The notes under the pieces: generated by a model
Seen by the model: the letters and a program-made list of their open reading frames with translations, nothing else
What the model was told of the DNA's origin: nothing
Database searches by the model: none
Translations under genes and position numbers: made by a program
Assembly (NCBI RefSeq): GCF_000613185.1
Contig: NZ_CCBB010000002.1
Location: 372,001 to 436,000 of the forward strand
Source of the DNA: Mycolicibacterium cosmeticum
GTDB lineage: Bacteria > Actinomycetota > Actinomycetes > Mycobacteriales > Mycobacteriaceae
Reading direction: 5' to 3'
DNA: 64,000 nucleotides
Part shown: positions 1 to 64,000 of the stretch, in pieces
Position numbering within the stretch: position 1 is the first letter of the stretch
How the letters are laid out: every line of letters starts with the position of its first letter

Positions 1-255
1 TGGAATGTGGTCGACGCCCCCGCAGGCAGTACCTTGTTCCGGGGCCTGGATGCCGACACCCGGTTCTACTTCGTGCACTCGTACGCCGCACAGCAGTGGC
101 AGGGCCGGCCCGAGGCCCTGGTCACCTGGGCGACGCACCATGTGCCGTTCATCGCGGCCGTCGAGGACGGCCCGTTGTCGGCGACACAATTTCATCCGGA
201 GAAAAGCGGTGACGCCGGCGCGGCGCTGCTTGCGAATTGGGTTGAGGGACTGTGA
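1..255 (+). CDS. hisH: Imidazole glycerol phosphate synthase, glutaminase subunit (C-terminal part)
   Basis: Only the C-terminal 84 residues are present; the gene enters from the left edge in the frame of base 1. HisH hydrolyses glutamine and channels ammonia to HisF for imidazole ring formation in histidine biosynthesis. The visible part carries the class I glutamine amidotransferase signature TQFHPEKSG, which holds the catalytic His and Glu; the nucleophile Cys lies outside the window. The stop overlaps the next start by four bases (GTGA), so it is translationally coupled to priA. Identity is firm from the motif and from priA, hisF and hisI downstream. Confidence 0.95.
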
Positions 256-986
256 GTTTGATTCTTTTGCCGGCCGTGGACGTGGTCGAGGGCAAAGCGG
301 TGCGCCTGGTGCAGGGCAAGGCGGGCAGCGAAACCGACTACGGTTCGGCGCTGGAGGCGGCCCTTGCCTGGCAGCGTGACGGTGCCGAGTGGATCCACCT
401 GGTGGACCTGGATGCCGCGTTCGGGCGGGGCTCCAACCGCGAGCTGCTGGCCGAGGTGGTCGGCAAGCTCGATGTCGCGGTGGAACTGTCCGGCGGCATC
501 CGCGACGACGAATCGCTGCGGGCCGCGCTGGCCACCGGCTGCGCCCGGGTCAACATCGGCACCGCCGCGCTGGAGAACCCGGCCTGGTGTGCGGCCGCGA
601 TCGCCGAGTACGGCGACAAGGTGGCCGTCGGGCTCGACGTCCAGATCGTGGAGGGGCAACACCGGTTGCGTGGCCGCGGCTGGGAAACCGACGGCGGCGA
701 CCTGTGGGAGGTGCTGGAACGGCTTGAGCGCGAAGGGTGCTCGCGCTACGTCGTCACCGACGTCACCAAGGACGGCACGCTGACCGGCCCCAACCTGGAT
801 CTGCTGGGCGAGGTCGCCGAACGCAGCGGGGCGCCGGTGATCGCGTCCGGTGGGGTGTCCAGCGTCGAGGACCTGCGCGCCATCGCCACCCTGACGGGCC
901 GCGGTGTGGAGGGCGCCATCGTCGGCAAGGCGCTCTACGCGGGACGTTTCACCCTGCCCGAGGCGCTGGCCGCGGTCAGCGGATAA
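252..986 (+). CDS. priA: Phosphoribosyl isomerase A (HisA/TrpF bifunctional)
   Basis: 244-residue beta/alpha barrel isomerase. In actinobacteria this enzyme (PriA) isomerises both ProFAR in histidine synthesis and phosphoribosylanthranilate in tryptophan synthesis. Visible features are the N-terminal catalytic Asp10, Arg18, the Arg142/Trp144 pair of the mobile loop (equivalent to Arg143/Trp145 of the M. tuberculosis enzyme), Asp174 in VTDVTKDG, and phosphate-binding glycine segments (SGGI; ASGG). GTG start overlaps the hisH stop by four bases. The trp operon at 9.4-14.5 kb has no trpF, which fits the bifunctional assignment; dual activity is inferred from family knowledge. Confidence 0.95.
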
Positions 987-991
987 CGACC

Positions 992-1804
992 ATGGATCCC
1001 ATCCGGCTGGACGCACTGGTCGCCACCGCGGCCGACATTCTCGATGGGGCGTCGGCTCAGTTCATCGCGGGCCACCGCGCGGACTCCGCCGTCCGCAAGA
1101 AGGGCAACGATTTCGCCACCGAGATCGACCTGGCCATCGAACGGCAGGTGGTGGCCGCGCTGCGGGAGCAGACCGGGATCGGCGTGCACGGCGAGGAATT
1201 CGGCGGTGAGCCGATCGACTCCGAGCTGGTGTGGGTGCTCGACCCGATCGACGGGACCTTCAACTATGCCGCCGGCTCCCCGATGGCGGCCATCCTGTTG
1301 GGCTTGCTGCACAACGGTGCACCGGTCGCCGGGCTGACCTGGCTGCCGTTCATGGGTCAGCGCTACACCGCGCTGGAGGGCGGTCCGGTACGCGACAACG
1401 GCGTGGCGCTGCCCGCACTCGACACGCCGACCCTGGCCGACTCCATCGTCGGGATCCAGACCTTCAACATCGACTCGCGGGGTCGCTTCCCCGGGCGGTA
1501 CCGGGCCGCGGTGCTGGCCAACCTGAGCCGCGAGTGCTCCCGGGTCCGCATGCACGGCGCCACCGGTGTGGACCTGGCCTACGTGGCGAGCGGAATCCTG
1601 GGCGCGGCCATCAGTTTCGGTCATCACATCTGGGATCACGCCGCCGGGGTGGCGCTGGTGCGGGCCGCGGGCGGCATCGTCACCGACCTGTTCGGTGCGC
1701 CGTGGACCGCGGAGTCGAAGTCCGCACTGGCCGCCGCGCCCGGCGTGCACCAGCGCATGCTGGAGATCATCGCCGCGGCCGGTAGCCCGGAGGACCACCT
1801 GTGA
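992..1804 (+). CDS. impA: Inositol monophosphatase-family phosphatase
   Basis: 270-residue Mg-dependent sugar/inositol phosphatase family protein. Metal-site motifs are present in order: GEEF (about residue 68), WVLDPIDGT (about residue 84) and WDHAAG near residue 215. The ATG at 992 is chosen because it lies just after the priA stop and begins [10 protein letters not shown]; the frame is open further upstream but overlaps priA. In M. tuberculosis the gene in this position, between hisA and hisF, is impA (Rv1604). Its physiological substrate is uncertain: inositol-1-phosphate, or possibly histidinol phosphate given the operon. Stop overlaps the hisF start by four bases. Confidence 0.9.
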
Positions 1805-2580
1805 CCAGTGATGTCGCCACCCGGGTCATCCCGTGCCTGGACGTCGACGCCGGCCGGGTGGTCAAAGGCGTCAATTTCGAGAACCTCAGGGATGCCGGCG
1901 ATCCCGTCGAGCTGGCGGCGGCCTATGACGCCGAGGGTGCCGACGAGCTGACATTCCTGGACGTCACCGCGTCGTCGTCGGGCCGGTCCACCATGCTCGA
2001 GGTGGTGCGCCGCACCGCCGAGCAGGTGTTCATCCCGCTCACCGTCGGCGGCGGGGTGCGCTCGGTCGAGGACGTGGACACCCTGTTGCGGGCCGGTGCG
2101 GACAAGGTGTCGGTGAACACCGCCGCCATCGCCCGCCCGGAACTGCTCGCCGAGTTGGCCCGCCAGTTCGGTTCACAGTGCATCGTGCTCAGCGTGGACG
2201 CCCGCACCGTGCCGGCGGGATCGGCACCCACGGCGTCGGGCTGGGAGGTCACCACGCACGGCGGCCGGCGCGGCACCGGCATCGACGCGGTCGAATGGGC
2301 CCGGCGCGGAGCCGAACTCGGCGTGGGGGAGATCCTGCTGAACTCGATGGACGCCGACGGCACCAAGGCCGGTTTCGATCTGGACATGCTGCGCGCGGTG
2401 CGCGCGGCGGTGACGGTGCCGGTGATCGCCAGCGGTGGCGCGGGGGCGGTGGACCATTTCGCCCCCGCCGTCGCGGCCGGCGCGGATGCGGTGCTGGCGG
2501 CCAGCGTGTTCCATTTCCGGGAGTTGACGATCGGTCAGGTGAAAGAAGCGATGGCGGCCGAAGGGATTATTGTGCGATGA
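1801..2580 (+). CDS. hisF: Imidazole glycerol phosphate synthase, cyclase subunit
   Basis: 259-residue beta/alpha barrel cyclase that condenses PRFAR with ammonia delivered by HisH to give imidazole glycerol phosphate and AICAR. The catalytic Asp pair is visible as Asp14 (IPCLDVD) and Asp133 (LSVDAR). The glycine-rich phosphate sites TVGGG and ASGGAGA are also present. Length is normal for the family. GTG start overlaps the impA stop; the stop overlaps the hisI ATG (ATGA), giving a tightly coupled operon. Confidence 0.97.
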
Positions 2581-2924
2581 GCCTCGATCCCGGCATCGCG
2601 GCCCGCCTCAAGCGCAACGCCGACGGGCTGTTCACCGCCGTGGTCCAGGAACACGGCACCGGCGACGTGCTGATGGTGGCCTGGATGGACGACGACGCGT
2701 TGGCCCGCACCCTGGAAACCCGTGAGGCCACGTACTTTTCCCGGTCCCGCGGCGAGCAGTGGATCAAGGGCGCCACGTCCGGGCACACCCAGTACGTGCG
2801 CTCGGTGCGGCTGGACTGTGACGGCGACACCGTCCTGCTCGAGGTCGACCAGGTCGGTGGCGCCTGCCACACCGGCGATCACAGCTGCTTCGACGCCGAC
2901 GAACTGCTGGCGCCCGAGGCCTGA
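2577..2924 (+). CDS. hisI: Phosphoribosyl-AMP cyclohydrolase
   Basis: 115-residue single-domain PRA-CH, which opens the adenine ring of phosphoribosyl-AMP. Family signatures are [26 protein letters not shown], and the zinc/magnesium ligands in RLDCDGD and [12 protein letters not shown]. It lacks a fused PRA-PH domain (HisE), as in other mycobacteria where hisE is elsewhere. ATG at 2577 overlaps the hisF stop. This is the last his gene; a convergent gene begins one base after its stop. Confidence 0.96.
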
Positions 2925-2925
2925 C

Positions 2926-3168
2926 TCAGCTGAACGGCAGGAACTGGCCGTTGACCCAGACGCCCCAGTGCCCGCCCGAACCCCAGTCCCACCAGACCAT
3001 CGGGTGGCCCTGCCACGACTCGGCGGGCTTCTTGGGCGCGTTGGCCGGTGCTTCCAGGGCGGGACCGCCGGCATCGACGGGCGGCTCGGCGGCCGCCGTG
3101 CCCATGCCGAGGGCGGACCCGAGGATTGCGCCGGCAGCCACCACGGTGGCCAAGACTGACTTCGACAT
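2926..3168 (-). CDS. Small secreted protein, function unknown
   Basis: 80-residue protein with a clear Sec signal peptide: basic start (MSK), hydrophobic stretch to about residue 22, and a predicted cleavage after GTAAA before EPPVD. The mature part is Pro/Ala-rich and then very rich in Trp and Gly (WWDWGSGGHWGVWVNG). No catalytic motif is recognised. Convergent with hisI, one base apart. The frame is open much further upstream on this strand, but that part is the shadow of the methyltransferase gene; the ATG at 3168 directly in front of the signal sequence is the sensible start. Probable cell-envelope or exported mycobacterial protein. Confidence 0.75.
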   Translation of the reverse strand: MSKSVLATVVAAGAILGSALGMGTAAAEPPVDAGGPALEAPANAPKKPAESWQGHPMVWWDWGSGGHWGVWVNGQFLPFS

Positions 3169-3255
3169 GCCTGAAAGCTTAGCCAATCGAAGCGAATGGT
3201 GGGGATGTGACCCTCGGCGCTGTCTTGCGCCGACTTGTCGGTGTCGTCGGACAGA

Positions 3256-4878
3256 ATGACCAGCGTGATCGATTCCGCCGGGGCCCGCAAAGCGCGCGGG
3301 GCATTCTTCACCCCACCGGAGATCACCCGCTATCTGGCGCAGTGGGCGGTTCGGGCGCCCGGCGACCGGGTGCTCGAACCGTCGGCGGGGGAGGCGGCCT
3401 TCCTGGTCGCGGCGGCCCGCCGGCTGGCCGACCTGGGCGCGGACGCCCCGGTGCTCGACGGGGTGGAGATCCACCCGGCCAGCGCCAGGGCCGCCCGCGC
3501 GCGGGTCGCCGAGGCCGGCGCCACCGCACGCATCCGCACCGCCGACTTCTTCGCCGTGGACCCGCAGCCGTCCTATACCGCGGTGATCGGCAACCCGCCC
3601 TATATCCGTTATCAGGACTTCCGGGGCCAGGCGCGGGCCCAGTCCCGGCGGGCGGCGCTGCAGGCCGGGGTCAGCCTGTCCGGCCTCGCGTCCAGCTGGG
3701 CGGCCTTCACGGTGCACGCCGCGCTGTTCCTGCAACCGGGTGGCCGGATGGCGCTGGTGCTCCCCGCCGAGCTGCTGAGCGTGAACTACGCGGCACCGGT
3801 GCGCAAATTCCTGTTCGACAGGTTCGCCACCGTCGAACTGGTGATGTTCGACGAGCAGGTGTTCCCCGGGGCCGAGGCCGATGTGGTGCTGCTGCTGGCC
3901 GACGGTTTCGGCGGCGGCCCGTCCGGGCACGCCGTCATCCACCGGGCCCGCAACGCTCGAGCGCTGACATCCGAACTGGCCCAACGGCATTGGGCACCAC
4001 TGGATCCGTCGGACAAGTGGGTCAGCGGGCTGGTCGGCGCGGCGCCGGTGGATCAGCTGCACCAGCTGCACAACACCGGCCGGTTCGCCACCCTGGACCG
4101 CTGGGGCGACACCACGCTGGGCATGGTGACCGGCAACAACGGCTTCTTCGCGCTGTCCCCGGCGCGGGTGCGGGAACTGGGGCTGCGGTCGGCCGACCTG
4201 CTGCCGCTGTCCCCGCCGGGCAGTGCGCACCTGCGCGGGCTCACCCTCACCACCGCGCAGCTGGACCGGCTGGGCCAGGACGGCAAGGCGATCCACCTGT
4301 TCCGGCCGGCCGGCGCCGGATCGGCTGCCGCGCAGCGCTATATCGCCGCCGGCCACGCGGCCGGGGTGCACCTGGCCTACAAGTGCCGGGTGCGCAGCCC
4401 GTGGTTCGCGGTCCCGCTGTTGCCGCCGGCGCATCTGTTGCTCACCTGCATGAACGCCGACACCCCGCGGTTGATCACCAATCGCGCCGGGGCACATCAC
4501 CTCAACTCGGTGCACGGCGTCTACCTGCACGACGGGCTGGCCGTACTGGGACAGGATCTGCTGCCGCTGGCCGCCCTCAACTCGGCGACGCTGCTGCACG
4601 CCGAGATCGTCGGCCGCTCCTACGGCGGCGGGATCCTCAAGCTCGAACCCCGGGAAGCGGACCGGTGGCTGGTGCCGTCGGCCGACCTGGTCGGCGCCCG
4701 CGTCGGCGAACTGCGCGCGGCCCGGCGCGCGGTGGCGGGACTGCTGTCCCGGGGCCGGTTGCTGGACGCCGTGCACACCGTCGACACCGCGCTCGGTCTC
4801 GGTGACGTGGATTCGATTCGTGCGGCGCGTGATTCACTGGCCACCCGGCGGGCGGTAAGGTCGCGGCGTGCCCGCTGA
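3256..4878 (+). CDS. DNA adenine-N6 methyltransferase, restriction-modification type
   Basis: About 540 residues. The N-terminus has the SAM-binding motif X/I signature of N6-adenine methylases (GAFFTPPEITRYL, then VLEPSAGEAAFL) and the catalytic motif IV IGNPPYIRYQDF, followed by a long C-terminal target-recognition half. The architecture matches Eco57I/SalI-type methylases of type II systems. ATG at 3256 is chosen because motif X follows within about 20 residues; a TTG at 3235 in the same frame is an alternative. Its end overlaps the start of the next gene by 11 bases, pairing the two as one system. Inserted between hisI and the trp genes. Confidence 0.85.
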   Translation: MTSVIDSAGARKARGAFFTPPEITRYLAQWAVRAPGDRVLEPSAGEAAFLVAAARRLADLGADAPVLDGVEIHPASARAARARVAEAGATARIRTADFFAVDPQPSYTAVIGNPPYIRYQDFRGQARAQSRRAALQAGVSLSGLASSWAAFTVHAALFLQPGGRMALVLPAELLSVNYAAPVRKFLFDRFATVELVMFDEQVFPGAEADVVLLLADGFGGGPSGHAVIHRARNARALTSELAQRHWAPLDPSDKWVSGLVGAAPVDQLHQLHNTGRFATLDRWGDTTLGMVTGNNGFFALSPARVRELGLRSADLLPLSPPGSAHLRGLTLTTAQLDRLGQDGKAIHLFRPAGAGSAAAQRYIAAGHAAGVHLAYKCRVRSPWFAVPLLPPAHLLLTCMNADTPRLITNRAGAHHLNSVHGVYLHDGLAVLGQDLLPLAALNSATLLHAEIVGRSYGGGILKLEPREADRWLVPSADLVGARVGELRAARRAVAGLLSRGRLLDAVHTVDTALGLGDVDSIRAARDSLATRRAVRSRRAR

Positions 4879-5878
4879 GCCCGCCGCGAAACCTCCGACG
4901 AAACCCTCCGCGAAGGCCACCGCGTGGGCCATCTTCGACCGCATCGTCGCCGATGCCGCCCCGCACGGTCAGCACACCAACCCGTGGCGGCGGACCGACG
5001 ACACGCTGGTGTATCAGCCCGACTTCCGGGTGCTGCGCCGGCTGCTCGGCGTGCCGCTGTACCTGGACGCGCCGTCCACCACGGGCGTGCCCGCGCTGGC
5101 CCTGGACGTCTGGTTGTCCTACGAGCTGCGCCGCGCCGGTTTCGACCCGAACGCGGTGTGGCCGCGGGCCACCGAACCGCGCATCATGCCCAGCGCCATC
5201 GCCAACCTGCTCGAGGCGCTGCCCATCAAGGAACGCCAGCTCATCGAGCACCGGCTGCAACGGTCGATGAAGGGGGTGGCCGGTTCCAGCGCCAGTGTGC
5301 TGGGCAAGCACTACATGAAGCAGGTCGACATCGTGATGTCGGACTGGGACACCGGCCCGGAGCTGCTGATCAGCACCAAGCGGATGGATTCCAGTTTCGG
5401 CAAGAACGCCGCCAACCGGGTCGAGGAGAGCTACGGCGACGCGAAGAATCTGCGGCTGCGGCACCCGCTGGCCGCGCTCGGCTTCGTCTACGGCCTGCGT
5501 TCGACCATCCTGACCACCGAACCGGACAAGGCCGAATGGCTGATCGACCTGCTGGCCAAACTCGGCACCGAGGACGACGCCTACCACGCCGTCGCGCTCA
5601 TCATGATCGACTATGACAGCGACGGCGCCCCGCCCGCCGAGGATGAGGTCGACAGCCTCGAAAACGCCGAGCCCGACGTGCTTTTCGACATCGTCGACGT
5701 CGAGACCGCGGCGGTGGACGCGGCGCTGGCGGCGCTGCCGGACATCACCATCCGCCACGACACCGTCCCGCCCGAGCTGGCGCCGGCACGGTTCCTGGCG
5801 ACCATGGCCAACCGGGTGCTGGACACCACGCCGGTGACCCGGCACCGCGAGGCCCGGCGCCGCCGCCGCGAGGCCTAG
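4868..5878 (+). CDS. Probable restriction endonuclease partner of the upstream methylase
   Basis: 336 residues, GTG start overlapping the methylase end by 11 bases. The context (methylase immediately upstream, same strand, coupled) points to the cognate nuclease. A candidate nuclease core lies around residues 155-180, where acidic residues (VDIVMSDWDTGPE) are followed by LLISTKRM and SSFGKNAANRVEE; this resembles a degenerate PD-(D/E)XK arrangement but is not diagnostic. From memory, the sequence style recalls the XamI/SalI-like family (GTCGAC cutters), which I cannot confirm. C-terminal Arg-rich tail. Ends four bases into the convergent ABC gene. Confidence 0.6.
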   Translation: MPAEPAAKPPTKPSAKATAWAIFDRIVADAAPHGQHTNPWRRTDDTLVYQPDFRVLRRLLGVPLYLDAPSTTGVPALALDVWLSYELRRAGFDPNAVWPRATEPRIMPSAIANLLEALPIKERQLIEHRLQRSMKGVAGSSASVLGKHYMKQVDIVMSDWDTGPELLISTKRMDSSFGKNAANRVEESYGDAKNLRLRHPLAALGFVYGLRSTILTTEPDKAEWLIDLLAKLGTEDDAYHAVALIMIDYDSDGAPPAEDEVDSLENAEPDVLFDIVDVETAAVDAALAALPDITIRHDTVPPELAPARFLATMANRVLDTTPVTRHREARRRRREA

Positions 5879-6672
5879 AGCACCTTCGAACTCGCCTTGG
5901 CCCGGGCCGACCAGCGGCCGTCCTCGAACCCGACGGTGACGGGGTGTTCGAAGGCCGTCGTCACATGATCGGTGGTGACGGTCTGTCGCGCGGCGCCGCT
6001 GGCCACCGTGCGCCCGTGCGCGATCAGCAGCGCGTGGGTGGTGGAGGTGGGCAGCTCCTCCAGGTGGTGGGTGACCAGGATCGAAGCCATATCCGGATGC
6101 GAATCATCCAGTGTGTCAAGCGTTTCCAGGAGCTGCTCACGCGCGGCCACGTCCAGGCCGGTGGTCGGCTCGTCCAGTAACAGCAGCCGCGGTTCGGCGA
6201 TCAATGCTCGGGCGATCAGGGTGCGGCCCCGTTCGCCCTGGGACAGGGTGGGCCACACCGACTCCGCGCGCGCCGCCAAGCCGACGGTGTCGATCAGTTC
6301 GTCGGCGCGGGCCACCTGCTCGGCGGTCGGGCTCCAGCGGGCCGCGACATCGATGGTGGCGGTGATCCCGGTGAGCACCACCTCGCGGACGGTCAGCGGA
6401 TACTGCAGCCGGTGCCGCGGATTCACGTGACCGATGTCCCGGCGCAGTACGGACAGGTCGGTCTTGCCCATCTGATTGCCGAGCACCCGCACCGTGCCGG
6501 AGGTCGGAAAGGTCACGGCCGCGCAGAAACCCAGCAGGGTGCTCTTGCCGGCGCCGTTGGGGCCCAGCAGCGCCCAGTGTTCGCCGGACCGCACGGTCAG
6601 CGAGATCCCGTCGATGATCTGCTTACCCTCGCGGCGGAACGTGACGTCGTCGATCTCGAGCACCGGTGTCAT
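5875..6672 (-). CDS. ABC transporter ATP-binding protein
   Basis: 265-residue stand-alone ABC ATPase. Walker A is LLGPNGAGKST (about residue 37), the signature motif is the variant LSQGERGR, and Walker B is LLLLDEPTTGLD, followed by the H-loop LVTHH. Start ATG overlaps the stop of the upstream GntR gene (ATGA), so the two form an operon. No membrane partner is encoded nearby, so the permease is elsewhere or the protein has a non-transport role. The sequence resembles the mycobacterial ModF/YlmA-like single ABC proteins. Substrate unknown. Confidence 0.88.
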   Translation of the reverse strand: MTPVLEIDDVTFRREGKQIIDGISLTVRSGEHWALLGPNGAGKSTLLGFCAAVTFPTSGTVRVLGNQMGKTDLSVLRRDIGHVNPRHRLQYPLTVREVVLTGITATIDVAARWSPTAEQVARADELIDTVGLAARAESVWPTLSQGERGRTLIARALIAEPRLLLLDEPTTGLDVAAREQLLETLDTLDDSHPDMASILVTHHLEELPTSTTHALLIAHGRTVASGAARQTVTTDHVTTAFEHPVTVGFEDGRWSARAKASSKVL

Positions 6673-7355
6673 GTGAAGGACTCCATCAAAGCGGTCAAGT
6701 GGGTACGGCTGGCGGCGGCGGCAGCCTCGGGGGAGCGGGCCGCGATGGCCTCGGTGAGTTCCTGATGGCAGGCGTGGTCGGCGGATTCGGAGAACGTGCC
6801 GGGCGGTGCGATCTTGAGCATTTCGATCATGGCGGGGCGCAGCCGGGGCAGGAACGCGTCGAACAACTGCAGGAGCACCTCGTTGTGCGCGGCGGCGATC
6901 ACCGCGCGGTGAAACGCCATATCGGCGTCGACGTGTTCGGGCACCGATTGACCCGGTACGCCGCGGGCGGCCAGCGTGCGGCGCAGGTCGCGCAGATCGG
7001 CCGGGGTGCGCCGGGTGGCGGCCAGTGCGGCGGCCTCGGCCTCGATGGCGATGCGTGCCTCCACGACGGTGGCGATGGTGGTGCGCCGCAGCACGGTGTC
7101 CCAGTCCTCGGTGACGTCGGTGGCGGTGACGAACACGCCCGCGCCCTGACGGCTCTCCAGCACACCCTTGCCGGCCAGCTCGCGGATCGCCTCCCGCAGG
7201 GTGGAGCGGCCCACGCCGAGCTGGGCCGCCAGCGTCGTCTCGCCGGGAATGCGGTGGCCCAGTGGCCATTCACCGGCGCGGATACGGGACAGCAGCAGCT
7301 GGGCCGCCTGCGCGGCCAGCGGATGGCGGTGCACCTGGCGAATCGGTGAAGTCAC
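6669..7355 (-). CDS. GntR-family transcriptional regulator (FadR/FCD subfamily)
   Basis: 228 residues. N-terminal winged helix with the GntR signature ([20 protein letters not shown], about residues 33-52) is followed by an all-helical FCD effector domain containing the metal-site pattern ([16 protein letters not shown], later [11 protein letters not shown]). GTG start preceded by AGAGG at suitable distance. It overlaps and probably co-regulates the ABC ATPase gene, and is divergent from the leuA-like gene, so the region 7356-7402 may hold its operator. Ligand unknown, typically a carboxylic acid in this family. Confidence 0.88.
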
Positions 7356-7402
7356 CCTGAACCTCTCTACTTGTCTGAGGAGTTGTATACAGTGTAGCCA
7401 TC

Positions 7403-7444
7403 ATGACGCGCCAGCTTCTCCTTCGCCGCCTCGGCAGGGCCTGA
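7403..7444 (+). CDS. leuL: Leucine leader peptide (13 residues)
   Basis: A 14-codon frame with ATG at 7403 and TGA at 7442 encodes [13 protein letters not shown]: four leucines of thirteen residues, three consecutive (CTT CTC CTT) at 7415-7423 and a fourth at 7430-7432. It lies about 70 bases before a LeuA-type gene and overlaps the first of several mutually exclusive stem-loops. This is the classical arrangement of amino-acid-responsive attenuation, predicted before for leuA of actinobacteria. Translation has not been shown; inference rests on content and position. Confidence 0.7.
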
Positions 7445-7501
7445 ACGACCGGCCCCCTGCCGTGGGGCCCTCGTCGCGCCGGTCGAAGTCCTTTCTCGAC
7501 C
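7432..7501 (+). promoter_or_regulatory. Candidate leucine attenuator: alternative RNA stem-loops
   Basis: Four stems can form and some exclude each other. A: CGGCAGGG (7432-7439) with CCCTGCCG (7455-7462). B: GGCCCC (7451-7456) with GGGGCC (7464-7469). C: CGACCGG (7446-7452) with CCGGTCG (7479-7485), enclosing part of B. D: GGTCGA (7481-7486) with TCGACC (7496-7501), close to the GGAG ribosome-binding site at 7506-7509. A competes with B and C, and C with D. Ribosome stalling on the leucine codons would alter stem A. No strong U-tract follows, so control may be of termination or of translation initiation. Confidence 0.6.
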
Positions 7502-7515
7502 GATCGGAGATGCTC

Positions 7516-8892
7516 ATGAACTGGAACCGTCAACAACCCTCGCCGATGCCCTGGCGCCGGTACACCGACGTCTATGACCGCGTGGAAGTGCCGCTGCGCC
7601 AACGTCATTGGCCGGACGCGCGAATCAGCGAGGCGCCGCTGTGGGTGCCGGTGGACCTGCGCGACGGCAATCAGGCGCTGGCCGAACCGATGGACCCGGA
7701 CCGCAAGCGCCGGTTCTTCGAACTGCTGGTGGCCATGGGCTACAAGGAGATCGAGGTGGGCTACCCGTCCGCCTCGCAGACCGACTACGACTTCGTCCGG
7801 CTCATCGCAGAAACCGCCATCGCACCGTCGGATGTCACCATCGTGGTGTTCACCCCGGCACGGCGCGACCTGATCGAGCGCACCGTGGAGTCGGTGCGCG
7901 GCATCGACAACGACGTGGTCATCCACCTGTACACCGCCACCGCGCCGGTCTGGCGTGACACCGTGCTGGGCAAGGACCGGGCCGAATTGGCCGAGCTGAT
8001 CGTGGCCGGCGGCCGCGATGTGCTCGAGTTGGCGGGTCACCTGCCGAATGTGCGATTCGAGTTCTCCCCGGAGGTGTTCAACCTCACCGAACCCGACTAC
8101 GTGCTGGAGATCTGCGATGCCATGACCGGACTGTGGCAGGCCACCCCGGATCGCCCGGTGATCCTGAACCTGCCGGCCACCGTGGAGGTCGCCACCCCGA
8201 ACGTCTACGCCGACCAGATCGAGTACATGCACCGCAACATCGCGCGCCGGGACAGCGTCGTACTGTCGGTGCACCCGCACAACGACCGCGGCACCGGGGT
8301 GGCCTGCGCCGAACTGGCGGTGCTGGCCGGCGCGCAGCGGGTGGAGGGCTGCGTGTTCGGCAACGGGGAGCGCACCGGCAACGTCGACATCGCCACCCTG
8401 GCGCTGAACCTGTACGCCCAGGGTGTGGACCCCAAGATCGACTTCTCCGATATCGACCACATCGCCGCCACCGTGGCGCACTGCACGCGGATGCCCATCC
8501 ACGACCGGCACCCGTACGTGGGCGCGCTGGTGCACACCGCGTTCTCGGGCACCCATCAGGACGCCATCAAGAAGGGCCTGGCCGAGCATCGCGACCGGGC
8601 CGTCGCATCGGGCCGGTCGGAACGCGAGATCGATTGGCGCGTGCCGTATCTGCCGATCGACCCGGCCGATATCGGCCGCACCTACGAGGCCGTGATCCGG
8701 GTCAACTCGCAATCCGGCAAGGGCGGTATCGCCTACCTGCTGTCCACCGAGTACGGGCTGGAACTGCCGCGCTGGCAGCAGATCGACTTCGCCCGGCACG
8801 TCCAAGCGCACACCGACGCCACCGGCGCGGAGATGACGGCCGCGCAGCTGTTCGACCTGTTCCAGGCCATTTACAGCCTCAGCGCGCCCTGA
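7516..8892 (+). CDS. leuA: 2-Isopropylmalate synthase-like protein lacking the regulatory domain
   Basis: 458 residues, DRE-TIM metallolyase. Catalytic features: [17 protein letters not shown] (metal Asp and Arg), [20 protein letters not shown] (metal HxH), [14 protein letters not shown], then linker segment [29 protein letters not shown]. The protein ends soon after this, at ...[10 protein letters not shown], whereas the mycobacterial LeuA is about 600-640 residues with a C-terminal leucine-binding allosteric domain. So feedback inhibition by leucine should be absent, and leader-peptide control may replace it. ATG at 7516 chosen for GGAG six bases upstream (7506-7509). It could also act on a different 2-keto acid. 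End overlaps convergent bcp by 14 bases. Confidence 0.85.
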
Positions 8893-9343
8893 GCACCTCC
8901 AGCGCCTTGTCGGCGTGGGTGTCCATGCTGAACTCGCTGGCAATCACCGCCAGGATGGTGCGGTCGGTGTCGATGACGAAGGTGGTCCGCTTGACCGGCA
9001 TCAGCTTGCCGAGCAGGCCGCGCTTCACCCCGAACTGGCTGGCCACCACGCCCTCGGTGTCCGACAACAGCGGGTAGTCGAAGTTCTGCTGATCGGCGAA
9101 GCGGGCCTGCTTGTCCACCGCGTCGGCGCTGATTCCGACCCTGGTCGCGCCGACGGCGGCGAATTCGGCGGCCAGGTCGCGGAAGTGGCAGGCCTCCTTG
9201 GTGCACCCCGGTGTCATCGCCGCCGGGTAGAAGAACAGCACCACCGGTCCGTCGGCCAGCAGCCCGGACAGGCTGCGCACGGTGCCCGTCTGGTCGGGAA
9301 GCTCGAACTCCGCGACGGTGTCACCCGTGTTCAAGGCAGTCAT
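8879..9343 (-). CDS. bcpB: Thioredoxin-dependent peroxiredoxin, BCP/PrxQ type
   Basis: 154-residue cytoplasmic thiol peroxidase. Active-site segment [18 protein letters not shown] carries the peroxidatic Cys and a second Cys five residues later, typical of PrxQ/BCP. Start [20 protein letters not shown] is a family hallmark. In M. tuberculosis, bcpB (Rv1608c) lies in the same place and orientation next to trpE. Divergent from trpE with about 80 bases between starts. Confidence 0.92.
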
Positions 9344-9424
9344 GGCTGATGACGCTACCGGGCGGATGAAGCGACGGTGCTACGCACGCCGAGGTCACTG
9401 TGGTCCGTCTGGGAGGATTGCCCC

Positions 9425-10978
9425 GTGCAAGAACATTCCCCGGTCGCTCCGCTCCAGCCCGCCGGATCACTGGCATCAACCACCTCACGCGAGGATTTCC
9501 GGGCACTGGCAGCCGAGCACCGGGTGGTCCCGGTGACCCGCAAGGTGCTCGCCGACAGCGAGACCCCGCTGTCGGCATACCGGAAACTGGCCGCCAACCG
9601 CCCCGGCACCTTCCTGCTGGAGTCGGCGGAGAACGGGCGGTCGTGGTCACGCTGGTCGTTCATCGGCGCCGGTGCGCCCTCGGCGCTGACGGTGCGCGAC
9701 GGCGAGGCCGTGTGGCTGGGCAGCACCCCGCAGGGCGCCCCGTCCGGGGGTGACCCGCTGCACGCGCTGCGCAGCACGCTGGACCTGCTGGCCACCGCGC
9801 CGGTGCCCGGCCTGCCGCCGCTGTCCTCGGGCCTGGTCGGCTTCTTCGCCTACGACCTGGTGCGCCGGCTAGAGCGGCTGCCCGAACTCACGGTCGACGA
9901 CCTGCACCTGCCCGACATGCTGCTGCTGCTGGCCACCGATATCGCCGCCGTCGACCACCACGAGGGCACCATCACGCTGATCGCCAACGCGGTGAACTGG
10001 AACGGCACCGACGAGCGGGTCGACTGGGCCTACGACGATGCGGTGGCTCGCCTCGATGTCATGACGGCCGCGCTGGGGGAGCCGCTGCATTCGTCGGTGG
10101 CCACCTTCTCCCGGCCCGCACCGCAGCACCGCTCACAGCGCACTGTCGACGAGTACACCGCCATCGTCGACAAGCTCGTCGGTGACATCGAAGCCGGCGA
10201 GGCGTTCCAGGTGGTGCCGTCGCAGCGGTTCGAGATGACCACCACCGCCGATCCCATCGACGTGTACCGGATGCTGCGGGTGACCAATCCCAGCCCCTAC
10301 ATGTATCTGTTCAACGCGCCCGACGCCGAAGGCGGCCTGGACTTCTCGATCGTCGGTTCCAGCCCCGAGGCCCTGGTCACCGTGCAGGACGGCAAGGCCA
10401 CCACCCATCCGATCGCCGGCACCCGGTGGCGCGGTGCCACCGAGGAGGAAGACGTCCTGCTGGAGAAGGAACTGCTGGCCGACGACAAGGAACGCGCCGA
10501 GCACCTCATGCTCGTCGACCTGGGCCGCAACGACCTGGGCCGGGTATGCGAGCCCGGCACCGTGCGGGTCGAGGACTACAGCCACATCGAGCGCTACAGC
10601 CACGTCATGCACCTCGTCTCGACCGTCACCGGGCACCTGGCCGAGGGCCGCACCGCCCTGGACGCGGTGACCGCCTGCTTCCCGGCAGGCACGTTGTCCG
10701 GAGCACCGAAGGTGCGGGCCATGGAACTCATCGAGGAGGTCGAGCTGACCCGGCGCGGGCTGTACGGCGGGGTGCTCGGCTACCTGGACTTCGCCGGCAA
10801 TGCCGACTTCGCGATCGCCATCCGCACCGCACTGATGCGCGGCGGCACCGCCTACGTGCAGGCCGGCGGCGGCGTGGTGGCCGACTCGAACGGGCCTTAC
10901 GAGTACAACGAGTCCGCCAACAAGGCCAAGGCGGTGCTGGCCGCCGTGGCCGCCGCCGAGACACTGGTTGTGCCGTGA
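9425..10978 (+). CDS. trpE: Anthranilate synthase component I
   Basis: 517 residues. Chorismate plus glutamine-derived ammonia to anthranilate, first step of tryptophan synthesis. Motifs: N-terminal [22 protein letters not shown] with the tryptophan feedback pocket (LLES), and the chorismate-binding core with [39 protein letters not shown] and a C-terminal GGGVVADSN segment. GTG at 9425 chosen: GGAGG at 9412-9416 lies eight bases upstream; an in-frame GTG at 9377 is less likely. Stop overlaps the next gene by four bases. Confidence 0.96.
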
Positions 10979-11574
10979 TCCGGATCGCGCAGGCCCTGCT
11001 GGCGCTCGCGGCGCTGGCGTTGTGGGGTGCGTCGCGGCTGACATGGGTGCAGGTGCAGTCCTTCGACGGTCTCGGCCAGCCGAAGACCTCGACGCTGACG
11101 GGCGCCCAATGGTCGACGGCGCTGGTGCCGTTGGCGCTGGTGCTGCTGGCCGCGGCGGTCGCGGCACTGGCCGTGCGCGGCTGGGCGCTGCGACTGCTGG
11201 CGGTGCTGGTGGCCGTCTGCAGCGCCGCGCTGGCCTACCTGGGCATCAGCTTGTGGGTGGTCCGCGACATCGCGGTGCGCGGCGCCGACCTGGCGCAGGT
11301 CCCGGTCGCCGCGCTGGTCGGTTCGTCGCGCCAGTACGTGGGCGCCGGGGTGACGGTGGCCGCGGCGGTGCTGACCCTGGCGGCCGCGGTGCTGCTGATC
11401 CGGTCCGCCGCGACCGCGCGCGGCACCAAGTACGTCGCACCGGCCGCCCGCCGGGACGCGGTCAACAGGGAAAGCACAGCGGACGCGATGTCGGAGCGGA
11501 TGATCTGGGATGCGCTCGACGAGGGGTCGGACCCAACGGACCCGGACGCGGGTTCTGACACGAAGGGTCGGTGA
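10975..11574 (+). CDS. TIGR02234-family membrane protein of the trp operon
   Basis: 199 residues with four predicted membrane helices (about 3-20, 45-67, 72-95 and 120-142) and a polar acidic C-terminal tail. It corresponds to the actinobacterial trp-region conserved hypothetical membrane protein (Rv1610 in M. tuberculosis), always between trpE and trpC. Function unknown. GTG start overlaps the trpE stop by four bases. Confidence 0.88.
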
Positions 11575-11654
11575 TCATCGGTGTGGTGCAGGCGACTAAC
11601 CTCTAGGCAGATCAATCCGGGAGCGTCCCGGCCGACGGAGAAGGACGAGGGCTC

Positions 11655-12473
11655 ATGAGTTCGGGGACCGTGCTCGACTCCATCATCGAAGGAGTTCGCG
11701 CCGACGTTGCCGCCCGTGAAGCCGCGGTTCCGTTCGCCGACATCAAACAGCGGGCCAAGGACGCGCCGCCGCCGCTGGACGTGATGGCGGCGTTGCGGGA
11801 GCCGGGCATCGGCGTCATCGCGGAAGTCAAGCGGGCCAGCCCGTCACGGGGTGAGCTGGCGTCCATCGCGGACCCGGCGGAACTGGCCAGGGCCTACCAG
11901 GACGGCGGCGCGCGGGTGATCAGCGTGCTGACCGAGCAGCGCCGGTTCAACGGTTCGCTCGACGACCTGGACGCGGTCCGCGCCGCGGTGTCGATTCCGG
12001 TGCTGCGCAAGGACTTCATCGTCGGGCCCTACCAGATCCACGAGGCCCGCGCGCACGGCGCCGACATGCTGCTGCTCATCGTCGCGGCCCTGGAGCAGGA
12101 CGCGTTGGTGTCCATGCTGGACCGCACCGAATCGCTGGGCATGACCGCGTTGGTCGAGGTGCACACCGAGGAAGAGGCCGACCGCGCCCTGCAGGCCGGC
12201 GCCACCCTGATCGGGGTCAACGCCCGCGACCTCAAGACGCTCGAGGTCGACCGGGACTGCTTCGCCCGGATCGCCCCCGGGTTGCCCAGCAGCGTCATCC
12301 GGGTCGCCGAGTCCGGCGTGCGCGGCACCGCGGACCTGCTGGCCTATGCCGGCGCCGGCGCCGACGCGGTGCTGGTCGGCGAGGGCCTGGTGACCAGCGG
12401 GGATCCGCGCAGCGCCGTCGCCGACCTGGTGACCGCCGGTACCCATCCGTCCTGCCCCAAGCCCGCCCGTTAG
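11655..12473 (+). CDS. trpC: Indole-3-glycerol phosphate synthase
   Basis: 272-residue beta/alpha barrel. IGPS signatures: [13 protein letters not shown] (catalytic Lys and phosphate site), [39 protein letters not shown] and ESGVRG. Converts CdRP to indole-3-glycerol phosphate. Stand-alone, not fused to TrpF, in line with PriA supplying that activity. ATG preceded by a purine-rich GAAGGACGAGG. Stop TAG abuts the trpB ATG directly. Confidence 0.97.
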
Positions 12474-13733
12474 ATGGCGGATATCTCCGGCCCGCAACTG
12501 CCCCGCATGAGCGCGGCGGTGGCCGAACACACCAGCCATGACCCGGACGCGAAGGGTCATTTCGGCGCCTACGGTGGCCGTCTGGTCCCCGAGGCCCTGA
12601 TGGCCGTGATCGAGGAGGTCACCGCCGCCTACGACAAGGTGCGGCGCGACCAGGCCTTCCTCGACGAACTCGACCGGCTGCAGCGGCACTACACCGGCCG
12701 CCCATCGCCGCTGTACGAGGCGGCCCGGCTCGGTGAGCACGCCGGCGGCGCGCGCCTGTTCCTCAAGCGCGAGGACCTCAACCACACCGGATCGCACAAG
12801 ATCAACAACGTGCTCGGACAGGCGTTGCTGGCCAAGCAGATGGGCAAGACCCGTGTCATCGCCGAGACCGGCGCCGGTCAGCACGGGGTGGCGACCGCCA
12901 CCGCGTGTGCGCTGATGGGCTTGGACTGCGTCATCTACATGGGCGCGGTGGACACCGCGCGCCAGGCGCTCAACGTGGCCCGGATGCGGCTGCTCGGGGC
13001 GCAGGTGATCTCGGTGGAATCCGGCTCGAAGACCCTCAAGGACGCGATCAACGAGGCGTTCCGGGATTGGGTGACCAACGCCGATGACACCTACTACTGC
13101 TTCGGTACCGCGGCGGGCCCGCACCCGTTCCCGCTCATGGTGCGCGACTTCCAGCGCATCATCGGGATGGAGGCCCGGGCGCAGATCCTGGAGCAGGCCG
13201 GCCGGCTGCCCGATGCGGTGACGGCGTGTGTGGGCGGCGGGTCCAACGCGATCGGGGTGTTCCACGCCTTCATCGACGATCCCGGCGTGCGTCTGATCGG
13301 TTTCGAGGCCGCCGGTGACGGGGTGGAGACCGGCAGGCACGCCGCGACGTTCACCGGTGGATCACCGGGCGCCTTCCAGGGGTCGTTCTCCTACCTGCTG
13401 CAGGACGAGGACGGGCAGACCATCGAATCCCATTCCATCTCAGCAGGTTTGGACTATCCCGGGGTCGGTCCCGAGCATGCGCTGCTCAAGGACATCGGGC
13501 GCGCCGAGTACCGGCCGATCACCGATACCGAGGCGATGGACGCGTTCTCGCTGCTGTGTCGCACCGAGGGCATCATCCCGGCCATCGAGTCCGCCCATGC
13601 GGTGGCCGGTGCGCTGAAACTCGGTGCGGAACTCGGGCCGTCCTCGGTGATCGTGGTGAACCTGTCCGGTCGCGGTGACAAGGACGTCGAGACCGCGGGC
13701 AAATGGTTCGGGCTATTGGACGGTGATTCGTGA
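12474..13733 (+). CDS. trpB: Tryptophan synthase beta chain
   Basis: 419 residues, PLP enzyme joining indole and serine. PLP lysine is Lys109 in HTGSHKINN; other signatures are [38 protein letters not shown] and SGRGDKD near the C-terminus. ATG begins on the base after the trpC stop. Stop overlaps trpA by four bases (GTGA). Normal length for the TrpB1 class. Confidence 0.97.
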
Positions 13734-14518
13734 GCCGACTCGGCACCCTGTTCGACACGTGCCGCGCCGAGGGGCGTTCCGCACTGATCGGCTACCTCCC
13801 GACCGGCTATCCCGATGTGGACACCTCCATTGAGGCGATGGTGGCGCTCGTCGAATCCGGTTGCGACATCGTCGAAGTGGGTGTCGCGTATTCGGATCCG
13901 GGGATGGACGGGCCGACCATCGCCAGGGCGACCGAGGTCGCGTTGGCCGGTGGGGTGCGGGTGCGTGACGCGCTGCGGGCCGTCGAGGCGATCAGCAACG
14001 CCGGTGGACGGGCCGTGGTGATGACGTATTGGAATCCGGTGTTGCGTTGGGGCGTGGACGCTTTCGCGCGCGACCTGGCAGCCGCCGGGGGCATGGGGTT
14101 GATCACCCCGGATCTGATCCCGGACGAGGCGGGGGACTGGGTGGCGGCCTCCGAGCAGCACGATCTGGACCGCATCTTCCTGGTGGCGCCGTCGTCCACC
14201 CCGGAGCGGTTGGCCGCGACGGTGCAGGCGTCGCGCGGGTTCGTCTACGCCGCCTCGACGATGGGTGTGACCGGTGCCCGGGACGCGGTGTCCAACGCGG
14301 CCCCGGAGCTGGTGCAGCGGATCAGGGAGATCTCCGACATCCCGGTGGGGGTCGGCCTCGGCGTGCGCTCGCGTGAGCAGGCGGCCGAGATCGGCGCCTA
14401 TGCCGACGGTGTGATCGTGGGATCGGCGCTGGTGTCCGCGCTCGATGCCGGCGTTCCCGCGGTGCGGGCGCTGACCGCGGAGCTTTCCGAGGGTGTCCGA
14501 CAGGGGATTCCCGCATGA
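13730..14518 (+). CDS. trpA: Tryptophan synthase alpha chain
   Basis: 262-residue barrel cleaving indole-3-glycerol phosphate. Catalytic Glu49 and Asp60 are visible in [19 protein letters not shown]; the usual phenylalanine-type PFSDP is AYSDP here, as in other mycobacteria. [10 protein letters not shown] and GVGLGVRS phosphate loops are present. GTG start overlaps trpB; stop overlaps lgt (ATGA). Confidence 0.97.
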
Positions 14519-16377
14519 CCGAGACGATCCTGGCCTATATCCCGAGCCCGGCGCAGGGCGTGTGGCATATCGGTCCGGTCCCGATCCGGGCGTATGCGCT
14601 GTGCATCATCGCCGGTATCGTCGCGGCGCTGATCATCGGCGACCGCCGGTGGGTGGCGCGCGGCGGCGAGCCGGGCGTCATCTATGACATCGCCTTGCTG
14701 GCGGTGCCGTTCGGGCTCGTCGGCGGCCGGCTTTACCACGTGATGACCGACTGGAAGACGTACTTCGGTGACGGTGGCGCCGGGTTGGGTGCGGCGTTCC
14801 GGATCTGGGACGGCGGCCTGGGGATCTGGGGCGCGGTGGCGCTCGGGGCCGTCGGGGCGTGGATCGGCTGCCGGATGCGCGGGATTCCGTTGCCCGCGTT
14901 CGGTGATGCGATCGCGCCGGGGATCATCCTGGCCCAGGCGATCGGGCGGTTGGGCAACTACTTCAACCAGGAGCTGTACGGCCGTGAGACCACGGTGCCG
15001 TGGGGCTTGGAGATCTACGAGCGGCGCGACGCCAGCGGCGCGCTGAACACCCTGAACGGTGTGTCCGACGGGCAACTCGTCGCGGTGGTGCACCCGACGT
15101 TCCTGTACGAGTTGTTGTGGAACGTACTGATCTTCGCGCTGCTGCTGTGGATCGACAAGCGGTTCAACATCGGGCACGGCCGGTTGTTCGCGCTGTACGT
15201 GGCCGGCTACTGCGTGGGCCGGTTCTGGGTGGAGTTGATGCGCAGCGACCCGGCGTCCATGCCCGTCGACGGTATCCGGGTGAACACCTTCACCTCGACA
15301 TTCGTCTTCATCGCGGCGGTGGTGTACATCATGGTCGCGCCGAAGGGCAGAGAAGCCCCGGAGTCGTTGCGCGGCAAGCAGGACGCGGATGCGGAGTCCC
15401 CGGTCGAGGACATTCTGGCCAAGGAACTCGCGACCGTCGGCGCGACCACCGGTGTGGTGGCGGCCGCGACCGTCGCCGGTGATGCCGAGGATGACGATGC
15501 CGCCGCCGTGGGCGATACCGAGGCTGACGAGGCCGAGGATGTCGCGGAGGAAGCCGAGGCAGCGGACGAGGCCGAAGAGCCCGTCGATGCCGACACCCTC
15601 GAGGTGGCCGAGGAGCCAGTCGAGGACGAGTCCGAGCCCTTCGACGTCGGTCACGAGTTGGAGGCTGCCGCGGAGTCGTTGGCGGCCGAGCACGAGGGCG
15701 CCGAGGGCGCGGGCGAGTCTGAGGACGGTGCCGACGCTGCGGTGGAAGACGAGGCCGAAGTCGAACCCGCGGGTGAAGCCGAGGCTGCCGTGGACGAGGC
15801 CGCCGAGGGCGATTCGGACGCCGAACCCGCGGGCGAAGTCGAGCCGGTTGAGGAACCAGCGGAAGTAGCGGCTGACGACGCCGAGACTCCCGCCGAGTCT
15901 GATAGCGCCGAGGCCGAAGTCGAACCCGCGGGTGAAGCCGAGGCTGCCGTGGACGAGGCCGCCGAGGGCGATTCGGACGCCGAACCTGCCAGCGAAGCAG
16001 AGGCTGCTGAGGAACCAGCGGAAGTGGCCGCTGAGGAGGCGGAGACTCCCGCCGATTCTGATAGCGCCGAGGCCGAAGTCGAACCCGCGGGTGAAGCTGA
16101 GGCTGCCGTGGACGAGGCCGCCGAGGGTGATTCGGACGCCGAACCCGCGAGCGAAGTCGAGCCGGTTGAGGAACCAGAGGAAGAAACGGCCCAGACCGAC
16201 TCGGACGGCGAGGACAATGCCGATGAGGCAGTGGCGCAGCCTGAAGCTGAAGCCACAGAAGGTGGTTCGCCGGATAAAGAGCCCGCCGACGAGAAAGACG
16301 AGCCGGCCGTCGAACAACCGGCAGCCGCCGAACCGCCCCGGCGCACCCCGCGTTGGTGGCGCCGCACCAACGGCTGA
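14515..16377 (+). CDS. lgt: Prolipoprotein diacylglyceryl transferase with long acidic repeat tail
   Basis: 620 residues; the catalytic membrane part is residues 1 to about 280. It transfers diacylglycerol to the lipobox Cys of prelipoproteins. Signatures: GLVGGRLYHVMTDW, DGGLGIWGAVALG, IGRLGNYFNQELYGRETTV, VHPTFLYELLWN and GRFWVELMRSDP, with about seven membrane helices. From about residue 285 a 330-residue cytoplasmic tail of Glu, Ala, Asp and Pro follows, containing near-perfect 53-residue repeats, and ends with a basic aromatic cap (RRTPRWWRRTNG). Long tails are known in mycobacterial Lgt; repeats this regular are noteworthy. ATG overlaps the trpA stop. Confidence 0.95.
   Translation: MTETILAYIPSPAQGVWHIGPVPIRAYALCIIAGIVAALIIGDRRWVARGGEPGVIYDIALLAVPFGLVGGRLYHVMTDWKTYFGDGGAGLGAAFRIWDGGLGIWGAVALGAVGAWIGCRMRGIPLPAFGDAIAPGIILAQAIGRLGNYFNQELYGRETTVPWGLEIYERRDASGALNTLNGVSDGQLVAVVHPTFLYELLWNVLIFALLLWIDKRFNIGHGRLFALYVAGYCVGRFWVELMRSDPASMPVDGIRVNTFTSTFVFIAAVVYIMVAPKGREAPESLRGKQDADAESPVEDILAKELATVGATTGVVAAATVAGDAEDDDAAAVGDTEADEAEDVAEEAEAADEAEEPVDADTLEVAEEPVEDESEPFDVGHELEAAAESLAAEHEGAEGAGESEDGADAAVEDEAEVEPAGEAEAAVDEAAEGDSDAEPAGEVEPVEEPAEVAADDAETPAESDSAEAEVEPAGEAEAAVDEAAEGDSDAEPASEAEAAEEPAEVAAEEAETPADSDSAEAEVEPAGEAEAAVDEAAEGDSDAEPASEVEPVEEPEEETAQTDSDGEDNADEAVAQPEAEATEGGSPDKEPADEKDEPAVEQPAAAEPPRRTPRWWRRTNG
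15751..16186 (+). repeat. 159-bp in-frame tandem repeat inside lgt
   Basis: The segment beginning GAGGCCGAAGTCGAACCC recurs at 15751, 15910 and 16069, an exact period of 159 bp (53 codons), about 2.7 copies. Each copy encodes EAEVEPAGEAEAAVDEAAEG followed by DSDAEPA and a more variable half. Copies differ by a few substitutions. A repeat of this size is prone to copy-number change by recombination or slippage and would change only the tail length. Confidence 0.9.
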
Positions 16378-16408
16378 CCCGACCGCAGCAACCTGAGTGC
16401 GACGCCGA

Positions 16409-17854
16409 TTACGGGTCGTCGCCCCCGCCTTCCGTATCCGCTGGGCGCAGCAGCTCTTCGGGGTGGAAGTGGTGATTGATGCGGTCTTGGCCGGTGTCGA
16501 GCAGGGCCGGCGGATGCCATTGGGCACGGCCGGTGGTCGGGTCGATCGTGGTGGTCCATCCGGATTGGTAGGCCAGTCGGTTGTCGGGACCGCATCCCAG
16601 CACGATGGTGTCGGCATTGGTCTCACCGCCGGCGGCCCAATCGAGGCCGGCGTGGTTGGCCTGGCAGCGGTCGGCGGGGGCGAAGCAGCCGGGCCGAGTG
16701 CATCCGCGGTCCCTGGAGATCGCGACCAGGCGTTGGGCTTTGGACGCCAGGCGTTTGGTACGGCCGAGGTAGAGCGGCTCGGCGGTGTGGTGCTTGAACA
16801 CCAGCAGGTAGTGATGGGCATGAGCAGCCAGTCGGATGAGGTCGGGGATGGGGATCTTCACTCCGCTGCTGCTGTGGGCGACCCCAGCGCCGCTCTCCAG
16901 TTCCGCCAGGGTCGTCGAGACGACCACGGTGACCGGCAGCCCGCTGTGCTGGCCGAGTTTCTTGGACATCAAGATTTCCCGGCACAGGGTCTTGAAGGCG
17001 TCGTGGCTGCGGCGGGCCGCGCTGCGGGTATCGCGTTCGGCGGCCTCGGCCTGGCGTCGTTCGGCGTCCATCTCCGGCGGCGCATCGGGATCGAGCGGGT
17101 TGGGGCTGGGATTGGCGAGGGGTTCGGCGTCGGCGGGGTTGTTGATCCCGGGCGCCGCCCAGACGGATTCGATGGCTTTGAAATACGCGGCGGCCTCGGC
17201 GTCGACATGGCCCGAGACGCGGTGCATCCCGTCGGCGTCCTGAGGTCCCAGCCGCAGGCCCGGTTGATGGGCGGCCAGGTCCGGACCGGAGCCGTCTTGG
17301 TTGAGTAGATACAGCATCTGGGCGCCGACATCTTTGACCGTCTCGGGCGGGTTCGAAGCCGCGATGCCCACCAGGGTGCGTTCCCACTCCGCGCGGTCGG
17401 TGGCGGTGGTGTAGCGCTCGGATTTGCGCAGCACGTCGCGAATGTGGCCGGCGTGTTCGAGATTGATCGTCCCCGATGCCAGCGCTTCGGCACACGCGGG
17501 CAGGACCGGCTCAAGGACATCGCCGCCGATGACAAATCGCGGCCCCAGGTGCTCGGCATCTTTCACCCTGGTCTTGGCCTGGGCCTGGCTGATACCCAGG
17601 CGTAAGGCCAGGATGTCCGGCCAGGATTTCCCGCCCATCTCATGGGCGGTGGCCTGATTCTGCAGTGCGGCCAGGATCCGGTGGTCGGCACACGCGGTGA
17701 TCCGGGTCTGGCGTTCCCGGCGCGATTGCAGTTCCAGCAGCTCGGCAACCGAGAACGCGGTGAAATCCATTCCGGCGAGCTGTTCGGCCGCAGCGTCGAG
17801 GACGTCGAAAGCGGCCAACGCCACTTCTCGATCGGCCACCGAATTCGCAAGCAT
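16409..17854 (-). CDS. DUF222/HNH endonuclease protein (13E12 repeat family)
   Basis: 481 residues. N-terminal DUF222 helical domain (to about residue 340) is followed by an HNH module: GCTRPGCFAPADRCQANHAG, DWAAGGETNADTIVLGCGPDNR. The module is somewhat degenerate because the usual second His of the GPDH segment is Asn. These proteins are multicopy in mycobacteria (13E12 family) and associated with recombination or mobile DNA; the biochemical role is not settled. ATG at 17854 lies next to a TTCGAA sequence seen in front of many such genes. Convergent with lgt. Confidence 0.88.
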   Translation of the reverse strand: MLANSVADREVALAAFDVLDAAAEQLAGMDFTAFSVAELLELQSRRERQTRITACADHRILAALQNQATAHEMGGKSWPDILALRLGISQAQAKTRVKDAEHLGPRFVIGGDVLEPVLPACAEALASGTINLEHAGHIRDVLRKSERYTTATDRAEWERTLVGIAASNPPETVKDVGAQMLYLLNQDGSGPDLAAHQPGLRLGPQDADGMHRVSGHVDAEAAAYFKAIESVWAAPGINNPADAEPLANPSPNPLDPDAPPEMDAERRQAEAAERDTRSAARRSHDAFKTLCREILMSKKLGQHSGLPVTVVVSTTLAELESGAGVAHSSSGVKIPIPDLIRLAAHAHHYLLVFKHHTAEPLYLGRTKRLASKAQRLVAISRDRGCTRPGCFAPADRCQANHAGLDWAAGGETNADTIVLGCGPDNRLAYQSGWTTTIDPTTGRAQWHPPALLDTGQDRINHHFHPEELLRPADTEGGGDDP

Positions 17855-17948
17855 GTTCGAATTCTATCGAGCGGTGGCGACAGCGTCAGAAGTTATCCAC
17901 AGGACCAAAAGCTATCCACAACAGCATGATTCGGTCTTGCGCGGAAGC

Positions 17949-18245
17949 TCAGAGCGTGATCCGGATCTGCCCGTCCACCTCGGCGACGTCATAGCTGCGC
18001 ACCGGATCGCCACCGCCGGCCTGGGTTCCGGTGCACAGGTCGAAGGTCGCGCCGTGCAGCGGACACACCACCACCTGGTCGTCGGCCAGCCCATCGGCCA
18101 GCGGCCCGCCCTTGTGGGGGCACACCGCGTCCACCGCGCGCAGCGAGCCGTCGCGTAGGCGGAACACCGCGATCTGGGCATCATCGACGGCGAACGTCCG
18201 GCCCTCGCCGACCGGAATCTGGGAGACCGGCCCCAAGTAACTCAT
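17949..18245 (-). CDS. nirD: Nitrite reductase (NADH) small subunit, Rieske type
   Basis: 98 residues with the Rieske [2Fe-2S] ligands CPHKG and CPLHG about 17 residues apart. NirD partners the siroheme subunit NirB in reduction of nitrite to ammonium in the cytoplasm. ATG at 18245 chosen (MSYLGPVSQIPVGEG) with GAGGG just upstream; a TTG 24 bases further up is unlikely. It follows nirB by 28 bases on the same strand. Confidence 0.93.
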   Translation of the reverse strand: MSYLGPVSQIPVGEGRTFAVDDAQIAVFRLRDGSLRAVDAVCPHKGGPLADGLADDQVVVCPLHGATFDLCTGTQAGGGDPVRSYDVAEVDGQIRITL

Positions 18246-18273
18246 CGCGGCCCTCGGCTCTTCGCGCAAGCGC

Positions 18274-20742
18274 TCATCGCACCGGAACCTGGGGGAGTGG
18301 TAACAACGGCAGCGCCGACCGGAACTGCCCCTCGCTCACCGGATCCCGGCCATCCAGCCACGGATCGCGGTACGCGTCAATGGATTTCTGCATCCGCGCA
18401 TCCAGCCCCTCGGCCCAGCCGTGTGCGTCGTCGACCACCACCGCACGGATGTGGTCGATCCCCACCCGCGGCACCCAGGCGTACGTGCGCTCCAGCCAGT
18501 TGGCGTTCTCCCGGTAGTACTGCAGGAACCGTCCGGCCAACGTCATCACGGTATCGGCAGAGTCGACGACGGTGAGCAGATCCCCCTTGCGGATATGGGC
18601 GCCCGCCGCCCCGCCGACGTAGATCTCCCACCGGCCGCCGTCGACTGCCACCACGCCGAGGTCCTTGCACAGCGCCTCGGCGCAGTTGCGCGGACACCCC
18701 GTCACCGCCAGCTTCATCTTCGCCGGACTGGCCAGCCCCTGATAACGCTCCTCCAGTGCGATGCCCAGGGCGGTCGAGTCGCCGAGGCCATAACGGCAGA
18801 AGTCGCTCCCCACACAGGTTTTCACGGTGCGGAAACTCTTGCCGTAGGCATAGCCCGACGGCATGTCCAGGTCGGCCCACACCGCGGGCAGATCCTCCTT
18901 GCGTACGCCCAACAGATCGATGCGCTGCCCTCCGGTGCATTTGATCATCGGGATCGCATACTTGTCCGCCACATCGGCGATCTTGCGCAACTGGTCGGAG
19001 CTGGTCACCCCGCCCTTCATCTGCGGCACCACCGAAAAGGTGCCGTCCCGCTGGATGTTGGCGTGCACCCGGTCGTTGATGTAGCGGGCATCCCGTTCGT
19101 CGACGAACTCGTCGGCCCACATCATCTCCAGCAGCGACGCCAGCGCCATCTTGGACCCCGCGTCGACGCGCCCGTCCGGCGCCAGCGCCGCGAACACCGA
19201 TGACACCGAATGCAGCCGCAACTCCCGGATCAACGCCATCAGCGACGGCTTGTCGTACGGCACCCCCGGCACGTACCAGGACGCCGACGGATCCTCGGTG
19301 ACCGCCCCGCCGGCCGCCCACTCGACGACCTGCCCGACAAGCTCCTTGCACGAGCCGCAGCCCTTACCGGCCTTGGTCTTGGCCATCACGCCCGACACCG
19401 TGGTCTCACCGGACTGCACGCACGCCACCAGGGCACCCTTGGACACCCCGTTGCAGTTACACACCTGAGCATCGTCGGACAACTCCGAAACGCCAACGGC
19501 CACCTCGGGTGTGCCGATGTCGAACATCAGCGAGACACGCTCGTCGGGCAGCGGCAACCCACTGTCGAAGGCCTGCGTCAGGAACGACACCTTGGACACA
19601 TCGCCGACCAGGGTGGCGCCCACCAGCTTGCCGTCACGGATGACGATGGTCTTGTACACGCCGTGCCGCGGTTCGGAGTACTGCACGAACTCGTCGTCCG
19701 GCAACTCCGGCGCCTTGATGCCCATCGACGCCACGTCGACACCGGCCACCTTGAGTTTGGTCGCGGTGCGCGAACCCCGGTAGGCCGCGGTGGTATCGGT
19801 GCCGGTGAGATGGTCGGCCAGCACGGCGGCCTGCTCCCACAGCGGTGCCACCAAGCCGTACACCTGACCGCGGTGCTGGGCACACTCGCCGACGACGTAG
19901 ACCCGATCGTCATCGACGGAGCGCATGTGGTCGTCGACGACGATGGCCCGCTCCACCGTGAGCCCCGCCCGTTGCGCCAGAACGACATTGGGCCGGATGC
20001 CGGCGGCGATGACCAGCATGTCGCAGTCCACGGTGCTGCCGTCGGAGAACACGATCCCGGTCAGCTTGCCGTCCTCGCCGACCAGCACCTCGGTGGTGCG
20101 CTTGTCGGTGTGCACGGTGATGCCGATGCCCTCGACGGACCGGCGCAGGATGGCCCCGGCCGCGTCGTCGAGTTGCGCGTTCATCAGGGTGGGACCGGCA
20201 TGCACCACATCGACCGTCAGTCCGCGGTTCTGCAGGCCCCGTGCGGCTTCCAGGCCGAGCAGCCCGCCACCGATCACCACGGCCTTGGTCCGGTTGGCCG
20301 CCTCGGAGATCATTCCCATGCAATCGTCGAGGGTGCGGAAGCCGAACACACCGTCGGTCAGCGTCTTGTCATCGGCCCACAGCCCCGTCATCGGGGGGAA
20401 GAACGAGCGGCTGCCGGTGGCCAGGATCAATGCGTCGTAACGCATGGTGGTGCCGTCGTCGGCGTGCACCAGCCGGGCGTAGGTGTCCAACCGCACGATG
20501 CGCACCCCGGCCCGCAGATCGATCGCGTTGTCGGCGTACCAATCCAGCGCGTTGAGATAGATCTCGGCCGAATCATCGCTGCCCGCAAGCACATTGGACA
20601 GCAGGATCCTGTTGTAGTTGCCGTAGGGCTCGTCACCGAACACGGTGATGTCGAACAAGTCGGCCCCGCCGCGGGCCAGGATCTCCTCGATCGCCCGGAC
20701 ACCGGCCATGCCGTTACCGACGACGACAAGTCGGCGCTTCAC
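18274..20742 (-). CDS. nirB: Nitrite reductase (NAD(P)H) large subunit
   Basis: 822 residues. Order of domains: FAD/NAD(P)H oxidoreductase (VVVGNGMAGVRAIEEIL at the start; second nucleotide site VVIGGGLLGLEAARG near 157), BFD-like [2Fe-2S] domain (CNCNGVS near 425 and CGSCKEL near 461), then the sulfite/nitrite reductase core with siroheme-[4Fe-4S] cysteines CVGSDFC (about 641) and TGCPRNCAEA (about 680). Catalyses the six-electron reduction of nitrite to ammonium. GTG start overlaps the stop of the upstream small gene by four bases. Confidence 0.96.
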   Translation of the reverse strand: MKRRLVVVGNGMAGVRAIEEILARGGADLFDITVFGDEPYGNYNRILLSNVLAGSDDSAEIYLNALDWYADNAIDLRAGVRIVRLDTYARLVHADDGTTMRYDALILATGSRSFFPPMTGLWADDKTLTDGVFGFRTLDDCMGMISEAANRTKAVVIGGGLLGLEAARGLQNRGLTVDVVHAGPTLMNAQLDDAAGAILRRSVEGIGITVHTDKRTTEVLVGEDGKLTGIVFSDGSTVDCDMLVIAAGIRPNVVLAQRAGLTVERAIVVDDHMRSVDDDRVYVVGECAQHRGQVYGLVAPLWEQAAVLADHLTGTDTTAAYRGSRTATKLKVAGVDVASMGIKAPELPDDEFVQYSEPRHGVYKTIVIRDGKLVGATLVGDVSKVSFLTQAFDSGLPLPDERVSLMFDIGTPEVAVGVSELSDDAQVCNCNGVSKGALVACVQSGETTVSGVMAKTKAGKGCGSCKELVGQVVEWAAGGAVTEDPSASWYVPGVPYDKPSLMALIRELRLHSVSSVFAALAPDGRVDAGSKMALASLLEMMWADEFVDERDARYINDRVHANIQRDGTFSVVPQMKGGVTSSDQLRKIADVADKYAIPMIKCTGGQRIDLLGVRKEDLPAVWADLDMPSGYAYGKSFRTVKTCVGSDFCRYGLGDSTALGIALEERYQGLASPAKMKLAVTGCPRNCAEALCKDLGVVAVDGGRWEIYVGGAAGAHIRKGDLLTVVDSADTVMTLAGRFLQYYRENANWLERTYAWVPRVGIDHIRAVVVDDAHGWAEGLDARMQKSIDAYRDPWLDGRDPVSEGQFRSALPLLPLPQVPVR

Positions 20743-21095
20743 GGAATCTCCACCAGGCCGAGATCGACGACGACGGTGCCGGACACCCCGGCCGGCGCCG
20801 CGACGCGGAGTTCCAGCACCGTGTCACCGAGCAGATCCTCGACCACCCGAAGCGCAACATGGGTGGCTCCCTTGGCGCCGATGGGGAAGAAGCGCATCGG
20901 GACGCCGTCGCGGAACAACACCACGGCGATCAGCTCGTCGGTCGAATTACCGCCCCGGAAATACACCGGCTGGGTGACCGCACCCGCCGACACGACATAA
21001 CTCAGAGACGGGTCGAGAAGTACCGGTTTGTCCAGACCGGCGCCTTCGAATGCGAAGGCGCCCTGCAAGAAACGTGGTGCACTGCCATCGCTCAT
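20739..21095 (-). CDS. Conserved-looking small protein, first gene of the nirBD operon
   Basis: 118 residues, no signal peptide or membrane helix, beta-rich: alternating hydrophobic segments such as YVVSAGAVTQPVYFRGGN, LIAVVLFRDG and TVLELRVAAPAGVSGTVVVDLG. I do not recognise the family. It is translationally coupled to nirB (GTGA overlap), so a role tied to nitrite reduction, for instance cofactor loading, a stabilising subunit or regulation, is the simplest inference. ATG at 21095 is the only reasonable start. Confidence 0.7.
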   Translation of the reverse strand: MSDGSAPRFLQGAFAFEGAGLDKPVLLDPSLSYVVSAGAVTQPVYFRGGNSTDELIAVVLFRDGVPMRFFPIGAKGATHVALRVVEDLLGDTVLELRVAAPAGVSGTVVVDLGLVEIP

Positions 21096-21120
21096 GCTTC
21101 AGCGAAGCTAGGGCCCGATT

Positions 21121-21217
21121 GTTTCGTAATCGTTTCCCCGGTGCAACGCCGATGAATACCGTTGCGCACGAGGGGTGCCCCTCGCCGTGTGAGTAGGTTT
21201 TGACAAACCCGACACGG
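21121..21217. promoter_or_regulatory. Divergent nir/narK control region with a GlnR-like box and dyads
   Basis: Three elements stand out between the divergent starts at 21095 and 21289. At 21121-21136, read on the minus strand, GAAAC-N6-GAAAC resembles the GlnR a/b-site arrangement (gTnAC-N6-GaAAC). At 21169-21184 is a perfect palindrome CGAGGGG-TG-CCCCTCG. At 21185-21217 lies a nested dyad with outer CCGTGT/ACACGG and inner GGTTT/AAACC around a TTGACA (21200-21205) that could be a -35 for narK. Nitrogen control by GlnR (and possibly NnaR) is known for mycobacterial nitrate genes; binding here is inferred. Confidence 0.4.
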
Positions 21218-21288
21218 TGGTGCAATCGGTGCGGAATGGCGCGGGCCTAGTTTTCTGAACAACCGATCCACACCTGGGAGGGACCCCC

Positions 21289-22704
21289 GTGACCATTCTG
21301 ACCCGCGACCGTGACATCGAGCACTGGGACGCCGAGGACGTCGAGGCCTGGGAAGCCGGCGGAAAAAAGATTGCGAACCGCAACCTGATCTGGTCGGTCT
21401 TCGCCGAGCACGTCGGCTTCTCGGTGTGGTCCATCTGGTCGGTGATGGTGCTGTTCATGCCGCAGAACGTGTACCACATCGACGCCGCAGGAAAGTTCTA
21501 TCTGGTGGCCGTTCCGACGTTGGTCGGCGCCTTCATGCGGATCCCCTACACCGTCGCCCCGGCGCGTTTCGGCGGGCGCAACTGGACGATCGTCAGCGCA
21601 CTGCTGCTGCTCATCCCGACGCTGCTCACCTGGTGGGCGATGAAGAACCCGGGCACCACCTACACCCAGTTCCTGGTGATCGCCGCGTTCGCCGGATTGG
21701 GCGGCGGCAACTTCGCCTCGTCCATGACCAACATCAACGCCTTCTATCCGCAGCGGCTCAAGGGCTGGGCGCTGGGCCTGAACGCCGGTGGCGGCAACAT
21801 CGGCGTCCCCGTCATCCAACTGATCGGCCTGCTGGTGATCGCCAGCGTGAGCAACACCGCACCCGAGATCGTCTGTGCCATCTACCTTGTGTTGATCGGT
21901 TTGGCGGCCGTCGGTGCCGCGCTGTTCATGGACAATCTGCGCAACCAGAAGTCCAACATGGGCGCCATGATCGAGGCGATGCGGTACAAGCACTCTTGGG
22001 TGATGAGCTTCCTGTACATCGGCACCTTCGGTTCGTTCATCGGCTTCAGCTTCGCGTTCGGGCAGGTGCTGCAGATCAACTTCCTGGCCGGCGGTTCCAC
22101 CGCGGCGCAGGCCTCGCTGCACGCCGCGCAGATCTCGTTCCTGGGCCCGCTGCTGGGTTCCATCTCACGGCCGTTCGGCGGTAAGCTCGCCGACCGCATC
22201 GGAGGCGGCAAGATCACGCTCTACGTCTTCGTCGCGATGATGTTCGCGGCCGGGATCCTGGTGACCGCAGGCATGCTCGACGATGCACACAAGGGTGCGC
22301 CCACCGGTGGCCAGATGACCGCCTATGTCGTCGGCTTCATCCTGCTGTTCATCCTCTCCGGCCTGGGCAACGGTTCGACCTACAAGATGATCCCGTCCAT
22401 CTTCGAGGCCAAGGCGGCCGACCACGACGAGTGGAGCCGCGAGGAGAAGGCGTCCTGGTCGCGCCGGATGTCCGGCGCCCTGATCGGCTTCGCCGGTGCC
22501 GTCGGCGCCCTGGGTGGCGTGTTCATCAACATCGTGCTGCGGGCCTCGTACGTGAGCGACGCGAAGTCGGCGACCAACGCCTTCTGGGTGTTCCTCGGTT
22601 TCTACGTCGTGTGCGCGGTCGTCACGTGGTTTGTCTTCCTGCGCATCGCGCCGGTCAAGGACAAGGTGGCCGACTCCGTTCCGGAGTCCGTCGCAACGGC
22701 CTGA
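21289..22704 (+). CDS. narK: Nitrate/nitrite MFS transporter, NarK type
   Basis: 471 residues, about twelve membrane helices. NarK/NNP signatures are visible: RIPYTVAPARFGGRNW in the loop after TM2, GLGGGNFASSMTNINAFYPQRLKGWALGLNAGGGN (the glycine-rich nitrate signature), and a second signature GLGNGSTYKMIPSIF in the C-terminal half. It should import nitrate for the adjacent reductase, or export nitrite. GTG start with GGGAGGG ahead. Divergent from nirBD and 88 bases before the reductase gene. Confidence 0.93.
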   Translation: MTILTRDRDIEHWDAEDVEAWEAGGKKIANRNLIWSVFAEHVGFSVWSIWSVMVLFMPQNVYHIDAAGKFYLVAVPTLVGAFMRIPYTVAPARFGGRNWTIVSALLLLIPTLLTWWAMKNPGTTYTQFLVIAAFAGLGGGNFASSMTNINAFYPQRLKGWALGLNAGGGNIGVPVIQLIGLLVIASVSNTAPEIVCAIYLVLIGLAAVGAALFMDNLRNQKSNMGAMIEAMRYKHSWVMSFLYIGTFGSFIGFSFAFGQVLQINFLAGGSTAAQASLHAAQISFLGPLLGSISRPFGGKLADRIGGGKITLYVFVAMMFAAGILVTAGMLDDAHKGAPTGGQMTAYVVGFILLFILSGLGNGSTYKMIPSIFEAKAADHDEWSREEKASWSRRMSGALIGFAGAVGALGGVFINIVLRASYVSDAKSATNAFWVFLGFYVVCAVVTWFVFLRIAPVKDKVADSVPESVATA

Positions 22705-22714
22705 CCAGGAATAA

Positions 22715-22757
22715 CTCGGCCTCACAGGGCGCCAACCGCACTGTGAGGTCGAGTTTT
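22715..22757 (+). terminator. Strong intrinsic terminator or attenuator between narK and the nitrate reductase
   Basis: CTCGGCCTCACAG (22715-22727) pairs with CTGTGAGGTCGAG (22741-22753), 13 pairs including one G-T, loop of 13, directly followed by TTTT (22754-22757). It begins 11 bases after the narK stop and ends 35 bases before the reductase start. It probably lowers or conditions read-through from narK. Confidence 0.75.
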
Positions 22758-22792
22758 CCTCGCGCTAACGTCGCCTCAAAGGAACCGGAACA

Positions 22793-25700
22793 GTGGCAGA
22801 ACACGATGTCACCATGTCGGTGAAAACGCGGACCGCGTGCTCGTACTGCGGGGTCGGCTGTGGCATCGAGGTCACCACCAAGGCCGACCAGCTCAGCGGG
22901 TTGCCGGTGATCGCACAGATCAGCGGCGACAAGTTACACCCGACCAATTACGGCCGGTTGTGCACCAAGGGGGCCACCCACGCGGAGTTGATGGCCGCCA
23001 CCGACGGCAGGCTGTCCACCGCGCTGGTCCGCTCGGAGCGCGGCGCCGAACCGGTCTCCACCCCGGTCGACGAGGCCGTCGCCGAAGCGGGACGCCGGCT
23101 GCGCGCCATCGTCGACGAACACGGTCCCGACGCCGTCGCGCTGTACGTGTCCGGCCAGATGTCCATCGAGGCCCAGTACCTGGCGACCAAACTCGCCAAG
23201 GGGTATCTGCGCACCGTGCACATCGAATCGAACTCGCGGTTGTGCATGGCCAGCGCGGGGACCGGTTACAAGCAGTCCCTCGGCGCGGACGGTCCGCCCG
23301 GTTCGTACACCGATTTCGACCACGCCGACCTGTTCTTCGTCATCGGCGCCAACATGGCCGACTGCCATCCGATCCTGTTCCTGCGCATGGCCGACCGCAT
23401 CAAGGCCGGGGCCAAACTCATCGTCGTCGACCCCCGGCGCACCGCCACCGCGGACAAGGCCGACCTCTACCTGCCGATCAAGCCGGGTACGGATTTGGCC
23501 CTGCTCAACGGCTTGCTGCACCTGTTGGTCGAAAACGGCGATATCGACCGGGAATTCATCGCCCAGCACACGCAGGGCTGGGAGGCCATGCCGGCCTTCC
23601 TCGCCGACTACACTCCCGAGCGAGTCAGCACCATCACCGGCATCGCCGAAGGCGACATCCGCACCGCGGCAACGATGATCGCCGAGGCGGGCGACTGGAT
23701 GACCTGCTGGACCATGGGCCTGAACCAGAGCACCCACGGCACCTGGAACACCAACGCGATCTGCAATCTGCACCTGGCGACCGGCGCCATCTGCCGGCCC
23801 GGCAGTGGCCCGATGTCGCTGACCGGCCAGCCGAATGCCATGGGCGGACGCGAAATGGGTTACATGGGTCCGGGTTTGCCCGGTCAGCGGTCGGTGCTGT
23901 CGGCCGACGACCGCGCGTTCTGCGAGGACCAGTGGGGACTGGAACGCGGCACCATCCGCACCGACGTCGGGCCCGGGACGGTCGCGATGTTCGAGCAGGC
24001 GGCCGCGGGAGACATCAAGGCGTGCTGGATCATCTGCACCAATCCCGTCGCATCGGTGCCCAATCGCAAGACGGTGATCACCGGCCTGGAGGCATGCGAA
24101 CTCGTCATCACCCAGGACGCCTATCAGGACACCGCGACCAACCGGTATGCCGATATCGTCCTGCCGGCCACGTTGTGGGCCGAATCGGACGCGGTGATGA
24201 TCAACTCCGAACGCAACCTGACGCTGCTGCAACAGTCGGTGCCGCCCCTGGGTGAGGCGCGCCCGGACTGGGAACTGATCTGTGGGGTGGCCGAACACCT
24301 GGGCTTCGGCGACGATTTCGACTACAAGTCCAGCTCGGACATCTTCGACGAGATCCGCCGGTTCGCCAATCCGCGCACCGGGTACGACCTGCGCGGCGCC
24401 AGCTACGACCGGCTGCGCGAGACGCCACTGCAGTGGCCCTGCCCACCGGAGGATGCCGCGGACCGCCACCCCATCCGGTACCTCAACGACGGGGTGTCCC
24501 AGACGCTGTTCGTCGACGAGAACGGTCACCGGCCGCGGCTGGCGTTCGCGACACCGTCGCGCAAGGCGGTCTTCCTCGCCCGGCCGCACATGGACGCCGA
24601 GGAGCTGCCCGACGAGGACTACCCGATGGTGCTCAACACCGGACGGCTGCAGCATCAGTGGCACACCATGACCAAGACCGGGCGGGTGGCCAAGCTCAAC
24701 AAACTCAACGGTGCGCCGTTCGTCGAGATCCACCCCGAGGACGCCGCAGCGGCGGGCATCACCGGGCACTGCCAGGTGGAGCTGACCTCGCGGCGCGGGC
24801 GGGCGGTGCTGCCACCGGTCATCACCGACCGGGTGCAACCGGGCAACGTATGGGTGCCGTTCCACTGGAACGACGAGCACGGTGAGTACCTGACCGTGAA
24901 CGCGCTCACCAACGACGCAGTCGACGCCGACTCGCTGCAACCCGAATTGAAGGTCTGTGCGGTCGCGCTGCGGCCCGTTGCGCCGGCCCTGCCCACCGCG
25001 GCCGATCACCCGCTCGCCGAGGCGCTCGGATTGCAAGGTTTCACCATGGAACTGACCGACGAGGAAAAGGTCTACATCGCAGGCTTTCTGGCGGCCCTCG
25101 GCAACGGCCCGGAGGGTGTTCCGGTGCTTCCGGGCGCGGCGCCGGTCCGCCCTCAGACCCGGTTGTGGATCGACGGACTGCTGGCCGGTATGCATTCCCG
25201 GGCCGGGACATCCTCGGCGGTGCTGGAGCCGACCGCGCCCGGCCCATTGGTGCTGTGGGCGTCGCAGACCGGCACCGCGGAGGAATTCGCGGCCACGGTG
25301 GCCGGCCGGCTGGCCGGGGCACGCCTGGTGACGATGAACGACGTGACGCTCACCGAACTCGCCGCTGCCACCGAGATCGTCGTCGTGACAAGTACTTTCG
25401 GTGACGGCGGGCCACCGGACAACGGCGCCGACTTCTGGGAGCGGCTGGCCTCGGCCGCCGCCCCGACGCTGCCCGGCCTGCGGTATGCGGTGCTGGGGAT
25501 CGGCGACAGGTCCTACGACAACTTCTGCGGCCACGCCAAGGCGCTGGACGCCCGGCTGGCCGACCTCGGGGCGACCCGGCTGCTGGACCGGGTCGAGTGC
25601 GAGGCATATGACGACGAACCGATGAGCGCGTGGGCCGGTCAGGTCGCCGGGCTCGTCGGCGGCGCAGCCGACACCGGCAGTGCGGCTGTCCCGATCACGC

Positions 25701-26833
25701 CGTCCCCGAGTGCGCAGCCGCTGACCCGCAACGCGCCGCTGCTGGCGCCGCTGAGCCGCAACATCCGGCTCACGCCGGAGTCGGCGCAAAAAGAGGTGCG
25801 CCAGTTCGGCTTTGACATCTCCGAGCACGTCGCCGAACACGGGGCGAGCTATGCAGCAGGTGACTCGCTCGGCGTGTTCGTCACCAACTCCGACGATGCG
25901 GTGGCCACCTGGCTGGCCTGCACCGGGTTGACCGGCAACGAGATCATCGAGGTCGACGGTGCGGACACCGACCTGCGCAGCGCCCTGACATCGAGCTACG
26001 ACATCTGCCGGATCACGCCGAACCTGCTGCGCTTCATCGCCGACCACCGGCCCAAGGCCGCCAAACGGCTGCGCGGGCCCAGGGCCGAGCTGGACACCTG
26101 GCTGGACGGGCGCAACGCTCTCGACATCGTCGAGGAGTTCGGGGTGCGGGCTGCGCCGGAGGAGTGGCAGGACGCGCTGGTGCGGCTGACCCCGCGGCAG
26201 TACTCCATCAGCTCGAGCCCGCTGGTGAGTCCGACCGAAGTCCAACTGACGGTGTCGGTGGTGCGCTACCGCAGTGCCCGCGGGGCGTTGCGGCACGGGG
26301 TGGCCTCGACCTTCCTGGCCGACCGCGCGCACGCCGCGCCGGTGTTCATCCAGCGGTCACCAAACTTTCGGCCGCCCACCGAATCTCGGACGCCGATGAT
26401 CATGGTGGGGCCGGGCACCGGGATCGCGCCGTTCCGTGCCTTCCTGCAGGAACGGCGTGCGCTCGGTCACACCGGCCGCAACTGGCTGTTCTTCGGTGAC
26501 CAGCACCGCTCCGAAAACTTCTACTACCGCGATGATTTGGAGCACATGGTCGCCGACGGGCTGCTCAACCACCTGGACCTGGCGTTCTCCCGGGACCAGG
26601 CCAAGCGGGTCTACGTGCAGCACAAGATGCTCGACGCCGGCGCCGAACTGTGGCGGTGGCTGGAGGATGGCGCACATTTCTACGTGTGCGGTGATGCCAC
26701 TCACATGGCCAAGGATGTCGACGGCGCGCTGACCGCGATCATCCGCAGGCACGGCGGCCTGTCTGACGAGCAAGCACACGATTACAAGCGCGAACTGGTG
26801 GCCGAAAAACGTTACGTACGCGACGTCTACTGA
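22793..26833 (+). CDS. Assimilatory nitrate reductase fused to CysJ-like flavoprotein
   Basis: 1346 residues. N-terminal half is a molybdopterin nitrate reductase: [4Fe-4S] ligands Cys16, Cys19, Cys23 and Cys57 (ACSYCGVGCG, GRLCTKG), bis-MGD domains with MSLTGQPNAMGGREMGYM, and a C-terminal MGD-binding barrel (LNTGRLQHQWHTMTKTGR). From about residue 815 a flavodoxin domain follows (WASQTGTAEEF), then the FAD domain (RQYSISSSP, about 1135) and NADPH site (MVGPGTGIAPFRAFLQ, about 1204; YVCGDATHMAKDV) ending in YVRDVY. The protein should pass electrons from NADPH to nitrate within one chain. GTG at 22793 follows a GGAA; an ATG at 22814 is the alternative. Confidence 0.93.
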   Translation: MAEHDVTMSVKTRTACSYCGVGCGIEVTTKADQLSGLPVIAQISGDKLHPTNYGRLCTKGATHAELMAATDGRLSTALVRSERGAEPVSTPVDEAVAEAGRRLRAIVDEHGPDAVALYVSGQMSIEAQYLATKLAKGYLRTVHIESNSRLCMASAGTGYKQSLGADGPPGSYTDFDHADLFFVIGANMADCHPILFLRMADRIKAGAKLIVVDPRRTATADKADLYLPIKPGTDLALLNGLLHLLVENGDIDREFIAQHTQGWEAMPAFLADYTPERVSTITGIAEGDIRTAATMIAEAGDWMTCWTMGLNQSTHGTWNTNAICNLHLATGAICRPGSGPMSLTGQPNAMGGREMGYMGPGLPGQRSVLSADDRAFCEDQWGLERGTIRTDVGPGTVAMFEQAAAGDIKACWIICTNPVASVPNRKTVITGLEACELVITQDAYQDTATNRYADIVLPATLWAESDAVMINSERNLTLLQQSVPPLGEARPDWELICGVAEHLGFGDDFDYKSSSDIFDEIRRFANPRTGYDLRGASYDRLRETPLQWPCPPEDAADRHPIRYLNDGVSQTLFVDENGHRPRLAFATPSRKAVFLARPHMDAEELPDEDYPMVLNTGRLQHQWHTMTKTGRVAKLNKLNGAPFVEIHPEDAAAAGITGHCQVELTSRRGRAVLPPVITDRVQPGNVWVPFHWNDEHGEYLTVNALTNDAVDADSLQPELKVCAVALRPVAPALPTAADHPLAEALGLQGFTMELTDEEKVYIAGFLAALGNGPEGVPVLPGAAPVRPQTRLWIDGLLAGMHSRAGTSSAVLEPTAPGPLVLWASQTGTAEEFAATVAGRLAGARLVTMNDVTLTELAAATEIVVVTSTFGDGGPPDNGADFWERLASAAAPTLPGLRYAVLGIGDRSYDNFCGHAKALDARLADLGATRLLDRVECEAYDDEPMSAWAGQVAGLVGGAADTGSAAVPITPSPSAQPLTRNAPLLAPLSRNIRLTPESAQKEVRQFGFDISEHVAEHGASYAAGDSLGVFVTNSDDAVATWLACTGLTGNEIIEVDGADTDLRSALTSSYDICRITPNLLRFIADHRPKAAKRLRGPRAELDTWLDGRNALDIVEEFGVRAAPEEWQDALVRLTPRQYSISSSPLVSPTEVQLTVSVVRYRSARGALRHGVASTFLADRAHAAPVFIQRSPNFRPPTESRTPMIMVGPGTGIAPFRAFLQERRALGHTGRNWLFFGDQHRSENFYYRDDLEHMVADGLLNHLDLAFSRDQAKRVYVQHKMLDAGAELWRWLEDGAHFYVCGDATHMAKDVDGALTAIIRRHGGLSDEQAHDYKRELVAEKRYVRDVY

Positions 26834-26935
26834 GCGGCACCTGCAGAATAAATCGCTCGCCCTGATTGTTACTACGACGTAACACTGAGCTATGCCCGGA
26901 CCGCGAGGGCGGATCGGGGAAGGGGAGAGATACCG

Positions 26936-27136
26936 ATGAGTTGGCAACGAGGCGACGTCGTCACCGCCTGCCGGCAGATCGAAGAGATGGATGTTCCGGC
27001 AGTGCCCGAAGGGACCGAAGGCACCGTCGAAAGCACGACGGTATTCGGCAGGCCCAAGCGAGTGTGCTTCACCGTGCGCACGATCTGGGGCAAGAAGCGG
27101 GCGTGCGTGAACGTGCACCGCGGGGACGTCGGCTGA
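26936..27136 (+). CDS. Small basic protein, function unknown
   Basis: 66 residues beginning MSWQRGDVVTACRQIEE, with a short beta-rich pattern (GTEGTVESTTVFGRPKRVCFTV) that could be an SH3-like barrel; two of its three Cys are in the second half. ATG preceded by GGGGAGAG at 26921-26928. No membrane segment or signal. It sits alone about 100 bases after the nitrate reductase gene and before two hairpins, so it may be co-transcribed with it or stand alone. Family not recognised. Confidence 0.6.
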   Translation: MSWQRGDVVTACRQIEEMDVPAVPEGTEGTVESTTVFGRPKRVCFTVRTIWGKKRACVNVHRGDVG

Positions 27137-27150
27137 CACCAGAAAACGAG

Positions 27151-27190
27151 AGAGGTACCTGATCGGCAATGGCGCCGGTCGGGTACCTCT
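27151..27190. repeat. Inverted repeat / stem-loop after the small gene
   Basis: AGAGGTACC (27151-27159) is exactly complementary to GGTACCTCT (27182-27190), with further partial pairing inside the 22-base loop. It follows the stop of the 66-residue gene by 14 bases. A second, shorter GC hairpin with a T-run lies 20 bases on. Possible first element of a tandem terminator. Confidence 0.55.
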
Positions 27191-27209
27191 GTCATATGAC
27201 GGGGAGAGA

Positions 27210-27233
27210 AAACGCCCGGGGCGTTCTTTTCTC
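27210..27233 (+). terminator. Intrinsic terminator
   Basis: AACGCCC (27211-27217) pairs with GGGCGTT (27219-27225) around a minimal loop, followed by CTTTTCTCTC. Flanking GAGAGAAAA and TTTTCTCTC extend the symmetry, so it may also act on transcripts from the minus strand. It separates the nitrate locus from the catabolic island. Confidence 0.65.
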
Positions 27234-27342
27234 TCGCCTCAGTCGGGTGTCCGAGGGGGGACTTGTCCGTCTACGACACGGGTCGTAGTCTGGCGATTGG
27301 GGCGCTGACCGCTTCGGTCAAGCATCGGCCCACGTTTTTCGC

Positions 27343-27921
27343 TCAATCGCCACGCCGAGGAGCTCGCCCATCGGGCGGCCAGCCGTCGGTACCGGACTCA
27401 AGTGGAATATTCAGGGATCGAAGCAGGATTGAAAAGAGCCGCCAATTGGCGATTGCTCCGACAAGTTCGACTAAAACCGCGTGATCGCTATTGAATGCCT
27501 TCTGGCACGCAGCCCAGTTTTCCTCGGAGATGACCCCGTCGCGTACCACATCATCGGTCGCTGCGAGGACCGCACGTTCGACTGGCCCGAGGCTTTCGGA
27601 ATTCTGCCAGTCGCGCACCGCGAGGAGATCATGCTCAGGCACGCCGAGCAGTGTGGCGATTCGCCAATGTTGGGTCCATTCGTATTCGGAGCCGGTGATC
27701 CAGCCGATGCGCATGATGACCAGCTCGCGTAGCCGCGCGTCAAGGGAACCGCGGAAGAGTAACGCGTCGAGCAGCCCGTGCAGCGCAACTGCCACACGCG
27801 GCTGATGAAGTGCCACGCGGAATACCGACAGGTCTGCCAACTCTTCGGGCAACCCACATTCGGCAGCCCGCAGCTGGGCCTGCTCGCGGTCGAGCATCGG
27901 TACGCGTTCCGCCATGGTCAC
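27343..27921 (-). CDS. Carboxymuconolactone decarboxylase-family protein
   Basis: 192 residues, all-helical AhpD-like fold. The family core is RLRELVIMRIGWITGSEYEWTQHWRIATLLGV (residues about 62-93). The CxxC redox pair of AhpD is absent, and the EYEW-QH pattern is the one seen in CMD proteins beside degradative alcohol dehydrogenase or P450 genes. Role probably in an oxidative catabolic pathway; exact reaction unknown. GTG at 27921 has AGAGGG six bases upstream; an ATG six bases later is possible. Third gene of a minus-strand group with the dehydrogenase and thiolase-like genes. Confidence 0.82.
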   Translation of the reverse strand: MTMAERVPMLDREQAQLRAAECGLPEELADLSVFRVALHQPRVAVALHGLLDALLFRGSLDARLRELVIMRIGWITGSEYEWTQHWRIATLLGVPEHDLLAVRDWQNSESLGPVERAVLAATDDVVRDGVISEENWAACQKAFNSDHAVLVELVGAIANWRLFSILLRSLNIPLESGTDGWPPDGRAPRRGD

Positions 27922-27954
27922 GGGTGGCCCTCTCTGTTGAACCTCTGCATGCCG

Positions 27955-29055
27955 TCAGGGCGTGGGCAAGAAGACGTTGTGCAGCGCCGCGCTCGTTCGG
28001 GCATTTTCGTCTGCAAGCGAAGTGAGCAGCGGCGCGAGCCCAGCGAATCCGGTTGATTCTCTGGTGATGCGGTCGAACGGCCAGCGGCCTTCAGCGAGGA
28101 TCTCGAGGGCTGCCCGGTAGGCGGGATACTCCACGCCGAGTGCGCCTACGACGTGTAATTCTTTATATACCAACAAGTCTGGTTCAAACCGGGGCGCGCC
28201 GCCTCGCCCGCGGGTGCCGGCCACCACGACTGTGCCGCCGGGTCTGGCAAGGTCGACGGCATCGGCGAATGCGGAGGGTGCTTTGGCGGTGACGTCGACG
28301 ACCACGTCGGCAAGCCGTCCGCCTGTTTCACGCTGGAGCGCTGTCACTGTGTTGTGCTGCGATACATCGATGGGCAGGTCGACACCGAATGATCTGGCTA
28401 TGGCCAGTCGTTGTTCGTCGCGTGGGCCGACGCCGGTCATCGCGACGAAAGCGGCTCCCGCCTCTTTGGCCGCCACGGCCGCGCAGACTCCGCGGATGCC
28501 GGGCCCCAGGATCGCTACGACGTCCCCGGCCTTGGTGTCGGGAAGAGTGGCCCCCCATTGGATACCGGCCCCGAGAGGGTTGAACAACGTGGCGAGAACG
28601 GGATCCATGTCCTCGGCAATCGGGAGCAGCATCGCGTCCCACGGAAGCTCCACATGGGTGGCGTATCCGCCCCATAAGCCCGCGCCGATCTGCACGTCGA
28701 CGAACCCGAACATGGTGGCGATGCCGTTCGCCGCACACCGCCGGTATTCGCCGCGGCGGCACTCGGGGCAGTCTCGGCAGGACCGGAACACCTCGACGGC
28801 CACGCGCTGGCCGGCTTGTACACCCCAGCGTTGGCTGGCCGCAGTGCCGACGTGTTCGACGATGCCGACGATTTCGTGACCTGGAACGAATGAGAAGCTG
28901 GCAGGCAGGTGTCCGGTGAATTGTTCGTGATCCGTCCCGCACAGACCACATGCTTCAACTCGCAGTATCGCACCCCGGTCGCCGACGTCGGGAATGGTGA
29001 TCCGGCGTCGCTCCAGATTCTGCGGTCCGGTCAGCACCATCGCCTCGGCGATCAT
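27955..29055 (-). CDS. Zinc-dependent alcohol dehydrogenase (MDR family)
   Basis: 366 residues. Catalytic zinc ligands in GLCGTDHEQFTG and PGHEIVG; structural zinc cysteines in CRDCPECRRGEYRRC; nucleotide-binding region VVAILGPGIRGVCAAVAA. Oxidises an alcohol to an aldehyde or ketone with NAD(P). ATG at 29055 overlaps the stop of the thiolase-like gene (ATGA) and starts MIAEAMVLTGPQ; an open extension 14 codons longer is rejected for that reason. Its substrate may be the product of the nearby P450. Confidence 0.88.
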   Translation of the reverse strand: MIAEAMVLTGPQNLERRRITIPDVGDRGAILRVEACGLCGTDHEQFTGHLPASFSFVPGHEIVGIVEHVGTAASQRWGVQAGQRVAVEVFRSCRDCPECRRGEYRRCAANGIATMFGFVDVQIGAGLWGGYATHVELPWDAMLLPIAEDMDPVLATLFNPLGAGIQWGATLPDTKAGDVVAILGPGIRGVCAAVAAKEAGAAFVAMTGVGPRDEQRLAIARSFGVDLPIDVSQHNTVTALQRETGGRLADVVVDVTAKAPSAFADAVDLARPGGTVVVAGTRGRGGAPRFEPDLLVYKELHVVGALGVEYPAYRAALEILAEGRWPFDRITRESTGFAGLAPLLTSLADENARTSAALHNVFLPTP

Positions 29056-30545
29056 GAAAGCTCGAATCCGGTGAACGACCCTGTGTTTCGGAGGCACACC
29101 GTTTTACCGACGTACATTTCCCCGCCCATCGCCTCGGCAATCTGCGGATCGTCACTGCGTGCGACAACTCTTCGCCCGTCGGACAGGTGCGCGATGATCG
29201 GAGTCCATCGAGGTCGCCCGTCTCGGTCGTAGACAACCGTGTATCCGTCCACTGTCGCGCGACCGGTCGCCTCGCCGACGCCCGCGACGGCCAGCCGCGA
29301 CGAATCGATGTGAGCCTGTTCGACTGCCGTGTCGATCAGCCGCCATCCGGCTGGCGGCGGGGAGGCCGACCACACACCGACCGAATGCTTCGTCGAATAC
29401 CACCCGAGGCCGGTGACGAGTCCGGCATCGGTGGGGTCGCGTCTGCACCGTCGGACCATCTCAACGATCGAGTGGCTGACGTAATTGTTACCAGGGCCGC
29501 CGTGATAAGGCAGCCCTCCGGTTACTGTGAGGCCTCTCTCGTCGAGGGGGTCCACGTCGAGAGCCTCGGCAGCCATCTGAATTGCCGACGGGAAGCAGGA
29601 GTAGAGGTCGAACCACCGAATGTCGTCGGTGGTCAACCCGCCCGCATTGAGAGCCTTGCGTGCCGCTACCTCGATACCCGATGAGCGACTGAGGTCCGGC
29701 CGTTCCACGGGGAAGTACACGTCGTTGCAAGTCGCTGCTGACCAGGGAAAGACCCAACGATCGCGCCCGACGCCCAATTCGTCCGCTACCTCGGCCGCCA
29801 TGAGGATGAAGGCTGCAGCCATGTCGACGGACATGATGCTGTTGAGCAGCTTGGGGTAGGGCAAGCAGACCATGCGGTTTTCCGCGGTGACTTCGCTGAG
29901 TTCGGTGGCACTTCGTGTGCGTGGGAACCAAGCCTGCTGGGGATGGCGTGCCGCCTCGGCTGTGAACGGTGCCATCAGCGTGCCCAGCCACTCCCGTTGA
30001 GCATCGAAGTCGCGGCCGTGGCGCGCGGCGATCGCGGACTCGAAGATGGGATACACCTCGTGCGGCCAACTCAGACCCACCGATAGTTCGGCTTGACTCA
30101 GCCCGGGGCGGGCGTCGCCCAGGGATTCGTCGCCGGAGCGGGGCGGGGGCGGCGAGTTGAGAAGTCCCCCGCCCTGGAGCTTGCGCGCGGAATGCCCGCT
30201 CTCCGCCCCGACGACCAGGACGACATCTGCGCGACCCTTGGCTATTTCGCCACCCAACACCTCGACGAGATACTGCGGGGTGTTTCCGCCGACCGGACAG
30301 CTGATGCGGCGGGCGGGACCGATGCGCATCGCTTCGGCGATCCTGCTGGCGGGATTGTCGCGCGGGATGACCAGGATGCCGGGAGTCGCGACGGTGTCGA
30401 TGCGCCGCTCGACCGCGCGACCTGCGTCTCTGACCGCGCGGCGTGCGGCCTCCACCGCCAAGTCGATCGGGTCCACGAAGTCGTCCCCGCGATGGGTGAC
30501 GTCGCCCACGCCGACGACCACCGGGGTACGCGCTTCTACCGACAC
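29052..30545 (-). CDS. Thiolase-like (SCP2/lipid-transfer type) protein with C-terminal OB-like domain
   Basis: 497 residues, thiolase fold. Features: VVVGVGDVTHRG start, GGNTPQYLVEVLGGEIAKGRADVVLVVGAE, and a C-terminal catalytic-type segment TVTGGLPYHGGPGNNYVSHSI. The last ~100 residues (VDGYTVVYDRDGRPRWTPIIAHL) form an appended domain seen in mycobacterial acetyl-CoA acetyltransferase paralogues. The classic nucleophilic Cys is not where thiolases have it (CPVGGNTPQ), so thiolysis is uncertain; aldol-type cleavage as in steroid side-chain enzymes is another option. First gene of the leftward operon; GTG start. Confidence 0.82.
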   Translation of the reverse strand: MSVEARTPVVVGVGDVTHRGDDFVDPIDLAVEAARRAVRDAGRAVERRIDTVATPGILVIPRDNPASRIAEAMRIGPARRISCPVGGNTPQYLVEVLGGEIAKGRADVVLVVGAESGHSARKLQGGGLLNSPPPPRSGDESLGDARPGLSQAELSVGLSWPHEVYPIFESAIAARHGRDFDAQREWLGTLMAPFTAEAARHPQQAWFPRTRSATELSEVTAENRMVCLPYPKLLNSIMSVDMAAAFILMAAEVADELGVGRDRWVFPWSAATCNDVYFPVERPDLSRSSGIEVAARKALNAGGLTTDDIRWFDLYSCFPSAIQMAAEALDVDPLDERGLTVTGGLPYHGGPGNNYVSHSIVEMVRRCRRDPTDAGLVTGLGWYSTKHSVGVWSASPPPAGWRLIDTAVEQAHIDSSRLAVAGVGEATGRATVDGYTVVYDRDGRPRWTPIIAHLSDGRRVVARSDDPQIAEAMGGEMYVGKTVCLRNTGSFTGFELS

Positions 30546-30647
30546 CGGCGCCCGCTCAGGGCCACGGGGCTGACTTGAGACATAACTGCGATGGTGTCAT
30601 GTGCGTGAGCAAGTCACAATGGTGCGCGCTCGCGGCATACTGGCTGT

Positions 30648-31277
30648 GTGGCGACGAAGTTGTTGAGATGGGGCGCCGCCGCGCCGACAGATCGTGGGTC
30701 CGCTCGCGACAGGTTGCTCGATGCTGCCGAGCGGTGCCTCGAGAGTTGCGGTGTGGTGGGCACGACCATGGAGGACATCGGCAGAACAGCGGGTGTGTCC
30801 AGGGCAACGGTGTATCGCTACTTCCCCAGTCGGGAGGCGGTGATGTCGGGCGTCATCCTTCGCGCCGCCGGGCGCTATCTCGACCGCATCAGCCCGCGGA
30901 TCGCGGCGCACGCCGACCTGGGCTCCGCGCTCGTCGATTTCGTGGAATACACGATTGAGGCCGCGCGCCGCGAAGAGATCATCGGATTGTTGTTCGGCAG
31001 CGACGAGGAACTCGCCGGCGTGGGTCTCGCGGCGGGGACCTCGACGTCCCTCTTCGAAATCGTCACCGAATTTCTGCGTCCCATCTTCACCAGACACTGG
31101 AGTTGCGTGGAACCGGGCGTCTCCGTCGACGACGCCGCCGAGTGGGTTGTCCGCACGATACTGAGCCTGCTGACTGTTCGGGGGCCGCGGGAGCGCAGTC
31201 GTGACGGACTCCGGGCGTTTCTGTCGAGGTTTCTCCTTCCGGCGATCCTGGCAAGTGACCACCGTCGACCGGTGTGA
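30648..31277 (+). CDS. TetR-family transcriptional regulator
   Basis: 209 residues. N-terminal helix-turn-helix: DRLLDAAERCLESCG, TTMEDIGRTAGVSRATVYRYFPSREAVM. The C-terminal ligand domain is not recognisable. Divergent from the thiolase-like/alcohol dehydrogenase/CMD operon (102 bases between starts) and upstream of a thioesterase and hydrolase on its own strand, so it is a candidate regulator of both. GTG start at 30648. Confidence 0.88.
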   Translation: MATKLLRWGAAAPTDRGSARDRLLDAAERCLESCGVVGTTMEDIGRTAGVSRATVYRYFPSREAVMSGVILRAAGRYLDRISPRIAAHADLGSALVDFVEYTIEAARREEIIGLLFGSDEELAGVGLAAGTSTSLFEIVTEFLRPIFTRHWSCVEPGVSVDDAAEWVVRTILSLLTVRGPRERSRDGLRAFLSRFLLPAILASDHRRPV

Positions 31278-31322
31278 CAACTATGGCGTAATGTCTCGAC
31301 AGCAGATGAGTTAGGAGGGCCT

Positions 31323-31760
31323 GTGCAATTCACCGCGTTCAACGAAGAGGTCGCCGAGCAACTAAAGAGCGCAGCAGAAGCCACGGGCGGGTTGGCCGGT
31401 TACCTCGGCTTCCGCCACACGGAATTCACTGCGGGACGTCTCGTCGCGGAGATGGACGCACGCGACGACCTGAAGACGCCTTTCGGCAACCTGCATGGGG
31501 GCTGCTTATCGGCCATGGTCGACCACTGCCTCGGAGTGGTGTTTTATCCCGTGATTCCAATGGGATCCTGGGTCGCGACAACGGAGTTCAAACTGAATCT
31601 GCTTCGTCCGGTCTCCAGCGGCACCTGTGTAGCCACAGCTGAGATCATCGCGCTGGGCAGAACCAGCGGTGTGGCGCGGATCGACATCTGTAACGACGGC
31701 AGAGCGGTGTGTGCGGCCCAGGGCACTGTCACCGTCGTCGCACCGAAGACGAACTCCTGA
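31323..31760 (+). CDS. PaaI-type acyl-CoA thioesterase
   Basis: 145-residue single hotdog domain. The catalytic segment TPFGNLHGGCLSAMVDHCLG matches the PaaI/YdiI class (HGG plus an acidic/Asp residue), followed by TEFKLNLLRPVSSGTCVATAEI. It hydrolyses an acyl-CoA; chain specificity cannot be told. GTG at 31323 follows GGAGGG. Stop overlaps the hydrolase start by one base (TGATG). Confidence 0.85.
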   Translation: MQFTAFNEEVAEQLKSAAEATGGLAGYLGFRHTEFTAGRLVAEMDARDDLKTPFGNLHGGCLSAMVDHCLGVVFYPVIPMGSWVATTEFKLNLLRPVSSGTCVATAEIIALGRTSGVARIDICNDGRAVCAAQGTVTVVAPKTNS

Positions 31761-32671
31761 TGCCTGCACACAGAGCAAGTGATTCGTCGGCCCCTGTCGT
31801 CGAGCGGGTGCCCACGGCCGACGGGCTGTCGCTGGCCGTCGACCTCTACCGCTGTGACGCGCCGCGGGCGGTCGTGTTGCTCCTTCACGGCGGAGGTCAA
31901 AGCCGGCACGCCTGGGATGTCACCGCCCAACGCCTGCACCAGCGGGGCTACACGGTTGCCGCGTACGACACCAGGGGACACGGGGACAGCGACTGGGCCC
32001 CTGACGGACGCTATGACATGGACCGGCTTGGATCCGACCTGTTGGCCGTGCGCTCATACGCCGGTTCCGGCCGCCCCGTCGCCGCGATCGGCGCATCTCT
32101 GGGCGGCTTGACCATTCTCGGAACACACTTGCTCGCCCCGCCGGACCTATGGCAGGCCGTTGTGCTGGTTGACGTCACTCCGCGAATGGAGATGGACGGC
32201 GCCCGACGAGTCGTAGCGTTCATGTCGGCACACCCCGAAGGTTTCGACAGCCTAGAATCGGCCGCTGACGTGATCGCCGCCCACAACCCGCACCGCCCCC
32301 GCCCCGACAACCTCAACGGCCTCCGAAAAGTCCTCCAACGTCGCGAAGACGGTCGCTGGGTTTGGCGATGGGATCCAGCCTTCGTGACGTCGAATTTCCA
32401 GTTTCTGCAGGGCGATCCAGACGAAGGCGCAGAGGACTTCGAGATGATGAGCGCAATCCTCGTCGATGGCGCCCGCCGGGTATCCGCGCCGACGCTGCTG
32501 GTCCGAGGCCTGCTATCTGACATCGTCTCCGAAGAGACAGTGAAGGATTTCCTCACCTTGGTTCCGCACGCGCAAACCGTCGACGTGTCGGGCGCGGGCC
32601 ACATGGTCGCCGGCGACAACAACGACGTGTTCTCGACGGCGGTTGTCGACTTTCTCGACGGGACGATATGA
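31760..32671 (+). CDS. Alpha/beta hydrolase
   Basis: 303 residues. Oxyanion motif LLLHGGGQSRHAW, nucleophile elbow AIGASLGGLTI (Ser about residue 113), acid in RGLLSDIVSE and catalytic His in SGAGHMVAGD. YDTRGHGDSDW is typical of esterases and haloperoxidase-like hydrolases. Translationally coupled to the thioesterase. Substrate unknown; hydrolysis of a lactone or ester in the local pathway is plausible. Confidence 0.86.
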   Translation: MPAHRASDSSAPVVERVPTADGLSLAVDLYRCDAPRAVVLLLHGGGQSRHAWDVTAQRLHQRGYTVAAYDTRGHGDSDWAPDGRYDMDRLGSDLLAVRSYAGSGRPVAAIGASLGGLTILGTHLLAPPDLWQAVVLVDVTPRMEMDGARRVVAFMSAHPEGFDSLESAADVIAAHNPHRPRPDNLNGLRKVLQRREDGRWVWRWDPAFVTSNFQFLQGDPDEGAEDFEMMSAILVDGARRVSAPTLLVRGLLSDIVSEETVKDFLTLVPHAQTVDVSGAGHMVAGDNNDVFSTAVVDFLDGTI

Positions 32672-32722
32672 ACCCTGGTGTCGGTTGACTGTCCGTGTAG
32701 GGATGGCGCCTATCCTGCTCCT

Positions 32723-33343
32723 ATGCCAGCTGAACCCGTGCGGATGTCGTTCCGCCGACATGTGCGTGACCAGGTTCTCAGGGCGACACGAGAACTCACC
32801 ATCGAGAAGGGCTGGGATCAGGTCCGGATGAGCGAGGTTGCCGAATCGGTCGGCGTCTCCCGCCCGACGTTGTACAAAGAGTTCGGCGACAAACAGGGGC
32901 TCGGTGACGCGCTTGTGGTGTCAGAGGGCCAGCGCTTCCTGGAAGGCATTCGTGCCGTCCTTGCCGAACATGTGGGCGATGTGCAGGGCGGCATCACCGC
33001 AGCGGTGCAGTTCACCCTCTCTGAAGCAGAAGACAGCCCGCTCCTCAAGGCAGTTCTGACATCCAACCCCTCGGGGAATGATGGCGGTGGCTCGTCGTCT
33101 ACGGGGGTCCTTCCTCTTCTGCCGACCTCGGCTTCCCTGCTTCAGCTCTGCTCCGGGGCTCTGACCACGTGGTTTAACGACCACTTCGCCGATCTCGACC
33201 CCGAAGACGTCGAGGACGTCGCAGATGTTCTGGTGCGACTGACAGTGAGCCATGTTGTACTCCCAGCTGCGGACATTGCCACCACTGGTGAGCGGATCTC
33301 CCGCGTAGCACTTAGGTACCTGGGGGTTGTCCACAGTTTGTGA
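32723..33343 (+). CDS. TetR-family transcriptional regulator
   Basis: 206 residues. Helix-turn-helix region: VLRATRELTIEKGWDQVRMSEVAESVGVSRPTLYKEFGDKQGL. ATG at 32723 is preferred because it begins MPAEPVRMSF shortly before the DNA-binding domain; no good ribosome site is seen, so the message may be leaderless. An earlier in-frame start at 32678 exists. It lies between the hydrolase and the convergent CYP153 operon. Its last helix is typical of fatty-acid or alkane-responsive TetR proteins, but this is not diagnostic. Confidence 0.83.
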   Translation: MPAEPVRMSFRRHVRDQVLRATRELTIEKGWDQVRMSEVAESVGVSRPTLYKEFGDKQGLGDALVVSEGQRFLEGIRAVLAEHVGDVQGGITAAVQFTLSEAEDSPLLKAVLTSNPSGNDGGGSSSTGVLPLLPTSASLLQLCSGALTTWFNDHFADLDPEDVEDVADVLVRLTVSHVVLPAADIATTGERISRVALRYLGVVHSL

Positions 33344-33426
33344 TCAGCAAGCTTTCGCGACTATGCATCGAGCCGACGGCATAGTCTCTGAGTTCCGAGC
33401 GCATGGTTTGCCGCTGTCGCAACATG

Positions 33427-34626
33427 TCAGATCGAGCCGGCGAGGAGGTCTGAGCGGTCGACCCGAAGTTGCTGGCTGATGGCCCGCTTACTGGACATGA
33501 AATCGCGCGGACGATTGACGCAGTCGGCGGCGATGAGTTCGCCCTCGCGGAAGTAGAAGCAGCTGAAGTCACGCTCACGCGACGGGTCACCACTGAGCAA
33601 CACTTCGTCGTATCCGGCGTTGAGACCGGCAATCTGGAGTTTGAGATCGTACTGGTCGGACCAGAACCACGGAAGCGCAGCGATTGCGCTGTGTTTTCCG
33701 CAGATCGTCGCCGCAGCGATCTTGGCCTGCTCGCCGGCGCTCGATACGGATTCCAAACGAATACGCCAGCCGTATCGAGCCATGGTGTGGCTGGTGCAGT
33801 CGCCGGCGGCCACGATGTCGGGGTCGCTGGTGCGGGCCTGGTCGTCGATCACGATGCCGTTGTCGACGGATAATCCTGCGGCCGAGGCGAGCTCGGTATT
33901 CGGCACCACGCCGACGCCGACAATGACCAAGTCGGCGGGGATCGATTCGCCGTCAGCCAGCACGACCTCCTGCACCCCACCGTTACCGGAGAAGGCTTCG
34001 ACGAGGGCGTGTGTTCGGATCTCCACTCCCTCGCCGCGGTGGATTCGGGTGTAAAACGCGGAAACCTCCGGCGCGGTGACCCGTTCGAGTACACGCTCGG
34101 TTGCCTCGAGGACGGTGACGTTCATGCCGAGCGAACACAGCGAGGCCGCCGTTTCCAACCCGATGTAACCGCCGCCCACGATCACAACCCTCCGACCCGG
34201 TGTGGCGGCGGCACGGATCAACTCGACGTCTGCAGCGGTACGCAGGTAGTGAATTCCGCGAAGATCCACCCCTGGTGTGGGGAGTCGTCTGGCCCTTGCG
34301 CCGGTGCACAACGCGAGCTTGGTGTACGTCAGCGTGTCGCCGGTGCTCAGAGACACACGCTTGGCACTCCGGTGGATCGCCTCCACGGTCGCATTCAAGA
34401 GTCGAATGTGCTGCTTTTCGTAGAAATCAGCGCCGCGAATCAGGAGGTCGTCGAGGCCGTTCTTGCCGGCCAGGTATCCCTTCGACAACGGAGGCCGGTG
34501 GTAGGGTAGTCCCCTCTCGTCGCCGATGAGCACGACCTCCCCAGACCACCCCTCCCTTCGAAGATTAGCTGCCAACTGCGCGCCGGCGTGGCTCGCGCCG
34601 ACGATCACTGCTCGTTCGGGAGTCAT
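33427..34626 (-). CDS. Ferredoxin reductase of the CYP153 system
   Basis: 399-residue NAD(P)H-dependent FAD reductase of the putidaredoxin/rhodocoxin reductase type. FAD site AVIVGASHAGAQLAANLR; active-site region LPYHRPPLSKGYL; NAD site VVIVGGGYIGLETAASL; second FAD site ADLVIVGVGVVPNT and DPDIVAAGDCTSH. It passes electrons to the [2Fe-2S] ferredoxin encoded two genes upstream. ATG overlaps the P450 stop by four bases. Confidence 0.93.
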   Translation of the reverse strand: MTPERAVIVGASHAGAQLAANLRREGWSGEVVLIGDERGLPYHRPPLSKGYLAGKNGLDDLLIRGADFYEKQHIRLLNATVEAIHRSAKRVSLSTGDTLTYTKLALCTGARARRLPTPGVDLRGIHYLRTAADVELIRAAATPGRRVVIVGGGYIGLETAASLCSLGMNVTVLEATERVLERVTAPEVSAFYTRIHRGEGVEIRTHALVEAFSGNGGVQEVVLADGESIPADLVIVGVGVVPNTELASAAGLSVDNGIVIDDQARTSDPDIVAAGDCTSHTMARYGWRIRLESVSSAGEQAKIAAATICGKHSAIAALPWFWSDQYDLKLQIAGLNAGYDEVLLSGDPSRERDFSCFYFREGELIAADCVNRPRDFMSSKRAISQQLRVDRSDLLAGSI

Positions 34627-36011
34627 GCACTCGGCCTGGGAGTGAGGCGAACCATCAGCTTGCTGATACCCCTGACGAAATTCGATTGCACATACTCGGG
34701 TTCGCCGACAACCTCGATGTTCTCAAAGCGAGGGAGCAATTCCTCCCACAGGATTCGAAGCTGCAACTCAGCAAGTCGGTTTCCCATGCACCTGTGCACG
34801 CCGAACCCGAACGAGATGTGATTGCGGGCGTTGCTCCTATCGATGATCAACTCATCGGCCCGCTCGAAGACACGCTCATCGCGGTTACCAGAGGCGTACC
34901 ACATCACGACCTTGTCGCCCTTGCGGATGAATTGCCCGTTCAACATGATGTCTTTTTTCGCGACTCGGCGCATGTACGCCAACGGGGTCTGCCAGCGAAT
35001 GATCTCGGACACCATGTTGGGAATCAGGTCAGGGTTCGCCTTCAACTTCTCGAACTGATCGGGGAACTGGTTCAAGGCGAGTACCCCTCCGCTCATCGAG
35101 TTGCGAGTCGTGTCGTTTCCCCCGACGATCAGCAATACCAAATTGCCGAGGAATTCCATCGGGCGGTCGATGAGATCCTTGGTGTCCTCGTTGGCCTGCA
35201 GCATCGTGATCAGATCGAAGCCCGGTCGCTCCCCGTTGGCGGTACGGGCCGCCTTGTCATGCCAGAGAGCGCTGAGCCCCTTCGCCATGTCGACCATGCC
35301 ACGAAACACTCTGTCGTTGTCGGAAGGACCACCATTGGCTTGCTCCATGGAGGTGGCGAGGTCCGACCATTCCACGAGCTTGTGCCGCTGCTCGTACGGG
35401 TAGTCCAGCAGGGTCGCGAGCATGCGCGCTGTCAGTTCGATGGAGACGTGGTGCACCCAATTGAACGGCTGATCCACCGGTAGATCGTCCAGCACTTCCT
35501 GGACACGCGAGCGGATCAGCCCCTCCATCTCGCGCAGGTTCTTCGGCGCGACAACCCCTTGGACGGAAGCGCGCTGCAAGTCGTGTTGTGGCGGATCCAT
35601 CGCGATGAACATGGCGATGTCCATAAAACGAGGCGGTCTCCCGATGATGATGAACGGCTCTGCGGAGAAAGCTTCGTGGTTCTTGTCGACGGCGATGATG
35701 TCCGCGTGGCGGGTCACCGACCAGAACGGGCCGAACGGACTGCGAGCCTGGTAATGCACCGGCGCCTCGTTGCGCACGCGTTCGAAGTAGGACTTCCAGC
35801 GGCCTTGGCGGTAGAGGAACGGGTTGCTGAGATCGATGTCGGCGATATCGACGTCCTCGACCGGAGGAATGGGCGTCTCGGTGAAGATCTTCTTACCATT
35901 GGTTCCGGTTACCCACCGACGTGTCTTGTCGTAGAGGTGTGCGCCGCGGATTTGCAGCTCCAGAGGCACGGCAGACTGGGCTTTGGCGGCCACTGCCGCG
36001 GGAATACTCAT
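34623..36011 (-). CDS. Cytochrome P450, CYP153 (alkane/terminal hydroxylase) family
   Basis: 462 residues. I-helix VGGNDTTRNSMSGGV (about residue 297) and heme loop FGFGVHRCMGNRLAELQ with the thiolate Cys near 405 are both hallmark CYP153 sequences, as is the start of the ferredoxin-reductase-ferredoxin gene set around it. CYP153 enzymes hydroxylate the terminal methyl of alkanes, and also cycloalkanes and monoterpenes such as limonene. ATG at 36011 chosen: GGAGG lies eight bases upstream; an ATG at 36032 lacks a ribosome site. Middle gene of a three-gene operon. Confidence 0.93.
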   Translation of the reverse strand: MSIPAAVAAKAQSAVPLELQIRGAHLYDKTRRWVTGTNGKKIFTETPIPPVEDVDIADIDLSNPFLYRQGRWKSYFERVRNEAPVHYQARSPFGPFWSVTRHADIIAVDKNHEAFSAEPFIIIGRPPRFMDIAMFIAMDPPQHDLQRASVQGVVAPKNLREMEGLIRSRVQEVLDDLPVDQPFNWVHHVSIELTARMLATLLDYPYEQRHKLVEWSDLATSMEQANGGPSDNDRVFRGMVDMAKGLSALWHDKAARTANGERPGFDLITMLQANEDTKDLIDRPMEFLGNLVLLIVGGNDTTRNSMSGGVLALNQFPDQFEKLKANPDLIPNMVSEIIRWQTPLAYMRRVAKKDIMLNGQFIRKGDKVVMWYASGNRDERVFERADELIIDRSNARNHISFGFGVHRCMGNRLAELQLRILWEELLPRFENIEVVGEPEYVQSNFVRGISKLMVRLTPRPSA

Positions 36012-36041
36012 TATTGTTTCCTCCAAATCCATGACGTTGTT

Positions 36042-36362
36042 TCAGAGCTGGAACTCAGGTAGCTCGACCGTCATGCCATCCCATGCCTCGGAGGCGGCCA
36101 TCTGGCAGGACAGCCTCGACGTCGGCTGACGCTCGGGGTTCATCGCGAGCATCTCCTCTTCGTTGGCGCCGCAGAGTCCCACCGTGTCCGACCACTCGGG
36201 AGCGACGATCACGTGGCATGTTCCGCATGCGGCTTCCCCTCCGCAATCGCCGTCGATGCCGGGCACCGCGTTATTGACCGCGATCTGCATCAAGGACTGC
36301 CCTTCGGTCAAGGGGGCTTCGTACTTCTCGCCGTCATGAGAGACGAAGGTGACGACTGCCAT
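36042..36362 (-). CDS. [2Fe-2S] ferredoxin, putidaredoxin type
   Basis: 106 residues. Cluster ligands CGGEAACGTC plus a fourth Cys in SRLSCQM follow the adrenodoxin/putidaredoxin spacing (C-x5-C-x2-C-xn-C). It shuttles electrons from the reductase to CYP153. ATG with GAGGAG upstream. First gene of the operon, 30 bases before the P450, and divergent from an AraC regulator. Confidence 0.94.
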   Translation of the reverse strand: MAVVTFVSHDGEKYEAPLTEGQSLMQIAVNNAVPGIDGDCGGEAACGTCHVIVAPEWSDTVGLCGANEEEMLAMNPERQPTSRLSCQMAASEAWDGMTVELPEFQL

Positions 36363-36477
36363 GGTTGACTCTCCTCAATCTGGAACTTCTCCTAACGAGT
36401 TTTGTCGCGCGTGACCAGCGTCGCTAGGCTCGCAAGAGTCAAAGAGTTGTGTTTTTAGCTCACGCGCAGGGAGGCAC

Positions 36478-37482
36478 GTGAAACTCGACGACTCGGGTAT
36501 GCCAGCGCTGGCTTTCCTGCAGATGCTGGACAGTGAGGCGCTGGGGCATGACGCCAGCATTGCGCTGCGCAGCATCATGGTTCGCGAGCACGTCACCGAG
36601 TCGATGTTGGTGGGCCGCGACGCACAGGTCCCCTTACGGTGGTTCAGGGAGATATATTCCGATTTCGATTGTGATCAGGGAACCCGTCTGGGTTTCGCGT
36701 TCGCTGAACACGCCAAACTGACGTCCTTTGGGGCACTCAGTGTTCCCTTGGTCAGTGCGGGCTCGGTAGCCGAGGTTGTCGAGTTGCTCGCTTATCTGCC
36801 GGTGATCACCACAGCCCTCAGCCCGTCGTTCCATTCGACGGAACGCGGCCTGACGATCGGGCTCACCGGTCGCACCGGTGACGCGGCCCTGAACTGCCTG
36901 GCCGTCACCTACGGTGGGCTGGCGCTGCTGCGTCTGCTCGACATGCTTGCGGGTGCCGTACCGAATATTGAACTGCATCTGAGTCATTCAGCGCCGGAGT
37001 CGTGGGTTCTTCATGACGAAGTGTTGGCGGGTCGGATCTTCTTCGACGCCCCCAGCTCGTTCATCCACGTTCCCGCGGCTACACTCGAAGAGGTCTGTCG
37101 ATTCACCGATCCTGTGGCGTATCGGATTGCCGTCACCGATTTGCAGCGAACTCTCGATCAACGACGTGACGCATCGTTCTCCGAAAAAGTTAGAGACCTG
37201 CTGGAGAAAGATCCCGGACAAACGAACATCAGCCGGACGGCGGGCGAGCTCTCGATATCCCCGAGCACGCTGAAGCGGCGCCTGCGCGAAGAGGGGACCA
37301 CCTTTCGCGAATTACGTCAGTCGTTCTTGCAGGAGCGAGCAATTCTGCGACTTCTCGACAGATCGGTGTCTGTGAGCGAGATCGCGGCAGAACTCGGGTA
37401 CGCGGACCTCACGAACTTCACACATGCCTTCAAACGGTGGACCGGTCGTTCACCGCGCCACTTCAGAAGAACGCGCGACTGA
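36478..37482 (+). CDS. AraC-family regulator of the CYP153 operon
   Basis: 334 residues. N-terminal arabinose-binding-like domain of the type found in MmsR/OruR-class regulators (REHVTESMLVGRDAQVPLRWFREI). C-terminal double HTH: TNISRTAGELSISPSTLKRRLREEGTTFRELR and VSEIAAELGYADLTNFTHAFKRWTGRSPRHFR. GTG with GGAGG four bases ahead. Divergent from the ferredoxin gene with 115 bases between starts, so likely the activator of alkane-type hydroxylase expression, as in other CYP153 clusters. Confidence 0.9.
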   Translation: MKLDDSGMPALAFLQMLDSEALGHDASIALRSIMVREHVTESMLVGRDAQVPLRWFREIYSDFDCDQGTRLGFAFAEHAKLTSFGALSVPLVSAGSVAEVVELLAYLPVITTALSPSFHSTERGLTIGLTGRTGDAALNCLAVTYGGLALLRLLDMLAGAVPNIELHLSHSAPESWVLHDEVLAGRIFFDAPSSFIHVPAATLEEVCRFTDPVAYRIAVTDLQRTLDQRRDASFSEKVRDLLEKDPGQTNISRTAGELSISPSTLKRRLREEGTTFRELRQSFLQERAILRLLDRSVSVSEIAAELGYADLTNFTHAFKRWTGRSPRHFRRTRD

Positions 37483-37753
37483 GCGCGCATAGATCCGTCC
37501 TGGCGTGTGCTGGGCGCCCATCGGAACCGGCGGGCTCCACGATCGGCCGCATCTGTCACGTGGACAGGGTCGAGAAACGACACGAGCGGCGCGGGTTCTG
37601 GTCATCCCGGCACCGTCTTGGGAAGAGCCGCAACGATTTTCCAGATTTTTCATACCGCGCTAGGGGCGGGGGTGACTCGGACCGCCGGGCACGCTATGCT
37701 AACCGTCGTTCACGTCGGGGTCGGCGTTGAACGCGTGGTCGAGAGGAGCCCGG

Positions 37754-38920
37754 ATGTCACACGACCAGCCGGCCATCATTGGTGCCGCCGAACTCACTCC
37801 AGGAAGAAACGTTCCGAACACCTCCACTGAATTGCATGTGCGCGCCGCGGTCGCGGCTCTCGCCGACGCAGGGGTGGCCCCAGACGAGGTCGACGGTCTC
37901 GTGTGCGCTGGGCCGATGACGAACGAGGGCTCGGTCTTCCTGTCCGAGGACCTCATGGACTATCTCGGGCTGCACAACCTGAAACTTCAGATGACCTGTC
38001 AGCTTGGCGGCGGGACCCATCTGGCCATGACGCGCATGGCGAGTAACGTCATCGCCCGAGGCGAGGCCGAGACGGTGCTGGTCGTGTCGGCGGGCAAGTT
38101 TCCGCCGATACGCGATGGCGGGCGCGAACTGATGGCGCTGGTGTGTGACCACGCGTTCGAGATGCCCTACGGACCGTCCGTGCCGGCGCTCTACGGCTTG
38201 ATCGCGCAGGCATGGATGCACGAGACAGGACAGGGCAAGGCGGACATCGCCGAGGTCACCGCGTCGCAGGACCGCTGGGCGGCGCTGAACCCCGCGGCGA
38301 TCGCGCACCGCTCGCAACGCCTGAGCGTGGAGGACGTGCTGGCGTCCCGACCGATCGCCGGGCCGTTCCACTTCTACCACTGCTCGATTCCCTGCGAGGG
38401 CGGTGGCGCGCTCGTGCTGGGCTCGGCCCGCCGGGCCCGCCAGGGCAAACACCGGCCGGTACACCTGCTCGGGTTTGGAGAGGGTCACACCCACGGCTTC
38501 CTGACCTCGCTGGCCCGCCCCGGTCGTACCGGGGCCGCCCGTTCTGGTCCGATGGCCTTCGAGCGCTCCGGACGGGCGCCGGCCGACATCGACATCGCCT
38601 TGCTCTACGACGCCTTCGCCTCAAACCCGGCGATGATCCTGGAGGAGGCGGGCTTCGTGAAGCCCGGCGGGGCAGGCGATTTCTACCGTGACGGCCGCGC
38701 CGATCCGGGCGGCGACCTTCCGGTGAACACTGACGGCGGCCTGATCCGGTTCGGGCACACCGGGACCTCCTCTGGCATTTCGCAGATCCTCGAGGGTTAT
38801 TGGCAGTTGTCCGGTCGCGCCGAGGGCCGTCAGGTCTTCGGGGCGGACACCGCGTTCGTGCACAGCTACGGCTCGATGCTGTGCAGTCACGTCAGCATGG
38901 TGATGGAGGGAGCGTCATGA
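37754..38920 (+). CDS. Thiolase-like protein (lipid-transfer/acetyl-CoA acetyltransferase type)
   Basis: 388 residues. SCP2-thiolase-like: AIIGAAELTPGRN, LVCAGPMTNEG, LQMTCQLGGGTHLAMTRM, VLVVSAGKFPP and the C-terminal GLIRFGHTGTSSGISQILEGYWQL. It is followed in the same operon by an OB-fold Zn-ribbon protein; such pairs form complexes that catalyse aldol or thiolytic steps (compare steroid Ltp2-type aldolases with DUF35 partners). ATG at 37754 chosen for GGAG just upstream. First gene of the ten-gene operon; its stop overlaps the next ATG. Confidence 0.86.
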   Translation: MSHDQPAIIGAAELTPGRNVPNTSTELHVRAAVAALADAGVAPDEVDGLVCAGPMTNEGSVFLSEDLMDYLGLHNLKLQMTCQLGGGTHLAMTRMASNVIARGEAETVLVVSAGKFPPIRDGGRELMALVCDHAFEMPYGPSVPALYGLIAQAWMHETGQGKADIAEVTASQDRWAALNPAAIAHRSQRLSVEDVLASRPIAGPFHFYHCSIPCEGGGALVLGSARRARQGKHRPVHLLGFGEGHTHGFLTSLARPGRTGAARSGPMAFERSGRAPADIDIALLYDAFASNPAMILEEAGFVKPGGAGDFYRDGRADPGGDLPVNTDGGLIRFGHTGTSSGISQILEGYWQLSGRAEGRQVFGADTAFVHSYGSMLCSHVSMVMEGAS

Positions 38921-39354
38921 CCGCAGCTTCGAGTTCGCTCGACGGTTTGCACGATCCTGAGGCGCTGCCGCCGCTGACCGATGTCAACCGTCCCTACTTC
39001 GCAGCAGCGGCCCGCGGCGTACTCGTCTTCCAGCGGTGCGCGAACGGCCACCCGTTCCTCTACCCGCGGCTGGTGTGTCCCGTCTGCCATGACGGTGAGT
39101 TGGCCTGGGAGACCGCGGCGGGTACTGGTGAGATCGTCAGTTTCGCGCCGGTGTACCGCCCCCCGTGGGACTCGTTCCCGCGCAGCGAGCCGTACGTCGT
39201 CGTGCTCGTTCGTCTGGACGAGGGGCCGCAGTTGTTGGCCAGTCTCGAGGGCGTGGCCCCCGATGAAGTTGCGATCGGCGCAAGAGTGCGCGCAGTGTTC
39301 GAGCGGGTGAACGAGGACCTTGGGCTGGTCCGATTCAGGCCGGCGGCGTCGTGA
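38917..39354 (+). CDS. DUF35 OB-fold, Zn-ribbon partner protein
   Basis: 145 residues. Rubredoxin-like Zn-ribbon around QRCANGHPFLYPRLVCPVCHDG, then an OB-fold (GTGEIVSFAPVYRPPWDSFPR, EPYVVVLVRLDEGPQLLASLEG). Proteins of this family are obligate partners of the thiolase-like protein encoded immediately upstream, stabilising or channelling acyl-CoA. Start overlaps the thiolase stop by four bases, strongly supporting the pairing. Confidence 0.9.
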   Translation: MTAASSSLDGLHDPEALPPLTDVNRPYFAAAARGVLVFQRCANGHPFLYPRLVCPVCHDGELAWETAAGTGEIVSFAPVYRPPWDSFPRSEPYVVVLVRLDEGPQLLASLEGVAPDEVAIGARVRAVFERVNEDLGLVRFRPAAS

Positions 39355-40394
39355 GCACGTACGGGGTCTCGGTGCTCGGCGCGGACTTGGCCACCCTTGT
39401 CGAGACCGCCGAGGCTACCGACCTCGCCGGCTTCGACGCCGCCTGGGCCTCGGAGTTCTACTCGCGCTCCGGCTCGATCTCGATGGCCGCGATGGCCGCG
39501 CGCACAAAGCGCTGCCGCATCGGGTCGTCGATCCTGTATGGCGTCGGGCGCAGCCCGCTCGTGCTCGCCACCGAGGCGCGTGACCTCGACGAGCTTTCAG
39601 GCGGGCGCGTCGTACTCGGGCTCGGCAACGGCACACGCCGCATGATGAGCGACTGGCACGGCGTGGAGGACACCTCCGCTCCCGCTCTGCGCATGGAGGA
39701 GCTGGTCCCGCTCGTGCGTCGGATCTGGAACCTGCACGAGGGCCCCGTGCGCCATGAGGGGCGCTTCTACCGGATGAATCTCGTCCCAACCGGCGACGTC
39801 GCGCCGCCGAAGCGAGCGATCCCGATCATCACCGCGGGCGTGCGTCCGCGGATGTGCGAGGTGGCAGGGCGCGTAGCCGACGGGTTGGCTGGTCATCCGC
39901 TGTTCACCACGAACTACGTCGAGGAGGTCGCCCGCCCAGCCGTCGTGCGCGGTGCGGAGCGGGCCGGACGCGATCCCGCCGACATTGAGATCGTCTCAAT
40001 GGTCATCTGCGCGGTGCACGACGACCCACAGATCGCACGTCGTGAGGCCGCGCAGCAGATCGCGTTCTACTCCTCGGTGAAGACCTACGAGCACGTGCTC
40101 GACGTCAGCGGTTTCGCCAGGCAGGGAGCGGCCATCCGCGACGCGTTCGCGCGGCGTGACCTGCCGGCCATGTTCGCCGCGGTCACCGACGACATGATCG
40201 ACGCGATGGCGGTGGCCGGCACCGCCGCCGAGGTCCGAGAAGGGCTGCGCCGCTACGAGGGCGTGCTGGACCACATCGTTCTCTACTCACCCTCGATTGG
40301 CCTCGCGCCCGAGCGCATCGCCGAGAACCTCGGCAGCCTCATTCGCGATTGTGCGCCGGCCTTCGCCGGCGGGAAAGGTGACCAGAGTGGCTGA
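39351..40394 (+). CDS. LLM-class flavin-dependent oxidoreductase (F420/FMN)
   Basis: 347-residue luciferase-like barrel. Features: TDLAGFDAAWASEFYSRSGS, RIGSSILYGVGRSPLVLATEARDLDELSGGRVVLGLGNGT and a C-terminal GTAAEVREGLRRYEG. In mycobacteria this class often uses coenzyme F420 to oxidise alcohols or reduce enones. Coupled to neighbours by four-base (upstream) and eight-base (downstream) overlaps. Substrate not deducible. Confidence 0.87.
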   Translation: MSTYGVSVLGADLATLVETAEATDLAGFDAAWASEFYSRSGSISMAAMAARTKRCRIGSSILYGVGRSPLVLATEARDLDELSGGRVVLGLGNGTRRMMSDWHGVEDTSAPALRMEELVPLVRRIWNLHEGPVRHEGRFYRMNLVPTGDVAPPKRAIPIITAGVRPRMCEVAGRVADGLAGHPLFTTNYVEEVARPAVVRGAERAGRDPADIEIVSMVICAVHDDPQIARREAAQQIAFYSSVKTYEHVLDVSGFARQGAAIRDAFARRDLPAMFAAVTDDMIDAMAVAGTAAEVREGLRRYEGVLDHIVLYSPSIGLAPERIAENLGSLIRDCAPAFAGGKGDQSG

Positions 40395-40845
40395 CGCATC
40401 GCTCATCGGGACGCAACTCGGGAGGACCACGTTTCCCGTCGACCGGTCCAAAGTGCGCGAGTTCGCACTTTCGCTCGGCGACCGCGACCCGGTCTACCAG
40501 GACGTCGCGGCCGCCCGCGCCGCCGGCTTCGGCGCGATCCCCGCTCCTCCGACCTTCGTAGTCTCCTCGGCTCACTGGCGCGCCGACGACGATATGTTCG
40601 GCGCCCTCGGGCTCGACCTGCGACGCGTACTGCACGGTGAGTGCGGCTGGGAGTATTTCGCGCCGGTGTTCGTCGGCGACGAGCTCACCGAGACTCGTCG
40701 GGTGTCGAACGTGACCAGCCGCGAGGGCAAGCGCGGCGGCACCATGACAATCGTGACGATCGAGACCGACTTCACCAACCAGCGCGACGAACTCGTCGTG
40801 CGCCAGACCGACGTCTTGATCGAAACCGGAGGCTCCACCCAATGA
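40387..40845 (+). CDS. MaoC-like hotdog protein, N-terminal (FAS1-DH) type
   Basis: 152 residues, single hotdog. Pattern SKVREFALSLGDRDPVYQDVAAARAAGFGAIPAPPTF is the substrate-binding half of heterodimeric (3R)-hydroxyacyl-CoA dehydratases such as HadAB or the ChsH-type enzymes; it lacks the catalytic D-x4-H of the partner. GTG at 40387 chosen; GTG at 40378 also possible. It overlaps the preceding and following genes and should form a heterodimer with the next product. Confidence 0.84.
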   Translation: MADASLIGTQLGRTTFPVDRSKVREFALSLGDRDPVYQDVAAARAAGFGAIPAPPTFVVSSAHWRADDDMFGALGLDLRRVLHGECGWEYFAPVFVGDELTETRRVSNVTSREGKRGGTMTIVTIETDFTNQRDELVVRQTDVLIETGGSTQ

Positions 40846-41267
40846 CGACATCCCCCGCGCCGGTGGCGTTGGCCATCGGCGACGAGATGCCGAGCTCACA
40901 GTTCGGCCCGCTGACGCGCTCGCACATCGTCCGCTACGCCGGCTCCGGCGGCGACTTCAACCCGATCCACCACGACGAGGAGTTCGCCCGCGCGGCCGGC
41001 ATGCCCGGTGTGTTCGGTATGGGACTGCTGCACGGCGGTGTGCTCGCGCAGCGGCTGACCGCCTGGGTGGGGCTGGCCAACATCCGCTCGTTCCGCATCC
41101 GGTTCACTGGTCAGGTATGGCCCGGTGACCTGCTCAGCTTCGGCGGCAGGGTCACCGGCGTGCGCGAGGCCGGAGGGCACCAGGTGGCAGACCTCGAACT
41201 CGTGGTCACGCGCCAGACCGGCGAACCCGCGATAAAGGGGAGCGCCGTCGTGCAGGTGGCCCGGTGA
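40842..41267 (+). CDS. MaoC-like hydratase, catalytic hotdog subunit
   Basis: 141 residues. The hydratase-2 motif YAGSGGDFNPIHHDEEFARAAGMPGVFGMGLLHGG carries the catalytic Asp and His. Adds water to an enoyl-CoA, probably together with the preceding non-catalytic hotdog protein. ATG overlaps the previous stop by four bases; stop overlaps the next start by four. Confidence 0.88.
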   Translation: MTTSPAPVALAIGDEMPSSQFGPLTRSHIVRYAGSGGDFNPIHHDEEFARAAGMPGVFGMGLLHGGVLAQRLTAWVGLANIRSFRIRFTGQVWPGDLLSFGGRVTGVREAGGHQVADLELVVTRQTGEPAIKGSAVVQVAR

Positions 41268-41791
41268 GCGCGCCAACGAGCGACGTCACCGGCCTCGGGA
41301 TGACGTTCGGGACCTTCGACGAAGGCCGGGCGTGGGTCGGTCATCGCTCCGAACCGCGGCATGCGTGGTTCCCGATCGACCGCTCGATGGTGTTGTACTA
41401 CTGCTCGCTCGTCGAGGACGCGAACCCCCGTTACTGGGAGGGTGAGGACTGCCCGCCCGGGCTGCTGATGAGCCTCGGCTTCGCGCCGCAGTGGGTGCCC
41501 GGGTACCTAGCGCGTGCCGACATGATGTTCGCGCTCAGCGTCCCGTTGCCGGGCCACCACATCATCAACGCCTCGACGACGACGGAGTTCGAACGCCGGC
41601 CCCGGGTAGGCGATCACGTGTCGATCGTGGAGGAGATCGCCTCGATCTCCGAGCCGAAGACGACGCGGGTGGGCACCGGCGTGTTCATCACCACGGTGAG
41701 CACCTTCTCCGACCAGCACGGTGAGGTCATCGGCCGCAACACCAACGTGCTCTTCCGATACGACACTGCCGATAGTGACGGCGCATCATGA
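41264..41791 (+). CDS. MaoC-like hotdog protein, second N-terminal-type subunit
   Basis: 175 residues. Hotdog pattern of the non-catalytic type: WFPIDRSMVLYYCSLVEDANPRYWE, PLPGHHIINASTTTEFERRPRVGDHVSIVEEI, VFITTVSTFSDQHGEVIGRNTNVLFRY. Resembles the first half of two-subunit hydratases. GTG start overlaps the previous stop. Likely partner is the product of the next gene. Confidence 0.8.
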   Translation: MSAPTSDVTGLGMTFGTFDEGRAWVGHRSEPRHAWFPIDRSMVLYYCSLVEDANPRYWEGEDCPPGLLMSLGFAPQWVPGYLARADMMFALSVPLPGHHIINASTTTEFERRPRVGDHVSIVEEIASISEPKTTRVGTGVFITTVSTFSDQHGEVIGRNTNVLFRYDTADSDGAS

Positions 41792-42258
41792 ACGACTCCG
41801 CCGAGCACAGCATGGTCCGCGTCCCCGTGCGGTTCGAGGACATCGCCGTCGGCGACACCCTGACGCCCGTCTCGATCGACATCAGCTACAAGCGCATCTG
41901 CATGAACGCGGCTTCGACATGGGACTGGTTCCCCGGTCACCACGACCCCGACTACGCGCGCAGCCAGGGCCAGCGCACGATCTACCTGTCAACCCTCTTC
42001 TTCCATGGCTTCATCGACCGCGGCCTCAACGAATGGGCCGGACCCGACGCACTCATCCGGCGCCGCAGAATCTCAATGATCCGGTCGATCTACCCGGGCC
42101 AGACCGCGACCCTGAGCGGCAAGGTCGTGGCCAAACGCGACGATGGCGGACGGCGCCTCGTCGACCTCGAGTTGCTCGTCTCGAGCGAAGCTGGTCCGTG
42201 CGTGCCGAGTGAAGCCACCGTTGAGCTGGCCGACCCGTTTGTCGAGGTGCCGGGGTGA
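41788..42258 (+). CDS. MaoC-like hotdog protein, fourth in tandem
   Basis: 156 residues, hotdog: VRFEDIAVGDTLTPVSIDISYKRICMNAASTWDWFPGHHDPDYARSQGQ, with aspartate/histidine residues (PGHHDPDYA) near the place of the hydratase-2 motif, though the motif itself is altered. RRRRISMIRSIYPGQTATLSGKVV follows. Together with the preceding product it forms a second potential heterodimer, perhaps a hydratase for a different intermediate. ATG overlaps the previous stop. Confidence 0.8.
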   Translation: MNDSAEHSMVRVPVRFEDIAVGDTLTPVSIDISYKRICMNAASTWDWFPGHHDPDYARSQGQRTIYLSTLFFHGFIDRGLNEWAGPDALIRRRRISMIRSIYPGQTATLSGKVVAKRDDGGRRLVDLELLVSSEAGPCVPSEATVELADPFVEVPG

Positions 42259-42301
42259 ACTGCCACTCACATGCGAGGCGACGGTGAGGGACGGAGGCTC
42301 G

Positions 42302-43069
42302 GTGGCCGAGCAACCGATTCGCTACGAGGTCGTCGACAGCGTGGCCTGGCTGACGATCAACCGGCCCGAGGCGCGCAACGCGCTGAACAACGCTGTGCGC
42401 ACGGGGCTTTTCGACGCGGTACGCCGCTTCAATGACGACGACGCGGCGAAGGTGCTCGTCCTCACCGGCGTGGGCGATAAGGCGTTCTGTGCCGGCGGGG
42501 ACTTGAAGGAGATGGCGCACAACGCGCTCAAGGTTCCGCCGAAGGACTTCGCTCCGCAGTTCGGCCGCAACATCGATGTCGCGAAGCCGACGATCGCGGC
42601 CGTCAACGGTGTCGCTTTCGCCGGGGGCTTCCTGCTCGCGCAGCAGTGCGACCTGGTCGTGGCTGCCGAACACGCGACCTTCGCCGTCAGCGAGGTCAAA
42701 GTCGGCCGCGGGTCGCCCTGGGCGGCACCCCTGTCCTGGCTGGTGCCTCCGCGCATCGCCATGCAGATCCTGCTGACCGGCGAGCCGATCACCGCCGAGC
42801 GCGCCCACCAGGTCGGCTTGGTCAACGAGGTGGTGCCAGCCGATCAGTTGCGCGAGCGTACCCAGCAGTTGGCGCTCAGCATCGCCGCGAACGCACCGCT
42901 ATCGGTGCTTGCGTCCAAGCGCACCGTGTACCTCTCGGCACAGCACCCCCTCGCCGCCGCCTACGACCTGGCCGACGAGATATGGGAGCCGGTCTATCTG
43001 AGCGACGACGCGCAGGAAGGCCCTACGGCGTTCCGCGAGAAGCGCGCACCACAGTGGAAGGGACGCTGA
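42302..43069 (+). CDS. Enoyl-CoA hydratase/isomerase (crotonase) family protein
   Basis: 255 residues. Oxyanion-hole segments AFCAGGDLKEM and AAVNGVAFAGGFLLAQQCD, then FAVSEVKVGRGSPWAAPLSW. Of the two crotonase glutamates, the first (usually in GGGCELA) is replaced (GGFLLA), while the second (SEVK) is kept, so simple hydration is not assured. In an Atu-type pathway the corresponding enzyme is AtuE, isohexenylglutaconyl-CoA hydratase. GTG at 42302 follows GGAGG (42293-42297); an in-frame GTG at 42284 is possible. Confidence 0.86.
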   Translation: MAEQPIRYEVVDSVAWLTINRPEARNALNNAVRTGLFDAVRRFNDDDAAKVLVLTGVGDKAFCAGGDLKEMAHNALKVPPKDFAPQFGRNIDVAKPTIAAVNGVAFAGGFLLAQQCDLVVAAEHATFAVSEVKVGRGSPWAAPLSWLVPPRIAMQILLTGEPITAERAHQVGLVNEVVPADQLRERTQQLALSIAANAPLSVLASKRTVYLSAQHPLAAAYDLADEIWEPVYLSDDAQEGPTAFREKRAPQWKGR

Positions 43070-43070
43070 C

Positions 43071-43883
43071 ATGGCGGTGACCATGCAGTCGGTAATCGTC
43101 GACATCGAAGCCGAAACGGCCGCGTTGCGCGAACTCATCGCACCGCTGCCCGAAGGTCCGCGCGGCTGGGACGCGCCGACTCCGGCCGTGGGCTGGGCGA
43201 TCCGCGACCAGATCAGCCATCTGGCGTTCTTCGACGACGTGGCGGTGCGCTCGGCCACCGACCCCGACGGTTTCAGCAGCGACTACCTGCCGATGATGGC
43301 CGACGGAAGCATCTCACCCGACGTCATCGCTGAGCGCTACCGTCAAATGCCGGCTGCCGACCTGCTCGCGTGGTTCGACACGTCGCGTGCAGCCCTCGTT
43401 GCGGCGTTCGCGGACATTGCCCCGGCGACCCGCCTGCCGTGGTTCGGGCCGCCGATGAGCGCGGTCTCGTCGCTGACAGCGCGACTCATGGAGACCTGGG
43501 CGCACGGCCAGGACATCGTCGACGCGCTCGGCGCGACCCGCGAGGCCACGGCACGGCTGCGGCACGTGGCCCACATCGGGGTGGGTGCGCGCGCTTTCAG
43601 CTACCTGGCCAACGGTCTGGACCTCCCCGCGGACCCGGTACGCGTCGAGCTGACCGCTCCGGACGGCAGCGTCTGGACGTGGGGGCCAGCCGACGCCGCC
43701 AACCGCGTGAGCGGGCCGGCGCTGGACTTTTGCCTGTTGGTGACCCAACGCCGCCACCGCGACGACACCGCTTTGGTCGCCGACGGACCGCTGGCCGACC
43801 AGTGGCTCGCGATCGCCCAGGCCTTCGCGGGGCCCCCTGGCGGCGGGCGCGTGGCGGGCCAGTTCGCAGGGGGGCAGCGGTGA
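43071..43883 (+). CDS. TIGR03084-family protein (mycothiol-dependent-enzyme-like, DinB fold)
   Basis: 270 residues. N-terminal helical bundle with metal-site histidines in DQISHLAFFDD and METWAHGQDI, matching the maleylpyruvate isomerase N-terminal/DinB-like fold. The C-terminal part (VRVELTAPDGSVWTWGPADAANRVSG) is a small alpha/beta domain. Members occur in actinobacterial catabolic operons. Reaction unknown; a mycothiol-dependent isomerisation or hydrolysis is a family-based guess. Start follows the crotonase stop by one base; stop overlaps the AtuA gene by four. Confidence 0.83.
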   Translation: MAVTMQSVIVDIEAETAALRELIAPLPEGPRGWDAPTPAVGWAIRDQISHLAFFDDVAVRSATDPDGFSSDYLPMMADGSISPDVIAERYRQMPAADLLAWFDTSRAALVAAFADIAPATRLPWFGPPMSAVSSLTARLMETWAHGQDIVDALGATREATARLRHVAHIGVGARAFSYLANGLDLPADPVRVELTAPDGSVWTWGPADAANRVSGPALDFCLLVTQRRHRDDTALVADGPLADQWLAIAQAFAGPPGGGRVAGQFAGGQR

Positions 43884-45604
43884 GCGTCCCGGTCCGCATC
43901 GGCAACTGCTCCGGCTTTTACGGCGACCGCATCGCCGCAGCCCGCGAGATGGTCGAGGGCGGTCCGATCGATGTCCTGTGCGGTGACTATTTGGCCGAGC
44001 TGACCATGCTCATCCTGGCCAAGGCCCAGGCCAAAGACCCGTCCGGCGGGTACGCGCGGACTTTCCTCACCCAAATGGAACAGGTGCTGGGCACCTGTCT
44101 CGATCGTGGCATCAAGGTCGTCGCGAACGCGGGCGGGCTCAATCCCGCCGGCTTGGCCGCCGCGTTGCGCGAGCTGTCCGCACGTCTCGGCCTCACCGCG
44201 CGCGTCGCGCACGTCGAGGGCGACGACCTACGTGGCGGCCTCCACGCAATCACGCCGCCCGTCGGCGACATCAAACCGGTATCGGCCAACGCCTACCTCG
44301 GCGCCTGGGGCATCACCGAGGCGCTGCGTTCGGGCGCCGACGTCGTCGTGACCGGCCGGGTCACCGACGCATCCCTGGTGGTCGGTCCAGCCGCCTGGTG
44401 GCACAGCTGGGCGCCCGAGGACTGGGATCGGCTCGCGGGCGCGGTCGTCGCCGGGCACGTGATCGAGTGCGGCCCTCAGGCGACAGGCGGCAACTACGCG
44501 TTCCTCGACGAGATCACCGACCGCCGCTACCCGGGGTTTCCGATCGCCGAGGTCGCCGAGGACGGCTCTTCGGTGATCACGAAGCATCCCGGCACGGGAG
44601 GATTGGTCTCAGTCGGCACGGTCACCGCCCAGCTGCTCTACGAGATCGCTGAACCTGCCTACCTCGGCCCCGACGTCGTCGCCCACTTCGACACCATCCG
44701 GCTGGCTCAACAGGATGAGCACCGCGTCGCGATCAGCGGTACGAAAGGCAGTCCGCCGCCGGACACGTTGAAGGTGGCGTTGAATGAGGTGGGCGGCTTC
44801 CGTAACACGATGACCATGGTGCTCACCGGCCTCGACATCGAGGCCAAGGCGGCCTTCGCCGAACAGCAGCTCTTCGACGTTCTCGGCGGACGCGACGCCT
44901 TCGACGAAGTCGACGTGAGGCTGTTGCGTTTCGACGTCTCCGATGCACCGACGAACGAGCAAGCCTGCGCGCACCTGCGTGTGACGGTCAAGGACGCCGA
45001 CCCGCGCAAGGTGGGCCGAGCATTCTCCGGCGGGGTCATGGAGATCGCCCTGGCCGGTTTCGCCGGCTTCCACACCACCACGCCACCGTCCTCGGAGACC
45101 GCCTTCGGCATCTACCGGCCGGCCTACGTTGCGCGCTCGGCCCTCACGCACGTACTGGTCGACGCCGACGGCACACGGCACGAGATCCCCGACCCGCCGA
45201 CCGGTGCCGTCCCGCCGGCTGGGATTGCCCCGCCCGCGAAGCTGCCGGTGCCGTCCGGGCCGACACGTCGTGCGCCGCTCGGGTCGGTACTCGGCGCGCG
45301 GTCCGGAGACAAGGGCGGCAACGCTAACCTCGGCCTGTGGGCACGGGATGACCCTGGGTACGCGTGGGCGCGCGACTACTTCAGCGTCGAGCGGCTGCGC
45401 ACACTGCTCGGGCCGGAGACGGCGCACCTGCCCATCGAGCGCTTCGAACTGCCGAACTTGCGCGCCCTCAACGTGGTGGTGCACGGCTTGCTCGGTGACG
45501 GAGTGGCCTCCTCGACCCGGCCGGACGCGCAGGCCAAGGGGCTCGGGGAATATGTGCGGTCCCGCATGGTGGACATTCCCCAGTCGCTGCTCGTCACACA
45601 CTAA
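43880..45604 (+). CDS. AtuA/DUF1446-family protein (acyclic terpene utilisation)
   Basis: 574 residues. DUF1446 core starts IGNCSGFYGDRIAAAREMV and includes DVLCGDYLAELTM, VANAGGLNPAGLA, VTGRVTDASLVVGP, ECGPQATGGNYAFL and KHPGTGGLVSVGTVTAQLLYEI. The C-terminal ~100 residues (GSVLGARSGDKGGNANLGLWAR) form the AtuA-like small domain, fused here in one chain. AtuA is required for citronellol/geraniol use in Pseudomonas, though its reaction is undetermined. GTG start overlaps the TIGR03084 gene. Last gene of the operon; overlaps the convergent TetR gene by four bases. Confidence 0.88.
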   Translation: MSVPVRIGNCSGFYGDRIAAAREMVEGGPIDVLCGDYLAELTMLILAKAQAKDPSGGYARTFLTQMEQVLGTCLDRGIKVVANAGGLNPAGLAAALRELSARLGLTARVAHVEGDDLRGGLHAITPPVGDIKPVSANAYLGAWGITEALRSGADVVVTGRVTDASLVVGPAAWWHSWAPEDWDRLAGAVVAGHVIECGPQATGGNYAFLDEITDRRYPGFPIAEVAEDGSSVITKHPGTGGLVSVGTVTAQLLYEIAEPAYLGPDVVAHFDTIRLAQQDEHRVAISGTKGSPPPDTLKVALNEVGGFRNTMTMVLTGLDIEAKAAFAEQQLFDVLGGRDAFDEVDVRLLRFDVSDAPTNEQACAHLRVTVKDADPRKVGRAFSGGVMEIALAGFAGFHTTTPPSSETAFGIYRPAYVARSALTHVLVDADGTRHEIPDPPTGAVPPAGIAPPAKLPVPSGPTRRAPLGSVLGARSGDKGGNANLGLWARDDPGYAWARDYFSVERLRTLLGPETAHLPIERFELPNLRALNVVVHGLLGDGVASSTRPDAQAKGLGEYVRSRMVDIPQSLLVTH

Positions 45605-46194
45605 ATCCGGTGCGGGGCGCCGTCTACCTGCTGTGTAACCGCGCCGCTGAACAGCGCCGCAACGGCCGCGGCGGCCAGCATCGCCTCAATCGTCGCGTCG
45701 TCCAGCGACGCCGGCATGTACGCGGACGCGTTGAGCAATGACAGCACGGCGGCGACCAGGCCCTGTGCGCGCTCACGGTCCAGATCGCCCCGTGCTCGTA
45801 CGAGCGCGTCGACCCAGAAGGACTCGTACCTGTGCTGTCGGCGTCGCAGGGCACGGGTCGCCAGCGGCGACAGCGAGCGGTGCTCGCGGGCGTAGACGGC
45901 CAACAGGCCGCGTCGTCGCGCGCCGAAGGCCGCGTGTAGGTCGACAAGGGCGTGCAGGACCTCCGTCGGTGTGCCGGCGTTGGTGGCGCGCCGGGCGCCA
46001 GCCAGCAGCTCAGTCATGGCGGCGTCGCATAACTCGCGCAGGATCGCGTCCTTGTTCTGAAAGTGCCGGTAGACGGCCGGCCCGCTCACCCCTGCTGCGG
46101 CACCGATGTCGTCGATGCCCACGGCGTGAAAGCCTTGCCGCGCGAACAGGTCGGCGGCGGCCTCGAGGAGCAGTTTGCGGCGCAAACCGGCCAC
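45601..46194 (-). CDS. TetR-family transcriptional regulator
   Basis: 197 residues. DNA-binding part: LLLEAAADLFARQGFHAVGIDDIGAAAGVSGPAVYRHFQNKDAIL. The remaining helices resemble KstR2/FadR-like acyl-CoA sensors of mycobacteria (AREHRSLSPLATRALRRRQHRY). It lies between the plus-strand operon and the carboxylase operon, the natural candidate for binding the perfect palindrome at 52887-52912. GTG start at 46194; overlaps the AtuA gene tail-to-tail. Confidence 0.88.
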   Translation of the reverse strand: MAGLRRKLLLEAAADLFARQGFHAVGIDDIGAAAGVSGPAVYRHFQNKDAILRELCDAAMTELLAGARRATNAGTPTEVLHALVDLHAAFGARRRGLLAVYAREHRSLSPLATRALRRRQHRYESFWVDALVRARGDLDRERAQGLVAAVLSLLNASAYMPASLDDATIEAMLAAAAVAALFSGAVTQQVDGAPHRI

Positions 46195-46413
46195 TTTCAG
46201 GCCTCCTGTCGATTTGTGGTTACGTTGTTCGCCGTCCGATCCGCTGGGCCGGGCTGGGATCCTACCGGCGCTGGGGTTGCCTGCGTCGGCACCCGCCGCA
46301 CCAAATCAAGGGAGGTGAACGAAACCGCTAGCCCCCGCCGATGCTGTCGCATCCTCTTCTCAGTTCATGATTTAGGGGCCCTGCTTCGAACCCGCGATGT
46401 GCAGCGGCACGAC

Positions 46414-47967
46414 TCAGCGCAAAACGACTCCGCCCTCGATGCCCGTGAACTGCGCGCGCAGCTCGGTCTTGAGCAGCTTGCCGGTGGCGTTGCGCGGCAG
46501 TTCGGCGACGAAGTGCACGTCACGCGGACACTTGAAGTGCGCCAGCCGCTCCCGGCACCACGCCACGATCTCCTCGGCGCTCGGTGCCTGTGTTGCCGGG
46601 TCGGCGACGACGATCGCGACGACGCGTTCGCCCCACTTTGAGTCCTTGCCGCCGATCACGGCGGCGTCGAGTACCGCCGGGTGGCGGAAGAGAACTTGCT
46701 CGACCTCGATCGGGTAGACGTTCTCGCCGCCGGAGATGATCATGTCCTTCTTGCGGTCGACGAGGGTGATGAAGCCCTCGGCGTCCATGCGCCCGAGGTC
46801 GCCCGTGTGGAACCAGCCCCCGCGTAACGCCTCGGCGCTCGCCTCGGCCTTCATCCAGTAGCCGGTGAACACATTCGGGCCGCGCACGATCAGTTCGCCC
46901 ACGGTGTCGGTCGCGACGTCGCGGTCGTCGTCGTCGACGATGCGGGCGTCGACATGCATTGCGACGCGGCCGATCGACCCGGCCCGCTTGCTGATGTTCT
47001 CGGCGTCTAGGACGGTCACCAGGGGAGCGGTCTCGGTCATGCCGAAGCCCTCGGTGAAGGGCACGCCTCGCTCGCGCATGAAGTCGATGACCGTGAGAGG
47101 GACGGGCGACCCGCCGCCCATGGCGAAACGCAGCGCAGACAGGTTGAAGGAGTCGAAGTCGGACACCTGTGTGAGAGCGGTCCACATGGCCGGCACCATG
47201 AACTGAACCGTGACGTGGTGGTCGGCCATCGCCTGCAGCGTAGCTCGCGGCTCGAAGGACGGCATGATGACGCTGGTGCCGCCGACGTAGAGCAGCGGCA
47301 GGGTGTGTACTCCCAGCCCGCCGATGTGGAACATCGGCGCCACCGCGACGGTGACGTCCTCGCCCCGCAGGCCGATGTCGGTGCCGAGGACGTTGATCGC
47401 GTTCCATAGCAGGTTGTCGTGGGTGAGGATCGCGCCCTTGGGTCGGCCCGTCGTCCCCGACGTGTACATGATGAACGCGGGGTCGCTGCCGTCGACGTCA
47501 CCGTTGAGCGGTTCGAGCGCGGCGCCCGAGACGACGTCTTCGTAGCCGAGCTCGCCCGGCGCCGGCACCCCACCGGCGCGCACGACATGGCGCACGCGGA
47601 CTCCGGACTCGGTGACGGCGCTCCTGGCCTGCGCGGCGAACGGCTCGTGGAAGACCAGAACATCGGCGCCTGAGTCGGCCAGGATGTAGCCGATCTCGGG
47701 TCCGGCAAGGCGCACGTTGAGCGGAACTGCAAGTGCGCCCATTTTGGCGCAGCCCAGCAGCACCTCGATGAACTCGGTCGAATTGACCAGCAGCATCGCG
47801 ACCCGATCGCCCTTGCGCACGCCGAGGGCGATGAGTGCGGCGGCGACCTGGTTGGTGCGCCGATCGAGGTCGGCGTAGGTGATGTGCGCGCCGTTGCTGA
47901 TCAACGCGGTGCGCCCGCCGTTGAGGAAGGCGCGCCGGGTCACCCACTGACCGATGCCGAGTTTCAT
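46414..47967 (-). CDS. Acyl-CoA synthetase (AMP-forming ligase)
   Basis: 517 residues. ANL motifs: FIMYTSGTTGRPKGAILTHDN (P-loop), EGFGMTETAP, GWFHTGDLGRMDAEGFITLVDRKKDMI, ENVYPIEVEQVL, and the C-terminal catalytic Lys in PRNATGKLLKTEL. Activates a carboxylic acid to its CoA thioester. ATG at 47967 chosen for AAGGGA just upstream; an ATG at 47982 is an alternative. Last gene of the ligase-dehydrogenase-carboxylase operon; in an Atu-like scheme it would activate a citronellate-like acid. Confidence 0.92.
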   Translation of the reverse strand: MKLGIGQWVTRRAFLNGGRTALISNGAHITYADLDRRTNQVAAALIALGVRKGDRVAMLLVNSTEFIEVLLGCAKMGALAVPLNVRLAGPEIGYILADSGADVLVFHEPFAAQARSAVTESGVRVRHVVRAGGVPAPGELGYEDVVSGAALEPLNGDVDGSDPAFIMYTSGTTGRPKGAILTHDNLLWNAINVLGTDIGLRGEDVTVAVAPMFHIGGLGVHTLPLLYVGGTSVIMPSFEPRATLQAMADHHVTVQFMVPAMWTALTQVSDFDSFNLSALRFAMGGGSPVPLTVIDFMRERGVPFTEGFGMTETAPLVTVLDAENISKRAGSIGRVAMHVDARIVDDDDRDVATDTVGELIVRGPNVFTGYWMKAEASAEALRGGWFHTGDLGRMDAEGFITLVDRKKDMIISGGENVYPIEVEQVLFRHPAVLDAAVIGGKDSKWGERVVAIVVADPATQAPSAEEIVAWCRERLAHFKCPRDVHFVAELPRNATGKLLKTELRAQFTGIEGGVVLR

Positions 47968-47993
47968 GCGATTCCCTTTCATTCCGCGGCGAC

Positions 47994-49148
47994 TCAGTAG
48001 GACGCGGGCAGTTTCAGGCTGTGCTGCGCCACGAAGTTGAGGATCATTTCGCGGCTGATCGGCGCGGTGCGCATGAGCCGGGCCGGACCCCACAACGTGG
48101 CGAGGCCGTACTCGGTGGCCATGCCGTTGCCGCCGTGGGTCTGAATCGCCTGGTCGAGCGCCAGGATGCCCGCCTCGGCTGCGGCATATTTCGCCATGTT
48201 CGACGCCTCACCCGACCCCGGATCGCCGGCGTCGTGCAGGGCGGCGGCACGCTGAGTCATCAACCGGGCCAGCTCAACCTGGATCTTGGCGTGGGCGAGC
48301 GGGTGCGATACGCCCTGGTGCGAGCCGATCGGCGCTCCCCACACGTGGCGGTTGCGGGCGTAATCGGCGGCTTTATCCAGCGCGTAGCGACCGATGCCGT
48401 TGCCGAGCGCCGCCCCCATGATTCGCTCCGGGTTCAGGCCCATGAAGACCTGGCGCAGGCCCTCGTTCTCCGCGCCGATAAGGTTGGCGGCCGGCACGCG
48501 GACGTCATCGAAGAATAGAGTGAACTGCTTCTCTGGAGTGACCGCCTGCACCGGGATGAGTGACTTGGTGAGCCCGCGGACATCGGTGGGCACGACGAGC
48601 AAGCTGAGTAGTCCGCGACCACTGTCGTTGGTAGACGTTCGGGTGACGACCAGGATCGCTTCGGCTTCGTCGACACCAGAAATGTAGTACTTGGTGCCGT
48701 TGATGACCCAGTCGTCGCCGTCGCGTTTCGCGGTCGTGGAGATGTTGTGCGAGTTCGAGCCCGCGTCCGGCTCGGTGATCGCGAATGCCATGATCGTCTC
48801 GCCGCTGGCGATGCCCGGCAGCCACTGCTGCTTGAGTTCCTCACTGCCGAATGCCTGGATGATCGTGCCGCAGATGGTCGGCGAGACGACGGTCATCAGC
48901 AGCGGGCAGCCCGCCGCGGCGAGCTCCTCACCGACGATCTGCATGTCGTAGATGCCGCCGCCGCCGCCGCCGTACTGCTCGGAAAGGTTCACCCCGAGGA
49001 AGCCCTGTTTGCCCACGGCCTGCCACAGCTCGGTGCTTTTCGCGCCGGCCAGCGACTTTTCCAGGTAGTACTCGTGTCCGAAGTCCTTGGCGATCTCGGC
49101 GACCGCCTTGCGCAGGTCCTGACGTTCCGCTGTCTCGTGCAATTCCAT
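47994..49148 (-). CDS. Acyl-CoA dehydrogenase
   Basis: 384 residues, FAD enzyme. Signatures: MAFAITEPDAGSNSHNISTTA (FAD/acyl site), DDWVINGTKYYISG, and the C-terminal QTHGGNGMATEYGLATLWGPAR. Forms an alpha,beta double bond in an acyl-CoA. The catalytic base seen in MCAD-type enzymes is not at its usual place near the C-terminus, so the base may lie elsewhere as in isovaleryl-CoA-type enzymes. ATG at 49148 follows GAGGAG. In the operon context it prepares a branched 2-enoyl-CoA for carboxylation. Confidence 0.92.
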   Translation of the reverse strand: MELHETAERQDLRKAVAEIAKDFGHEYYLEKSLAGAKSTELWQAVGKQGFLGVNLSEQYGGGGGGIYDMQIVGEELAAAGCPLLMTVVSPTICGTIIQAFGSEELKQQWLPGIASGETIMAFAITEPDAGSNSHNISTTAKRDGDDWVINGTKYYISGVDEAEAILVVTRTSTNDSGRGLLSLLVVPTDVRGLTKSLIPVQAVTPEKQFTLFFDDVRVPAANLIGAENEGLRQVFMGLNPERIMGAALGNGIGRYALDKAADYARNRHVWGAPIGSHQGVSHPLAHAKIQVELARLMTQRAAALHDAGDPGSGEASNMAKYAAAEAGILALDQAIQTHGGNGMATEYGLATLWGPARLMRTAPISREMILNFVAQHSLKLPASY

Positions 49149-49202
49149 GACACTCCTCACATCGGTATCGACGCGCCACCGATCGGGAGCGCGCCGGGTT
49201 GA

Positions 49203-51242
49203 TTAGAGCTCGGTGGCGTCCGACGCCACTTCACCGCCGTCCACCGCCTCGACCACGGCGAGGACGTCACCGCTCGAGACCTGATGGCCGACCTGGACCG
49301 GCAGGGCGTTCAGCACCCCGTCAATCGGGCTCGCGACGGTGTGCTCCATCTTCATCGTCTCCAGGACGACAAGGGTTTGGCCCGCCGAGACCGTCTCGCC
49401 CTCGGCGACTGGCAGTCGGACCACCGAACCCGGCATCGGCGCGGTGAGCGACCCGGGCGGGTTCAGAGTGCTCGGGTCGACGAAGCGTGGCGCCAGCCGC
49501 AGGGCGGAGTAGCCGGCGACCGAGTCGAGGTGGGCAACATCGCCGTCGAGGACGACATCATAAGTGCGGCGCACCCCGTCGACGCGCAGCACCACCCGCT
49601 CGCTACTGCCCTCGACAACCTCGACGTCGGCCAACGGCTCGTCGTCGACCTGCAGGCAGGTCCCTGTCGAACCTAACGTGTACCCGACGCGCACTTCGCG
49701 CCCACCCTGGGTCTGCCAGGTTGTGGTCTGCGGCTGCGAAGGGTTGTTGCGCCAGCCGGCGGGCAACGTGGCCTGCAGAGTTGCGACGGCACGCCGCGCG
49801 GCCACCCCGGCCACGGTCGCCGCGACGGCGTGCAGGCGCTCGGACTGCGTGTCTGGGAGGGCAGCGCCGAGTTGGGCGACGTCGTGTCGGTCAAGGAACC
49901 CAGTGTCGGTGCCCCGCCCGGCGAACTCGTCATGGCGCAGGACGCGAACAAGCAGGTTGCGATTGGTGGTCACGCCGTGAATACGGGCGCCGGCTAGCGC
50001 CGCCGAGAGGCTGGCAAGTGCCTCGTCGCGCGTTGGTGCCCACGCGATGACCTTGGCCAGCAGCGAATCGTAGTAATGACTGATGACCGAACCGGCACGA
50101 AAACCCGAGTCAACCCGCACGCCGGCAAGCGCCGGGACATCCAAGGTGCGCAGGGTGCCGGTACAGGGCCGGTAGTCATCGGCCGGATCCTCGGCGCACA
50201 GACGGGCCTCGACCGCGTGACCGCGAATTCGCGGGTTGTGCATCTCCTCAGGCAGCGGGCGGCCCATGGCTACGAGCAGCTGGGCACGCACCAGGTCGAG
50301 GCCGGTGATCAGCTCGGTAACCGGGTGCTCGACCTGCAGCCGGGTGTTCATCTCGAGGAAGGCGAAGGAGTCGGCTTTGCCATCCTGAGCGGCGTCGTAG
50401 ACGAACTCGACCGTCCCGGCGCCTACGTAGCCGACGGCGCGCGCGGCGGCGATGGCGGCCTCGCTCATCCGAGCGCGCAACGCGTCGTCGACGACCGGTG
50501 ACGGCGCCTCCTCGATCACCTTCTGGTGTCGACGCTGCACGGAGCACTCGCGCTCGAACAGAGAGACGACGTTTCCGTGCGTGTCGGCCATGATCTGGAT
50601 CTCGACGTGGCGTGGGCGCTGGACGTAACGCTCGAGGAAGACGGTGCCGTCGGCGAACGCTGCGGCGGCCTCACGCGAAGCGGAGGTGACCGCTTCGTCG
50701 AGCTCGTCCGGCGACGCGACAATGCGCATGCCTCGGCCACCGCCGCCAGCGCTGGCCTTGACCAGCACGGGGTAGCCGACGTCGGCGGCCAGCTTCGCCA
50801 GCTGCTCGGCCGATAGCCCCGTCGTGTCGCCACCGGGCAGCACAGGCACCCCCGCGTCGGACATCGTCTTCTTGGCCTGCAGCTTCGAGCCCATCGCGTC
50901 GATCGCCCCGGGCGGCGGACCGATGAAGACGAGGTCGGCGGCGGCACAGGCGCGCGCGAACCCGGCGTTTTCCGAAAGGAAGCCGTAGCCGGGGTGTACT
51001 GCGTCCGCGCCGGTGAGCGAGGCAGCGGCGATGATCCGGTGGATGTCGAGGTAGGTCTCGGCGGCAGACGAGCCGGGAAGGTGCACGGCCTCGTCGGCGT
51101 CGGCGACGTGCCACGCGTCGGCGTCGGCGTCGGAATAGACCGCGACGGTGGCGATCCCGAGATCGCGGCAAGTGCGGAACACCCGCAGCGCGATCTCGCC
51201 ACGGTTGGCGACCAGGACCTTGCGGATCTTGGGCATCGCCAT
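49203..51242 (-). CDS. Acyl-CoA carboxylase alpha subunit (biotin carboxylase + BCCP)
   Basis: 679 residues. Biotin carboxylase domain: KVLVANRGEIALRVFRTCRD, ATP-grasp KASAGGGGRGMRIV, FLEMNTRLQVEHPVTE. A linker of about 120 residues is followed by the biotinyl domain with the biotin Lys near residue 634 in LETMKMEHTV. Size matches MCC/GCC-type alpha subunits. ATG at 51242 overlaps the beta-subunit stop by one base (TGATG), giving a stoichiometric pair. Carboxylates biotin with bicarbonate and ATP. Confidence 0.95.
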   Translation of the reverse strand: MAMPKIRKVLVANRGEIALRVFRTCRDLGIATVAVYSDADADAWHVADADEAVHLPGSSAAETYLDIHRIIAAASLTGADAVHPGYGFLSENAGFARACAAADLVFIGPPPGAIDAMGSKLQAKKTMSDAGVPVLPGGDTTGLSAEQLAKLAADVGYPVLVKASAGGGGRGMRIVASPDELDEAVTSASREAAAAFADGTVFLERYVQRPRHVEIQIMADTHGNVVSLFERECSVQRRHQKVIEEAPSPVVDDALRARMSEAAIAAARAVGYVGAGTVEFVYDAAQDGKADSFAFLEMNTRLQVEHPVTELITGLDLVRAQLLVAMGRPLPEEMHNPRIRGHAVEARLCAEDPADDYRPCTGTLRTLDVPALAGVRVDSGFRAGSVISHYYDSLLAKVIAWAPTRDEALASLSAALAGARIHGVTTNRNLLVRVLRHDEFAGRGTDTGFLDRHDVAQLGAALPDTQSERLHAVAATVAGVAARRAVATLQATLPAGWRNNPSQPQTTTWQTQGGREVRVGYTLGSTGTCLQVDDEPLADVEVVEGSSERVVLRVDGVRRTYDVVLDGDVAHLDSVAGYSALRLAPRFVDPSTLNPPGSLTAPMPGSVVRLPVAEGETVSAGQTLVVLETMKMEHTVASPIDGVLNALPVQVGHQVSSGDVLAVVEAVDGGEVASDATEL

Positions 51243-52843
51243 CACATCCGGAACACGCCGTAGCCACGCTGGCCACGGACCTCGCCGTTGTGGATCACCG
51301 ACAGGCAAAACCCGAGAACGGTCCGCGTATCGCGGGGATCGATGATCCCGTCGTCGTAAAGTCGGCCGCTGTTGGCCAGTGCGACGGATTCGCGCTCGAT
51401 CTGTTCCTCGACGGCGGCGCGCATCTGGGCGTCGGCCTCCTCGTCGAAGGGCAGCCCGCGGTCGGCGGCGGACTCGCGCGCCACGATGGACAGCACTCCG
51501 GCCAGTTGCGCCGGACCCATCACGGCCGACTTCGAGTTAGGCCAAGCGAATAGGAAACGCGGCGAGTACGATCGCCCGCACATGCCGTAGTTCCCGGCAC
51601 CGTAGGACGCACCCATGGTGATGGTCACGTGGGGGACCGTGCTGTTGGATACGGCGTTGATCATCTTGGCGCCGTCCTTGATGATGCCGCCCTGTTCGTA
51701 CTCGGCACCGACCATGAAACCGGTGGTGTTCTGCAGGAAGATGAGGGGGGTGTCGATCTGATTTGCCAGTTGGATGAACTGCGAACCTTTCTCGGCCTCC
51801 TCACTGAACAGGATGCCCCGTGCGTTTGCGAGGATGCCGACCGGGAAGCCGTGGATCGAGGCCCAGCCGGTGACGAGTGACGTGCCGTAGAGAGGTTTGA
51901 ACTCGTCGAAGGCCGAGCCGTCGACCACTCGGGCGATGACGTCGCGGGGGTCGAAGGGCACCTTCGGATCGACGGAGGCGATGCCGAGCAGCTGATCGGG
52001 GTCGTGCACCGGTGGGTGCGGCGGCGTGGTGGGTCCGGGGCCGTTCTTCCGCCAGTTGAGCCGCGCCATGATGCGACGGCCGATGCGGATCGCATCCTGC
52101 TCGTCCTCGGCCATGTAATCGGCCAGCCCCGAGGTGCGGGCGTGCATGTCGGCGCCGCCGAGCGACTCGTCATCGGAGACCTCGCCCGTGGCCATCTTGA
52201 CCAGCGGCGGACCGCCGAGGAACACCTTGGAACGGTTGCGCACCATCACGACGTAGTCGCACATGCCCGGGACGTACGCACCTCCCGCGGTCGAGTTGCC
52301 GAAGACCAAGGCCAGTGTCGGCAGCCCCGCTGCGCTGTGCTGGGTCAAGTCGTGGAACAGCTGTCCGCCGGGCACGAAGATCTCTGCCTGTGTGGGCAGG
52401 TCGGCGCCGCCAGATTCGACGATGTTGATGATGGGCAGTCGGTTCTCCCGCGCGATGGCCATGCCGCGGAACACCTTGCGGAAGGTATAAGGGTTCGATG
52501 CGCCGCCGCGGACGGTGGGGTCGTGGGCGATGATCATCGACTCGATGCCCTCGACCACGCCGATGCCTACCACCACGCTACCGCCGACGGGGAACTTACT
52601 GCCCCAGGCGGCGAAGGGGCATAGTTCGAGGAACGCCGTGTCGGGGTCGAGCATCAGCTCGATGCGCTCGCGGACAAGCAGCTTGCCCCGCTTATGGTGG
52701 CGCGCAACGTATTTCGCGCCGCCGCCGCCGTTGACCAGCGCCAGTTGCTCCGCGATGGTGTCGAGTTGCGCGCTCAGTCCTTCGCGGTTCTTGAGATAGC
52801 CGGGCGCGGTGTCGTCGACCCGATCGGGCAGGACCTGTACCAA
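51242..52843 (-). CDS. Acyl-CoA carboxylase beta subunit (carboxyltransferase)
   Basis: 533 residues. Both crotonase-like halves are present: VVESGGADLPTQAEI..., GNSTAGGAYVPGM, LGGADMHARTSGLADYMAEDE and ITMGASYGAGNYGMCGRSYSPRFLFAWPN, the latter typical of methylcrotonyl-/geranyl-CoA carboxylases rather than acetyl/propionyl-CoA carboxylases. Substrate-pocket segments (GGASNPYTFRKV, FHDLTQHSAAG) differ from what I recall of MCC, so the substrate may be a longer branched enoyl-CoA. TTG start at 52843 is supported by GGAGGG seven bases upstream. First gene of its operon. Confidence 0.94.
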   Translation of the reverse strand: MVQVLPDRVDDTAPGYLKNREGLSAQLDTIAEQLALVNGGGGAKYVARHHKRGKLLVRERIELMLDPDTAFLELCPFAAWGSKFPVGGSVVVGIGVVEGIESMIIAHDPTVRGGASNPYTFRKVFRGMAIARENRLPIINIVESGGADLPTQAEIFVPGGQLFHDLTQHSAAGLPTLALVFGNSTAGGAYVPGMCDYVVMVRNRSKVFLGGPPLVKMATGEVSDDESLGGADMHARTSGLADYMAEDEQDAIRIGRRIMARLNWRKNGPGPTTPPHPPVHDPDQLLGIASVDPKVPFDPRDVIARVVDGSAFDEFKPLYGTSLVTGWASIHGFPVGILANARGILFSEEAEKGSQFIQLANQIDTPLIFLQNTTGFMVGAEYEQGGIIKDGAKMINAVSNSTVPHVTITMGASYGAGNYGMCGRSYSPRFLFAWPNSKSAVMGPAQLAGVLSIVARESAADRGLPFDEEADAQMRAAVEEQIERESVALANSGRLYDDGIIDPRDTRTVLGFCLSVIHNGEVRGQRGYGVFRM

Positions 52844-52886
52844 AAGTTTTCCCTCCGGGCGAGCATCGACGTCGATCTGCTAGGCG

Positions 52887-52912
52887 CTGATGTTAGCCGC
52901 AATTAACATCAG
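52887..52912. promoter_or_regulatory. Palindromic operator upstream of the carboxylase operon
   Basis: CTGATGTTA (52887-52895) and TAACATCAG (52904-52912) are exact inverted repeats of nine bases separated by eight. The site lies 44 bases upstream of the carboxylase beta start, in the 5' leader or promoter. Size and symmetry fit a TetR-family operator; the TetR encoded at 45601-46194 is the closest candidate. Not interrupted by the nearby IS element. Confidence 0.7.
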
Positions 52913-53010
52913 GTGACAACCGCGGCAGGCCGGGCGTCAGATTTGTTTCCCGCGCCGCGATTCCGTCGAATCGCGATGGACGAAGCGGTGCGCTGCGCTG
53001 CAGATCGAGC

Positions 53011-53015
53011 GATCG
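53011..53015. repeat. Target-site duplication, left copy (GATCG)
   Basis: GATCG directly precedes the left TG end of the IS21-type element and recurs as GATCG at 54997-55001 directly after its right CA end. A 5-bp duplication is within the usual range for IS21-family transposition. Confidence 0.8.
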
Positions 53016-53021
53016 TGTCGG

Positions 53022-53067
53022 CGGCAACTGAATACTGACCAGAGCGCGGCAACTGAATTTTGACCAG
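53022..53067. repeat. Left terminal repeats of the IS21 element
   Basis: CGGCAACTGAATACTGACCAG (53022-53042 without its last base when quoted in full) recurs with two or three changes at 53047-53067, 25 bp apart. Key shared parts are CGGCAACTGAAT and TGACCAG. The matching inverted copies are at the right end. Confidence 0.8.
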
Positions 53068-53110
53068 CTTCCTAGAGACCCTGGGTTCGGGTGAGCCAGG
53101 GAGGAAGCGA

Positions 53111-54141
53111 GTGTTGAGCGTGGAGGACTGGGCAGAGATCCGGCGGTTGCGCCGGTCGGAGCAGTTGTCGATTTCTGAGGTGGCGTGGGTGATGGGGGTG
53201 GCACGCAACACGGTGAAGTCGGCGTTGGCCTCCGACCGCCCGCCGAAGTATCAGCGCGAGCGGGTGGGGTCGGTGGCTGATGAGGCCGAGCCGCGGATCC
53301 GGGAGCTGCTGAGCGCGTATCCACGGCCACGGCGCTGCCGGTGATGACGATGGTATGTGGGTATTCCCGATGGGCATCAGCGTTGTTGATCCCTACCCGC
53401 AGTGCCGAAGATCTGTGCCGCCGGTGGTAACACCTTTCGGTACTGGGTGTTGTTCCTCGGGTGTTTGTCTGGGACGGAGAGGGTGCGGTCGGGCGCTGGC
53501 GGGCGCGGATGCCCGAGTTGAGCACGGCATGCCAGGCGTTCCGCGGAACGGTGGCGGCCAAGGTGGTGATCTGCAAGCCCGGTGATCCCGAAGCCAAGGG
53601 GCTAGTGGAGCGCTTTCACGACTACCTGGAACGGGCATTCCTGCCGGGGCGGGTGTTCACCAGCCCGACGGACTTTAACGCCCAGCTCGGTGAGTGGTTG
53701 GTTATCGCCAACCACCGCCAGCATCGAGTGTTGGGGTGCCGACCGGCAGACCGGATCGAGGCCGACAAGGCCGCGATGCTGCCGCTATCGCCGGTGGAAC
53801 CGACTACCGGGTGGCGGACCCATGCCCGGCTGCCGCGCGATCACTACGTGCGTCTCGACGCCAACGACTACTCGGTGCACCCCGCTGCGGTGGGCCGGCA
53901 CATCGAGGTCGTCGCCGACCTGGCGCGTGTGCGGGTATGGTGTGCCGGCCGGCTGGTCGCCGATCACGACCGGATCTGGGCCAAGCACCAAACGATCAGC
54001 GACCCGGCGCATCTGGCAGCGGCCAAGGCGATGCGCCGCAATCGGTTCGACGTGGTCACCCTGCCCACCCAGGTCGAGGTCCAGCAGCGGCCGTTGACCG
54101 ACTACGACGCTCTGATCGACATCGACGGGCCGGTGGCGTGA
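53111..54141 (+). pseudogene. istA: IS21 transposase IstA, deleted and interrupted
   Basis: GTG at 53111 (GGAGG upstream) opens an IstA N-terminus with its HTH (VEDWAEIRRLRR, SISEVAWVMGVARNTVKSAL). At about 53326 the frame jumps: the text after AYPR continues in another frame as TALPVMTMVCGYSRWASALL, homologous to the middle of IstA, so a segment that normally holds the first catalytic Asp (about 60-70 residues, from memory of the family) is missing. A TAA at 53428-53430 interrupts that frame after DLCRRW. Downstream, RVFVWDGEGAVGRW, KPGDPEAKGLVERFHDYLER and the C-terminal DNA-binding part are intact to the stop at 54141. Not functional as one protein. Confidence 0.88.
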
Positions 54142-54938
54142 TGGCCCCCAAGACTGCGGCCACCCACCGCGATGTGACCGCCGAGCTGGCCTATCTGACC
54201 CGAGCGCTCAAGGCGCCCACCTTGCGCGAGGCCGTCGACAGGCTCGCCGAGCGGGCGCGGACTGAGACGTGGAGCTACGAGGAGTTCCTCGCCGCGTGTC
54301 TGCAGCGTGAGGTTTCGGCCCGCGAGTCCCACGGCGGTGAAGGCAGAATTCGGGCTGCGCGGTTCCCCTCGCGGAAATCGTTGGAAGAGTTCGACTTCGA
54401 CCACGCCCGCGGCCTCAAACGCGACCTCATCGCCCATCTGGGCACGCTCGACTTCGTCACCGCACGCGACAACGTGGTGTTCCTGGGTCCGCCAGGGACA
54501 GGGAAAACACACTTGGCAATCGGGATCGCGATCCGCGCCTGCCAGGTTGGGCATCGGGTCTTGTTCGCCACCGCCAGCCAGTGGGTCGATCGGCTCGCCG
54601 CAGCCCATCACCGAGGCACTCTGCAGGCCGAGCTTGTCCGGCTGGCCCGTTACCCACTGCTGGTCGTCGACGAGGTCGGCTACATCCCCTTCGAGCCCGA
54701 AGCGGCCAACCTGTTCTTCCAGCTGGTGTCCTCCCGCTACGAACGGGCCAGCCTCATCGTCACCTCGAACAAGCCATTCGGCCGTTGGGGTGAAGTCTTC
54801 GGCGACGACGTCGTCGCCGCCGCCATGATCGACCGCCTCGTCCACCACGCCGAGGTCATCTCACTCAAAGGAGACAGCTACCGCATCAAAGACCGAGACC
54901 TCGGCCGCGTCCCCACGGTCACGGCCGACGAACAATGA
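54141..54938 (+). CDS. istB: IS21-family helper ATPase IstB
   Basis: 265 residues, DnaC/IstB AAA+ ATPase. Walker A FLGPPGTGKTH (about residue 115), Walker B LLVVDEVGYIPFEPEAANLFF, sensor VTSNKPFGRWGEVFGDDVVAAAMIDRLVHHAEV. It loads or regulates IstA at target DNA. ATG at 54141 overlaps the istA stop by one base; GTG at 54138 is an alternative. Sequence looks intact although its IstA partner is not. Confidence 0.93.
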   Translation: MAPKTAATHRDVTAELAYLTRALKAPTLREAVDRLAERARTETWSYEEFLAACLQREVSARESHGGEGRIRAARFPSRKSLEEFDFDHARGLKRDLIAHLGTLDFVTARDNVVFLGPPGTGKTHLAIGIAIRACQVGHRVLFATASQWVDRLAAAHHRGTLQAELVRLARYPLLVVDEVGYIPFEPEAANLFFQLVSSRYERASLIVTSNKPFGRWGEVFGDDVVAAAMIDRLVHHAEVISLKGDSYRIKDRDLGRVPTVTADEQ

Positions 54939-54944
54939 CCCCAG

Positions 54945-54990
54945 CTGGTCAAAATTCACTTGCCGGCAACTGATCAGTATTCAGTTGCCG
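54945..54990. repeat. Right terminal repeats of the IS21 element
   Basis: Two inverted copies (54945-54965 and 54970-54990) of the same 21-bp motif as at the left end, 25 bp apart. The outer copy reads, on the minus strand, CGGCAACTGAATACTGATCAG in shortened form, one change from the left outer copy. Confidence 0.8.
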
Positions 54991-54996
54991 TTGACA

Positions 54997-55001
54997 GATC
55001 G
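54997..55001. repeat. Target-site duplication, right copy (GATCG)
   Basis: Matches the left copy at 53011-53015 exactly. Confidence 0.8.
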
Positions 55002-55174
55002 AAATAGACTTGCGGGAGCGACGGCACACAGGGCCCTTGCGAGGTCGTATCGAGTTCCTCGTCCGGCGCGTGTGGTCTACGGTCGCGATCTCGGGTGAAC
55101 GCCAGCAGTGATTGTCAGCGTCGCGCCATGCGCCTCAGCCAACCGAGCCTGCATAACGCCGGGTCGGTCGGAAT

Positions 55175-55849
55175 CTATCGGTTCTCGTCAACTGCGGCCA
55201 GCAGCGGAGCGGCCTGATCAGGTGCCTGCCCGAGGGTATACAGCCCGAGACTGCCGAGAAAACCCGCACCGTGCTCGATAAGCATTTCAGTCGAGAGGTT
55301 CAGTTGTCCGTCTATCCAGCGACGGAGTATCTCGAACAGGCCCCCGACACCGTAGGTAGCGGCGAGATCTGCGACTTGGAGCACATCGCTGGGTATATCG
55401 AGGTGCAAGCGGGCCTCTCTGAGGACCAGCTCCGCAAAATCGGTCATCAGTTCGCTTCGCAGTTGCCGAAGAAGGGGTTCCGCGCCCGATTCGACAAACA
55501 GTATGCGGGCCATGCTGGGATCGTTCTCGATCACCTGAACCAGGGCCTTGATCGGAGCGTAAGCGAGTTCTTGAGGCGCAACCGTGTCGTCCGGAATGGC
55601 GCTGGTTATCACCGCTTGGAAGGTGGCGGAGATCTTGGCAAATACCGCGCGCAATAGCGCGTCTCGGTCGCGAAACTGCTGGTAGAAGTACCGGCTCGTC
55701 ACTCCTGACTTCGCACACACGGCGGTCACGGTGCACGCGGCAGCTCCATGGGTGCCCATGATTGAGACTGCGGCATCAATCAACATCACGCGGCGCTGCG
55801 CATCGCGTTGAGCTGCGGACAGCCCGCCATAAACACGTGCTGGACTCAT
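55175..55849 (-). CDS. TetR-family transcriptional regulator
   Basis: 224 residues. Helix-turn-helix: RRVMLIDAAVSIMGTHGAAACTVTAVCAKSGVTSRYFYQQFRDRDALLRAVF. The Y-F-Y-x2-F variant is typical of mycobacterial TetR proteins next to lipid or hydrocarbon oxygenase genes. ATG at 55849. Divergent from the diiron-type gene at 55918, with a perfect 8-bp inverted repeat in the 68-base gap, so self-regulation and control of that gene are likely. Confidence 0.9.
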   Translation of the reverse strand: MSPARVYGGLSAAQRDAQRRVMLIDAAVSIMGTHGAAACTVTAVCAKSGVTSRYFYQQFRDRDALLRAVFAKISATFQAVITSAIPDDTVAPQELAYAPIKALVQVIENDPSMARILFVESGAEPLLRQLRSELMTDFAELVLREARLHLDIPSDVLQVADLAATYGVGGLFEILRRWIDGQLNLSTEMLIEHGAGFLGSLGLYTLGQAPDQAAPLLAAVDENR

Positions 55850-55869
55850 GGCCTACAGTCTGGCAGTCT

Positions 55870-55895
55870 TATCTGACAAGGCATAAAGTCAGATA
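55870..55895. promoter_or_regulatory. Palindromic operator between TetR and the diiron-type gene
   Basis: TATCTGAC (55870-55877) and GTCAGATA (55888-55895) form an exact inverted repeat with a ten-base spacer containing CATAAA. It lies 20 bases upstream of the TetR start on one side and 22 bases from the ATG at 55918 on the other. Arrangement and size fit an operator for the TetR encoded at 55175-55849. Confidence 0.72.
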
Positions 55896-55917
55896 CAACT
55901 TCGAGGAAGGACCTCAA

Positions 55918-56787
55918 ATGTCGCAAGATCAAGCCCCGGCCAGGACCCGCGTGCTGCCAAAACCCAGGCGTGTTCGTTTTCCGATGCCGACCTCCACGAA
56001 GCGGCAACATTTTGTCGATGGCGACCTGGTGATGAGCCATTTCATCTCGGTGCTTTCTGCGACGTTCCCGGAAGGCGAGGATTTCTTCATCCGCTCGGTC
56101 AGGAACTTCCAGAGTTCCATCGACGATCCCCAATTGGAGACAGCGGTCAAGGGTTTCATCGGACAAGAGGCCACACATCGACACCAGCATCGTCTCCTCA
56201 ACGAGCGACTCCAGGTCATGGGGTATCCGACCGCGCGAATCGACCGTCATGTCGCACGCCTGATCAAGCGATTGGAACGGCGCTTTTCGCCGGAAATGCG
56301 ACTGTCCATGACCTCCGCGTTGGAGCACTACACCGCTACGTTGGCAGAAATCATTCTTACCAGCGAAGACGCCCAGAAGCTCATCGGACAGACTGAGGTT
56401 CGACCGATTCTGCTGTGGCATGCTTTCGAGGAGTCTGAGCACAAAGCGGTTGCCTTCGACGTCTATCGGCTCGTGGGAGGAACCGAGCGCACCCGTGTAC
56501 GGGGCATGCGGATCGCTTCAGTAATTCTGTTCGGCGAACTCATTCTGCAGACTGCCCTGTCTATGGCCGCTGACAAAGCCTCGTATAACCCGGTCACGTT
56601 GGTGCGCAGTCTGTACCGCTTCAGTCGCACCCCGATGTTCACCGCCGATGCGCTGCGGCGATTCCGTTCCTACAACCGCCCGGGTTTCCATCCTGATGAT
56701 TGGGACAGCGCCGCGGTCCTGGAGCGTTGGAGCAAAGAACTGTTCGACCAAAACGGTTCACAGAGAGTTATCGCTCAGTCGGGATAG
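55918..56787 (+). CDS. Metal-dependent hydrolase family protein (PF10118-like, probable diiron helical protein)
   Basis: 289 residues, mostly helical. Metal-ligand patterns: FIGQEATHRHQHRLLNE (E-x3-H-x2-H) and LLWHAFEESEHKAVAFDVY (E-E-x2-H), with a Glu in SALEHYTATLAE; together these look like a ferritin-like diiron site. The family is annotated as predicted metal-dependent hydrolase, but its fold and ligands suggest an oxygen-activating enzyme. Beginning MSQDQAPARTRVLPKPRRVRFPMP is typical. ATG at 55918 after GAGGAAGGA. Reaction unknown. Confidence 0.82.
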   Translation: MSQDQAPARTRVLPKPRRVRFPMPTSTKRQHFVDGDLVMSHFISVLSATFPEGEDFFIRSVRNFQSSIDDPQLETAVKGFIGQEATHRHQHRLLNERLQVMGYPTARIDRHVARLIKRLERRFSPEMRLSMTSALEHYTATLAEIILTSEDAQKLIGQTEVRPILLWHAFEESEHKAVAFDVYRLVGGTERTRVRGMRIASVILFGELILQTALSMAADKASYNPVTLVRSLYRFSRTPMFTADALRRFRSYNRPGFHPDDWDSAAVLERWSKELFDQNGSQRVIAQSG

Positions 56788-56806
56788 CAAAGGTACGGAA
56801 GTCCGG

Positions 56807-56834
56807 CGACGCAGGATGCACCGTTCCTGCGTCG
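56807..56834 (+). terminator. Perfect 10-bp stem-loop after the diiron-type gene
   Basis: CGACGCAGGA (56807-56816) pairs exactly with TCCTGCGTCG (56825-56834), loop of eight; GGAAG and CTTCC outside extend it with gaps. It lies 20 bases after the stop at 56787. There is no T-run, so either it terminates by structure alone or it protects the 3' end. Confidence 0.6.
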
Positions 56835-56970
56835 CTCCTTCCGAACAGGGTGTGACGCGCCGGTCGACTCACGGATTCGGTGCTCGGTAGCCGGAGAGAC
56901 GGCGGTCGGACCCGCAAATGCCGTTCGCAGCGATCGCCACGGGGCTGGCGGGCCCTGTTGTGAGCCTCGA

Positions 56971-57603
56971 TCAGTCGTTGACGATATAGCGTTGAGCCAG
57001 GGTTTCAGCAAGTCTGCTGGTGTGCGCGACCACTTCCTTCTCGGTCACCGCGAGCAAACCCGAGTGCCAGGCGGTGATGACTTCGACGAACCCCCCGACA
57101 GCGATCAAAGTGTCCATGCGAAGGGCCATCTCGTCGGCATCTTGTCGGAGGTGTGGCCGGCTTGCGTCAACGACCAACTGCGTTGCTTCCTGGAGCGCCA
57201 CGGCGCGGCGGTCTTGCAGCGGTGAGCTACCTACGTGCTGAGCGAGGAGGATGTGTGCTCGGCCGGGATCGCGTGCGATCCCATCGACCACGATGGTGAT
57301 CGCTGCGGTGATGGTTTCGATCGGCGGCCGATCCGCCCGTGCGTCGAACAGCGAGGAAACTTCTCCCAGCATGTCGTTGCGGACGCCATCCCACGCGGCA
57401 ACGAGCAGCTCATCGCGCGTCTTGAAGTCCTCGTAGAAGTATCGATCGTTGAGCCCTGTGCGGGCGCATACTCCGCGCATAGTGACCGCGGCCCAACCGC
57501 TCTCACTCCAAATCTCGGTTGCGGCCTCGATCAATTGCTGCCGTCGTTCTGCGCGACGCTCGGCCCCGGTCCGACCACCCCAGCGCTTATTTCTCGACCG
57601 CAC
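56971..57603 (-). CDS. TetR-family transcriptional regulator
   Basis: About 210 residues from the GTG at 57603 (MRSRNKRWGGRTGAERRAERR). HTH: LIEAATEIWSESGWAAVTMRGVCARTGLNDRYFYEDFKTRDELL. The frame is open to 57759, but the extension (Cys-rich, no family match) is less likely to be translated; no start has a clear ribosome site. Divergent from the SDR-diiron-monooxygenase operon, so probably its regulator. Confidence 0.84.
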   Translation of the reverse strand: MRSRNKRWGGRTGAERRAERRQQLIEAATEIWSESGWAAVTMRGVCARTGLNDRYFYEDFKTRDELLVAAWDGVRNDMLGEVSSLFDARADRPPIETITAAITIVVDGIARDPGRAHILLAQHVGSSPLQDRRAVALQEATQLVVDASRPHLRQDADEMALRMDTLIAVGGFVEVITAWHSGLLAVTEKEVVAHTSRLAETLAQRYIVND

Positions 57604-57731
57604 CTCTCCATCTTGACAAAGCGCTCGGTCCACGACAAAACTGGTGGCATGCGACACCAATGGTGGCTGGTGCCCCCAGATGAGACTTCCCCCACAGCAG
57701 ACGTCAATGTCGCGACCCGAAAGGCAGACGA

Positions 57732-58586
57732 ATGAGATTGCTGCCATTCGGCGGCGCACCAGGCAGAACGCACCGAGCCGATGCAGTCGTTACGGGCGCA
57801 GGAAGCGGTATCGGCCGCGCATTCGCCGTTGAGCTTGCACGCCGAGGCGGACGCGTGGTGTGCGCCGACAGAGATCCCGTCACCGCAAAAGAGTCGGCAG
57901 AGTTGGTGAGGCAGGCTGGCGGCGAGGGCTTCGACATCGCATGCGACGTCGCCGATCTTGAGCAGATCCGCAACCTCGCTGATGTGAGCGAAGACTGGTT
58001 CGGGAAGGCAGCGAGCCTCGTCATCAACAACGCCGGAATCGGTGCAGGCGGCAATCGCATCGGCGCGACGTCAATCGAGGACTGGAAAGCGGCGATTTCT
58101 GTCAACCTCTGGGGCGTTATCTACGGCTGCGAGACTTTTGTGCCTCGGCTCCGGAGCAATGGGCATGGCGGAGTCATCAATGTGGCGTCCGCAGCGAGCT
58201 TCGGCTCGGCCCCTCGGATGGCGGCATACAACGTCAGCAAGGCCGGAGTGCTCGCTCTATCGGAGACACTGGCGGCCGAACTGAGCGGTACTGACGTCAA
58301 CGTCACAGTGCTTTGCCCCACCTTCGTGAAGACGAACATCGCCAATAATCCTCAAATCGACGAGGCGGCTGCACGACTCGCGACCAACCTGATGAAATGG
58401 ACCGGCATTTCGCCCCAGCACGTTGCTCGAACGACGTTGAACGCGCACGATCGCGGACAAATTTATGTAGTACCCCAACTCGATGCCAAAGTCTTGTGGC
58501 AACTCAAGAGAGCCCTACCCGGTCCCTTTACACGCACGCTGGGCCTCGTGGAGCGCATGGCCTCATGGAACGATTCAGCCGAGTAG
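57732..58586 (+). CDS. Short-chain dehydrogenase/reductase
   Basis: 284 residues. NAD(P) site VVTGAGSGIGRAFAVEL, NNAG (INNAGIGAG), active-site Ser in INVASAASFGS and catalytic YxxxK in AAYNVSKAG. Extended C-terminal tail (KVLWQLKRALPGPF) as in SadH-like enzymes of the mymA operon. Likely oxidises a secondary alcohol to the ketone used by the downstream monooxygenases. ATG at 57732; 14 bases before the next gene. Confidence 0.9.
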   Translation: MRLLPFGGAPGRTHRADAVVTGAGSGIGRAFAVELARRGGRVVCADRDPVTAKESAELVRQAGGEGFDIACDVADLEQIRNLADVSEDWFGKAASLVINNAGIGAGGNRIGATSIEDWKAAISVNLWGVIYGCETFVPRLRSNGHGGVINVASAASFGSAPRMAAYNVSKAGVLALSETLAAELSGTDVNVTVLCPTFVKTNIANNPQIDEAAARLATNLMKWTGISPQHVARTTLNAHDRGQIYVVPQLDAKVLWQLKRALPGPFTRTLGLVERMASWNDSAE

Positions 58587-58599
58587 AGGAGCAGGGAAA

Positions 58600-59523
58600 A
58601 TGGCTTTCGCATACAGCGACATGCTCGAGACAATCAAAAACAAGCAATGGGCTCTCGCCGATATCGATTGGGACGCCCCTGGCGCGGAACTGATCACCGA
58701 TGAACAGCGTCCCACACTCAAGCAATTCATGTCCGACGTGGTGTGGATTGAGCATGTTGGAGCACGTGCCTTCGCCGCGATGGCTCCGAAGGCGCCATTC
58801 GAAGCGCTCGGAGACATTTACCGTTACTTTCACGCCGAGGAGCAGCGTCACGCCAATGCCGAACTTGCCCTGATGCGTCGCTGGGGCATGCTCGAGGAAG
58901 ACGAGAAACCGGTCCCGAACAAGAATATCCGGCTGGTCATCGAATGGCTGGACCGTTATGCCGAAGCCCTTCCCCTGACCGTCATCGGGGCCGCGATCCC
59001 GGCACTGGAGACTGCGCTCGACGGAGCACTGCTGAAGTTTCTCCTCGATGAGGTTGACGACCCTGTGTGCGGGGAGGTGTTCAACAAGGTCAACAGCGAC
59101 GAATCGCGGCATCTCGCGGTTGGCTTCCAAGTCTTGAATGACCTGGGCGCCAGCCCCATGCGAATCCACGCCATTCAAACTGCGGGTGCTCTGGTCGACC
59201 CGCGCATTCTCACCGGCGCGTTGCTGTATATCCCGCTCCTGACGCGCATGTTGATGAATCTCAACGCTATGGGTCTGTCCGAGGAGAAGTTATACAATGC
59301 AGTGACGCGGTATGCCAATGTCGGCGATCGGAGTGAGCACACGCGGAGGGTGCCCGGCTATCACATCTTGAAGGCGCACATGTCGTCTTCCATCAAGCGG
59401 TCCCAGCCTCTGCACTTCGTGTCTCAGCGCCTTGGCAATGCGATCGATGTCTTCCCTGTTCAGATTTTCGGCCGGCCCCCATCATGGACGGACGAACTGA
59501 CCTACGAACCGGTGGCCAAATGA
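58600..59523 (+). CDS. Ferritin-like diiron oxygenase-type protein
   Basis: 307 residues, all-helical. Iron-ligand motifs of the ferritin-like superfamily: VVWIEHVGARAF (E-x2-H-like), RYFHAEEQRHANAE (E-x2-H) and NKVNSDESRHLAVG (E-x2-H), with a further Glu in PALETALDGALL. Such proteins act as oxygenases or desaturases, or may only bind iron. ATG at 58600 after AGGAGCAGGG. Stop overlaps the monooxygenase start by four bases, tying it to ketone oxidation. Substrate unknown. Confidence 0.8.
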   Translation: MAFAYSDMLETIKNKQWALADIDWDAPGAELITDEQRPTLKQFMSDVVWIEHVGARAFAAMAPKAPFEALGDIYRYFHAEEQRHANAELALMRRWGMLEEDEKPVPNKNIRLVIEWLDRYAEALPLTVIGAAIPALETALDGALLKFLLDEVDDPVCGEVFNKVNSDESRHLAVGFQVLNDLGASPMRIHAIQTAGALVDPRILTGALLYIPLLTRMLMNLNAMGLSEEKLYNAVTRYANVGDRSEHTRRVPGYHILKAHMSSSIKRSQPLHFVSQRLGNAIDVFPVQIFGRPPSWTDELTYEPVAK

Positions 59524-61007
59524 CAGGCACCACCACGACGTTGATCGTCGGCGCCGGGTTCGCAGGTATCGGTACGGCGATCAGACTGCTTCAAGAGGGT
59601 ACAGATGACTTCGTCATTCTGGAACGGTCAAATCGCGTCGGAGGCACCTGGCGAGACAATACTTATCCCGGTGCGGCCTGCGATATTCCCTCGCTTCTCT
59701 ACTCCTACTCGTTCGAGCCGAATCCGGGCTGGACTCATACCTACTCGGGGAGCGCTGAGATCCTCGAATATATCGACACGATCGTCACCAAGTACGACCT
59801 TGCCCGGTTCATCCAGTTCGATACCGATGTAACCGCCTTGGAATTCGATGAGGGTGCCGGCATCTGGGTGGCCGACACGGCTGACGGAACGCGTTATCAA
59901 GCTCGTTCAGTCGTGATGGCCAGTGGACCACTTGCCGACGCCAGCTTTCCGGATATTCGGGGTATTGACTCGTACGAGGGAAAGAAGATCCACAGCGCTC
60001 GATGGGACCAGGGCTACGATCTCGGCGATAAGAGGGTTGCAGTCATTGGGACAGGCGCGAGCGCGGTGCAGATCATTCCTGAGCTCGTGAAGTCGGCTGC
60101 GTCGGTCAAAGTCTTCCAAAGAACGCCCGGCTGGGTGTTGCCCAGGGTGAACCTCAAGCATCCGGCTTGGGCGCGTTCGACCTTCAAACAATTGCCGGTG
60201 AGCGAACAGGCGCTCCGTTACGCCTGGTTCTGGGCTCACGAAGTGATGGCAGTGGGTATGGTCTGGAACACCGCTGCGACGTCAGCGATACAACTGGCGG
60301 CGAAGGCTCATCTCCGTCGGCAGGTGAAAGACCCCTGGTTGAGACGTCAGTTGACGCCCCATTTCAGACCTGGCTGCAAACGTATGCTCATGACCAGCGA
60401 TTATTACCCTGCGCTACAGTCGGATAACTGTAAGCTGATCAGCTGGCCCATCGCCACACTGTCACCCAACGGTGTTCGAACCGCCGACGGTGTCGAGCAC
60501 GAGGTGGACTGCATCGTTTTTGCCACCGGCTTCGATGTGTGCAAACGTGGCACCCCGTTCCCGATTAGCGGCCTCGGTGGTCGGAAGCTTGGGGACGAAT
60601 GGTCTCAGGGGAGATACGCCTTCAAGAGCGTGAGCGTGGCCGGCTATCCGAACTTGTTCTTCACTTTCGGACCGAATTCCGGGCCAGGCCACAACTCGGC
60701 GCTCGTATATATGGAGGCAGCAATTGACTACATAGTCAAGGCGATCAAACTCCTTCAGCAAAATGACATCGGTACTTTGGATGTGAGGGAGGATCGCCAG
60801 GGCCGCTATCACTCCGAAATTCAGCGCCGCCTTCGACGAACGACATGGAATTCGGGGTGCAGCAGTTGGTATCTGACCGAGGACGGCTACAACGGCACGA
60901 TGTACCCGGGTTTCGCGACCCAGTTTATGAGAGAACTTTCCCGCTTGGATCCTCGTGATTATGTGATCACCCGGCGCGATGATACACACCTCCGGCTGAC
61001 GCAATAA
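59520..61007 (+). CDS. Flavin-containing Baeyer-Villiger-type monooxygenase 1
   Basis: 495 residues. FAD site LIVGAGFAGIGTAIRLLQ, GGTWRDNTYPGAACDIPSLLYS, BVMO fingerprint in variant form YEGKKIHSARW (Tyr for the usual Phe), NADPH site VAVIGTGASAVQIIPEL, and a C-terminal FATGFDV. Inserts oxygen next to a carbonyl, using NADPH. ATG overlaps the diiron gene stop. Related to the mymA/EthA class of mycobacterial monooxygenases. Confidence 0.92.
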   Translation: MTGTTTTLIVGAGFAGIGTAIRLLQEGTDDFVILERSNRVGGTWRDNTYPGAACDIPSLLYSYSFEPNPGWTHTYSGSAEILEYIDTIVTKYDLARFIQFDTDVTALEFDEGAGIWVADTADGTRYQARSVVMASGPLADASFPDIRGIDSYEGKKIHSARWDQGYDLGDKRVAVIGTGASAVQIIPELVKSAASVKVFQRTPGWVLPRVNLKHPAWARSTFKQLPVSEQALRYAWFWAHEVMAVGMVWNTAATSAIQLAAKAHLRRQVKDPWLRRQLTPHFRPGCKRMLMTSDYYPALQSDNCKLISWPIATLSPNGVRTADGVEHEVDCIVFATGFDVCKRGTPFPISGLGGRKLGDEWSQGRYAFKSVSVAGYPNLFFTFGPNSGPGHNSALVYMEAAIDYIVKAIKLLQQNDIGTLDVREDRQGRYHSEIQRRLRRTTWNSGCSSWYLTEDGYNGTMYPGFATQFMRELSRLDPRDYVITRRDDTHLRLTQ

Positions 61008-61057
61008 CTCTGAATCTGAACTGAGAAGGCTGACCGTCAGAACGGTGAAATTGAGCA

Positions 61058-62575
61058 ATGGATCGTAAGTTTGACCCAGATCACGAAATTATCATCATTG
61101 GAGCTGGATTTTCTGGCATCGGTTGCGGCATTAGTTTACTAAAGGCGGGTTTTACCGATTTTTTGATGGTTGACGACGCCGACGGCGTCGGAGGTACGTG
61201 GCACTGGAACACCTATCCCGGTATCGCTGTCGACATACCGTCGTATAGTTATCAATTTTCATATGAAATGCGCCCCGACTGGTCGCGTACATACGCCCAC
61301 GGCAACGAGCTCAAAGGCTATGCGGAGCAATGCGTTGAAAAGTACAAGCTTGGAGACCATATTCGTTTCAATACAACCATCACCGCAGCTTGCTTTGACG
61401 AAAATGCAACATTTTGGCGTCTGACGACCGCAAAAGGTGAGGAGATCACCGCACGCTTCGTGGTCAATTGCTCCGGCGTTCTCAGTCGGCCGAAATGGCC
61501 TGAAATCCAGGGTGTGCGAGATTTCGCCGGCGTCACTCTGCATACGGCTAGGTGGGACGACTCCGAAGATCTCAGCGGGAAGAGGGTTGCTGTAATCGGT
61601 ACTGGTGCGTCAGCCGTGCAACTGATACCCGAAATCGCAAAAAAAGCAGAGAGTCTGACGGTCTTTCAGCGAACTCCAATTTATTGTTTGCCGAAGCCAG
61701 ACTTCCCCATACCGACGTGGGCTGGAAGGCTTCTACATTTCCTGCCAGGGGCGCAATTGGCGACCCGGACCGCGAGCCAGGCGTTCGTAGAAATCACTTT
61801 CCCAATCGCCGCTCACTTTCATACGGTGATACCGTTCGCCGATGTCATGGAGAGCGCCGCAAAGCGGTACATGCGGCGTGAAGTCCATGACCCGACGACG
61901 AGAGAACAACTCATTCCGCGCTACTCGTTGGGCTGTAAACGACCCAGCTTCCACAATTCCTATCTCGCAACGTACAACCGGTCCAACGTTTCGCTCGAGA
62001 CGAGCGGCATAACCCATATCGACCATGCATCCGTCCATTCTCGAGACGGCAAAGCTCATCCCATTGACGTCTTGATCCTGGCCACCGGCTTCAAAGTGAT
62101 GGAGTCGGGCAACATGCCAACGTACGTGTTGAAGGGACGCGGCGGGCTGGAGCAGGCCACATGGTGGGACGAGCATCGACTGCAGGCCTTCGAAGGGGTC
62201 AGTGTCCCCGGATTCCCCAATCATTTCAACATCTTCGGTCCCTACGGCTACAACGGTTCCTCCTACTTCACGCTGATCGAGGCGCAGAGTCGGCACATCG
62301 TCCGCTGTCTTCGTCGTGCGCGGGCACTGGGTGCGAACCTCGTCGAGGTTAAGAAGGAGGCGAATGACCGTTACTTCGCCGAAGTGCTGAGTCGTCGTCA
62401 CAGGCAGGTTTTCTGGCAGCCGAGCTGTTCCGGTGCCAATAGTTACTACTTCGACAAGCACGGCGACGTTCCACTGCGTCCCTCAACGACTTTTGAGACG
62501 TATTGGCGAAGCTGCACCTTTCGCCTCTCGGATTACCAATTCGAGAATCGGGCCGAGGTAGTGGGTGCCCGATGA
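61058..62575 (+). CDS. Flavin-containing Baeyer-Villiger-type monooxygenase 2
   Basis: 505 residues. FAD site IIIIGAGFSGIGCGISLLK, GGTWHWNTYPGIAVDIPS, the canonical fingerprint FAGVTLHTARW, NADPH site VAVIGTGASAVQLIPEI, LATGFKV. Differs clearly from its neighbour (NTYPGIAVD versus NTYPGAACD), so it is not a recent duplicate. The first 400 bases use many AT-ending codons (ATT, TTT, TTA), unlike the rest of the gene and its neighbours. The stop overlaps the hydrolase ATG by four bases. Confidence 0.92.
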   Translation: MDRKFDPDHEIIIIGAGFSGIGCGISLLKAGFTDFLMVDDADGVGGTWHWNTYPGIAVDIPSYSYQFSYEMRPDWSRTYAHGNELKGYAEQCVEKYKLGDHIRFNTTITAACFDENATFWRLTTAKGEEITARFVVNCSGVLSRPKWPEIQGVRDFAGVTLHTARWDDSEDLSGKRVAVIGTGASAVQLIPEIAKKAESLTVFQRTPIYCLPKPDFPIPTWAGRLLHFLPGAQLATRTASQAFVEITFPIAAHFHTVIPFADVMESAAKRYMRREVHDPTTREQLIPRYSLGCKRPSFHNSYLATYNRSNVSLETSGITHIDHASVHSRDGKAHPIDVLILATGFKVMESGNMPTYVLKGRGGLEQATWWDEHRLQAFEGVSVPGFPNHFNIFGPYGYNGSSYFTLIEAQSRHIVRCLRRARALGANLVEVKKEANDRYFAEVLSRRHRQVFWQPSCSGANSYYFDKHGDVPLRPSTTFETYWRSCTFRLSDYQFENRAEVVGAR

Positions 62576-63537
62576 CCAGGATGGATGCCCCCGACTGGCA
62601 GCCCAGTCTTGCCAGTCATCTCGTCGCGATGTCCTCGCGAACCACGCTGCGGCCACTGGCGCAGCTGATGCCATCAAACGCCTACGGACTTGCGGTGATG
62701 GATCGCGTGCTCCGAACAGCGCTCGTAGCCTCACGGCCTCGGCGCGGCGTCACAGTGCGCAAGGTTGACACTGTATTCGCCGGAGGCCCGGTTCGTGGGG
62801 ACTGGATCACCACGCCTGCCATTAATCCGCATGCCAACCCTTTGCTGTACATCCACGGCGGCGCCTATTCTATGTGCTCGCCGGAGACGCACCGCGGTCT
62901 TCTCGGTGAACTCGCCTCGGCGAGCGGGCGCCCCATCTTCGCAGTGAAGTATCGTCTTGCCCCGCGGTATCCCTATCCCGCAGCCGCGGACGATGCGCTG
63001 AATGCGTATCGCTGGCTTACCAGCGGAGGGTCCCCGGGTTCTTGTCAGCGCACCGTCGCGGTTGCCGGAGATTCAGCGGGCGGGCAGCTCACGATGGCCA
63101 CGGCCTTGGGCGCACGTGCAGTTGGATTGCCGCTCCCTGATGCGATGCTGCTGATGTCTCCCGTCCTGGATCTCAGGTGCGAACTTGCCAGAGCGCGTGA
63201 ACTTCGCCGCCGGGATCCTTTTGCCTCCGCTCAATCAGCGGCGCGCGCTCTTGACCTCTACGTAGGTGGCGCAGATCGCGGAGATCCGCGCCTGAGCGTG
63301 CTTGACGCGGACCTCACCTCGATGCCGCCGATCCTCATTCAGGTGGGCGGGAGAGAAATGTTGATCGATGACTCGCGCCGTCTCGCCGAGCGACTTCAAT
63401 CAGCTGGATCCCACGTCGAGATCCAGGTCTACCGGGGACAGATCCATGTATTCCAGGCTATGTTCCGGATTCTTCCCGAAGCCCGAGACGCGATTCATCG
63501 AGCGGGACGCTTCCTTGAAGCCTCGGGAGTCAGGTGA
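62572..63537 (+). CDS. HSL-family alpha/beta hydrolase (LipR-like esterase)
   Basis: 321 residues. Oxyanion motif YIHGGAYSMCSPE, nucleophile elbow VAGDSAGGQLTMA, acid in GGREMLIDDS and catalytic His in YRGQIHVFQ. Hormone-sensitive-lipase class, similar in type to LipR of the mymA operon. In context it would hydrolyse the ester or lactone made by the monooxygenases. ATG at 62572 overlaps the previous stop; an ATG at 62581 is also possible. Confidence 0.9.
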   Translation: MTRMDAPDWQPSLASHLVAMSSRTTLRPLAQLMPSNAYGLAVMDRVLRTALVASRPRRGVTVRKVDTVFAGGPVRGDWITTPAINPHANPLLYIHGGAYSMCSPETHRGLLGELASASGRPIFAVKYRLAPRYPYPAAADDALNAYRWLTSGGSPGSCQRTVAVAGDSAGGQLTMATALGARAVGLPLPDAMLLMSPVLDLRCELARARELRRRDPFASAQSAARALDLYVGGADRGDPRLSVLDADLTSMPPILIQVGGREMLIDDSRRLAERLQSAGSHVEIQVYRGQIHVFQAMFRILPEARDAIHRAGRFLEASGVR

Positions 63538-63613
63538 AAGTGTCCGAACAGGCAATGCTCCTACACCTACACCACCTCCACCGCCGCAGCGTGAAGTCAG
63601 TCGTCTCTGCCTC

Positions 63614-64000
63614 ATGAGCAGCAACTTCGCGACGGCCTGTCGCGCATACGATCCGTCGATCGTGATCATCGGGGCCGGCTTCGCCGGGGTTGCGATGGCC
63701 CACCGGCTGAAGAAGGACGGGTTCACGAACTTCACGATCCTGGAAAAGGCTGCAGACATCGGGGGTGTTTGGCGTGACAACACCTATCCGGGAGCGGCCT
63801 GCGACGTGCCGTCAGCGTTGTACTCACTCTCGTACAAGCCCAATCCTCGTTGGTCACGGCGATATGCCGAGCAACCCGAGATACTCAAGTACCTCCAACA
63901 ACTCGTGGAGAGTGGCGGACTGGCCGCGCATCTGCGTACCCAGACCGAAGTTGTCGCAATGACCTTCGATGACCAGCTCGGGCGTTGGACCCTGGTTACG
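63614..64000 (+). CDS. Flavin-containing Baeyer-Villiger-type monooxygenase 3 (N-terminal part)
   Basis: 129 residues visible; the gene runs off the right edge. FAD site IVIIGAGFAGVAMAHRLKK and GGVWRDNTYPGAACDVPSALYSLSY, very like monooxygenase 1 in this block (WRDNTYPGAACD shared). Start ATG at 63614; no strong ribosome site, and a 20-codon frame (63555-63617) ends on this start. Probably part of the same operon, 76 bases after the hydrolase. Confidence 0.88.
   Translation, partial: MSSNFATACRAYDPSIVIIGAGFAGVAMAHRLKKDGFTNFTILEKAADIGGVWRDNTYPGAACDVPSALYSLSYKPNPRWSRRYAEQPEILKYLQQLVESGGLAAHLRTQTEVVAMTFDDQLGRWTLVT

What the first reader, a model, noticed from the sequence alone, without database searches (positions are those of the whole stretch)
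37754..52843. Possible new Atu-like pathway: carboxylase, AtuA, four hotdog proteins and a thiolase/DUF35 pair
An acyl-CoA ligase, acyl-CoA dehydrogenase, MCC/GCC-type carboxylase, crotonase and AtuA correspond to the steps of acyclic terpene utilisation. But the SDRs of the Pseudomonas Atu cluster are absent, and LLM oxidoreductase, TIGR03084 protein, two hotdog pairs and a thiolase-like/DUF35 complex are added. The carboxyltransferase pocket segments differ from those I know in MCC, and the crotonase lacks one catalytic Glu. This combination suggests a distinct route for a branched, terpenoid or isoprenoid substrate ending in retro-aldol or thiolytic cleavage.
Basis: partly seen in the sequence, partly recalled or inferred. 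Interest (0 to 1): 0.75.

Follow-up and report, generated by a model that had tools for sequence, protein, structure and literature searches.

The report
Mobile branched-lipid degradation cluster (Atu-type)
A mycobacterium-like genome carries a transferable gene cluster that looks built to break down methyl-branched, terpene-like molecules by adding CO2 to the branch and cutting it off, and it links a little-known protein family (TIGR03084) to the poorly understood enzyme AtuA.

Summary
In detail: each enzyme type named is where stated. The carboxylase is unlikely to be a leucine-type MCC: its pocket segment lacks MCC's Phe and three-residue insert and has Gly, as in geranyl-CoA carboxylase, and another CT of this genome, in a leucine-type operon, keeps the MCC signature. 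Crotonase-TIGR03084-AtuA is contiguous in 63 of 80 named loci. Hotdog pair 3/4, the thiolase-like protein and DUF35 recur with the module in a differently ordered operon (G002), but not in the stretches read from G020 and G034. The crotonase's missing Glu is a family trait (61 of 61 rows). The thiolase-like protein is closest to the Sal retro-aldolase without its full catalytic pair. TIGR03084 keeps a His-Glu-His set (59 of 59 rows); 54 of 55 genomes with it were counted with AtuA. The cluster lies beside CYP153, is 96-99% identical in 18 named records, and is on a megaplasmid: it is mobile. Best reading: a mobile actinobacterial variant of the Atu/GCC pathway for beta-methyl-branched acyl-CoAs. 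Substrate and reactions are inferred; nothing was assayed.

The parts
33427..34626 (-). ferredoxin reductase of the P450 system
   Evidence: Pfam Pyr_redox_2 + Reductase_C; also near ech-TIGR03084-AtuA in a second lineage
34623..36032 (-). cytochrome P450 of the CYP153 family
   Evidence: best solved match 5fyf, 704 bits; 3rwl CYP153A7, 452 bits (the CYP family of 5fyf itself is recalled)
36042..36362 (-). 2Fe-2S ferredoxin
   Evidence: PF00111
36478..37482 (+). AraC-type regulator
   Evidence: PF12833, PF12625
37754..38920 (+). thiolase-like protein, predicted Sal/Ltp2-like retro-aldolase
   Evidence: best solved match 9MYR (Sal), 177 bits; Tyr285 (YDAF) and His335 in 16 of 16 rows of at least 50% identity, Cys82 in 14 of 16
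38917..39354 (+). DUF35 (zinc ribbon + OB fold), predicted partner of the aldolase-like protein
   Evidence: PF01796 80 bits, PF12172 40 bits; C-x3-H-x8-C-x2-C spacing read from the sequence, as reported for Shy-DUF35
39351..40394 (+). LLM-class flavin/F420 oxidoreductase
   Evidence: PF00296 220 bits; below the cut-off of all 25 NCBIfam families listed
40387..40845 (+). hotdog protein 1 (FAS1-DH half)
   Evidence: PF13452 124 bits; no His in the segment GDRDPVYQD
40842..41267 (+). hotdog protein 2 (MaoC, Asp/His motif GGDFNPIH)
   Evidence: PF01575 62 bits; motif
41264..41791 (+). hotdog protein 3 (FAS1-DH half; alternative start 41300)
   Evidence: PF13452 42 bits; recurs at 69-76% with the module in L052, L053, L152
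41788..42258 (+). hotdog protein 4 (divergent MaoC, Asp/His spacing kept)
   Evidence: PF01575 23 bits, below the cut-off of 27; recurs at 74-79% in L052, L053, L152
42302..43069 (+). crotonase, first catalytic Glu replaced by Leu111, second (Glu131) kept
   Evidence: PF00378 197 bits; 61 of 61 rows of at least 60% identity
43071..43883 (+). TIGR03084 protein, predicted metal- and mycothiol-dependent enzyme
   Evidence: 361.6 bits against cut-off 247.95; PF11716 103 bits; H50, E141, H145 in 59 of 59 rows
43880..45604 (+). AtuA (predicted 3-hydroxy-3-carboxymethyl-acyl-CoA lyase)
   Evidence: PF07287 526 bits + PF23544 56 bits; AF2 model pLDDT 90; GTG start overlaps the TIGR03084 stop
45601..46194 (-). 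TetR regulator
   Evidence: PF00440 66 bits
46414..47967 (-). acyl-CoA ligase
   Evidence: PF00501 322 bits
47994..49148 (-). acyl-CoA dehydrogenase with a conserved Glu in LNPERIM (isovaleryl-CoA dehydrogenase-type base, recalled)
   Evidence: PF00441 110 bits; Glu in 37 of 37 rows of at least 50% identity
49203..51236 (-). biotin carboxylase + BCCP subunit (AtuF/LiuD type)
   Evidence: PF02786, PF21139, PF00364
51242..52843 (-). carboxyltransferase subunit with GCC-type pocket
   Evidence: PF01039 453 bits; EIFVPG---GQLF against EVFPDREHFGRIF of the genome's MCC-type CT

Best explanation
A horizontally mobile actinobacterial variant of the acyclic terpene utilisation (Atu/GCC) pathway. It degrades 3-methyl-branched (isoprenoid-type) acids that are probably made by terminal oxidation through the neighbouring CYP153. 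Proposed steps, all inferred: the ligase makes the acyl-CoA; the dehydrogenase makes the 3-methyl-2-enoyl-CoA; the GCC-type carboxylase carboxylates the methyl branch; the single-Glu crotonase, perhaps with the TIGR03084 protein, isomerises or hydrates it to the tertiary alcohol; AtuA splits off the former branch as acetate, leaving a 3-oxoacyl-CoA that thiolysis can handle. MaoC-type hotdog pairs and the Sal-like protein with DUF35 then shorten the chain by hydration and retro-aldol cleavage. Established here by sequence and comparison: gene identities, GCC-type pocket, conserved module, co-occurrence, mobility. Inferred: each reaction, the order and the substrate.
For: GCC-type pocket; 46 of 47 distinct CT rows of at least 55% identity carry no insert in that segment. 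Another CT of the genome with the MCC signature, in a leucine-type operon. ech-TIGR03084-AtuA contiguous in 63 of 80 named loci. The set without LLM and hotdog 1/2 in a differently ordered one-strand operon in G002. AtuA-like ThnQS reported to cleave a tertiary 3-hydroxy dicarboxylic acyl-CoA (review text, unpublished data). CYP153 next to AtuA modules in two arrangements. An acetate-CoA ligase-type gene in the Achromobacter AtuA operon fits acetate release, though it could also activate the substrate acid.
Against: No assay or expression data. The CT scores higher overall to MCC (544 bits) than to GCC (469 bits), so its class rests on the pocket. The pocket position is Ala in 24, Gly in 22 and Thr in 1 of 47 rows. 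The genome also has an HMG-CoA-lyase-type gene over its cut-off, so AtuA need not be the lyase. No SDR in the interval. 12 of 80 named loci show no TIGR03084 at my thresholds (L092 and L112 begin at or in AtuA, L109 has a weaker match); 15 of 69 AtuA genomes counted lack it over its cut-off. G020 and G034 carry CT, BC, dehydrogenase, ligase and the AtuA trio but no hotdog 3/4, Sal-like or DUF35 gene in the 37-40 kb read, so these are not always needed. LLM and hotdog 1/2 lack support outside the lineage. Because of the G020/G034 result I lowered this from 0.70 to 0.68.
Confidence: 0.68

Rival explanations
1. The substrate is a cyclic terpenoid or alicyclic acid: CYP153 oxidises a ring methyl group, and the carboxylase/AtuA pair opens the ring or removes an exocyclic branch, as AtuA-like ThnQS does with a cyclohexane ring.
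For: ThnQS is reported to act on a cyclohexyl substrate, and that thn operon also has MaoC proteins and thiolases. CYP153A6 hydroxylates the ring methyl of limonene and alpha-terpineol (abstract). Sal acts on steroid side chains.
Against: The GCC-type carboxylase and the dehydrogenase fit an acyclic 3-methyl acyl-CoA as well or better; no ring-specific enzyme was recognised in the interval.
Confidence: 0.2
2. It is a leucine/isovalerate (Liu) operon with an MCC.
For: Higher overall score to P. aeruginosa MCC beta than to GCC beta.
Against: Pocket lacks Phe and insert; the same genome has an operon that I read by eye as bkd-citE-MaoC-fadE19-accA1-accD1, whose CT has DREHF.
Confidence: 0.03
3. 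Two separate pathways lie side by side: an Atu-type module and a hydratase/aldolase module, joined by horizontal transfer.
For: Composition is mosaic: 38-54 kb is 66-70% GC, 32-38 kb is 61-62% and 54-64 kb is 55-63%; the two halves are on opposite strands; G020 and G034 have the Atu-type genes without hotdog 3/4, Sal-like or DUF35 in the stretch read.
Against: CT, BC, dehydrogenase, ligase, hotdog 3/4, Sal-like, DUF35, crotonase, TIGR03084 and AtuA form one co-directional operon in G002 at 51-92% identity.
Confidence: 0.09

Closest known systems
Acyclic terpene utilisation (Atu) cluster of Pseudomonas and Thauera (AtuA, AtuC/F geranyl-CoA carboxylase, AtuD, AtuE, AtuH)
   Same: AtuA, two-subunit GCC-type carboxylase, dehydrogenase, crotonase, acyl-CoA ligase, a transcriptional regulator (gene list)
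   Different: no SDRs (AtuB/AtuG) in the interval; adds TIGR03084, LLM, two hotdog pairs, Sal-like/DUF35; next to CYP153
Sal-Shy(DUF35) and Ltp2-ChsH2(DUF35) steroid side-chain aldolases
   Same: thiolase fold family, DUF35 partner, catalytic-base Tyr of YDxF/Y, hydratases nearby; window DUF35 has the C3H1 zinc spacing of Shy
   Different: Ala where Sal has its catalytic Cys304; His where Ltp2 has Tyr344 (HMMER alignments); DUF35 not fused to a MaoC domain
Mycobacterial accA2-accD2 operon (Rv0971c-Rv0976c; apparent copy in the window's genome at C1:1891978)
   Same: AtuA, GCC-type CT pocket, BC, dehydrogenases, crotonase without the first Glu
   Different: AtuA 58% identical; no TIGR03084 in the operon (the genome has an unlinked copy); two dehydrogenases; role reported as undetermined
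ThnQS AtuA-like lyase of anaerobic naphthalene degradation
   Same: AtuA family, reported cleavage of a tertiary 3-hydroxy dicarboxylic acyl-CoA
   Different: two-gene enzyme, anaerobic; no gamma-carboxylase step described in the passages read

Membership tests
geranyl-CoA carboxylase (GCC) | no Phe and no three-residue insert before it in the CT pocket; Gly at the GCC Gly162 position | tested here: met
   gapless to 5ikl in this segment, Gly in the window; criteria from PMC4673880 (passages)
geranyl-CoA carboxylase (GCC) | activity on geranyl-CoA | not testable with these tools
   needs assay
methylcrotonyl-CoA carboxylase (Liu) | pocket Phe with three-residue insert | tested here: not met
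   present in the genome's AccD1-like CT (L115, L139)
Atu cluster | AtuA + AtuC/F + AtuD/E/H homologues together | tested here: met
   at family level only; orthology to Pseudomonas AtuD/E/H not tested
Atu cluster | AtuB/AtuG short-chain dehydrogenases | tested here: not met
   none in 37754-52843
Sal/Ltp2 DUF35 aldolase | catalytic-base Tyr in the YDxF/Y motif and DUF35 partner | tested here: met
   Tyr285 in 16 of 16 rows; DUF35 adjacent
Sal/Ltp2 DUF35 aldolase | catalytic acid Cys (Sal) or second Tyr (Ltp2) | tested here: not met
   Ala287 in 16 of 16 rows; His335 at the Ltp2 Tyr344 column by HMMER alignment
SCP2-type thiolase | conserved nucleophilic Cys | tested here: inconclusive
   Cys82 in 14 of 16 rows, Val in the two 55% relatives; exact column uncertain without a structure
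mycothiol-dependent isomerase superfamily (MDMPI/DinB) | His / Glu-x3-His metal site | tested here: met
   H50, E141, H145 in 59 of 59 rows of at least 40% identity; their role as metal ligands is recalled from maleylpyruvate isomerase; PF11716 103 bits, TIGR03083 147 bits
mycothiol-dependent isomerase superfamily (MDMPI/DinB) | use of mycothiol | not testable with these tools
   needs assay
CYP153 | sequence membership | tested here: met
   704 bits to 5fyf, 452 to CYP153A7

The most novel reading that the evidence does not exclude
TIGR03084 proteins are mycothiol-dependent cis/trans isomerases that give the GCC-type carboxylase, or the following crotonase/AtuA pair, the required double-bond isomer of a 3-branched enoyl-CoA. 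That would be a thiol-cofactor step that completes a distinct actinobacterial AtuA pathway and, through the second AtuA operon found in most relatives searched, would give the orphan AccA2-AccD2 carboxylase a role in branched-chain or isoprenoid catabolism.
Probability: 0.2. Interest if true: 0.75.

Novelty: new variant of a known kind. Interest (0 to 1): 0.58.

Why it matters
AtuA has no solved relative that single-sequence phmmer finds, and its reaction in acyclic terpene catabolism rests on little evidence in the papers seen. This locus and its comparisons tie AtuA to a defined partner set and give TIGR03084 a functional context; no paper in the held library names that family. They also predict a GCC-like role for the mycobacterial AccA2-AccD2 type of carboxylase, whose role was reported as undetermined. 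All of it can be tested with purified enzymes.

Tried and rejected
Leucine pathway: rejected as likely by the CT pocket and the separate leucine-type operon. Thiolase function of the thiolase-like protein: not excluded, but less likely because its best solved match is an aldolase and Cys82 is not kept in the 55% relatives; the G002 operon has a second protein with the look of a true thiolase (NACA, HDAA, GHPIG read by eye). Literature: searches for an Atu cluster or AtuA outside Pseudomonas (lists capped at 20 of 11,127, 15 of 57, 15 of 84 and 25 of 34 papers) and for branched-alkane carboxylation in mycobacteria (one paper) listed none that I could recognise from title or abstract as describing this cluster. 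Seven papers were opened (passages or abstract only), all named in the report. No tRNA was found anywhere in the window, so no integration site can be named.

Not done: a tree of the CT family with named GCC and MCC members (the protein database was off); comparison of the AtuA model with known folds (both fold searches unavailable); correction for phylogeny in the co-occurrence test; the second structure job was not used; orthology of crotonase and dehydrogenase to Pseudomonas AtuE/AtuD.
Full report
1. What is there. The window lies at G000:C2:372001-436000 of a 6.46 Mb genome in 5 contigs. No call names the organism. I infer a mycobacterium, because genomes of its genus (G020, G034) show the same gene pattern as named Mycolicibacterium loci; the cluster itself is mobile and is no proof. 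Most + strand neighbours overlap by a few bases, and the TIGR03084 stop overlaps the AtuA GTG start at 43880. Starts were refined with the annotated copy on plasmid pMYCCH.01 of Mycolicibacterium chubuense NBB4, which has the same genes in the same order, with an added IS481 between AtuA and TetR.

2. The carboxylase. The CT scores higher overall against MCC beta (3u9r, 544 bits) than against GCC beta (5ikl, 469 bits). The published rule (PMC4673880, passages) is that MCC has a pocket Phe preceded by a three-residue insert, while GCC has Gly and no insert. In that segment the window protein aligns without gaps to GCC (AEIFVPGGQLF against AEIFVEGARGF), while the four MCC or MCC-like chains shown carry DREHF or DRDHF. 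Of 47 distinct CT rows of at least 55% identity, 46 have no insert in this segment; L109 has a longer insert upstream. The pocket position is Ala in 24, Gly in 22 and Thr in 1 (L109). So the open pocket is a family trait, and strict Gly is not. A more distant AtuA-linked CT (L132, 47%) also lacks the insert. Another CT of the same genome (50% identical) has DREHF (L115; L139) and lies in an operon that I read by eye as bkd-citE-MaoC-fadE19-accA1-accD1, i.e. leucine catabolism.

3. Conserved module. Of 80 named loci found with AtuA (the best 80 of 155), crotonase-TIGR03084-AtuA are contiguous in 63. Twelve show no TIGR03084 at my thresholds; of these L092 and L112 begin at or inside AtuA, and L109 has a weaker match. 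Of 63 loci of at least 15 kb, 19 carry the window's gene set including LLM and hotdog 1/2 (ferredoxin reductase found in 18). Of the other 44, CT is within the fetched piece in 26, BC in 27, crotonase in 38, TIGR03084 in 38, dehydrogenase in 17, ligase in 3. Hotdog 3/4 occur in two of the 44 (L052, L053), Sal-like/DUF35 in two (L053, L070), CYP153 in seven, LLM in one (L074), hotdog 1/2 in none; L103 has a MaoC-like pair of 27-35% identity next to AtuA. In genome G002 the genes CT (92%), BC (75), dehydrogenase (88), ligase (79), a further thiolase (33), hotdog 3 and 4 (73, 79), Sal-like (55), DUF35 (51), a further ligase (36), crotonase (84), TIGR03084 (78) and AtuA (83) form one co-directional operon. 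This is the best evidence that hotdog 3/4 and Sal-like/DUF35 belong to the same pathway. Against it, G020 and G034 have CT to ligase (75-91%) and the AtuA trio (76-82%) in one region without hotdog 3/4, Sal-like or DUF35 in the 37-40 kb read.

4. Crotonase. All 61 distinct rows of at least 60% identity lack the first catalytic Glu (58 Leu, 2 Met, 1 Ala) and all keep the second. More distant crotonases in AtuA loci (L109, L111, L121, L129, L130, L131, and L132 at 7126) also lack the first and keep the second. Not every crotonase in these loci does so: in L132 two keep both and one has neither, and a second crotonase downstream of AtuA in L077, L078, L091, L093, L094, L095 and L112 has neither. 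From general knowledge, crotonases with only the second Glu tend to be isomerases rather than hydratases, so either the substrate's own carboxylate helps or another protein hydrates. This is inference.

5. TIGR03084. H50, E141 and H145 are invariant in 59 of 59 distinct rows of at least 40% identity. The spacing matches the metal site of mycothiol-dependent maleylpyruvate isomerase as I recall it; membership in that superfamily rests on PF11716 (103 bits) and TIGR03083 (147 bits). In 148 genomes of the class (an even draw), 112 have some TIGR03084 match but only 55 have one over its cut-off, and only these were used. Of the 55, 54 also have AtuA in the list I counted; 15 genomes have AtuA without TIGR03084, and 78 have neither (Fisher p = 2.6e-25, not corrected for phylogeny). 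The one exception, G234, has an AtuA fragment that I had left out; with all fragments counted it would be 55 of 55, 16 and 77. 28 of 61 TIGR03084 hits lie within 1.5 kb of AtuA on the same strand. Neither family rings in the 14 control genomes. G004, G011, G017 and G029, of the window's genus, have one AtuA and an unlinked TIGR03084; G000 has an extra unlinked copy at C1:2883089. No paper of the held library contains the name TIGR03084. [quoted passage not shown]

6. AtuA. No solved structure matches by single-sequence phmmer beyond chance level (best E 0.35). An AlphaFold2 model from 37 sequences has mean pLDDT 90 and pTM 0.90. Its N-terminal part alternates strands and helices, and several invariant polar residues (N9, D36, N83, D115, N137, R160) fall at or near strand ends in the DSSP string, while others (D163, H193) do not. 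[quoted passage not shown] Against AtuA being the only lyase: the genome has an HMG-CoA-lyase-type gene (284 bits, cut-off 246), and the review compares the ThnQS step with LiuE of Pseudomonas.

7. Thiolase-like/DUF35. The best solved match is 9MYR (177 bits), which the Sal paper gives as the Sal-Shy(DUF35) bile acid aldolase complex (PMC12329534, passages). The catalytic-base Tyr is conserved (Tyr285, 16 of 16 rows), but the Sal catalytic Cys304 is Ala here in all 16, and the Ltp2 Tyr344 column holds His335. Cys82 is present in 14 of 16 and Val in two. Two 36% relatives near AtuA in Pseudonocardia (L050, L061) have YDCF. The window DUF35 has the C-x3-H-x8-C-x2-C spacing reported for Shy, while the G002 homologue has C-x2-C-x10-C-x2-C (read). 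I therefore predict an aldolase of this group with its own catalytic pair; membership in Sal or Ltp2 proper is not met.

8. Mobility. The 15.1 kb from 37754 to 52843 is 96.5-98.8% identical at DNA level in 18 of the 19 named full-set loci, 96.2% in the NBB4 plasmid and 85.8% in L045. In genomes that hold both copies, the resident AtuA of G000 is only 77-79% identical to those of G022, G037 and G047, against 95.6-98.8% for the island AtuA. The NBB4 plasmid is typed mobilizable and holds the whole stretch 33400-52900. Composition is mosaic. The CYP153 cluster with the same regulators (MYCCH_RS28400, MYCCH_RS28420) is treated in a review of NBB4 monooxygenases (PMC8784404, passages), which did not mention AtuA in the passages I read.

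9. The resident AtuA operon. At G000:C1:1891978 lies AtuA-dehydrogenase-CT-BC-dehydrogenase-crotonase, next to genes that I recognise by eye as mprA, mprB, pepD, moaB2-like and mscL. This matches, from memory, the surroundings of the Rv0971c-Rv0976c operon; the operon's gene names and the statement that the role of AccA2-AccD2 could not be determined are in PMC9283954 (passages). In one search, AtuA relatives were found in 79 of 100 relatives searched, most of them of the genus and about 57-60% identical to the window's AtuA. The resident CT has the open pocket (EIFIPGGQMF). This predicts a GCC-like role for that carboxylase type. It is a comparison only.

10. Mechanism and verdict. The most likely chemistry is R-C(CH3)=CH-CO-SCoA, carboxylated on the methyl, hydrated at the tertiary carbon, and cleaved by AtuA to acetate and R-CO-CH2-CO-SCoA. 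Terminal oxidation by CYP153 may supply the acid; CYP153A6 hydroxylates methyl groups of monoterpenes (abstract, PMC9046528). The substrate remains unknown. I rate it a new variant of a known kind.

Noticed in passing
G000:C1:1891978-1899999 (L121 11808-20000): A second AtuA operon with a GCC-type carboxyltransferase, apparently the accA2-accD2 operon of undetermined role.
   Followed up: partly
L083, L084, L085, L099; G022:C1:2098275-2099995; L038 and L123 (thiolase-like gene): In several near-identical copies of the cluster the AtuA frame is interrupted, and in L038 and L123 the end of the thiolase-like frame runs on into that of DUF35. Described only.
   Followed up: no
53461-54938: IS21-type transposition genes (Mu-transposase C-terminal domain protein and IstB) lie just beyond the carboxyltransferase; not annotated at this place on the NBB4 plasmid.
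   Followed up: no
26000-64000: GC is 65-72% in the first 26 kb, 61-66% at 26-38 kb, 66-70% in the Atu cluster and 55-63% after 54 kb; flanking genes (metal-dependent hydrolase, flavin monooxygenase, alpha/beta hydrolase) follow the NBB4 plasmid order, so the transferred stretch is probably larger than the finding.
   Followed up: partly
G000:C1:2883089-2883841: An unlinked second TIGR03084 gene (370 bits).
   Followed up: partly
L121 5247-6586: Two tandem 207-residue ORFs with the same translation that look like MspA-type porins (by eye).
   Followed up: no
22793-26830: A 1346-residue ORF that joins molybdopterin oxidoreductase, flavodoxin, FAD and NAD domains.
   Followed up: no
L132 (Achromobacter xylosoxidans A8 plasmid pA82): An AtuA-carboxylase operon with an acetate-CoA ligase-type gene, and a thiolase/OB-fold pair nearby, in a betaproteobacterium.
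   Followed up: partly
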